Shown: in pieces, positions 1 to 64,000 of the stretch | Position numbering within the stretch: position 1 is the stretch's first letter | Layout of the letters: each line of letters begins with the position of its first letter | Assembly (NCBI GenBank): GCA_947034885.2 | Contig: OX344754.2 | Span: forward strand, 19,486,501-19,550,500 | DNA from: Thuidium tamariscinum | Lineage: Eukaryota > Streptophyta > Bryopsida > Hypnales > Thuidiaceae | Direction: 5' to 3' | Length of the DNA: 64,000 nt | Notes under the pieces: model-generated | Databases searched by the model: none | What the model was told of the DNA's origin: nothing | The model's input: the letters and a program-made list of their open reading frames with translations, nothing else | Made by a program: the position numbers and the translations under genes

Positions 1-753
1 AATGTGTGTACCTGATGTGATGAAATTAAGTTATGAAATATAAGAGTGCAAAATTCTTAAGCCTCATTGGATTTAGTGTATCATTGTAATAATGTTTTTG
101 GTGATAGAGTTTCAAATTGGATATTTGGATTAATCTATTAGCGTAGATTTCCTACTTGATCATCTCCCTTGGAACAAACTTATTATACTAATAGGGTGAT
201 TTTTGAATAGGTCATTATCCTTCTTCAACAACTATTCTTGGAGAGAGAGAGAGAACAGATTTTTACGTTACACCTCATTTTTGAGCATTTTCTAACTCCA
301 CCATATCATCTATTATCCTGCATAAGTTTCCATGCGTTATCATAAGATCATCATCCAGTCACAAGTAGTTCAGTCACACATATCGACATCCGATGTTTTG
401 AAAAATAACAGGTTTGTATATGCAATCGTGAAAGTTTTATTATACTTTCTATATTCTTTGCAATATAGAATCCATTCAATATGAGCAATCGACATGGTGG
501 ATCTAGTAAGAAAACCTCCACTCCTTATAGTAATACTATGTAAATTTGAACAATTAAAAACCACATGCACAGGTGCTAGGGAACCCATGTTTCATGAGGA
601 GATGGTCCTTGAGTAAATTTTGTCATGGTAACCTAACGTAGCTTAGTTTTAGATCATGTTGTGAGACCTTGGGTGCTATTGAGTAGTGTAGGTTCTTACT
701 ACTCAACTTGTAGATCAGGCTATAGTTGAATCATCACTAGTTCTGACATACAC
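1..753. other. Non-coding tract, no gene seen
   Basis: No convincing coding exon was found on either strand. There is a short GA microsatellite near 241-254. It is followed by a segment around 270-297 (reading ACACCTCATTTTTGAGC and so on) that recurs with a few changes at about 7702-7730, so at least part of this tract is dispersed repeat. The right end runs into the duplicated unit that starts near 754. Confidence 0.5.
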
Positions 754-1079
754 AAGTGTGAGTGATTCTAACTCCACCCTCGAGTTAAATCTATCACACA
801 GGTTCTTGTCTAATCAAGTGTTTTTCTTCTAATTGGGTGTTTTAAAAGTACCTTCCAAACAATGGACTCTTTTAATCACGTTTTCTTGTTCTAAAAGGGT
901 TGCTAATTTCACTAAGGTATTTCTTGTTAAATTTTCTAATTCTAATTTAAATTGTTAGCTATACTACTCTATCCTAATTGCTAATGTCAAGCTTTAATTA
1001 ACTTCTAATTCCAAGCATTTGGTAAGAGGAAACTTAGCAACAAAACATTGAGAATAAAAATCAAATGGGATCGATTTAC

Positions 1080-1175
1080 CTCTTCGGCGTAAATCTCCAT
1101 TGTCCCATCATCGAACATCATCTTGTGAATGTAATCACTCGCGATCTCGCCACTGAAATCATCGCAGCTCTCCAT
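1080..1175 (-). CDS. Putative first coding exon (MESCDDF-type), copy 1
   Basis: A minus-strand ATG at 1175 opens a 32-codon frame beginning MESCDDFSGE and ending YAEE. It runs directly into a GTAAAT splice-donor-like sequence at 1079-1074. Copy 2 (19949-19857) keeps the same start, frame and donor. Of the changed codons about ten are synonymous and seven replace an amino acid, mostly conservatively (I/V, I/L, D/N), which suggests past selection on protein. The peptide is acidic and I do not recognise the family. No downstream exon could be identified. It may be the 5' end of a decayed host gene or of an element gene. Confidence 0.4.
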
Positions 1176-3104
1176 CTAATTCAGTAATCCACAATAATTC
1201 TCACGTCGTTGATAAAATAAAAATCTACCCTAATTGAAAAGAAAACACTAATGGTTATATAGATCTAAATTGTTTGCATATTTCTTTTAATTCCTAATTC
1301 TCTAGTAATTAGAAAATCCCGCAATTTAATTTAGTCTACTTAAATGGTCAAGTCCCTAGTAAATAAATCTATTCTAATGTAAAATCAATTGAAAATTCTA
1401 GCTAATTTGTTAATTTTTGTTATCGTTTTTTCAATTTCCTATTCTAATTTCAAATGGCAATTAATTAGTAAAGAATCTAAAAATCTAACCAAATCCTTTC
1501 AAGTCTAATTAATTTTTTACCTTCCCCTAAATCTTAAAGAAATTGGTTATCAATTTGTTTTTTTCCTTTTGGCTTATTAGGCCTAATAAAACAAAACCAA
1601 CAAAATCCAAACCTTCTAAGAATCTAATTAATAACTAACTACCAAAGAATGTAGAACATTCTTAAAAAACAAGAACAACGTCTATAATAATATTCCAAAG
1701 AAATTGGTTTTTTATTACCAAAGTTCAACCCCAAGAATAAAGAATCAAACTCTATAGTATTATTCTTTGAAAATTATTTTTTTAATGTAAGTTTCTTCAC
1801 GTGTGAGGCTTTTGTCACCTTAATCTTCCTAATTCCTTTCCTTATCTCTCATTCTTGCCTTGAGATGTTTTGCAATATTTTGGAGATAGAGAATGGCTAT
1901 GGCGTTTGGGTTTGAAGGAATTTGGTGAAAACTTATTGGTGTTGCAAATATTAGATTATTGACGTAAATTTGAAATTAGGAGATTTAAATTCTTTTTACA
2001 ACTCTTCTTTAATTTGGTCAAAAATCTAGTGTTTATAAAATCAATTATTAAGAAAAAGTTTTGGTGATAAACAACTTATTTGAGTTTAGTTAGAGTTTTG
2101 GAAAAGTTGAGTCGTAGTGAGAGTTTTTTTGTGTGAGTTGTTTGTTGCACTTTCACTCCCAAGAAATCCCAGTCCTTGGACTCCTTCCCGACTTCCCCAA
2201 TACTTGTACTCCTTCCGAAACGGTTATTGCTCCCCAACCTTGATTTGCTGACTTCCGGCCTTGATCCCCGGCCCCGATGCTCGGACCTACCCAAATCTGC
2301 TTACTAAACCCTAGTTGACTAGTTGGCGGACTTCTTTCGGTTTTTGGATTTTGGGGTTGATCTCCTTCTAAACTAAAAAAACAAACAAATAATCTAAGCT
2401 AAGCGTTACCTTGGACCTATCAAATTTCTATCTAAAGCATAAGGAGACTGATTTAAAAGAGTTCAGTCAAATAAGAAAATAGTAGAGTGAGTGGTTGTTT
2501 TGAAGGTCTTAAGTCTACTTCTTCTTTAATTTTCCTATGGTATTGGAAATTACAAAATTAAAGATGTTTAGTTAATTTCCCTCTCTCATTCAAGCTATTG
2601 ACTTGGATTTGAATATTGATTTGACTTATTTCCCAAATTTTAGCAATTGTTTATAAAGGGTTCAAAGCTTCAAAGTTTAATTCAACTATAGCTCTGCCAT
2701 CTAGAATTCTTCAATAGTATTTTAAGAATTTTATTCGCAAAAGGAAGTACACATGACAGTATTTAACCAAACTTTCACTTTAAATTCTTAAAATGTCTTA
2801 GTATTTTGAAATTGAGCCACCAAAAGAGGTACACATGATAGTGTTTAACCGAACTTTGGCACTTAATAATTGAAATTTCTACAAAGCAACGTTTCAATGA
2901 GAGAACTGAAATCGAGTCTTGAAAGTAATAGAATTAATTGAAGGGGCCTTAAGCTTTCAAGAATTCAACAAACATACAAACAAAACTTGACCAAGATCTT
3001 TGGTCCAAGTAGTGCTCCAACCACGTCAATAGCACAAAATAAGAGTAGAAGAACAAAGTGTCAGTGCACGAAAAAAAAGGGTACTAGCAACCTCAAGGGG
3101 GCCC

Positions 3105-3111
3105 TTATATA
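3105..3111 (-). promoter_or_regulatory. TATA-type box in duplicated unit, copy 1
   Basis: The minus strand reads CGGGTATATAAGGGCCCCC here. The same box and flanks occur in copy 2 at 21964-21970. It lies about 1.9 kb upstream of the start-codon exon at 1175 on the same strand, so it is plausibly the promoter of this unit. Confidence 0.45.
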
Positions 3112-4343
3112 CCCGTAGCCGAGCCCTCCCTGATAAGTTGCCAGTGAAAACACTTTGTTACTTTTCCCCCTAAACTACCCTAATGTAATTTCAAAATATT
3201 AGTTGTTTAATGGTGGAAATTTCTAGAATCTCTCCCATTTAGCTAATAAAATCTTGGCCAAATCAAATCCAAGATCTTAAGCCAAGATATTTTAAAATTA
3301 ACCCTAATCTACCTAGATATTTTGCAAATTAACCAAAAGTTATTTTGAAAATTGTCTTTTTGTAGTCCAAAGATGGATTTTTATGCAAGAAAGAAATCTT
3401 GACCAAATCCAATCTTTGATTTCCCAAGAGATATTTCCAAAATCACTTTTAATTAACCACAATTAACAATTAAAAAGTCAAAGTAAGAACTCACCCACTC
3501 TATCTTTTAGGAAACAACTCAAAACAAAAATCCATCTATGCCATTGTTTTCAGAAGACTTCAAATAGCATTAGGGGCCCTCACCCCTTACTCCTAGGCCA
3601 TTAATGAGCGCAAATTGGAATTACGGTAACTCCAATTAAAAATTAAAATTTTCACTTTTGAAATTTTCACTTTTTGATAAATCTGTTAGGCTAGGGTCGT
3701 TAAGAATGTTTGTGAGAGTAAGGAATGTCTCCTCATTCTCTCCAATCAGACATCATTTGCTCGTGGTACGCCAGTCAACCCGCTGCCAAGTTGTAAATTC
3801 TTGTGAAATTAGATGTCAATGTTGGTTCTGGTAGTTGGGAATATCAGAATGTCTTCAAATTTGACTAGGCACTTATTAAGCACACAAAAACCTAATCTAA
3901 TTTTTAGTGAAATTTTACTACAACATATGTAATTTCTAAGAATTTATGAATATGTTTATGTGCAGTTGACTTCCCATAGAGTCAACGTAGAATTCCAGAA
4001 AAATCCGAAATAAATTGGATAACATCTAGAACACTCCTAGATTCTAAGTGTAAGTTCCACTCTACTTTGAATTTGTTTATTTTTAGTAATTTGGAATTAC
4101 TTTGCCCAATTGAACAATTTAATTTCCGGTACCCGAGAATCTTGGACAATTGCTTGATTCTTGTTCACTCCTGGCATGTTCCTATCCTTGGAAAACCTTA
4201 ATGTAGCCTTCAATATTCAATTCCACCATTTTCCATGTCTTGAAACTTCACCTCTCAAAGTTACTTGTAAAGGGTTTTACCTCCAAATCCGATTTACACT
4301 AGAATTGGATTTAGACTTTGACAAACTCTCTACACTTATAATA

Positions 4344-5071
4344 GGGCTTTGGCAAGAAACACTTGTCCTTTTTTTCGTCCCCTTGACCTTTAGGAGGTAG
4401 TTTTTTGCTCATAACTTTTGCATCTTTTGTTCATTTGACTTGAAACTTGAAATTAAGGTGCCTACAAAAGTTTTACATTTTGTGTAGTTTTTTCAATTTT
4501 TTCAAAATTAATTTACTATTTTTAAACTGCCCCTGATTGGGTGTCTACCATGGCCATTTTGGGGGGTTTTAGTCCTATTTTTGACCCAAAAATGAAAATT
4601 TTGAGCTGAAAATTGTCATGCAAGGACCTCACCTAAAGTTACACAATATTGCGAAGATATTTTTTGAAAATAATATATTGTTCAACCTCCACATGTTGTC
4701 AAAGTGGCTGACTTTGCGCAAGTGTAGAGAATAGAATTAATTTTTTCCAAAGATGAAATTTGTTGGGAAAGAAATACCTTTACTTGGAGAAAAAACGGAT
4801 TTTTTATTTTCATTTTTTGAATTTTTTTACTATTTTTACCAAATTAGTGGAAAAGAGCTATTTTCATTGTATTTTCCATTGTCTATAACATTTAGAGAAA
4901 AAATTTCTTAGGTCTGAATTTCAAGAGACATGATATTCTCATTGCTCTTCAAATTATTAATATTTTTTCCAATTTAAAAAAAAATTATTTCAAAGGGTCA
5001 CAGGACTCACAGGACTCACTCATTTTGAGCCATTTTGAGACAAAACCGGTAAGTGTTTCTTGCCACGACCC
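4344..5071. mobile_element. GATTGCAAGAAA-family DNA element (non-autonomous), 728 bp
   Basis: The ends are imperfect inverted repeats (GGGCTTTGGCAAGAAACAC at the left; GTGTTTCTTGCCACGACCC at the right). They are flanked by a perfect 4-bp target duplication AATA (4340-4343 and 5072-5075). The insert interrupts copy 1 of the duplicated unit and is missing from copy 2 at the matching point near 23200, which gives an empty-site comparison. The inside resembles the copy at 29322-30066, sharing the stretch around CCCCTTGACC. No transposase ORF was found. Confidence 0.85.
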
Positions 5072-5554
5072 AATAGACTCTATTGGCTAGTCAATATGCC
5101 ATGTGCATCCTTAAAAGGTTGATTTTTCACAAGCAAACATTAGGACTGACTAACTCTCATATTCTCACATCTCTTGGAATTACTAAATATTATCCTAAAG
5201 TCACTTTTAAGATTTAGAATGATGGAAATTCCAAGGATTAGGAATTTTCCACCTTCTAAGATGTTTCTTCACCATTTTGGTAGAGACTGCTACCAAAACT
5301 CTCCTAACATTCTTTTTATGTATTTTTCTTCTACATTTTACTAAATTCCACAAAACATTCATGAAAAATAGTCCCAAAGTTCCAAGTGCCAGCTTGAGGG
5401 CTCACAACAAGTACGCTAATTTTTTAGTAGAAAATCACTCAAACTTCAAGTGGAATCTATTCATTGACATCGTTTTAGCGAAGACATAACAAGTTTTGTA
5501 ACGTATAAGTAGAGCCATCCAATCGATACAAAGCCAATGTTTGAGAGAGCTGCC

Positions 5555-5668
5555 TCATCTATATCCATGGCCACAAAACAAACACAAAATTGATTTACGG
5601 TCATGTACGAGGTGCCTGCAACAGTACTCCAGTTGTCATCCTTGTCACAAACATAAGCATGAGAATGT
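5555..5668 (-). pseudogene. Decayed LysM-like exon, copy a
   Basis: Read on the minus strand this gives HAYVCDKDDNWSTVAGTSYM followed by TVNQFCVC, open for some 60 codons. The pattern (acidic pair, W, S-x-V-A, aromatic, T-V-x-Q-L/F, then cysteines) resembles a LysM domain, but this is a judgement by eye. Three further copies in the same orientation keep the frame only partly. In three copies the segment ends in or next to a GTGAG-type splice donor; in this copy the donor is degraded. Confidence 0.35.
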
Positions 5669-6741
5669 TATAATGGTTTTTGCATGAAGCGCTATTTCCT
5701 CTCATTGCACTCCCTCATTGTAACAATTGAACACCTTGTTATCCATAATTGTTAAGGTGAAGCCCTTGCACTGTTTTTCACATAGAGAAGCTGATCAATA
5801 AGTCATGTGGTTTGAGATACCTCTCTCCAGTAGTCCCAAGCATGAAAGAGTTCTAACTGAAATCACAATACAGATGTTCCATCCTAGTCTCACTCGTCTA
5901 GTATCTAAGCATGCGATAAGAGCACTCAACTGGTGGCTGGTAAAAAACCAAAGGTTTGTGTATGGCTTTGAGTTGGGACCCTATTCGTTTGGGTACCATG
6001 AGTTCTCAATTTTGATCAGAAAACGTCAATTGGTGAAGCCTGATGAGTACTAGGTTGTGATTACAGTTATTCTGCCATCTTGTGCATACAACTATTAAGC
6101 TTGTCAATGGTGCTTTATGATCCATAATGGCGTCAGGGCATACTCTACGGCATATTACTTCATTGGTAATAATTGTATTGATGTTGGTGAATCTGGTTAA
6201 TTTAGGATTCTCCACTTTAAATTATTTCAAATACTGACTCAAAACAAATACTTGTTAGTGGTTGCTTCTATATGAAGGCCTCGGATTGTTCAATGCTGAA
6301 CCTTGGTCATATCCAATTCCTTGGTATAGACCAACTTTCAGTATAGTGCATGTAGATCTAAGATATTGTTTAATAGAGCAAGAAGAATTGCCTGTACTTA
6401 ATCTCAATAATATCATGTCAAAGAGAGAAGATACACTAGAAGAAAACTACACTATTCACGCCAAAAACTACGTTAAACTTGCCAAACCTACGTTTTACTT
6501 AACAAAGATTGCGTTGGAACTATGTTGCGTTCAACATAACGTGTAGAGTAGATTGTATTGAGTTCTCCCTTCATAACGCAAAATTCTGCGTTTCAACTGG
6601 TCAACACAAAATTGAACAAGGAAAATGCAGAATTCAGCAAGGAAAACACAAAATTTTGTGTTAGAATGAAAAATTACGGATGACAAAGCAGGACTTCAAC
6701 ACAATCCACTCCACGCGTTACGTTGAATGCAAGGGGGAGTA

Positions 6742-6850
6742 ATCTCACTTGCGCCTATGCATCCCAACACACAAGTAGTTTGTTAGGAATACATACACAA
6801 GGTGTCTTCAATTAATCCCCAATTGTTATCCATTGTAAGAATTGAACAAA
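6742..6850 (-). pseudogene. Decayed LysM-like exon, copy b
   Basis: The minus strand aligns with the copies at 5555, 8262 and 9452 (shared DNNW, EDTL and LGCIGA-like segments) but has an in-frame stop after the EDTLCMYS stretch. The donor position reads GCAAGTGAG. It lies 1187 bp from copy a, close to the 1190-bp spacing between copies c and d. Confidence 0.35.
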
Positions 6851-8261
6851 CAAAGCTTACAAGCCAAGCAGTGTAATAATAAATTCTAAAAGAACTTGTC
6901 CCATGATGGTCAAATTGTCTATTATGGTGGAACGATGCCACTTGATTAGATTATTCAGCCTTCATTCCCGTCTCTTGCAGCTTGCGATTGAGTCTAAGTC
7001 ACGAGTGAGTGCTCAAAGCGAGTTCCGATCAAAAACCAAATTGATAGATTGTTTTCCAATACAGTAGTGTCGAGGCTTTATGAAGCCACATGTAGCTTCA
7101 CAAGTAAGACAAAGACTAAATCAATGGATGGTCTAGCTTCTAGTCATAAGAAGCTGTTGTACATCATCACTTGACTGAAGGGACGAAATAACTGTCGTGG
7201 AATAAGGTCCTAATGGTAATGGAATTGAGGTTGTGGGACACCACCCCAATACTAGGGACATGCATTTGTCGTACTGAACCTATTGCATTGAACTTCCCTA
7301 ATATTGTACAAATAACCATCGGTTTGCTTGAGTGTGTGGGAAGGGAGGATGGTGGGTATTCAACCTTGTAAAGTGTTGTTTACCGAGAATGTTCTGGTCC
7401 GAATATTACATTGGTATTAATTTATGCAATAAGCTAGCACCAATTAATAGTAGACTATTTTTTGTTTTACGGATAGCCCATTATTCCACTAACGTATTTT
7501 TGAGTAGGTGAGTGCCACAAGAGGTGGGTAGGTATGCAACTACGCACATTTCATGTCCATACCATGTTTGAATATTGTGAATAATCAAGACATTTACAAA
7601 TAAACTCTAAAATAGGGCCCTATATACAGATTACCATACATCTTAGAGAACAAAATTATGTATGGAGGGAGGGAGGGAAAGAGAGAGAGAGTAGATGTGG
7701 GACACCTCATTTCTGAGCATTTTCTAACACGGCTAAATCTATAGAAATTGCAACCAGATTTTTCTGCAGCAGGAATATGTAATGTTTTGATACATATATT
7801 CCTTGGTGTTTTCGAAACATGGTGTTACGGTCGACATGATTAGTTGGGTTTACAAAGCTATAAGGTCATTTATGAAGATGAAGGACCTCCCTAGTTATAT
7901 CTAAACCACCCAAGATCGAGATAATCGATCATTTATCCTTCTTTCATGTTCCAGTTTAATAGAGTTCACTCCATGTCTACATTTTTGTGAGCTTTCTCAC
8001 TAGCAATCATGCAACCTTATCTCGGAAGCCAAAAGTATGTCTGTCTCGATGAACAACAATCATATGATACAATGTTGGATGTATATCATACTAGATTTAT
8101 ACTGATTGTATCACCATAAAGCTAGAAAACCAGTAACTAAAGTATTGTAGCCATGATATGTTACAACATAGGGTAATATTATTACTCAACCAAGGAAAGT
8201 ATGTGTTCGTAATGGCAGTAAAAAAAATCTGCATAATACTCATGCGAAAGTTGAAGGAATT

Positions 8262-8375
8262 GCCTCACCTGCACCCATGGCCACAAACAAACACAAAGTC
8301 AGTTTTTGGTCATATGCAAGGTGTCTTCACCAATATTCCAAGTTTCATTCTTGTCACAACAAAAGCAAGAGAAAA
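8262..8375 (-). pseudogene. Decayed LysM-like exon, copy c
   Basis: The minus strand reads CCDKNETWNIGEDTLHMTKN, then an in-frame stop, then LCVC, ending at a good donor context GCAG|GTGAGG. It aligns base by base with copy a (5555-5668) over roughly 110 bp. The stop shows this copy is not functional as it stands. Confidence 0.35.
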
Positions 8376-9451
8376 TCAGAAATCAATATGTAAACTTGTA
8401 AGCTGATGCGTGCTAAAATCTACTCTCATCATATTAACAAGTATATTCTCAGGACTAGCAACCGTATTAGCCATTGGTGTTGAAACCGCAACCCTGTTCT
8501 GTAAACTTGCTTGTGTTCACACACATGCTGTAAGCAGCGTCACTTAGCCTTCCACCAGCGTCCAATGTCAACATAACAATACTCAATGTGAAATCGGGTA
8601 GGCTGCATGTGAGAGGTACACTAGTTGTTATATATGGAGTGAGTAAGTGTGGCAAGGGGTATGAGTTACAAGTAACAAGATTTGAACAAATGTACTTGTT
8701 TCAGCTTCCTGATCAAGAATTGTTTTGAATTTGGAGCCGTCATACCTTCTGCTGGATACTTACCTAGCTGTTGTGCATTATAAAACTTAATGGCTTGTCT
8801 GTTAATACATTTGGCATAATAACTGTCTACGGAGGATCATGGTAGATCAATATCTCTGGCATTCAACCAGCTCAGTGTGTTGAGTCAGAGTTTTCAGTGT
8901 ATCATTTGTAGTATTTAAAAAAAATACATACATCACCTTTGGCTTTTGGGAAGGTACTAGTTTGTTATAAGCCTTGGTGATTCTGGTGGTTGCTCTTTTG
9001 TGCCAGTTAATGATCTGACTATAATGTTTGGAATTTCTTTTTGAGAAAAGAATATAACTAAACATTAAAAGAACTTGCAAATATTCAATATTTCCCCATG
9101 GAACAGGGGGAGAGAGAGAGAAGATGAGTCATCACCTTGTCAAGACATGCCCTTTCTACTAAACTTAAGGTAAGCAAAGGCCTGGTGCAACTTGTTAGTT
9201 GTAACAACTTACACAATTTAAGGTAATAATTTTCAAGCGTCATTCTCAATGAACATTTTTTCCTTGCCAACTGAAAGGGTGGAATTACCAAGGCCTATAT
9301 TTCTATACTAATGAAACAATATGATCAACAAGTGTAAAAAATGTTAACTTCCATACACCAAATGTGGTAAAAAAAATGGAAACTAGTTTTGAACAAATTT
9401 CATGAGCCAAAATGTGGAAATCTTGAAAACTACTTAAAGCTTGAGGGTCTT

Positions 9452-9560
9452 GGCCTCACCTGTGCCCATACATCCCAAACAAATACAAAGTTAGTTAAGA
9501 TGTGTACAGTAGGTATCTACAGCCAAGGACTAGTTGTTATCCTTTTCACAAGCAAAAAGT
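9452..9560 (-). pseudogene. Decayed LysM-like exon, copy d
   Basis: This is the fourth member of the set. The minus strand reads FACEKDNN, then a stop, with later LCICLGCMGTGEA across a donor-like ACAG|GTGAGG. It lies just outside the left end of the CACTA element, so that insertion (9612) landed beside this array. Confidence 0.35.
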
Positions 9561-9988
9561 AAATTCAAAAAAGTCCAAGAAGAGCAAAGAATGATCCATT
9601 GCAACAAGTGTCACTACTAGAAAATGGGGCCCATTTTTGCATAGATTGAGTTGATTATTGTCGATTTCAACAATTATTTATGATGAAATGGCTAATTTGT
9701 CCATTTTGTCTGGACAATCAGCATAGATTGTGTAATTGTGGGAACCTAGAATACAGGTTTTTAATATTTAGTATAGAATTAGGAATAAGGAAGCTAATCT
9801 TAGATAAATTTTTCGATTCTTTGATCAAGAATAGGGAAAGTTAGTAAGATTAGGAAGAGGTGGAAGTTGGAGACATCCAATTGGGATAATTAGGTTAAGA
9901 AAGGGAAGTAGAAACCCTTACCTAACCGGAAAATCCGGAACCGGATTGAGGATCTGGGGTTCAGCCCGAGGATCGTGGACGGGTCCAG

Positions 9989-10504
9989 ATGTCATCCAAG
10001 GGCAAGGGTTCAGTGGAAGAGAAGACTCCACAGGCGCCCAAGGCAGCTTCCCGACTTGATCTTGATGTGGGAGAAGGGGCAACACCCGGATCCCAAATCC
10101 GGAAGCAAGTCCAAGCGGAAGACCAGGATCAAGAGACGCCTCCGAGCAAGGTATCCGAGAAATCTCCCAAGGTTCCTAGCACAATGAAGAGGAAGGCTAC
10201 AGCGAAACGGGCGAGAGAGAGTCCCATTGAGCTGGAGTCAGACCAAGATGAGTCCCCAGAGCAGAGCGAGCACGAAGAAGAGGAGTCGGATTCGGAATCC
10301 GGATCAGGATCGGAACCGGAACCGGAACCGTCAGAGCCGGCGGAAATCACGCCTCCGAAATCTGCGGGGAAGGGTAAGATTGCTGCCACGCCTTCCAAGG
10401 GCAAAGCAGCTGCGTCGGCAAAGGTTTCCACCAGTAGGAAACAGCCAGCACGTAAGGGAGCCGCCAAGCATGCGGATTCCCCCAAAAAGCGGATGAAGAA
10501 GTAG
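9989..10504 (+). CDS. 171-codon charged ORF inside the solo LTR
   Basis: This is an uninterrupted frame from ATG to stop within the LTR. The product is low-complexity and strongly charged. The N-terminal third is Lys/Gln/Pro-rich, the centre (about residues 75-115) is Ser/Glu/Asp-rich with repeated E-P steps, and the C-terminal third is Lys/Ala-rich ending KKRMKK, which resembles nuclear localisation and chromatin-binding tails. No enzymatic domain is visible. A reading frame in an LTR is unusual. It may be an accessory element protein or a captured host fragment, or just open by composition (three frames are open here because the tract is GC-rich). Confidence 0.35.
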   Translation: MSSKGKGSVEEKTPQAPKAASRLDLDVGEGATPGSQIRKQVQAEDQDQETPPSKVSEKSPKVPSTMKRKATAKRARESPIELESDQDESPEQSEHEEEESDSESGSGSEPEPEPSEPAEITPPKSAGKGKIAATPSKGKAAASAKVSTSRKQPARKGAAKHADSPKKRMKK

Positions 10505-11534
10505 TTAGGAATAGAAAGTAGAGTAGGTAGAGAATTTTGAGGAGCAAACTTAGTGGAAAAGGTGGAAAGTTACCTTTCCAGTAGGTAGGAAGCAGTTAGC
10601 AAGGTGCTTTTGACTTAGAATGCACCTGGTCAGTCAGATCCGGATTTTTCGGATCTGAGATCCACTTTTTTCGGGTCCAGTTGGGTGGATAGGAAAGTGA
10701 CTTTTGTGGATAAGGAATGCCACCTGGCATTCTCTTGTCCTCTGATTTTGTTCCCTTGGGGCTTTTAGGGTTCCCTTGGGTTGGTATTTAGGGGTGGCTG
10801 TTAGTTGGTTGCCCCGGGTGTTCCTACTTCTGTTTTTCCTTTCATTTGCAATCTGATTTCCAGATTTCTACTTTCTAAGAGTTGGTCTGAACAAGTCTCG
10901 ACTCTGGATTGGTATGCCGTGCAATGCTAGAACCATTGGATAGTGCGAGGTAGCTGGGTTTGCAGGTGTTTGGATGAGGTGTCTCCCCCAGACTTTGTCT
11001 GAATCCGGTTCCGGGAAATTGAAGTGATTTGGTTGAGGCTACTGGTGTATTAGGATTGAAGTCTAGCTGCTGCAGTCACTTGGAGGCTTCTGTGTGGGAA
11101 AGCCGCTCTTAGATTGGGTGTGTTCTGCTAGGAGAGTGGGCGCATGCCAATTGACGTGTTGTTGAAGTCCTACTATAACCGGAAGTGAGGGATGTGCAGA
11201 CAGTTAGGATCCCCTAGTTATCTGGCTCCTAGATTAAGCCTTAGGAACTGAGTTTGGGTGAGTCTGTCATTGTAGTAATGTGGGGTTTGTAGGGGTTTCC
11301 TGAGTGACCTGCTAGTTGGGATTGCAATCCGGATTAGTTGTGAGGAGGAACTTGCAGCCTATTTCTTTTATGTCTTTTGTTATTTTTCTCTTTTAGTGGA
11401 ACTCCATTCACTATAATCCTGAGGAGGGTAGGATTCAACGCATCCTTCCTAAATGCCAACCGCGGACCCCTCTAATATAGAGGCTAAACTTCATTGGTTA
11501 CTTGAGTGATTGGATCCGGAAACCGGATCCGGAA

Positions 11535-11628
11535 GAGGTACAGAGTTTGGGCACTCCTTTCGGTTCCTAATCCGCCCAGTCGGATACTGTGAGTCCGGAT
11601 AGGGGAAGGTACAGAGTTTGGGCACTCC
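11535..11628 (+). repeat. Short internal duplication in the LTR
   Basis: The 20-base motif GGTACAGAGTTTGGGCACTC occurs at about 11535 and again at about 11608, separated by sequence rich in TCCGGAT. It is a local duplication within the R/U5 part of the solo LTR. Confidence 0.6.
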
Positions 11629-14521
11629 CCCCTGTTTGGAGGTTGTTGTGAGAGTGGTAAAGTATGTATGAATGGTGAGAAAGGCAATCTAAAGGAATGC
11701 GGATGTTGTGAGGAAGTTTCCGGTTAGGAATCCGGTTACTGTTGTCTTGGGGTTGTTTTCCGCATCCTGTTATTCCGGATATCTTGAGGAATCTACGTAA
11801 AATCCTGTGGGAACGATACACGAGTCATTTGAACGGTGTTAACGCCAAATTAACACCTACAGACGGATTTGTGCTTCCTTGTGCTACGACAGTAATCAAC
11901 ATAGATTTTAGTTGATTTGAAACTAATCAATGATCAATAAACTAAAAATGTTGAGTTTAATCAACATAGATTGCCTAAAATTGTTGATTTCTATTCATTT
12001 GAAATGTTCAATCATCAAATAATAAAGATTCCAACCAAAATTAAAGTAATTTTTTAGGAGATTTAGAATCTTTCAAAAATCTTTTTGGAAACTATTAAAA
12101 TCTTTTGAATCCTCCAAAAAACTTTTAGAGTACTTTAGAAATCTTTCAAAATCTTTTAGAAGTCTTCAAATCATCTATTTAAATTTTATTACTAGAATCT
12201 TTTTTTAAATCCATTAAAAATTGTTAAATATATTGAAATCTTTTCAAACTTATTTGAATCTATTCAAATCTTAAAAAAGAATTTAATTTTCCAAAATCTT
12301 TTGAAATCATTTGGAATCTTTCAAAAAGTATGAATTCCAATATTGAATTTTAATTAAATTTTTATCAAATATAATTTGAATTTAATTTCGATTTGAATTC
12401 CAATGAAAGTCAATAATTATGATTCAAACTTAAAATTTGATCAAAATTTGAATCAAATTTAGCTCTAACTCAAATTTTGATTCAAATAACTTAATGAAAA
12501 TTCAAACTTTGATTCAACTTAGTTTGATTAATTCAAATTTGATGAAAATCCTAGTCCTAATTCTAGTGCAATTTTAAATCAATACAATATATAGTTTGAT
12601 TAGAGTTCAAACTTACAAGTTCATTGAATTTCTAACTTATATTTTGAAATATTTTTGTTCTAATTCTAATTTAATTCTAATTCTAAGTTTTGAATCAAAA
12701 AATTTAAGTTTTTGTGCCATTTATAATTCAATTTCAAATTTTCAATTATTTGAATATGAGCTCTTCAAGCCTTAAATTGTCAACAACATTTTTCTACTAA
12801 AACATTCAATATTATAATTTTTGGTGCACTCATCCAAGAAGCCAAAAATGTATATTTTTTTTAATCAATTCATAGGATTGGCCACTTTACTTGTCCTAGA
12901 TCATATGCTAAATATTCTAGGTATTCTAGCAAATAAATTTAACCTTAAAATAAAATTTTGATTAAAAGAAGATTATATCAATATATGAATCCTATAGGTT
13001 ATTTTATCACTAAAATACTTAAATACATATAAATTAAAAATCTTTATAACTTATTCAACACTAGTACAATTAGAGAGACTCAAAGCTTCACATATGACGT
13101 AGAACACAATGTTTGAGTGAAAAATAACCAATTTTATTTTGACAATTTGTGGGGTTGTTTGTATTGTCTACCAAATTTAGTTTTGAGCTTATTGTGGCAT
13201 AGATTTTGCTCCCAAGCACTAATTTAAATACAAATTATAATTATAAAAATATAATAAGATTTTTATTATGTGTCAAAGTTTCACCATATATAAATCAAAG
13301 TCATACAAACTTGCTTGAAATCCATTTTGTCTTTTGAAGGGACACTGATAAATTTTTAAAAAAAATCTAAACTTTGAAATATTCAAAATGTAAATTTTCA
13401 AATTTTCAAATATTTGAATTTGAAACATTCAAAATTAAATATTTGATCTATTCAAACTTTTAGATTAAAAATATTTAATAATTAAACTATTTAATAATTA
13501 AACTATTTAATTCCAAGTTTTGGCCAAACTACTTCTAGAAAATTGGTTGTCAGATTCTCCAAATATTTTATAAAAAATTGAAAATTTTACCACTGAAACT
13601 AGACCTCAATATCTATTAAATCCAACAAGTTTCATAAAAATCAAATTTTCAACAAAGTAGAAAATGTCTTGCAAAGTTGGCTGATTGAAAAAATATAGTG
13701 GAAATGAATGAATTAAACTTACTGCAGCCAAACAAGCTCTAGAAAAATGGTTGTCAAATTTTCCAAACATGTCACTAAAAATTAAAAATTCTACTACTAA
13801 AACTAGACTTCAATATCTATTGAACCTCCTATGTATCAAAAGTTATGAACAAATTTCAAAGAGAAATTGGAGAAAAAAAAATCTTTGACAATTTGAAACA
13901 TTCTCTCTAAAAATCATTCTACTATGTCTAAATGAGGTCTGAAATTTTACTGAGAGTATGTTTTCTAGTTTTTGACTTAACTACAAGCGGTTGAACTCCT
14001 ACTCATTCTAAAATCACATCCCATATGGTTTGCTCAACCTCCTACCACCCCACTTGTATAAACAGTTTGTCTTCTCCTCTATTGAAGCACCAAAGTAAGT
14101 GTCTTTCAAAGATCACTTTCCCTCTCTAATCTCTATTGTATCACTTGGAATGCGGTGTTGCAATTTTGGCCCATTTCATTTGAAGAATAGAATCTATATT
14201 GAAAACTTTAATAAATTATAGCTAATTTAAATAATTAAATTAAAATTAATTAATTAAACTTTAATTAATGTGGCAGATTTTTCCTATGTGGTAGTCCATG
14301 TGGCAAATTTTTTGTTAATAAAATAAAAATAATTTTTGATGATGTGGCAGTTGTTTAAATCTGACGTGGCATAATCATGAAGACATTCATCCTACATGGC
14401 ATAATTAACATAACTATGCTAAAAAGTATCCAAATCAAGTTGTCCTAACCAACTCTTTTTCTAGAAAGAAAATATACTAACATCTCTGCTAGAATGGACA
14501 TCAATTTTTCTAGTAGTGTGT

Positions 14522-15719
14522 TTTCTCTCTTGTCATACCTTCTCAGCCATGGTGTGTTTTTCTACACTCAAATTGTTACTGCTACTAGGATTTGCATTGT
14601 AAGACACTCAATCAGCACTTGTACTTCCAAAGCTCTCAGTTGATGACTTCACATGTAGTAGGGAGCCAAGCAGACAGAAGCCCAAAATTCTCAGTTCACA
14701 ACTTCACATGTAGCGAGGAACTAAGCAAACAGAAGCCCACATTTGAGCAACAATGTGAGGTTGTTGCTTGTGACTAGTAGCCTAGTTTAGATTGTTTAGC
14801 TTGTTGACCACTTAGCTTGACATGGTTCTCTAATGGTATCACATAGTCACATAGTATCACATGCCATGATAAGCCATGGATGTGTTTGATTTTTGGCACA
14901 GAAGTTAGTCAGTATTGACATTAATTAGGTGGCAGTGCATTGGTATACATCAAGCCTCTATTTTTTATCCACTTAATTAGATTCAAGTGGTTAATAAACT
15001 ACCATACTCTGTTATAGTTTTTTGGTGGGCTTCAGTCAGATGGTGGATGTCCTTCTGTCTTCCAATCATTAGTGTGATTTATCAATCACACTATATAGAA
15101 GCCGTCACAAATAGTGATTGTGTCATAGCTATCATGTATGTAGTATGTGGTAGCTTTTATTGGACATTTTCTAGGAAGCAATTATCTACTTCCTAACCAC
15201 CATGTCTTTTGCACATGTGTTACCAATTTTTGCCATTTAGTGAACTCCCATACTTTTTGAGGTAGGTGTACCTACAATGGTGAAAGTTTTGGGAGGGTGA
15301 AGTCTATTGCCAAGATGATTAGTCCAATAACATGTAGTTTTTTGGATGGATGTATATACCATTTTGTTTTCACAATTGTATGCAATGCCATTCGTTGGAC
15401 AATTAAGTTCCATAGTAGGCTAAATAGGAAATGTGAATAACACTTTTTTTTGTTTCATTTGGCTCAATGTTTGTATTGCCAATAGATTGTGTATATTTCA
15501 TGAGAGTTTTACACATAATGGAAGTGTATTTCCAAAAGTGTATTTGATATGATGCCAAATGCTAATTTTCTCGTAATTATTTGCATATAGAGAGAGACAC
15601 ACACATACACACACATACAAGTGTGTGTAGAGGACATATTTAACAAATAGAAAGATGAATTAACTAATTCATTTTTGGGAATTGTTGTAAGAGGATTTTT
15701 ATTTTGTTCTTTAAAATAA
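14522..15719. other. Non-coding tract, no gene seen
   Basis: Apart from the 55-bp tandem pair at 14635-14744 this AT-rich stretch has only short frames with no recognisable product. A CA/GA-rich simple sequence lies near 15590-15625. Confidence 0.5.
14635..14744 (+). repeat. 55-bp unit in two tandem copies
   Basis: The units 14635-14689 and 14690-14744 share CTCAGTT, ACTTCACATGTAG and the CAGAAGCCCA block, with about ten differences. They abut exactly. Confidence 0.7.
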
Positions 15720-17020
15720 ATCCTTAAATAGGATTCAAACTCTAGGAGGTAAACTATCCCAATTGGTTTGTAAAATATACCCAAAGGAAAGCCAATTGCA
15801 AAATTGTGATTATAAAAATTATTCCTAAATTGTGTATCAAAAACCAATCGGCTTAGAATTACTTATCAATTTAATTGGCCTTAGCATCTTTTAAATTTGT
15901 TGATTGGTTTCTTCTCGGTTTGCTTCCCAGCTTCCACTCCATCTCTTGATTGTTTTCTTTACAGCCAGTCCAACAACCATAGCATCTCCCAATTGGTCTT
16001 TGGCTTCACAAATTCAATCTCTCAATTTTTACCAATCAACTTTCCTCACAAGTAATCGCTCAAGACAATTTCTTGATTCTCAAATTTAATTCCTATTGGT
16101 CTCTATTTAATTATTTTAATGTTGCAAATTATACTCCCAATCATTTTCTCTAGATTTTACAATACAATATGAATTCTCTCAGTATCTCCAATTGATATTC
16201 CTATTTCTTATTCTCAAACACAACTTTTATAAATGATTTACGTTATTCCATTCACGGTATTTCTCAATTGGTTAATGACTACAGTTTCCTTCAAACATAC
16301 TATCTCATAATCAGTTTATCATTAAAACACATTCTTTAACTTATTAAATTATAAACATTTATATTAATCTTAATTCCAATCGTGTAAACTATTAAATTTC
16401 TCAAATTATTTCAATCTATCACAATTGTTCAATCACATCAATTTCTTACTCCATCAATTTTTAATTCAATTCATACAATTTACCTAATTGGTATTCATAT
16501 CACATGTATTCTATTTAACTCCAATTGGTGGTTCTACACTCAACAAATCAACTCAATCCCAATCAGTCCATGAAAACACACATACACAACATACCATACA
16601 TAGCATCCCAATTGCACACAATTCTCCAATTGAAATCACACACGTACACACACAGGTTACACAAATACATAATTTGCAAACTATCTCACTCTATTCATTA
16701 CAATCAAAAATACAAAATTACACAATTGTTTTACTTCCACAATCAAAAAGGAGCGCCTACTTTCTCTTGAGGTCAATTGAGCTCAACAATTGAAAAAACA
16801 GACTACATAATCAGCCAACCAGTCAAATTGCGGATCGGCAAAACTGCCCTTTTGAATTACATCACCGTATTGGCAAAAATATGGATTAAACATCTAAAAA
16901 CTACCAATTGGCTATAAAGTGAAATAAAAGTCAGTCCATAGTTGTCAAGGGATAATAAAATAAAAAATTCATTTGAAATAAACCAATTGTCTAAAAACTT
17001 GTGCCTTAGTATATAAATTG
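15720..17020. repeat. Tract dense in CCAATTGG / CAATTG motifs
   Basis: About twenty copies of CAATTG or its one-mismatch relatives occur in 1.3 kb, several in the full palindrome CCAATTGG (15759, 15989, 16522, 16903). Neighbouring tracts have far fewer. Repeats of a short palindrome over about a kilobase are typical of subterminal protein-binding arrays of DNA transposons, but I could not find matching ends. No coding potential was recognised. Confidence 0.5.
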
Positions 17021-17087
17021 AATTGCACTAGTTTGGAAATCATTGGTCAAATGGAGACAAAACCAAAGTTAATATTGTACGTGTAGG

Positions 17088-17827
17088 GAGCAATTGCAAA
17101 AAATACTTGTCCTATTTAACTATTTTCCATCACATGAAATGTGCTAATTTATTTTTTGACCACAAGTTTTTGTGTTTTAACTCCAAATGACTTAAGACTC
17201 ATTAAAAGGGTACTACTGACTATCATACAAGTTTCTTGATTTTTTTGATAATTTTCAAAAATAATTTACTATCCAAAAATAGACCCAAAATGTATGTCGC
17301 ACTTGCCAACTTGGAGGTTTCTATTATTATATTGAGAACCTTTTTTGAAAATTTCTATTGTGAAATTTTATAGAGTTTTTTCTATTATATGAATACAACT
17401 TCCCACCAAAGGAATTTAAAAAATAGTTAATTCTATATGGTGTAGAAGTCGGTAAAATGAGTTTCTTTCTGCTTGCATTTTCAAACATATAAAATATTAT
17501 TTTTATGGATTTTTTGGTGATTGACCATCTCCATAAAGTTTTTACAAATGGACAGTTTCTATTTTTGTATTTACTTATTTATACCATTTTAAATTAATTT
17601 TTGAATCATAGAACCTATTTTTTTGAGATTTGGTACTTTTCAAGTTCTCCTATTTAGAGAATTTTCTATCCATTTCCTTCAGTGAAAACATTTGTCTCAA
17701 GGTGTATACGTTACTCATATTTTTAAAATTAAGAAAAAAATAGTTTTCTAATTTTAAAGTACTCCAAAAAAATCATGAGCATTATTGAAAATGCAGCAAA
17801 TAGTACAAGTCTTTCTTGCAATCACCC
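17088..17827. mobile_element. GATTGCAAGAAA-family DNA element, 740 bp
   Basis: The left end GAGCAATTGCAAAAAATACT and right end AGTCTTTCTTGCAATCACCC are imperfect inverted repeats. A perfect 4-bp duplication TAGG flanks them (17084-17087 and 17828-17831). The internal sequence matches, in reverse, the copies at 53060-53781 and 27336-28079 (for example the TTTTCTATCCATTTCCTTC region). No transposase was found. Confidence 0.8.
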
Positions 17828-17829
17828 TA

Positions 17830-18091
17830 GGTTAGTTTTGTAAAAAACTCATGAAAATCTGAAAGATGTCAAAATTTACAAAATTATTTACAACTATTTT
17901 CAAAAATTAGAAAATATTGTTCTTCAGAAAAATTAGAAAAAATAATGTATTTGCATATGTATAGAAAAAATGAATCCAAAGTTAGGAATATCTTCATAAA
18001 TTGCCAAAAATTATAAAAATTCTTATGTATCTATCAAATTGTCGAATTGTTAAAATTAAAATATTTCAGCAAGTTTATACCAAAACTGACC
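17830..18091. mobile_element. GGTYAGTTTYG-family MITE, TA target, 262 bp
   Basis: Inverted ends GGTTAGTTTTGTA and GGTCAGTTTTGGTA (reverse strand) sit between TA dinucleotides at 17828-17829 and 18092-18093. A homologous element in opposite orientation lies at 45150-45404. The preceding GATTGCAAGAAA-family element inserted at or next to its left end, since that element's duplication TAGG overlaps this terminus. Confidence 0.65.
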
Positions 18092-18417
18092 TATACATAT
18101 GTGAGCCCCCGATTTGTCACTAGGGATTCATTGGTTCTTCTTTTTTGATTCCTACATATTTCAATGTACAAATAGGTATATAAAGCCCACAAAAGAGTAT
18201 AGAACTAGTATTGGCATCCTAAATGCCAATACACTATTTGGTTGATAGAAGGGGTTTGTATGAGTTTGTGGCCCAAGTAGGTCTTACATTGGGTAAATTG
18301 ACGACAATTGAGGGAAATATGAGGAAATAGGGCGATAAGTCCACAAGGGCTACATTGGGTTAGGTAGTCTCGGGTAGAAGAATCTAGGATGAGAATCTAC
18401 CTTCCCATAACATCGAA
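18092..18417. other. Short non-coding stretch, no gene seen
   Basis: No frame of note. It may hold a highly diverged extension of the duplicated unit, but I could not align it confidently to the sequence left of 754. Confidence 0.4.
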
Positions 18418-18557
18418 GAAGTGTGAGTGCTTCTAACTCCAGCCTTGAGCTAAAAGTTTATCACACGGGTTCTGTGTCTAATCAAGTAATTCTCTCTAAT
18501 TAATTGGGTTTTCAAAGAGTGCTTTTTAAGCAATGAACTCTTTTAATTACGTCTTCT

Positions 18558-19647
18558 GGGTAGTTGCAAGAAAGGGTGAACGGTTTTGTAGCGTTTTGCA
18601 AAACTGGCTTTTGTCCAAGCTATAACTTTTGAGTTTTAAGCCCAACGCCAAAAGCAAAAATTGTAATTCTAAATGTTTTGATTCAAATTGTATCACTTAT
18701 TTTTCAAAAAATTTCAAAAATAATTTTATATTTAAAAGTCAATTTCTCTAATTTGTCACACTTTCAATGTTTTTTGTTTTTTGTACCAAAAAGTATCCAA
18801 ATTTAATTATTTAGGAAAGAAATTTTGGTGGTCTATTCCTACACTAATTGGACATGTCCCATGGGAGGGGCATAAAAAAATACATTATTATATGTCCTCC
18901 ATGTTTGTCCAAATAGGCCAAAACAAAGGGTCCATTGTGCGCACACTTCTAAACATAGAAGATGGATTGAAGATCATTCTTTTGGTGAAATCTCATCACT
19001 ATAATGTCCTTACAAATGGCCAGTTTTTAGATTTTTTTAGTTCACTATAAGTATTTAATTAAAAATACAAACGTTGAAATACTCCTTTTCTACCTACAAC
19101 TCTACATGTAGGTAGAAAAGTAGTATTTCAACGTTTGTATTTTTAATTAAATACTTATAGTGAACTAAAAAAATCTAAAAACTGGCCATTTGTAAGGACA
19201 TTATAGTGATGAGATTTCACCAAAAGAATGATCTTCAATCCATCTTCTATGTTCAGAAGTGTGCGCGCAATGGACCCTTTGTTTTGGCCTATTTGGACAA
19301 ACATGGAGGACATAAAATAATGTATTTTTTTATGCCCCTCCCATGGGACATGTCCAATTAGTGTAGGAATAGACCACCAAAATTTCTTTCCTAAATAATT
19401 AAATTTGGATACTTTTTGGTACAAAAAACAAAAAACATTGAAAGTGTGACAAATTAGAGAAATTGACTTTTAAATATAAAATTATTTTTGAAAATTTCTG
19501 AAAAATAATTGATACAATTTGAATCAAAACATTTAGAAATACAATTTTTGCTTTTGGCATTGGGCTTAAAACTCAAAAGTTATAGCTTGGACAAAAGCCA
19601 GTTTTGCAAAACGCTACAAAATCGTTCACCCTTTCTTGCAACTACCC
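18558..19647. mobile_element. Near-perfect foldback element, 541-bp arms, 8-bp loop
   Basis: The left arm 18558-19098 and right arm 19107-19647 are reverse complements with only a few differences, joined by an 8-base loop (ACTCTACA). The ends GGGTAGTTGCAAG and CTTGCAACTACCC carry a 4-bp target duplication TTCT (18554-18557 and 19648-19651), marking it as a member of the GATTGCAAGAAA family. The arm sequence matches one half of the ordinary member at 27336-28079, so it appears to be an inverted dimer of one element half. The arms encode the same incidental 89-codon frame in opposite directions (18781-19050 plus, 19155-19424 minus) with two residue differences. A transcript would form a 540-bp duplex. 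Confidence 0.9.
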
Positions 19648-19856
19648 TTCTGAGTACTAATTTTACTACCAAGTTTCATTGTTAGTTCAAGCCTTCATAG
19701 TAGATGGTCCTAATTCTATTTTGAAAATTAACTAATCTATCATGTCCTATTCTATTCTATCAAGTGCAATTTTAACTGATCCTAATTCCAAGCATTTGGT
19801 AAAAAGAAACTTAATAGTGAAACAATGAGAATAAAAATTAAATGGGATCGGTTTAC

Positions 19857-19949
19857 CTCCGCATAAATCTCCATAGTCCCATTGTCAAACATCATCACAT
19901 GAAGATAGTCTCCCACAACCTCACCATTGAAATCATCACAGCTCTCCAT
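19857..19949 (-). CDS. Putative first coding exon (MESCDDF-type), copy 2
   Basis: A minus-strand ATG at 19949 opens 31 codons starting MESCDDFNGE, then DYLHVMMFDN, ending IYAE at a GTAAAC donor-like sequence (19856-19851). It is one codon shorter than copy 1 (1080-1175), an in-frame loss. The frame, the start and the donor are kept despite many third-position changes. No later exon was identified. Confidence 0.4.
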
Positions 19950-21429
19950 CTAATCTATAATAATTCTCAAGTTGTTGATAAAATAAATCTATCCTGGTTA
20001 AAAGAAAGGACTAATGGTGATATATCTCTAAATTATTTACATATATCCTTCTATTCCTAATTTTCCAGTAATTGGAAAATACCACAAATTAGCTTAGTCT
20101 ACCTACTTGGTTAAGTCCTTAATAAATCTATTCTAATATAAATAAATAAAAATTCTAATTGTTAATTTTTATTATTATTTTCTTTTAATTTAATTTAATA
20201 TTCTAAATTTGAGGGTATTTAATTAGGAAAGAATCTAAAATTCCATCCAAATCTTTTTAAATCTAATTTCTTCAAAATCTTAAAGAAATTGATTGTCAAT
20301 TTTTTTTTCCTTTTGGCTTATTAGCCCTAATAAAACAAAGTTGGAATATTAAATTCTAATCAAATCCAAAAAAAATCTAAACTATTTTTTAATTCCCAAT
20401 AATATTGAAGAAATTAGTTGTCGCTTTGTTTTATACTATTTGACTTATTAGGCCTAATAGGACAAAACCCACAACCTTCCAAAGTCCCTAATTTCTTAAA
20501 GAATCAATTTAATAACTAACCAACAATTTAGTGAATAGTTAAAAGAATAAAATCTCACACCTTGACCCTACCAAAGGATTATTTTATTCCTAGGTGCCCC
20601 ACCTTCCCTTCCAAGACGTTTTTAGTGTGTCTTCCACAAGTTAGAGTTCATTTGATGGAATGTGAGGTTGGTGTGTGTTTAGTTTGAGTTATTGACTTGT
20701 TTTGAAGAGAGTTGTGCTTTGTGGAGGTGACAATTCAAGATCATGTCAAACTACTTTTAATTGTAAGGACATGAAATGAAAGGTGGTTGGTGGATTAATG
20801 TGCTTACCAATTATCTTGCACTTTTTGTCTTGATAATTAAACCTTGGTTTCCAATTTGTGAGTTTCAAATGCAAGTTTTGAGTTGTCAAGTTGTGGCTTG
20901 GACTCACAATCTAGCTCCTCCGCCCTTGGCTCCCCTGCCCCCCGTCTGGCTACTCCTGCCTTGCTTTGTCGGACTAGCTGCTTCTGGCTACGTGGCACCC
21001 TCCTGTTGGTCGGGACCCCGCCCAGTCACCCATCGCGTAGCAGCTCCCGATTGGCCCCCGAGAACGTCCGTCTGTTGTCCTGCTTGGTCGGTGGCCTGGC
21101 TGGTTCGGTGGTGCGGCTTGCTCGATGGCCTCGCTAGCCGATGGCCTTGTGAACTGAGATTATTGGATACTAAAACTAAGCTGAAATTTTAGATATTAAA
21201 ACTAAACTGAATGAGTGAACTAAACTAATCAGGTGGTTTCTAAGGAGTAACTATGACTCTAATTACTATTTTGGCCTTTGAGAGTTTTTATCAATAAAAA
21301 AAAAACTATCAAATTGTGGGGATCAAATTGAAAAGAGTATACTTTTGATGGGAATGTGTATGGTGATTATAGGTCTAAGCCTCCCAAATTCTTCCCATTC
21401 AAGTACACTTGTGGTCAAGGGATTGTTTA

Positions 21430-21560
21430 GAACAATTATCCAAATTCCTTGGTGGTAAGGGATAAAGCTTTGGTATCTTCCGATTATGAGTTCAAATTCA
21501 AAATGTAAACGGGTATAGTTTTGTCGTGTGGGGTGACCCTAGGCTAACACAATCACTTTA
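21430..21560 (+). repeat. Possible tRNA-derived SINE-like insertion
   Basis: A pol III A-box-like TGGTGGTAAGGG (21450-21461) is followed 28 bases later by a B-box-like AGTTCAAATTC (21489-21499). The stretch is in copy 2 of the duplicated unit and I could not find it in copy 1. I could not define the ends or a duplication, so this is only a suggestion. Confidence 0.25.
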
Positions 21561-21963
21561 GTGTTCTAAGTATTTAGGCGTAGAAAGAGGTACACATAAC
21601 AATGTTTAACCAAACTTCCACTGAAAAATATCTTAGAATGTCAACAAACTTAGTACTTTAAAATTTGGAAACCAAAGGAAGTATACATGATAGTGTTTAA
21701 ACCGAACTTTGGCACCGAATTCTTCAAGTTTTCGAGAAGAAGGCTTAAAAGAAAAGTTGAAGTAGATCTTAATGACAGAAGAGAAGTGCGAATCTATTGA
21801 AGGGGCCCAAGCCTTTAAAGTTCGAAATAAGCAGACAACAAAAGTTGGCCAAGATCTTTGGTCCAAGCAGTGCTCTGACCACGTCGGTAGCACGAAAATG
21901 GAGTAGAATAACAAATTGTTGGTATGCAAAAGAAAAGGGTACTAGCAACCTCGAGGGGGGCCC

Positions 21964-21970
21964 TTATATA
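21964..21970 (-). promoter_or_regulatory. TATA-type box in duplicated unit, copy 2
   Basis: TATATAAGGG on the minus strand, in the same context as 3105-3111 in copy 1. Conservation of the box and its flanks between diverged copies supports a promoter role. Confidence 0.45.
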
Positions 21971-24625
21971 CCCGTGGCCAGGCCTTCCCTGATAAGTTGC
22001 CAGTGAAAATACTTTGTTACTTCTACCCCTAAACTACCCTAATGTAATTCCAAAATAATACTTGTTTAATGGAAGAAATTTCCGGAAACATCCTCATTTA
22101 GCTAATGAAATCTTGGCCAAATCAAATCAAAGATCTTAACCCAAGATATTTTGAAATTAATCCTAATTTACCTAGATATTTTGCAAATTAATCAAAAGTT
22201 ATTTTGAAAATTGTCTTTCTTTAGTCAAAAGATGGATTTTTACGCAAGAAAGAAATCTTGACCAAATCCGTACTTTGATTTCCCAAGAGATATTTCCAAA
22301 ATCACTTTTAATTAACCGCAATTAACGATTAAAAAGTCAAACTAAGAGCTGACCCTCTCTATCTTTTAGGAAACAACTCAAAATGGAAATCTATTTGTGC
22401 CATTGTCTTCAGAAGACCCCAATTAGCCTAATGAACCCCTTACCCCTCACTCCTAGGCTGCTTGGGCATCCAAATTGGAATTACGGTAACTCCAATTAAA
22501 AGTCAAAAATCTAACTTTTAGGATTTGTGTATTTTGATGAATCTGTTAGGCCAGGGTCATTAGAAATGTCTATGAGAGCAAGGAATGTCTCCTCATTTGC
22601 ATCAATCGGACATCATTCGCTCCTCATACGCCGGTCAACCCGATGCCAATTTGTAAATTCTGTTGAAATTCGATTTCGATGCCGGTTCTTGTAGTTGGGA
22701 ATGTTGGAACGTCTTCAAACTTGACGAGGCACTTATTAAGTACACAAAAACCTATCCTAATTTTTAGTGAGATTGTACCGCATCATACGTAATTTCTAGT
22801 AATTTATGAATATTTTTATGTGCGGTTGACTTCGCATGGAGTCAACGTGGAATTTTGAAAAAATCCGAAATAATTTGGGTAACATCTAGGGCACTCTTAG
22901 ATTCTTAGTGTAATTACCACGCAATCTTGCACTTGTCTATTTTTAATAATTTGGAATTACTTTGCCCAATTGGACAATTTAATTCCCGATATCTGGGAAT
23001 TGTCGATAATTGTTTGATTCTTGTTTGCTCCTGGCATATTCCTACCCTTGAAACACCTTTCTGTAGTCTTTAATCTCCAATTCCTCCATCTTCCATATCT
23101 TGAAATTCCAATTCTTCAAGTCACACGTAATTGTTTTACTTCTAAATTCAATTTATCCTAAAATCGAATTTAGGCCTTGGTAAACCTTCTAGGCCCGCAG
23201 TAGACTCTTTTGTCTTAGTCCGTATGCCATGTGCATCCTTAAAAGGTTGATTTTGCATAAACAGACACTATGATTGACTAACTCTCATTCCCTCACTTCT
23301 CTCGAAATTACTAAATATTCTATCAATTTTACTTTTAAGACTTAGAATGATGGAAATTCCTAGAATTAGGAATTTTCCACCTTCTAAGATGGTCCTGCAC
23401 CATTTTGGTAGAAATTACTGACAGGATTCTCCCAACACTCTTTTTTATGTCATTTTCTTGTATTTTTGACTAAATTTTGCAAATTATTCGCGAAAAATGA
23501 ATTCAAAGTTCCAAGTGCCATCTTGAGGGCTTACAAGAGGATACGGGAAAAATACTAACCATGGAATTGTAGATATCTGGCTATTTTTTTATTTTCCATC
23601 ATATTTAGTAGGAATATGAGTCTACATCCACATAGGGGGATTCTATAGGAGACCCCCTTCGAAGTTTGGAGATTTTCCAATACTCATTGGTTATCCTCCC
23701 AGGGGTCAACCGCGACAGTCCTCGGATGGATATTCCTAAGAATATCCCAAGGTGTGGAAAAATCGCACTAAAAATCTAGCGAGGTAAGTTTATGCTAATA
23801 ATGCACCCCCCCCCCTTTCGAGTTTCGGGGCATTCCTGATAAGTAGAAGACCCCGAACTGACAAGCTCCTCTAACAATTGGCGTATGATTTGGTGGTATT
23901 GGGAGTTGACCAGCATATTGGAAGCGTACAACATTGAATTGAGGCCTACTTTAGGTCTACTCCTACCCTCCTCTACCTACTTAAGAGCCTAATGATGGAG
24001 TTGGGGCCAAAAGAATCAAACTCCAAAAGTTGGGATTTTTCCCTAACTTGGATCCCAACCTACATTAGGTTTTGTTGAGTTTTTGAGCATAGTGTAAAAG
24101 ATGAGGGTCTTTCATAGGCTAATGATGGCCTTTCGGATCCAACAACGCAATTCGTTTGCGATTCAAAGTCAAACTCCAAAAGTTATCATTTGGGGACAGC
24201 TCACATTGGAGAAAATAGGGTTTAAGGCCCCTTAATGAGGAATTAGGAGATTGGGCCTCCAATGGTAGTGGGGAACCCATGGGAAACTTCAAGAACACAT
24301 GGAAACAAAGTACATCTTGAAAAATAAGAAGATATAAGCTCGAGTGTTTTGGATGTAAGTAAATTTGAATTTCAAGTATAAAGTAGGCGGGAATAAATGG
24401 GAACAGTCCCATGTGAGAACTTGTAGATTTTAGGAAGACAAAAGTAAATAGATTACAAGTTCTTATAAGAGGTAGGTCTAATTTTAATTCTAAACTCAAA
24501 TTTCATAAAGCCTTAGTAGATACTTAGATTTGGGGAATGGGGAGTAGTCACATGTATGGCTAAGCTTTATTTTCCAATTTAATTTTTTTAAGTAGATTAA
24601 GGGGAGAGTGAATGCCACTTTTGGA

Positions 24626-24632
24626 TATAAAA
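24626..24632 (+). promoter_or_regulatory. TATA-type box, possible element promoter
   Basis: TATAAAA within GGATATAAAAGGGCATCC, followed about 25-40 bases downstream by CTCTCATTCTCTCTC. No ORF follows within 1 kb, so if functional it belongs to a fossil element or a non-coding transcript. Confidence 0.3.
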
Positions 24633-25060
24633 GGGCATCCATTCCCCTCTCATTCTCTCTCTCTCATTGATCCTCACATGTATGTGGGAGATTAGGGCCC
24701 CATTTGTATTGGAACTCTTGGCATTCTAAGTCAAAAGCCCTTTGTTGATCAATTAAGGGCTTATTGTAGCTTTGTTACCTTGCTTTGGACCTTTGGAGGC
24801 TTGAAAGCCCTCCTTGGATAAACTCTATTCAAATTGTGGTGTTAACGATGTGTGGGTTGTGACCTTCCATTGTTGGTACTTGTTAGAGCGTTGTAGAGTT
24901 GTGTGGGCCTTGAGTAGATTACCTTGAATGGAAAACTAATCCTAGAGCCACCTCCTATGACTTGGCAATGCCACTTGGGGGGCCTCTAGGTGTAAGGTGA
25001 CTTAAAGTGATTGAGAGAAACTGTTGATGCATGATTACATGATACTCTCTCTTCTCCCCC

Positions 25061-25420
25061 TTTTCTTTTAGCTAGGACGTTTTAATTGATCCTATCAAGA
25101 CAACAAAGCTTTCAACCCCCTAGGGGTCAAAGTAACTACTCCCTTTTTTTTCCCCCTTCTTTTAGCTAGGACGTTTTAATCGGTTCCATTGGGACGGTGA
25201 AGTTTTGAATCCCCTAGGAGTCAAAGTAACTACTCCCCCTTCTTCCCCCTTCTTTTAACTAGGACGTTTTAACCGGTCCCATCGGGATGGCGAAGCTTTA
25301 AACCCCATAGGGGTCAAAGTAACTACTCTCCCCTCCTTTCCCCTTCTTTTAGCTAGAACGTCTTAATTAATCGGTGCCATCGGGACGGCAAAGCTTTGAC
25401 CCCTTAGGGTTCAAAATAGA
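25061..25420 (+). repeat. Minisatellite, about 93-bp unit, four copies
   Basis: The anchor GCTAGGACG (or a one-base variant) recurs at 25071, 25165, 25258 and 25351. Each unit contains GACGTTTTAA, a CCATCGGGACGG-like block, CAAAGCTTT, a palindromic CCCCTAGGGG core and GTCAAAGTAACTACT, followed by a pyrimidine run. The last copy is the most diverged. Confidence 0.8.
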
Positions 25421-26040
25421 ACTTAAGTCTTAGTGGTGTCTCAAAAATCGGACATCATAGCAAAGCTTTGAACCTCCAAAGGATGGAAAATCTTAGTTGG
25501 GTGTCAAAAACAACCCCTTGGAAAGGATTGGCCCATTTTGTGATGATCCTTGTTAATGTTTAATTTCCAAAACATTTTAGAAACTAATCAAACTATCCAT
25601 GTTAACTTTAGTCTTCAAAACTACAAAGGGTAGAGAGGGTGAAGCATTACTTGGTAGCAAAGCTTTGCACCCCAACCCCTTTATCTTTGTTAGCACAAAC
25701 CCAAATTAGATAAAGAGAATTGAGCTTCAGTCCAGTACCCTTAGTCTAGCACCTCCAGTCCAAACGAGCCCCAGTTTAGGCAAACCCCAATCCAGTGAAT
25801 CCCCCTACCAATGGACTCCCTAGTTGAGTACTGGCGGGCATAGGGCCATGGGGCTAGGTAGCGGAGGGTGTTTGGATATCAGAGGTAGGTTGAATGCCAA
25901 CCAGGCCAGGGCCAACCAACATCAAATTGGAAATTCAGGACCAAAATTAGATAAGGAGTAGGGAAGGGTTGGAAGTTGAACCCCAATTAAAGAAAGGTGA
26001 TTAAACAAGTTCAAGGCACTTGTGAAAATTAGAAATGACA

Positions 26041-26275
26041 TAGAGGTAGAGGGACAAGTAGAATTAGAATCCAAAATACATAGAGGTAGAGGGACAAGTA
26101 GAGTTAGAATCCAAAATACGTAGAGGTAGAAGGACAAGTAGAGGTAGAGCCCAAAATATGTAGAGTAGAGGGACAAATAGAGGTAGAGTCTAAAATATGT
26201 AGAGTAGAGGGACAAGTAGAGGTAGAGTCTAAAATACGTAGAGGTAGACGGATCAGTAAAGGTAGGAAGGCCGAT
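26041..26275 (+). repeat. Minisatellite, about 40-bp unit, six copies
   Basis: Unit starts fall at about 26041, 26081, 26121, 26161, 26200 and 26239. The core is TAGAGGTAGAGGGACAAGTA followed by a GAATCCAAAATAC-type block. Later copies lose one base of the AGGTAG motif. Confidence 0.8.
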
Positions 26276-26993
26276 ACACTAAACAGCCAACATCAACATA
26301 CATGGAGAAGGCGGGGCAAGCCTAATAAGGGGAGCTTGAGTATACACGAACATGGAGTGGGACAAGGTTGGTATTGGAGGACCAAACATCCACATGGGAG
26401 AGGTAGGCCACTAATACCCTCCATTTGTCAAGTTAGACATACATTGATTTTGCATAATTACAACAATAGATTTAGGGGCTGAGTAGTAAGATAGGATAGG
26501 GGAACAAGATAAATAAGAGTTAGCTAAGGAAAAAGATATAAAGGTAGTAAACTATGTGGTAGGAAGTTGTATTAAGTTGATTGAAAGTTTAAGGGTAGGT
26601 TTACAAGGACAAGGTAGGCTTCCTAATCCAATCTACAAATTAGACTAGGTAGGCAAAAGATCCATTGTTTGGAAGGCACAATGGATTGACGCTTAGACAC
26701 CCATAGGAAATAGAATTTAGTTAGAGCCAGGTTGTATTTGCTTAATTTCAAAGGTGGGAATAAAGTGCCCACAACATACAATATATGAGATTTGAAAAAT
26801 TGACGAGATTTAGATATAGAAATTGATAGTAAATTGATGGTCTATGAGAATTACCTATTAATAAAATTTGATTGTGTATAATCTATGTGAGATCGATTGA
26901 GACTAACCAGTTGTAATTTACATATGCAACTTTGTACAAATCAATTAGCTTTTGAATTGTATTTTCCAATCATAATATCATCAACAAGAGTTA

Positions 26994-28121
26994 TGGTGAA
27001 AACATCCAAAATTGTCGAAATAAAGAATGCAGCATATTTGGAGGCAATTTTTTTTTATTATAGTATTTTTCTAATATTAGTGAATGAAACTCATGAATAT
27101 TAAAAAAAATAGATTTTTAGGATGCCATATGTAATTTTTATGATTTTCCAAAATATTGGTTTCCTTTACCATTGAAACCGTTCAATAGATGCCCCTAAAT
27201 TTGAACATTGCTAAAATCAATAGTGAGCCACAAATTTTGGTATGTGTCCTTAAAATGCTTCAACAAATTAAAATCAAGCATTTGGCAAGCACATTAACTA
27301 TAGTCTAGGGACGATTTTGGATGAATCTAGGATCCGGGTCATTACAAGAAAGGGCGTGCAAAAAGTGTAGCGTTTTTTGTAGTACTCCTTTTCACTTTTG
27401 GGAGTACTTTAAAATTAGAAAACTAATTTTTTTTTAAAGTGGAATATTTTTCATGTATATATCTTTAAGGAGAAGGTAAACTATGAAGGAAAATTATAGA
27501 AAAATTCTCTAACTAGGTGAACTAGAAAAGTACAAAATCTCATGAAAATAGTGATTGACACTATAATTTCACATTTAAATTTATTAAAAATATTTAAATA
27601 ATTTTTATAAAAAAATAAAAAAATTCCATTTGGGAAGAGTTGATGGTGATGATATTTCACCAAAAGAATGATCTAAAAGCTGTCTTCAATATTCAAAAAT
27701 AGCACACAATGAAAGGAAGGTTTACACTCATGTGGAGGACATGAAATAATGAATTTTCAAATTTTCTTTGGTAGATACATGTTTTACTATTATTCAAATA
27801 GACCATGAAAGTTTGAGCTGCAGACCATTAAATTTAGTGACTCATAACATAGTGAAAACCCCTAATCGTCAACTTGTGACAAATTAACAAAAATAGTTTT
27901 TAAATACAAAATTATTTTCATTAATTTCTAAAAAATAAGGGATCTAATTTTAACAAATTTATACATGTTCAATAAAAATTTCATGTTCATTCTAATTGTG
28001 CTTCAAAAGTTATAGCAAAAATCACGAGAATGGTTTCAATTGTGACTAGGAAACTAGTCACCCTTTTTTGCAATCACCCATCTAATGCAAAGTACAAGTG
28101 CAGTATTGGGTGTTTTTCCCT
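26994..28121. mobile_element. GGAAACACCC-family element, TA target, interrupted copy
   Basis: It is the same family as 41286-41671 and 43035-43422. The ends TGGTGAAAACATCC and GGGTGTTTTTCCCT lie between TA dinucleotides (26992-26993 and 28122-28123). A 744-bp GATTGCAAGAAA-family element is nested at 27336-28079, so the host element is about 380 bp. It is the most diverged of the three copies. It probably belongs to a Tc1/mariner-like (TA-target) group and has no transposase. Confidence 0.75.
27336..28079. mobile_element. GATTGCAAGAAA-family DNA element, 744 bp
   Basis: Ends are GGGTCATTACAAGAAA and TTTTTTGCAATCACCC. The flanks ATCC / ATCT are a 4-bp target duplication with one change. It is nested inside the TA-target element 26994-28121. 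Its left half matches the 53060-53781 copy and its right half matches the arms of the 18558-19647 foldback, which links the two subtypes. Confidence 0.8.
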
Positions 28122-28123
28122 TA

Positions 28124-29321
28124 AATCAAGCATTAATAATTAATGGAATAAGAGTTAGTCCCTGTTTAATTAGTAATTGGAAAACAAATGAAATTATGTA
28201 AAAATTACTAATTCAATCTTAGTGTTGGGATTGTGTTTTCTATTTGGTGTTGATAAACTATGAATTAATATAAAGTCAAAGTTAGTTGGTAGCTAAAAAC
28301 CAACATAATCAGACAATTTGGTAGTTGTGATTCAAAAAAGATTGGTTGTAGTTGAATCACTAATAATAATGCACCAATACACAATTTCAAGACAAAGTGA
28401 TATTTACCAAGCTAAGATGGTTTTTTGAATCTATATTGTAGTTTTAGGGGGTTTCTAGGCATTTAAAAGCATGATATCCCTGGTGTATGCAATTGACATC
28501 GATTGTGCCTCCGACCTCATTCCAATTGCCCATAATTGCTCAGCTTTATCAAAAAATTGCTTTTCTAATTTTGAATGTTTCTAGAAAAAATTATGAATAG
28601 TGCCCTAAAACACGACAAATATAACTAGTTGTTCTAATATGTTTCGTATTAGTGACAAATAAATGTCATTGAGAAGAGACATATTTGTTTTTGTTGAATT
28701 TTTTTGCACTATGGACCATGAAGTTAAAATTTTTTATGTTGAACATTTGAGTTGAGAGTTGTTGGACATTTATGTGGTTCCTATGGAAGAAAACCTAATC
28801 TTGAAAAAGTTGATGCTATTGGAAGAATGAAGGCATCCTTAATTAACAATTAGGCCAAAAAAGATAGATGAAACAATTTGCCCTAGAAGGATAAACAACT
28901 TTAATCATAATTTTTTTATATATATATTTGTGTGTAGAAATAATAAACAACTTGTTCATATCACTAGGTGATATTGTAGTACATGTACGATCAAATCAAG
29001 GTCTTAACACATCAATTTTCCAATACCCTATATTCTCTAGTAGATAGGACTAGAATGCTATACATCCATCAATATCATTATTAGAAGGATTGATAAATTT
29101 GGAAATAAGAGTGTTTTTAAGTGTGAAGTTGCATAAAATATGCATTAATTCCATTAAAAAAAAATCCAAATTCATTCCCTTCTACAAAACATGTTACTTT
29201 AGATACATAAATGTCAAATGAAAATGACCTTTTGTCTTAAATTTGAAGGATAAGTTAAAATCTAAACTACAGTTTGATTCCAAAAAAATGTCAACACTAT
29301 ATCACTTATCATTTTTGTGCA
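28124..29321. other. Non-coding AT-rich tract, no gene seen
   Basis: No coding exon or bounded element was recognised on either strand in this 1.2 kb. Confidence 0.5.
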
Positions 29322-30066
29322 CGATGATTGCAAGAAACACTTGTCCTATTTTTCGTCCCCTTGACCTCCAACAGGTAGTTTTTTGCTTATAACTTTTTCA
29401 TCTTTTGCCCTATCAACTTGAAATTTGGAGTGAAGGTGTACACAAGAGTTTTATATGTTGTGTAATTTTTTTAATTTCTTAAAAATTAGTTTACTATTCT
29501 TAAACTTTCCCCGATTGGCTGGCTACCTTGGCCATTTTCGAGGTTTTTAGTCCTATTTTTTACTGAAAAATCTGAATTTGAAGCCACAAATTGGACAAGT
29601 TGGAGGTCTACTAACATTTCAAGGATTGACGGTGAGTTTTATAAAAATAGTAAAATGTCTATTGTCCACATAGGGTCAAAGTGACATTCCTTTGCTCAAG
29701 CTCTACGAAGAGGGAAAAAAAATTTAGAGGAATTTTTTATTGCAATGTCTGCACAATTTTGTTTAGAAAAATGGATTTTCATAAAATAATTTTTTGATTT
29801 TTTTGGAATTATTAAAAATAAAAAGGTCCACAGACCCTTTTTCTGCTATTTTCTACTCCATGTGGCATGTGAAGTACTTGTAGTAGTCTATAGTATTGCA
29901 TAGTACTACACTGATGGCCCAGATCTGCAGGTGCCTGAAATCGACGATTGAGATTTGTAGGCGCGCGTCAAACGCGCTATATTGTCACGATCACGTAGTA
30001 CTCCCACTACTATGCTAAAAAGCAGCATTTTGAGCCAAAAACGTGAAGTGTTTTTTGCAATCACCC
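29322..30066. mobile_element. GATTGCAAGAAA-family DNA element, 745 bp
   Basis: The left end is CGATGATTGCAAGAAACACT and the right end GTGTTTTTTGCAATCACCC. The flanks TGCA / TACA (29318-29321 and 30067-30070) are a near-match 4-bp duplication. The interior resembles 4344-5071. Near 29962 there is a short GC-rich palindrome-like run (GCGCGCGTCAAACGCGC). It lies about 280 bp past the stop codon of the receptor-kinase gene. Confidence 0.8.
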
Positions 30067-30345
30067 TACAACATTTCAAATTCGAATATATTTATTTATC
30101 TCAATGAAGTCAAGTAACACAAATAGAAAACTAATTCATGGTCACAAAATATAACTTGGTGGTTACAAACAATCTAAAATTAAATCACCAAGCATGACTT
30201 TGAAGAAAGCCATTGAAGCTAAAAAAGACATCAATATGGTTGAATGGGCCATTGTAGATACGGAAATCACCTATTATATATATACTTATTCAATTGCCAT
30301 CACTTGTATGCCAATTGCAATCATTGGCACACATAGTAGGCCACC

Positions 30346-48511
<18,166 letters not shown>

Positions 48512-49327
48512 CAGCACCGGTGATCGAGAACTTGCGAATCTGGCCCGGGTGCACGGGCGAGAGTTTGATGTAGACGACTTGTACTGATGACTTAGCGACT
48601 TTAATACTTACTAGATTTATGATGCCAAGAAGTGGAAACTGCACTCATCCGGTACCTCTGATCCGCTAAACTGTCTCTCGATCCTCCTTGCGTACGTACG
48701 TTCAAATGCACATGCTAGCGACGAAGATGAAATTCTCCGGCCAGAGAAACTGAGTGACTTCTGAAGGCTCAGTTTGCTGATTACCACACAGGACTTTGAT
48801 TAGCAAACCGTGAACTGACTTTCAAAAGTCGGTGATCGATGAAAGCTGGACGGGACATACTTCGCCGTACAGTACCAGGACCTCATAGGGACGGCTAGCT
48901 GTCCGGCGCGTTGAACTGTAGCCACGCGGGCTACCTCCCTTTGAAAAATGGTACTCTACTGTATAGCACAGCAGGTAACTCAAATACCTGATTTGTGCGC
49001 GGGATTTCTGGGGCCAGTGGGGCATATACTGTATGGCACTCGCGAGGTATCGATTCTTATAGTAGAAGAGAAACGAAACCCAAGATTAGTGCTCAATGAC
49101 AGCTTAAAGCCATGCAGGCACATTGATCTTCTAAGTTACCATGATATAAGGTAAATTAACCCTTGAAGGACGGACGCGTGGCCGTGGAAATCATGCACTT
49201 TGATACCGTGTGACATCATCTGCTACCGGCTAGTACCCAATGCCAGTACGTGGGTTAACTAACTTACATCTTGGATCCAAATACCCAGGGTTGTAAACCT
49301 TGTGGCCTATCCGACTAACTGAACGTG
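48512..49327. promoter_or_regulatory. Upstream region of the receptor-kinase gene
   Basis: No competing gene was found. This GC-richer 0.8 kb should hold the promoter and 5' leader of the minus-strand kinase gene. I could not identify a TATA box or transcription start with confidence. Confidence 0.4.
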
Positions 49328-49336
49328 GCGTAGAAG

Positions 49337-49562
49337 GGCCAGGGAGAACTGACCCCCTTATTGCCCCAGACGGTAAAAACTGACCCCTATTTTGTGCCGT
49401 GCAAATTTTGTATTTTTCACCCTCCCTAGCTAACTTGGGGCCTCTGATTGCAAATATAAATTCAGAATTTGCAAAAAAAAATCATAAGTGGCAAGAAAAC
49501 AAATTTCAGTGTTTTACTCAGGGGTAAGAAGGGGGCAATAAGGGGGTCAGTTCACCCTGGCC
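49337..49562. mobile_element. MULE-type MITE with perfect 9-bp target duplication, 226 bp
   Basis: The ends GGCCAGGGAGAACTGACCCC and its mirror (reverse strand GGCCAGGGTGAACTGACCCC) are flanked by the 9-base duplication GCGTAGAAG (49328-49336 and 49563-49571). A 9-bp duplication is the hallmark of Mutator-like elements. The interior is shared with 45566-45857. No ORF. Confidence 0.85.
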
Positions 49563-49571
49563 GCGTAGAAG

Positions 49572-50729
49572 CAACCAAAAACTTACACTCTGGCTTTCTG
49601 CCCCAAAACTGCCATTCTTTCTGCCCGGAATCCCGGATTAGCTGGGGGTGCAGTTGATGATTTCTCCTGTAAGGTTAATTTACTGGTCCCTTTCAAAGAT
49701 AATCAACCCAAGCAGATTCGTAACTACGTGACGCACTCGAGGCGTAGACTGTGTGCTGATCCTGGAATCTGAGCTTTAACTACGAACCCTGGAAGAACGC
49801 GGGGATCCTCTGGAATTCATCTTTTCTAAAACCATGAGAATCATTGATAATAAAATATTAAAAAAACTCATTTGAAGTCAAAGAACTATAGAAGATCTCC
49901 TCTTTCCCTCCTAAAACCGAGGATGAACGATTGCATTTCTGTCCTACATGGGCAAATTCCTTGTCATTCATCGGACACTAAATATCCGCGTACTTCAATT
50001 TATCCTTTTATTAGACAAGGCTAATAAAAATAGAGTATAAATTACAGTACTGTAGTTTGCAGCAAATTTCAACTGCCGCATTGAGCTCGGGTCCAGGTAC
50101 AGAGCACCTGACATTTTGCTTGGATCCAATAAGTACGCTCTAATTGAAATCCTCCAGATTTTTTTCTCTTTTAAATTATGATAGTGAGTTGCAATTTTCT
50201 CTTGAAAGGTGAACGCAAAATTTGTCAGCTTGCTGAAGCTTTGACGCCTTTAGAATAATAATAATAATAGTAATTTGATGTTTCATCGGTCATAGCGGAT
50301 TAGCGGTTTAGATAATTATTAATCACTTTTCTAAAAACTAAACAGTTATGGCACAAATTTGATCTGTGCAATTTCAGGTACACCTTTGGAGTTGAGATGT
50401 GGTCTAGTGGCTGTATACTTGGAGAAACTTAACTTCTGAATGGCAAACCCATTTTTCCCAGTAACAGGCTGGGAACAAGCATGCATCTGCACATTGGGAT
50501 TCTGGGATCTCCGTGGTGAAAACTGTAAGGGAATGCAGGGTACTCTATTGCTACAGGTTTGGTATATAGCATGGAGGATTCCATGCTCAGTTGTTAACAA
50601 TCATGTCCTGCGTTGCTAACCATTAGAAGTAATTGGGAAAGCCCAGCAACAACGAATCCCAGGGGTACGGGTGTATATGGGCATGATTTGGAGCAGTCTT
50701 CGATCTCCTTGCCAAGTAATTAAAATGAT
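49572..50729. other. Intergenic tract, no gene seen
   Basis: Short frames only. One minus-strand frame at 50600-50346 (84 codons) has no recognisable motif and no conserved neighbour. Confidence 0.5.
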
Positions 50730-51416
50730 GAGAGCATCCCCACCAGGTGAGTTCCCTATCCCTAAAAATTTAGGGAGAGGACCTCAAATGGGGATGGGGA
50801 TACAGAAGCTTGCACGCACCAGTCTCAAAGCAAAATCTCTACCCCAAATTATAGAGAACTCGCTAAAAGTTGCATCCAATTCCCTATATCCGAGCTCATA
50901 TAGAGAACTCATTAGAGAAAATATGGGCTCTCCGGAGGGCCGCTAAGCGCTGCCGGAGAGACCCATCGTAAAGATTTATTTTCATTTCGACAGTTTTTTT
51001 CCCCTATTGACATTCGTGTCAGTTTTGGTGTTGTCAGAGCATTTAATCATAAAGGAAATACAAAAAAATTCAAGTTGCAGCTTCCAGCTTCCAGGTGGAC
51101 TGCGAAAGAGGGAACCTGTCATCTCTCCCAAAGAGGGAACCTGTCATCTCTCCCTGACAGATATAGAATTAAAAAAGAAAGATGCTTAAGATATTCACAC
51201 AAGCTGAAAGGCATTTCTATTAGTAATTTCGTCCTTTCAGTAGCTTAGTAGAGGTGCAGTACAGGTGCAGTAATAGACTGGTTTGTCAAAGTCTGACGGC
51301 CCTCCACAGAGTCCATATTTTCTCTACTGCGTGAGGTCTCATCCCTATAAAGTCAAGGTTGACTACATTGAGATCCCAAGTTTAGGTAAAGAGAACACCC
51401 TGGTGGGGATGCTCTC
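50730..51416. mobile_element. GAGAGCATCCCC-type MITE, 687 bp
   Basis: The left end GAGAGCATCCCCACCAGGTG and the right end (reverse strand GAGAGCATCCCCACCAGGGT) are inverted repeats that continue imperfectly for about 40 bp. The GAGCATC start recalls common plant Harbinger- or hAT-type MITEs, but no clear target duplication was seen. Inside, AAAGAGGGAACCTGTCATCT is duplicated in tandem (about 51105-51153). Confidence 0.7.
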
Positions 51417-52429
51417 AGTGAGTGTCTTAAGTTGACAGGAACGTCAACAAGGAATCAGATTGAGAAGATACTTGAGGTCCTCGGAAGACTTGCTCCGGTA
51501 ACTGCTACTATACATCTGGCCTAATGAATGACTACAATAGTTTGGCGGAATGAAATTAGTTCCTTGTAGCCAGACAGTGTCGGTCATGGCAGGCCTGTGT
51601 GTAGCTAATTTTTGAGAGACTTGAGACAGAAGGCCATCAATGGCAGCTTGGTCTCATTGCTATAGTTGATCTGGATTTGGGCACTTAGCTAGTCGACAGT
51701 AGCCAACACCAATCATTGGCCTTGATCCTGTGAGGAACCAATTAAATCATCAATACTACGATCAATGGCGCAATTAGTTGGTTAGGTAACTACGTTCTCC
51801 CGCCACTATACACGAACGTGAGGATCCAAGTCCAGAGAAGAAAAAACTAATAAGAGGACTTTCCATCAACGATTCTGTCGATAATGTTTGCAAAAAAAGC
51901 GCTATGGACCAAAAAAACTTACCGCTCCTTCTATTTGCAGCAGCCAAACACCGCTGCAGTGATATAAGACTGGAAACATAATCTGACAGCCGTGACTGAC
52001 GCCAATACTTGCAGCATTTTCTGGGTATCAAAACTTTCAAGTAAAATACCTGCACTAGCAAGAAAACATTGCACTATGATACGCAAGCAAGACCAAAAAA
52101 AAATCAGACCAGTCCGAGGACAGGGAGGGGTCCGACTGTTCGCATCCCTCATTCCCTCCCCTCGACCAAGCTTAAATACAGAGGCTTAATTTTCGTCTGG
52201 CTACTCCACATTGTAACTAAGTACCTGATGTTTGCTACAGTTTCAATTTCAGCGTACATTCTTCTAGCTATCGAAAATTTAGATGGACTGTTGTTGCACT
52301 TAATTTGTCATGAGGTAAAATGACAAAGCCTGACAGCTCGACAAACTTTGCGTTATTATTCTCTGCATCGATTGACTTGACATTATTAGGAGCACAAGCA
52401 AGACCATCACGGAATATTTTTATGATTTA
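51417..52429. other. Intergenic tract with a short repeat shared with 54.4 kb
   Basis: No gene was recognised. The stretch at about 52115-52195 (GGGGTCCGACT, CCAAGCTTAAATACAGAG) is similar to 54370-54425 (AGGGTCCGACT, CCAAGTTTAAATACAGAG), so this is a second low-copy repeat. Confidence 0.4.
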
Positions 52430-52742
52430 ATGGCGAATTTTATTAAAATGGTGAAATTCCACTAGTTTGACACTTTCTACAGTTGAGATTGCCCAATCTG
52501 AAATCTAAATTAGTTATAGATTTTGTGAAATTTATAAAAGTCGTAGATATCTAAAATTTGTATTTGTCCAAGATGTTTCACACCATGTAATTTGAAATCT
52601 AACTTTGCTGTAAATTTTAAAAATTTATATGTGTCCTAAATGTCTAAAATTCTATACCAATCATAGATATCAGCTTTCAGTTCAGACCATGTGGCCTGAA
52701 AAATGGCATATTCAATAGTGCCATCTTAACAAAATGTGCCAT
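52430..52742. mobile_element. ATGGCGAATTTC-family MITE, 313 bp
   Basis: The ends ATGGCGAATTTTATTAAAAT and the mirror (ending AAAATGTGCCAT) are shared with the three intronic copies of the kinase gene. It lies in reverse relative to them, since the TTTGACACTTT motif lies near the left end. Confidence 0.75.
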
Positions 52743-53059
52743 CTTACAAAAAAGTCTAGTCTTCTGAACCCATCAGAAAATCAGAAATCCCTAAAATTTA
52801 GATCACCGTTCCACCCAAATTTTAAATTCTACATTACATCTTCTAAAGATGTCGATCAGCTCCCGGATGGCTTTGTTCAAGAACTGACCGCACTGAGGTC
52901 GTACTAAGTGCTTCGGCGGAAGCTTCATTCCTCAACTTCCAATCGTTCCATTTCTATTTGAAAAGGCTTGTGGGCAATTGCAATTTCAGTACACTTTCAT
53001 ACTTCCTCTGAAAGCAGCGCTAAAATCTCAGGGTGCAGGCTAACAATAGAGACGGGATA

Positions 53060-53781
53060 GGGCGATTGCAAGAAACACCTATCCTATTTGTTGCGTTTGG
53101 CTGATTTTTTCGGGAGTACTTTAAAATTAGAAAATTAATTTTAAAAAAATTTTAAAAATATGAATAGTGTATATACCTCTAAGATGAAGGTTTTTACTGA
53201 AGGAAATGGATAGAAAAATTCTCTAAGTAGGAGAACTTGAAAAGTGCCAAACCTCCAAAAAATACATACCTTCATGTTTTAATTAGGGAAAAATAGTAAA
53301 AATAGATATTTTCAAAAAATAAAAAGTGGCCATTTGCAACAACTTTATGGAGATGGTCATTCACAAAAGAACCCACCAAAATAATATTTTATATGTTTCA
53401 AAATACAAGCAGAAGGGAGCTCACTTTGTAGACCTCCACACCTCACAAAATTAACTTTTTTTTTAATCCTTCCCTAGAAATCTAGAAGTCTATTAGAAGA
53501 CCATCTCATCCAAATTTCATGTTAAAATCATTAAAAAAAGGTATAGCTCAGGTATTGAAAACCTCCAAACTGCCAAGTGTGACATCTAATTGGGGTCTAT
53601 TTTTGGATAGTAAAATATTTTTAAAAATTATGAGAAAATTATGGAAGATTCATGATAGTTATAAGTACCTTCCCTACAAATCTTGAGTCAATCGGAGTTA
53701 AAACACAAAAGTTATAGCCAAAAAACAAATCAGAATGCGACGTATGACACAAAATAGGACAGGTGTTTCTTGCAATCACCC
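53060..53781. mobile_element. GATTGCAAGAAA-family DNA element, 722 bp, best-preserved ends
   Basis: The left end GGGCGATTGCAAGAAACACC and right end GGTGTTTCTTGCAATCACCC differ by one base. The 4-bp duplication GATA is perfect (53056-53059 and 53782-53785). The interior aligns with 27336-28079 and, inverted, with 17088-17827. It is probably the youngest ordinary copy here. No transposase frame. Confidence 0.9.
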
Positions 53782-53785
53782 GATA

Positions 53786-55110
53786 CTCAAAATGGTCGGC
53801 AGTAGGATCCACCACCCCGGCCAGGGCAGGGCAACTTTTCGCAAGCCAGGGCAGAGCAGTGTCTTCTGAACCCATCGCCAAGCAAATTCCTATAACCATC
53901 GAGAAGAAATCGATCTTCCGATGTCAATAAAGGATCAGTATGTATTGGCCAAACAAACTCAGATGAATGAGAGTCTCCTCGAAGTGCTATTACCAACCAT
54001 GAGCTGCGTTCTTGCAAAGGCCTGGCAAATACCTCAAATGAATGCACCAAGTTCCCTTGCAATAACAAGGAAAACTCACCTGTGATCAACACAGGCCAAA
54101 ATGATGTTCTGGTCAACCAGCTCTCGTGCTAGAAACGCATCCTACACCTAAGCAAACCAACTCAAAGTATTTTCCAATCAGAAGAGCCAAAACTATCCAA
54201 AACGAAAGGCTTCGAGATGCAGTTATATATGTTGGGCCCCACCCGAACTAACCAAGTGACACCAAAAACTCGTGAATTTCATCCAAATGCCTCCTTGCAT
54301 CAATAAAATTTGAAAAAAAAAATGCTAATTAAAAGTTAAAAAAATAATTCAAGAAATCGGACAGAGACGAAGGGTCCGACTAGTCGGAACTCCCCCTGCC
54401 TACCAAGTTTAAATACAGAGTTCCTGCAAGCTAACCTGCTTGACTTTGCTGTGCGTATGTGGGCAGCCTTGCACTCGAGAGGTGATTTCCAGAATCGAGA
54501 TGTCCGCAAGCAAACTGAAAGCCTCTTCAAGAAACCCCTAAAATATGTCCGAACTCCCGCATCCAAATCATCCAGCCTCCTACTTACAAACACCCCGTTC
54601 AATTTGAAGGAATCCTAAACATATATGGGACTCAGCTTCATTCCATGCCTGGATGCTACGTAACCAGCTCTGATTGAGCGCAAGTGTCTGCTTGAACTTG
54701 TTTCATCCATGAGCAGCACAATTCGTTCATAATCATGCAAGATTCATCCATGAAGGCAGCAGTTACGGGATTTTTCATCCGCGGACAGAGCTGATTACGT
54801 CCGGTAATCCTTCTCGCCGCCTCCCGGCGGCTCGAAGGTTACCTAGTCCGTAATTAACGCGTAGCTATCCGAGAAAACGACACCAAAAGGTTTAGGACAA
54901 GCAAGTGGCTATCGGCAAGACACTGCATGTAAATCGAATGAAACAACAAATATTCGCAGGCATCAACGATTCATGCGGCAGTCCACAATCCAGATCTTGT
55001 GGTCAGTTGGGGGATCAGTTCATGTTCATGGTACCCACCTCCGATCCGAGGTCCCAAAGATGGAGACATATATCCCATGAAGAGGGGTAGGACGTACACG
55101 GCTCACGTAG
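53786..55110. other. GC-richer intergenic tract, function not recognised
   Basis: Minus-strand frames at 54116-53787 (109 codons) and 54602-54336 (88 codons) are open but match nothing I recognise and lack clear splice partners. They may be remnants of a low-copy gene. The sequence composition differs from the AT-rich repeats on both sides. Confidence 0.3.
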
Positions 55111-55289
55111 TCATCGATCGTAGGTTGCAGCAGCAGGAGTGAGGAAGAAACCACTCATGATGCTAATTGTGCCAAACGTGGTGATTACCAGGCTCAACAA
55201 AGCACTTAGGTATCCTGCTAAAATGTTCGAATTCTGCGCCTCAAGCTGGAGATTAATCTCTGCTTTCAGTTGCACCACATATACAGTAC
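55111..55289 (-). CDS. Putative last exon of a membrane protein (orphan)
   Basis: On the minus strand an acceptor (TTTTGCAG) precedes 58 codons and a TGA stop. The peptide has an amphipathic segment (VVQLKAEINLQLEAQNSN) followed by a hydrophobic helix (ILAGYLSALLSLVITTFGTI, then SIMSGFFL). Joined to the 42-bp exon at 55382-55341 the phase fits (G|GT). No further upstream exon could be found because the next 2 kb is repeat, so this may be a 5'-truncated gene or the tail of a gene with a very long intron. Family unknown. Confidence 0.35.
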
Positions 55290-55340
55290 CTGCAAAATAT
55301 ATGAAAGTTCTTCCTCAAAACTTCGTTCCTTCTTGAAAAC

Positions 55341-55382
55341 CTTGTCTGTCCTTCCGACGGTCTGAGGTGTCTTGATGAGAAC
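55341..55382 (-). CDS. Putative penultimate 42-bp exon of the same membrane protein
   Basis: It is bounded by an acceptor (ATCTTCAG) and a donor (GTTTTC, weak). In the phase that matches the next exon it reads SHQDTSDRRKDRQ plus one base. The region up to 55289 would be a 51-bp intron, which is short for plants, so the pairing is uncertain. Confidence 0.25.
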
Positions 55383-56289
55383 CTGAAGATGTGATTTAGA
55401 TGTGATTTGTAATTAAATATGAGTTCTATCAAAAATTCTTATCCATTAGCAATTTAGCATATATAAATTTCTTCACTTAGTTTATAATAATTAGGAATTA
55501 TTAGCATTTAAGCAAAGAATTTATGAGCCCATGAGCCTAAGATTATATTATAAACAACTTCTATCACCAAAAGAAATTATAAAAATTTAGATTGATCAAC
55601 TTTATAGACCAAAAATAAAACTTTGGAGAAAGAAACATTATAAGAAGATGAAAAATGCTTTTTATCTCCACTCACACTTTAAAAAATTGTTTCAAATTCT
55701 ACAACAAATATTGTATTTTTTGTTCTAAAAAATAAAAAAATGAAAATCTCTAATAACTTTGTATACATTTTCAAAGAAAAAGAGATGAAAGCAAAAACTA
55801 ACCAAATTGGATCCTACAAAATTTCAAGAATTTCTTAAATGCATCAACTTTTGAAATTTGATAATAGATATTTGAAAAAAATTAGAATCATTTTAATTAT
55901 TTTGTATTCTTAATCTCATTAGATTAGGCCTTGTTATTTTTTTAAATTGATAAAAATTTAAAAATTTAAAAAAAATCCCCAAATTTAATTTGTTTGTGTA
56001 GACCAAAGAATAGAAACGTTCAAGAAAATATTTTCTTTCTATCCTTACTATTCTTCTTAAAGTAAAAAAATTATGTTTGCTCTTTTTTTTGTAAGACTAT
56101 ATTTCTTCAATAATTGTGTTAATACATCTCACATTCAAATTTTGAAATTTGAAAAATGCATCAAGTATATTAGCTTCTTATTATATAAAATCTTACTTTA
56201 CAAAATATTGAGATTTGATTCACCCTACTAAGAATTTGCCATTGAAAATTTGAAAAGGTTACATTGTGATTCTTTTGTCCTTAAGGGAT
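55383..56289. other. AT-rich non-coding tract, no gene seen
   Basis: No exon or bounded element was identified. It may be the left part of the dispersed repeat that begins near 56290. Confidence 0.5.
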
Positions 56290-57325
56290 TAACCCCTAAA
56301 TGCTTGATGCACCAAATTTTGGTATTGACAATATTTTGAAGTTACATAAAATCTAACTAAGTTGCTATATTTAATAGTTTGTATTTTGAAAAAATTATTT
56401 TTGAAGTCTAATTTTAGAACCAAAAATCTAATTTTGAAAATGATTGATAATGATTTTTCTATTCAATTAAGATTTTATGCAAGGGGTTATAGGAAACTTG
56501 CCAATCACCACATAAACAAAATTCAAATCTTTCTCTACATAAATATTCTAAAGACTTGTATATTTTGAAAATTGGCTTGATTATTTAATGTCATCTTAAG
56601 ATTCACCTTCAAAAATAAAATGCAAAAAGCTTTCTTTTGCCAAATTTTGTTGCAATTTAAAGGAAATGAAATTGAAATCTAGTTGGAAAATCCTTGCATC
56701 TCTTTACTACACAATGTGTGGTCATTGGATAGTGATACAAAATTTTATTTGCATCACAATTGAATTGGTAGTTGAATCATGCAATTAGTGTTTAGTAATT
56801 AGAAGAGTTTATAGTGCATTTTTTGGAGTGTGCAGTAAATGGCATGCTTACTCTACATTAAAATCTTGACTTTCTATAGTATTGAGGGCTCTTGGAAATG
56901 AGCCTCAAATTGATACTAGATCTTGGAGAAAAAATCACATTAATAATTCATTTCAAAAAATTCTAGAGTAGATTTTGAAAAACCATAAATTGATTGGAAT
57001 TATGCATGCTAGGCCCTTCAACCTCATATTTTTTTGGTGACCAAATTTTTAAATTTGACATGTGCCATGGAAGTATTATTGAAATTCTTCGAATCACTTT
57101 CATAGTTTTAATACCCACATGATCAAACATTATAATCTTTCAATCCATAAATGATATTGTCGTGTTTTCTTTTCTTCTATAACTTCTATATGTCTAGTTT
57201 GAATTTGTACAGTTACAAATCCAAATAAATTCATAAAATTTATCAAAATGTTGGCATTTTGTTCAATTTAGAGCAAATTCCTATGAGTTTGAAAAAGGCC
57301 TTGAATATTTAGGAGTTAAGGTGAC
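56290..57325 (+). repeat. Dispersed AT-rich repeat, copy 2
   Basis: It is the direct-orientation counterpart of 38700-39340 in the kinase intron. Both end at AATTCCTATRAGATT/GTTT followed by GAAAAAGGCCTT. No terminal repeats were seen. Its origin (old element interior or decayed retroelement) is undecided. Confidence 0.65.
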
Positions 57326-57503
57326 CATCAGAAGCCAATCAAACCTTTTTTGAAACAAACAATCAATCATGAAAAAAAAAATTTAAAATAAGGCTCATCT
57401 CCACATTCAATATCAAAGACATCCATATCTTAACTTAGGCTATTTGTTTGACTAGTTTGTTATAGAGAGATCTTTTAGACCATTCTTCCATTAGTGCCTT
57501 TTT

Positions 57504-57787
57504 TAGTACCATCAAAAAGCTCTTAGCAAGGAAGGATGTATGGGCTTTGTTTGTGAAGTTTCGACCTATAATTTGAAGTTATTGAATTTCAAGATTTTTA
57601 TAAATTAGAAAATTACTTTTAATTCTCTTTTATTATAAAACAATTAGGGTGGCCCGTGCCGTTGCCACGGTCTAATTTTTTTAATGTATAGAAACTTCAA
57701 AATTCAATAACTTTCATGCCGTAGGTTGGAACACCATGAATCAAAGCCCGTGCACCCCTCCTCGCTAAGGGCTTTTTGACAGTACCA
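57504..57787. repeat. Imperfect foldback, about 100-bp arms
   Basis: The left arm (57504-57600) and right arm (57688-57787) are reverse complements at roughly 75-80 per cent by eye, for example CAAAAAGCTCTTAGC against CAAAAAGCCCTTAGC and AAGTTATTGAATTT in both. The loop contains GGTGGCCCGTGCCGTTGCCA, a small palindrome itself. It is probably a MITE or its remnant. Confidence 0.6.
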
Positions 57788-57939
57788 AACACGCACCTGG
57801 GGGACTCACGGTCCGGGAGATCTCAACATAACAAACAAACAAACAGCATATCTTCATAGGGGGATGTTTACATATGTGGCAACAGCACTAGTGTGGTTTA
57901 TATTGAAGAATTCTTACACCCACATTCAGTACTAAGCTA

Positions 57940-58212
57940 AGGTAGGTACACCCAAAATGGCACCTGACCTTGAAGCGCTCTTACAATGTGCATAGATTTT
58001 CAAAATCAATCATGTACCCAGACTGTAGATGGCGCTTTCAGAAACACACTTTGACTGTTAATAATTTTTGCATACGGTATCCAAATCCACTGTTCTTTGG
58101 TGCGTTGGAACATGCTTTCACTCACCAACAAGACTCAGTAAAAAAATCTGAACAACATAATAACAGGAACTAGGCACAGTAGAGAAACTGGCGCTTTTGG
58201 GTGTACCTACCT
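57940..58212. mobile_element. AGGTAGGTACACCC MITE, TA target, 273 bp
   Basis: The left end AGGTAGGTACACCCAAAATG and the right end (reverse strand AGGTAGGTACACCCAAAAGC) form an 18-bp perfect inverted repeat flanked by TA (57938-57939 and 58213-58214). The inner part differs from the GGAAACACCC family, although the end motif is similar. It lies about 0.75 kb upstream of the SIL1 start. Confidence 0.8.
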
Positions 58213-58214
58213 TA

Positions 58215-58966
58215 TAGCATTTTCAGCGCCATGACATGAAAAATAGTCCGCCTCTGATGACTAGCAAGTGACGCATACAGCCAATAGTAGTGCTCCACAT
58301 CGGATAGCCCTGCGAATCACAGGGTCGCCGGGCAAGTCTCAAGCACGGTCGCCCTTCGTTTCAGCGGGCAGAGCCTTGAACCACCGGGTCTCCTTTCCCC
58401 TGCTCTGAGCTTCTCCAACTTCGAATTCTCGAACCTCCCCAAGATTCAAATTTCTATTGCAACGTGATTTCGGGCAGCAATTCCATTGCAGTGATTGCGG
58501 CAATTGCATTAATAGTTTTGGCTTCTCTCGATGCGCTCGTGAATTGTCAGGGTGGAGTTGGGGGCTCTTAAGTAGATTTCTGTGCTTTCCATGAATCGTC
58601 TAGAGTTCTGAAGATTTCGGACAGACAGAGAGCTCTTGTGAAGTCGAGAATCGAACTAATAGCGTCTCCTTTTTTTGTGGAATTGCCTTCTTCTTTAAGA
58701 TTCATCAACGATCAGCAATATTTGAGTTTCCTGGTAGGTAAAAGATTTTACAGCGTTTCAATTCAGAGAAACCCTATTTGCCCTCTCTCACCGTCGCACT
58801 TCCTTGAGGGCAGGGACTGGTATTTATTCTCTTTTGATTCCGAGGGTTTATAAATTAGGCAGCAAGCGATCGCCTCAGTGGGATTGTTGAGTATTGAAAT
58901 TTAGGGTTCTTGAGGCGATTCTTGTTTCGGTGTAGGAGGAGGTTAGTATATAACTTTGTTGTAGAC
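58215..58966 (+). promoter_or_regulatory. Promoter and 5' leader region of the SIL1-like gene
   Basis: No gene was found on either strand in this stretch. The part at 58260-58460 is GC-rich, the remainder AT-richer. The transcription start could not be placed. Several short upstream ATGs exist before 58967. Confidence 0.4.
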
Positions 58967-61915
58967 ATGGGGAAGGTTGAGAGCAATGCGCGTTGTGTAA
59001 TATGGTCTCTCGCAGTGGTGTGCGTTTTGACTTTGGTTGTGATGGTGGCTCCATTGTCGGAAAATTCCGACCTGGAATCCATCAACATGACCTCCGGTGG
59101 CGTAGCGTGGGTGACAACAATGGATGTCGATGAACTTGAGCAACAAGAAGAGGAAATCGCTCTTGTTGATCAGGCAGAAGCTGACCAGGAATTCAGTTCC
59201 ATGGAGTCCATTCTCCATTGGGCAATTGGTATGCCGACGAATCTGCACCTCTTGGAATGGCGCTCACGTTGATTTTCTGGCTCCTTGAAAATTTTACTTT
59301 TTTTTATAAGTAACAGTGACGGGGTTATGATCTAGTAGCTGTGTAGCGTGCTTTCATATCGTGCTGTTTGGTAAGTGTGTCTAACTATAGAAATCTTTGG
59401 ACTGGTCGTTTGCGCATGTGTTGGCCACTGTATTATCGTTCTTCCCTCCAGATAGAGGCCCTCGTGTAGTATATTCGGTCATTACAGAATTGTTTGAGTG
59501 TATGGGCTTTTTGAGACATTTCTCAGGAGTTTGCGAATTCGGCTGGATTTTGCGAGCGTCGTGGATTCAGTCAAGCATGCATACCTGAGGGTGCTATGGT
59601 GTTGTTGCAACAGGGCATTCAGATCCAGAGAAGCTGAAGGTGGCAGCAAAAGTTGCGAATCGATTGTCTCCAGAGGAATTGGAGAATCGGCGTAAAGATA
59701 TTAAGGTCTCTATCTTAGCTTTCAGTTTTACGGCGATTCATTTTTTGAGATTTTATCAAGTCCATTTTCAGCTTGGAACATATTTGCAGTCACGTATTTA
59801 ACGATTTGTCCTAGTGTGTTTTGAGGTTCAATTTTTGACATGTCACAACTTCGACAAGGTTAGCGGGTTTAGGAACAGTTCATGTAACACGTCATCCTAG
59901 ATTTCCTGGAAGTTTATTGCATATTAAGCAGTGCTTGATGTGCGTCCAGGAATTGATGGAGAGACTACACGTACCCTCTGATGCGGAGCTTATGAAAATT
60001 GCAATCGCAGATCTTCATAATTCAACACTTTCAACCGAAGATCGACAACGAGCACTTCAAGAGTTGCTTATTCTGGTGGAGCCAATTGACAATGCTAATG
60101 GTGAGTTTGTATGACCTTAACCCCTAAAGGACCACGTTGAACCTCATGTTTTTCTTAGCAGTTCTAAGTAGGTCAGACAGGGAATTTTTGGGTTCATTTT
60201 TATTTTGTTATTGATCTATGGATGCGATATTCTTCACTGATTTCAAGAACATATGGGAATTATAATTCTATCAGTATGATCAATCAAATTGTTCATTTTT
60301 GAAATCATGAATCCTTGATCCTTTAGGGTTCACGAGCTTCTTGACCTAAGTGTTTCCAAGCAGAACTTGTAGGAATTTGTTGTTTAAGTGAACATTATCC
60401 GCATTACTAACCTCCTTGGCTGAAGACGTGGCAGATTTGGACAAGCTCGGTGGGTTACAACCTATCATTGCGGAGTTGGACAGACCTGAGGAGGAGCTTC
60501 GTACAACCGCGGCTTGGGTACTTGGAAAGGCTTGTCAAAACAACTTGGTTGTACAAAAACAGGTCTGGTTGCGTTCTTATGATTTGCAGAAATTTGTCAA
60601 AAGAGAACTTGAGAAAAATTTGAGACTACCTTCGAAGCATTGGAGTGTTTCGGAATATTGACATCTTTGTTTCGGTTTTGCAGATTTTGCAGCACAAAGG
60701 GTTGCCAAGGTTGATGGAGATGGTAGAATCAAGCTCTTCTGAGGAGGCTGTGAAAGCATTGTATGCTGTATCAGCTGTGATCCGCAACTTCCCTCTAGCA
60801 CAGGAAGAGTTTTACTTCGAGGGCGGCGCTGGTCTATTGGAGGTAAATTTTCGAAACATACACCTTTATCTCGCAAGGATAGGATACCATACTCAATTTT
60901 GCGGATTGTTGCTTGCTTGCTCACTTTTACCCTCTAAAGGACATGAACTGCAAATTCTGGAAAAATTTAAAGTTCAAATTTGACTGGCCATAGCTTTCTC
61001 ATCCAAGTCCTTGACGTTTCTGGGTACCTGCAGCACCTTATCTGAGGCATGTGAATCCTGAAATCTAGGGTTTCGAAGAGAGTTTTAGTAATAAGCATGA
61101 GGCTCAGAGTTTTAACACGGACTTTTGGAACTTCAGAGATTATTTGTATCCCCCTCTGTGGATCTTCGACTGCGGAGGAAGTCGCTGTTTTTGTTAGCTG
61201 ATTTGGCTGAGCAGAGTCGGCATTTGCGCGGTGGACAGCTCGATGCCGTTATAAAGAAGTCAACTACTGTTCCCGACTCGGTGAATTTGTTCAATGAAAG
61301 ACTTCTGAGTTCTGTTGTGAATTTGATGGAAGCTTCAGATATGGATACTCAAGAGAAGGTTAGCTTTTTCCACCCCTTTGTGCCTGAAGTAGAAATAGAA
61401 AATCCACTTCGAAAGCTTCACAAGTCCTTTACCCCATTGAAAAAGTTAGGGCATGGTTTCTTCTTTCTATTGATATGTTTTTCGACCTTTCTTGAAGCTT
61501 TCTAAATAATTCACTGCAACTCCTGCAGATAAAGAAACACAAACTTCTTGGCCATTTTGTCATTTAGGGTTTTCGTGCAGATTCTATTTGGAAGGTGATT
61601 CATCCTCCCAGAGATATCTTTGGTGTCTACTGTTTGATTTCTGCTTAAATTTATAAGACTGCTTCTGATGTGCAGGCATTGATGGCTGTGAGAACCCTTA
61701 GCGAAGTTAGTGATACAGTTCGGAAAACTTTAGTTGAAGAATGCAGAGTAGCGGACATTTTAGAGAAAGTAAGGCTTCAACTGCACGAGCTTCAAAAGAA
61801 TGAAGAGCAAGCGGACTTCGCTAGGGATTTAGAGGCTTTGCGACAGGAAGTTGTCGATTCCATATCAAATTCTAAGGACCCTTCAAGCGCAGAGAGCTTC
61901 AGGGATGAATTGTAA
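58967..61915 (+). CDS. SIL1: SIL1-like ER nucleotide-exchange factor (armadillo-type), 7 exons, 417 aa
   Basis: Exons: 58967-59228, 59614-59705, 59950-60100, 60435-60562, 60684-60842, 61137-61358, 61676-61915. The phases sum to 418 codons. Residues about 10-30 form a signal peptide or anchor (CVIWSLAVVCVLTLVVMVAP), then an acidic linker. The FSSMESILHWAIGHSDPEKL and VPSDAELMKIA, LQELLILVEPIDNANDLDKL, AAWVLGKACQNN and AVKALYAVSAVIRN motifs match plant Fes1/SIL1 proteins, which release ADP from Hsp70. The C-terminus is RDEL, a KDEL-type retrieval signal, so action on BiP in the ER lumen is the likely role. I chose Met at 58967 because it gives a normal signal peptide; the frame extends further upstream. 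Acceptors of exons 4 and 5 were chosen to keep the family consensus. The donors of exons 2 and 4 (both GTCT) are weak. Complete, no stops. Confidence 0.92.
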
Positions 61916-62662
61916 ACTGTACTAATAATAGTCATACCATCTAGTTGCCTTCATACTATATCTCTGCATTTCACAAAGTACATGCTTTTCAAGGGATCAG
62001 GTAGGAAACTGATTTGCGTTGCTTGTGGGTAGAAATACCACCCACTTACAAAGTCAGGATATGCAAGTGCCATCTAACATGCATGTCTTGTAAAGTCTAG
62101 TTTCAATAAGTCAAAGATACTTCCTTGTGATAACCCCTACGATCGCCTTTACTCACGAGAGTCCAGGAAAAACATAAGCAGAACTTACTCTTGGTCTCTT
62201 ATAAGATAATGCAATTGAATACAAGCGGTTAAGAGCGACAATATGTTGTCTTCCTTTCCTTTACTGAAGAAATAGCTGCTTATTAACAGCTATGTTTGTT
62301 ACTCAATTCGGAACGAAGTCCAATGAAATGCAACGAATGTAGGGTACATTCATAATAGGCACCACCAAAATTCGTCCTGTTCACTTTCTGCTCAAAACAC
62401 TCATCCATGATCAAAATGCTGGTGAGTGGTAACCTATGAAGATAGACTTTCTCGAAGCGACGGTACAAAATCTAATAACTTGCGTCGGCTCTACAATCAT
62501 TGGGGAGATTTTCGAGGTCGAAATGTCCTGGCCCTTACAATGGGTTAAGAAACTATGTGCCTGACGAGCTGAACCGAAGTCTATTTAGATACATCTAAAC
62601 CGGAGGACGTTAAGATAATTTACAGTAGTTGCTAAAAGAAGGCTTCAGGATTTCATGTGCTA
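61916..62662. terminator. Tail-to-tail intergenic region of SIL1 and PIF1 genes
   Basis: This 747-bp gap should hold both 3' ends and polyadenylation regions. AT-rich stretches occur but no single AATAAA could be assigned with confidence. No other gene was found. Confidence 0.4.
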
Positions 62663-64000
62663 TCAAAAATCATCCATTTCGTAGTTCAATACGGTACTCC
62701 TATTCAGTCCTTCGTAGAATCTGGCTACCACAGGAAGAACCTTGATCTTGGATGGATCGAAACCGATAAGACGCAGGCCCTGAAGAGACTTCACACGAGA
62801 AAGAGCCACGTAGACCATGCCATGTCCGAAGGCCTTGGAGAGATTGGTCTCCACACGGTCAAGTGTCATACCTTGGCACTTGTGTACACTGAGAGCCCAA
62901 CCCAGCATCAGGGGAATCTGCGGACAGACGCATAGTAACGGTCAGATAATCAGCTTTGAATTATAGGTCCTGCATGATAAAAAAAACTCCAAGCACCCCA
63001 GACGGTGGGGATCATAGTAATTCGGTCCTGAGCGTACAAAAATGTGTAATCATATACAGCGATCTGCCTGAACGAGGTATGTCACTCCGGAAAAAGTAGT
63101 AATGGGTAGCTCATAATTGCCTGCGATGGCACTGACCTGAACTCTCTTGGCAATTTCTTTGTCACCATCAAAGACACTCCAGCTTTCAGGCCCCACCAAC
63201 CTCTCAAGACCATCACAAGCAAAGCGAATAATAGGCCATTGGCCAGGCGGGTCGCTTATCTTGGAAAACCTTAGGTATTCAGCAGCTGTGGGATCACCGG
63301 GTACAGAAAATCCAACCACTACACCTCTTGCTCCATTCACCAGCCCAACGCCCATCTCAAGATTCTTTAAAAGTATCACCTGCACAGTTATGCACAAACA
63401 TCAACTATTCAAGCGTACAGAACCTTTTGAAAACAAGGAACTGAAAAATAAGATTCGCAAGAGGTCAGCCCGTGAAGTATCTTCATATTCTTGTCTACAA
63501 CTACATGAAGGTGTACATACCCATATCTGACAGTGATTCTAAAGTCGAGGAGATCTATGATGGTCTGACCTTCAACCCTAAAAATGGAATATTTGAAGGT
63601 CTCATTGGACATGGATGTCCCCCTTAGGAACGTAATAGACAAAACTGATTTCTCCTGTCTGGAACAGATGCCAACCCAGTCCCCCAGATCTGGGTTGTAG
63701 AAATAGAAAATACCTGAGCTCCCACACACAGAGGTTGAACAGCAGCTGCTCGCAGGTTATCCAATTGCCTAAGGGCAAAGTCGCTGTGAGAATCATCTTT
63801 AGCTTTATATACAATCATATTCCCTCCTATGGATCTCAAGTTTTGATCATTCTCACGGTGGACATCCATCTGATGAGGATACAATCTTGTCATCTCAATT
63901 CCATTTGATGCTCCATCTGAAGGGCCTTGGCATTGCATTAGACGATGTAGAGTCGAAGAGGAACACAGTCCACGACGAATCTCATTCAACATATTCACAA
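62663..64000 (-). CDS. PIF1: PIF1-family DNA helicase, C-terminal exons (partial, runs off window)
   Basis: Three exons on the minus strand: 64000-63714 (open at the window edge), 63379-63137 and 62917-62663 with stop. Introns are GT-AG and in phase (GAQ|VILLKN, RVQ|IPLML). The sequence shows LNEIRRG, LYPHQMDVHREN, LRAAAVQPLCVGAQVILLKN, GLVNGARGVVVGF, GPESWSV, then the C-terminal motif WALSVHKCQGMTLDRVE and VYVALSRVKSLQGLRLIGFD. These are hallmarks of eukaryotic PIF1 5'-3' helicases, which act in nuclear and organellar DNA maintenance. The Walker motifs lie beyond the window. Introns and the absence of any Rep/HUH domain favour a host gene over a Helitron, though the latter cannot be excluded without the 5' part. 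The C-tail ends NYEMDDF. Confidence 0.85.

Follow-up and report, generated by a model that had tools for sequence, protein, structure and literature searches.

The window, a 64,000-nucleotide stretch of a moss genome, contains 16 stretches of one family of repeats, which together span 8,456 bases or 13% of it (Table 1). These were found with a similarity library that also contains the copies from the window itself, and the same search of the reversed window returned no family stretch. Nine of the stretches are degraded and come in addition to the seven copies named first. The family ends have the form GGG...CCC; specifically, GGGTGATTGCAAGAAA constitutes the outer 16 bp of the terminal inverted repeats and is, with small variants, common to the subfamilies. 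At up to three mismatches, this 16-mer occurs 12 times in the window versus 0.94 expected, and 0 of 100 window shuffles attained that number, so the end pattern is not a product of chance. Rfam gave no match in the window at the gathering threshold.

Table 1 Family copies and fragments in the 64,000-nt window
Feature	Position	Length	Duplication	Remarks
Copy	4344..5071	728 bp	AATA/AATA	
Copy	17088..17827	740 bp	TAGG/TAGG	Left end 4 mismatches to 16-mer
Hairpin copy	18558..19647	1090 bp	TTCT/TTCT	Two 541-bp arms, 98% complementary; spacer 8 bp
Degraded family fragment	27030..27155			Similarity to family library
Copy	27336..28079	744 bp	ATCC/ATCT (3/4)	Paralogous empty site in locus L028 reads GTCC, once
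Copy	29322..30066	745 bp	TGCA/TACA (3/4)	
Degraded copy	38020..38675			Left end recognisable at 38019, 4 mismatches
Degraded family fragment	40121..40450			Similarity to family library
Degraded family fragment	41288..41446			Similarity to family library
Four-fragment degraded cluster	43037..44877			43037-43197, 43440-43729, 43951-44116, 44549-44877
Older copy	45995..47156		AGAA/AGAA	Interrupted from ~46497 to 46955
Partial inner copy	46497..46955			Within older copy; left end intact; right boundary approximate
Degraded family fragment	52430..52742			Similarity to family library
Copy, young 722-723 bp subfamily	53060..53781		GATA/GATA	

The first-pass annotation had described seven bounded copies, four with perfect 4-bp duplications and the others with near-perfect ones. 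Six of the seven are bounded as it described, and the four perfect duplications (AATA, TAGG, TTCT and GATA) were recovered from the flanks. The copy placed at 46497-47156 is a mispairing that takes its left boundary from an inner copy and its right boundary from the older copy around it; being put together from the ends of two different copies, it shows no repeat. As such, near-perfect duplications hold for 27336-28079 and 29322-30066, at three of four bases each, and fall away for this third interval. The sequence at 45995-47156 aligns to three relatives on either side of the inner insertion, and no right end of the inner copy was recognised.

The duplication length recurs well beyond the window. 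When duplications were tabulated over many copies, as had been suggested, a perfect 4-bp repeat flanked 46 of the 59 end pairs read, eight more agreed at three of four bases and none extended beyond four; among mispaired ends, which served as control, a perfect 4-bp match occurred in 0.7%. The 59 pairs include the 30 loci of the 722-bp subfamily, at every one of which the main copy is flanked by perfect 4-bp repeats (L015 and L016 represent a single insertion within a duplicated segment, and L009 is the window copy). Hairpins carry perfect duplications in nine of ten further copies. Five of the 59 pairs have no duplication, one being the mispair described above and one (L049) not being a copy. 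Seven more pairs, met while seeking odd copies (L070, L072, L081-L083, L086 and L087), comprise two perfect repeats, two with three matching bases and three with two. The duplications vary within the 722-bp subfamily, for instance CCAA, TTAG, GTGT and CGGT, and the targets of the 59 pairs are merely AT-rich, with no fixed sequence. Furthermore, 11 copies yielded 46 matches to paralogous empty sites. Of these, 38 align without a gap over a single 4-base site, with every copy represented by one or more, and eight have a gap near the junction. These paralogous empty sites support a duplication of exactly 4 bp at the 11 insertions. Together with the many copies tabulated, they bear out the original reading of a DNA-transposon family with 4-bp target duplications.

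Across the genome, the 16-mer has 3,024 + 3,115 exact matches, and its reversed pattern has none; with up to two mismatches the counts are 12,352 + 12,392 = 24,744 and, for the reversed pattern, 57 + 51 = 108. These end counts correspond to some 12,000 two-ended equivalents, and the matches listed place the family on ten of eleven large contigs. Viral and prokaryote contigs contained no exact occurrence of a 23-letter end pattern. The family consists of thousands of copies of short, gene-less and probably cut-and-paste DNA transposons in this moss genome, whose plastid contig has the gene order rbcL, tRNA-Arg(CCG), accD found in bryophytes.

Most copies read are 720-750 bp long, AT-rich and non-coding. 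Their terminal inverted repeats measure 16-30 bp, reaching 30 bp in the 722-bp subfamily, and the inverted repeat of the hairpin form measures 541 bp. Thirty copies, selected by similarity to one window copy, have a mean identity of 97.4% to their consensus and a longest open frame of 66 aa. Between subfamilies, alignments over 500-700 bp show about 60% identity, and the family is therefore old. The hairpin subfamily comprises 66 ends and 24 pairs of 1,079-1,091 bp genome-wide. Like foldback or long-hairpin MITEs, its 1.08-1.09 kb copies are nearly all inverted repeat; they differ from these in their arms, which are 93-98% alike in three of four copies and fall into two lineages about 27% apart, whereas the fourth hairpin takes one arm from each lineage and its arms are 73% alike. 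A third subfamily has two end types, X (GACCGGTAC; 241 ends) and Y (GACCGACC; 211 ends). Among 200 of these listed, the first 100 of each type, 57 pairs of 715-745 bp were found, all of them XY. In being short, without coding capacity, present in high copy number and bounded by inverted repeats and a duplication, the family resembles plant MITEs of the Tourist, Stowaway, hAT, CACTA and Mutator types. MITEs usually measure 50-800 bp, and the 720-1,090 bp seen here lie near or above the upper end of that range.

The data are best explained by a model, to which we assign a probability of roughly 85%, in which a non-autonomous MITE-like family, large and old but with fairly recent activity, was moved in trans by cut-and-paste with 4-bp staggered cuts. 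The best guess for the enzyme is the Sola type, which has a much lower probability of its own (see below). Such a trans-acting enzyme is inferred because no autonomous element occurs among the copies read. Specifically, the transposase would bind the ends of the mini-elements and attach them to the two strands of the target with an offset of four bases, and gap repair would subsequently yield the 4-bp duplication. In a side branch, about 540 bp of one end would have been copied in inverted orientation to give the 1.08-1.09 kb hairpins, which would then have been amplified.

Several known groups can be compared with the family by their duplications and ends. hAT elements duplicate 8 bp and CACTA elements 3 bp, piggyBac and Kolobok target TTAA, and CMC elements have CAC-type ends. 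The family differs from all of these in its 4-bp length, its varied duplications or its ends. PIF/Harbinger duplicates TWA, Tc1/Mariner TA and Mutator 7-12 bp (the last from PMC10741241), none of which was found here, and the exclusion of the usual plant groups by duplication length thereby stands. Plant MITEs are assigned primarily to five superfamilies (PMC12550479); the 4-bp length fits none of them. Schemes built on five superfamilies could overlook or misassign a 4-bp family of some 12,000 two-ended equivalents, in a plant lineage that is seldom surveyed. Sola and Chapaev had been proposed as 4-bp groups: the former fits by length, and the latter has since been assigned to EnSpm (PMC4455052). 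The family's length would be compatible with CMC elements, which duplicate 2-4 bp (PMC4482050). Repbase places a family by agreement over terminal positions 1-11, with one mismatch tolerated, and an equal duplication length (PMC4455052). Ginger1 and Ginger2 share duplications of 4 or 4-5 bp with the family, but Ginger ends are TG...CA and GingerRoot duplicates 6 bp (PMC10045372, PMC10741241). Sola combines 4-bp duplications with terminal inverted repeats, as the family does with its 16-30 bp (hairpin 541 bp) repeats; according to PMC10741241, Sola repeats span 11-1124 bp and the group occurs in the moss Physcomitrella. Taken by itself, the Sola assignment is tentative and falls short of even odds; its basis is solely the duplication length and this report from another moss. 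Identifying the partner would either establish Sola-type transposons as a major force in the genome of a moss or bring to light a new transposase.

The latter outcome, a transposase of an undescribed superfamily with 4-bp staggered cuts, appears possible though rather unlikely. It would agree with the finding that no transposase family looked at could be tied to the family ends: the DUF6589 profile (PF20231) gave no match, with control genomes likewise silent, the four of 150 listed DDE_Tnp_4 (PF13359) matches that were inspected do not lie between paired family ends, and the DUF7869 elements discussed below have other termini. However, absence of a match in a limited search is a weak argument, and other 4-bp groups are on record, namely Sola, Ginger1/2, AcademX and IS481EU (PMC10045372, PMC10741241). 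A fuller version, in which such a superfamily has over a long period produced about 12,000 mini-elements or more and arm-to-arm copying kept the hairpin arms alike and so maintained the hairpin, possibly as a source of dsRNA, is doubtful.

It is improbable that the partner is an unusual PIF/Harbinger (PHIS) or Mutator enzyme whose duplications measure 4 bp where 3 bp or 7-12 bp would be usual. Harbinger-type genes are abundant, with 331 candidates, seven of them identical in score and frame length; PHIS duplications of 0-4 bp and IS256/MuDR duplications of 4-10 bp are on record (PMC10045372), and Harbinger ends mostly start with A or G (PMC4482050). On the other hand, the PHIS groups named in PMC4482050 have short fixed targets (TWA, AT, ANT, CWG, TNA), unlike the merely AT-rich targets here, and four strong Harbinger loci showed no paired family ends within about 1.5 kb. 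MULE matches (PF10551) are few, and none of the 33 lies inside the long candidate X/Y intervals.

Elements with DUF7869 (PF25273), which may be Sola-like, are very abundant, with 853 first-look candidates, many with open frames of 950-1,076 aa. A lineage of these is a very unlikely partner: the one element that adjoins a family-like end, with two mismatches (L049), is the sole case among fourteen group A loci and looks like a nested insertion. The group A loci share the 3' termini AACAC..AATTAGACATT or AATTCGTTATTTTTGCACTTGG, unlike family ends, and the two group B loci, among the 150 of 853 candidates listed, also differ, ending in GGCC(A/T)TATTCGTTAAAATGAGAC. That the copies are satellites or chance inverted pairs is refuted by the empty sites and has a negligible probability in view of the defined ends, the duplications, the spread over the contigs listed and the near-zero controls.

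The search from the ends for an autonomous copy, proposed in the first-pass annotation, found none among the copies read and produced a list of unpaired and long-interval candidates. Three long exact-end pairs on C1 (4314188/4320719, 4864936/4875156 and 9143547/9146168) were rejected as neighbouring copies, since another family end lies about 610, 760 and 730 bp from their respective first ends; the 610-bp pair has no matching repeat and the 760-bp pair a repeat at three of four bases. Among the ends listed, longer X/Y pairs span 931 bp (C1:45583679), 2,568 bp (C2:39500992) and 5,068 bp (C2:41887352), and YY pairs 6,818 bp (C2:33575440) and 8,690 bp (C3:29908548), the last being two 733-bp copies. 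The two C2 intervals with perfect ends, of 2.6 and 5.1 kb, are the best leads to an autonomous copy; like the 931-bp and 6,818-bp intervals, however, they may turn out to be 733-bp copies that contain a nested insertion.

The interiors next to the ends were also surveyed. Of 140 ends in 317 kb, six have no family-like interior when ends with 200 bp or more of inner sequence are considered, and none of the six has a partner and a duplication. At subterminal position 31, 89 ends have a base other than the known A/C, and no pair 2-10 kb apart occurs among them. Seven of the 89 were read: six belong to two-ended copies, 720-1,080 bp in length, of which L047 has another hairpin inside, and the seventh (L042) lacks a right end. 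Twelve of 18 unpaired hairpin ends were read: seven (L069-L074, L085) are hairpins whose second half is changed, cut or absent, three belong to copies of 745-768 bp and one to a truncated copy. The twelfth, L084, has no family similarity and is perhaps a protein-coding exon.

The first-pass annotation had proposed a 4-bp target duplication for these MITE-like elements, and this is upheld by 46 of 59 end pairs with repeats perfect over exactly 4 bases and by empty sites for 11 insertions. The pairs come from the sequence examined, window included: each left end was matched to the closest right end 500-1,300 bp away, up to 3 mismatches were allowed in each end, and no element sequence was counted twice. 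About half belong to the 722-bp subfamily. Eight further pairs match at three of four bases and five have no repeat, while mispaired control ends match in 0.7%. Window copies 4344 and 17088, each with one end carrying 4 mismatches, are missing from this count because their ends are worn. In all 30 loci that best match window copy 53060-53781 (L009-L038), perfect repeats flank the main copy, and they flank 9 of 10 hairpin elements (the remaining one reads TAAA/TTAA); seven further odd copies comprise two perfect repeats, two matching at three bases and three at two. Empty-site queries, in which the joined flanks keep one copy of the 4 bases, found 46 matches in other copies of the host repeat for the 11 insertions. 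Of these alignments, 38 cross the site gap-free, at least one per insertion, including window copy 27336-28079, whose repeats now differ by one base. The family inserts with a 4-bp duplication at AT-rich sites that share no fixed word.

The seven bounded window copies described earlier are right in kind, and printed ends and flanks confirm four perfect repeats. Two of the remaining, supposedly near-perfect copies match at three of four bases; the third, 46497-47156, has no repeat and was wrongly bounded, since Blast and alignment with three relatives reveal one copy inserted in another (see table). The family covers 8,456 of the 64,000 bases of the window, and 3,781 of 92,073 bases, as 4 merged stretches, across 24 loci picked for other reasons; these loci, however, adjoin other transposons and include the near-identical duplicates L067 and L068.

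Coordinates of individual features in the window and in loci (L) taken from the genome
Location	Strand	Feature
window:45995-46496 and ~46956-47156		halves of the older copy 45995-47156, bordered by AGAA on both sides
window:46497		left end of a partial second copy that interrupts the older one
window:31879-32442 and 63053-63400	-	fragments of a protein kinase gene and a Pif1-type helicase
L047:331-663		other small hairpin element nested within a family copy (approximate)
L071:664-899		other small hairpin element nested within a family copy (approximate)
L052:900-1900		palindromes upstream of a group B DUF7869 frame
L053:800-1800		palindromes upstream of a group B DUF7869 frame
L049:2053		DUF7869 element whose conserved 3' sequence starts directly after base 23 of a family end

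Chance does not account for this abundance: the window holds 12 ends against 0.94 expected, and the genome 6,139 exact ends against none for the reversed pattern. With up to 2 mismatches the counts are 24,744 and 108, equivalent to about 12,300 two-ended elements, which is a minimum, since older ends such as those of 4344 and 17088 carry more than 2 mismatches. Several subfamilies have been amplified, together with a hairpin branch. In the 722-723 bp subfamily the terminal repeat is 30 bp long, and 30 copies selected for similarity to one of its members show mean identities of 97.4% to the consensus and 95.7% pairwise, with a longest frame of 66 aa. Other subfamilies, about 60% identical, differ little in length.

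At 18558, the 1,090-bp copy is built as a hairpin whose two arms measure 541 bp each. As seen at L039, such arms match approximately the first 520-540 bp of the 720-bp copies, indicating that the hairpin arose by inverted copying of one end. Arms within a copy are 98.1% (18558), 98.5% (L072) and 92.8% (L039) identical, against a difference of about 27% between the lineages of 18558 and L039. These four copies point to one of two histories: two origins of the hairpin at nearly the same place, or copying that keeps the arms alike. One of the four, L070, carries one arm from each lineage and shows exchange between them.

Sola elements with 4-bp duplications have been reported in Physcomitrella (PMC10741241), and the duplication length is the same here. 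A survey of 207 plant genomes, including four bryophytes, assigns MITEs primarily to five superfamilies (PMC12550479). Among the matches listed for literature on moss MITEs, Sola and related topics, the family is not described in any title or abstract opening. It is filed here as a new family within a known kind of element, by comparison with published descriptions.

No autonomous partner was found among the elements read, and long elements of the family are rare. Specifically, 48 of 66 hairpin ends pair at 1,079-1,091 bp, and 12 more were read individually. The ends listed for the third, XY subfamily give 57 pairs of 715-745 bp, compared with three longer XY pairs and a further long YY pair, the long ones known from end positions alone. 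For one of the underlying end lists, chance yields at least two plus/minus pairs at 1.2-10 kb in about 0.9% of simulations; one of the two pairs in that list is, however, two ordinary copies, so that clustering inflates such pairs. Movement would proceed by cut-and-paste, with a transposase, possibly of Sola type, acting in trans and binding the shared 16-bp core.

The window spans C6:19486501-19550500. The assembly, taken to be that of a moss, comprises 363,211,507 bases in 19 contigs, 362.9 Mb of them in eleven large contigs from C1 (54.2 Mb) to C11 (17.5 Mb). C11, 4.8% of the genome, holds none of the 40 full-length matches, 89 ends and 66 ends listed genome-wide (about 2, 4 and 3 expected) and 47 of 150 listed DUF7869 hits; it is possibly a sex chromosome, or isolated in some other way. 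The family does occur on it, as L067 on C11 contains copies.

Proteins with DUF7869 (PF25273) are hugely expanded, with 853 first-look candidates genome-wide; all 150 scored lie above the cut-off, and many frames span 950-1,076 aa. The elements carrying them share 3' ends and appear transposon-like (L049-L053, L056-L068); no mention of DUF7869 was found in the literature searched. Two group B frames are preceded by several palindromes, spaced apart and each some 19 bp long, for example TATCTTCGAGTCGAAGATA, which vary in sequence between copies and are possible binding sites. L067 and L068 (on C2) share at least 5.46 kb of sequence at 98.3% identity, with mini-transposon copies inside it, upstream of a DUF7869 frame. 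The junction at L049 is probably a nested insertion, since a family end of this kind is lacking next to the element at six other loci of the subgroup.

Additionally, seven Harbinger-type DDE_Tnp_4 matches, spread over five contigs, have identical scores and a 458-aa frame, which suggests recent activity of a PIF/Harbinger family. C19 carries an intact rbcL, with tRNA-Arg(CCG) between rbcL and accD, the bryophyte arrangement.
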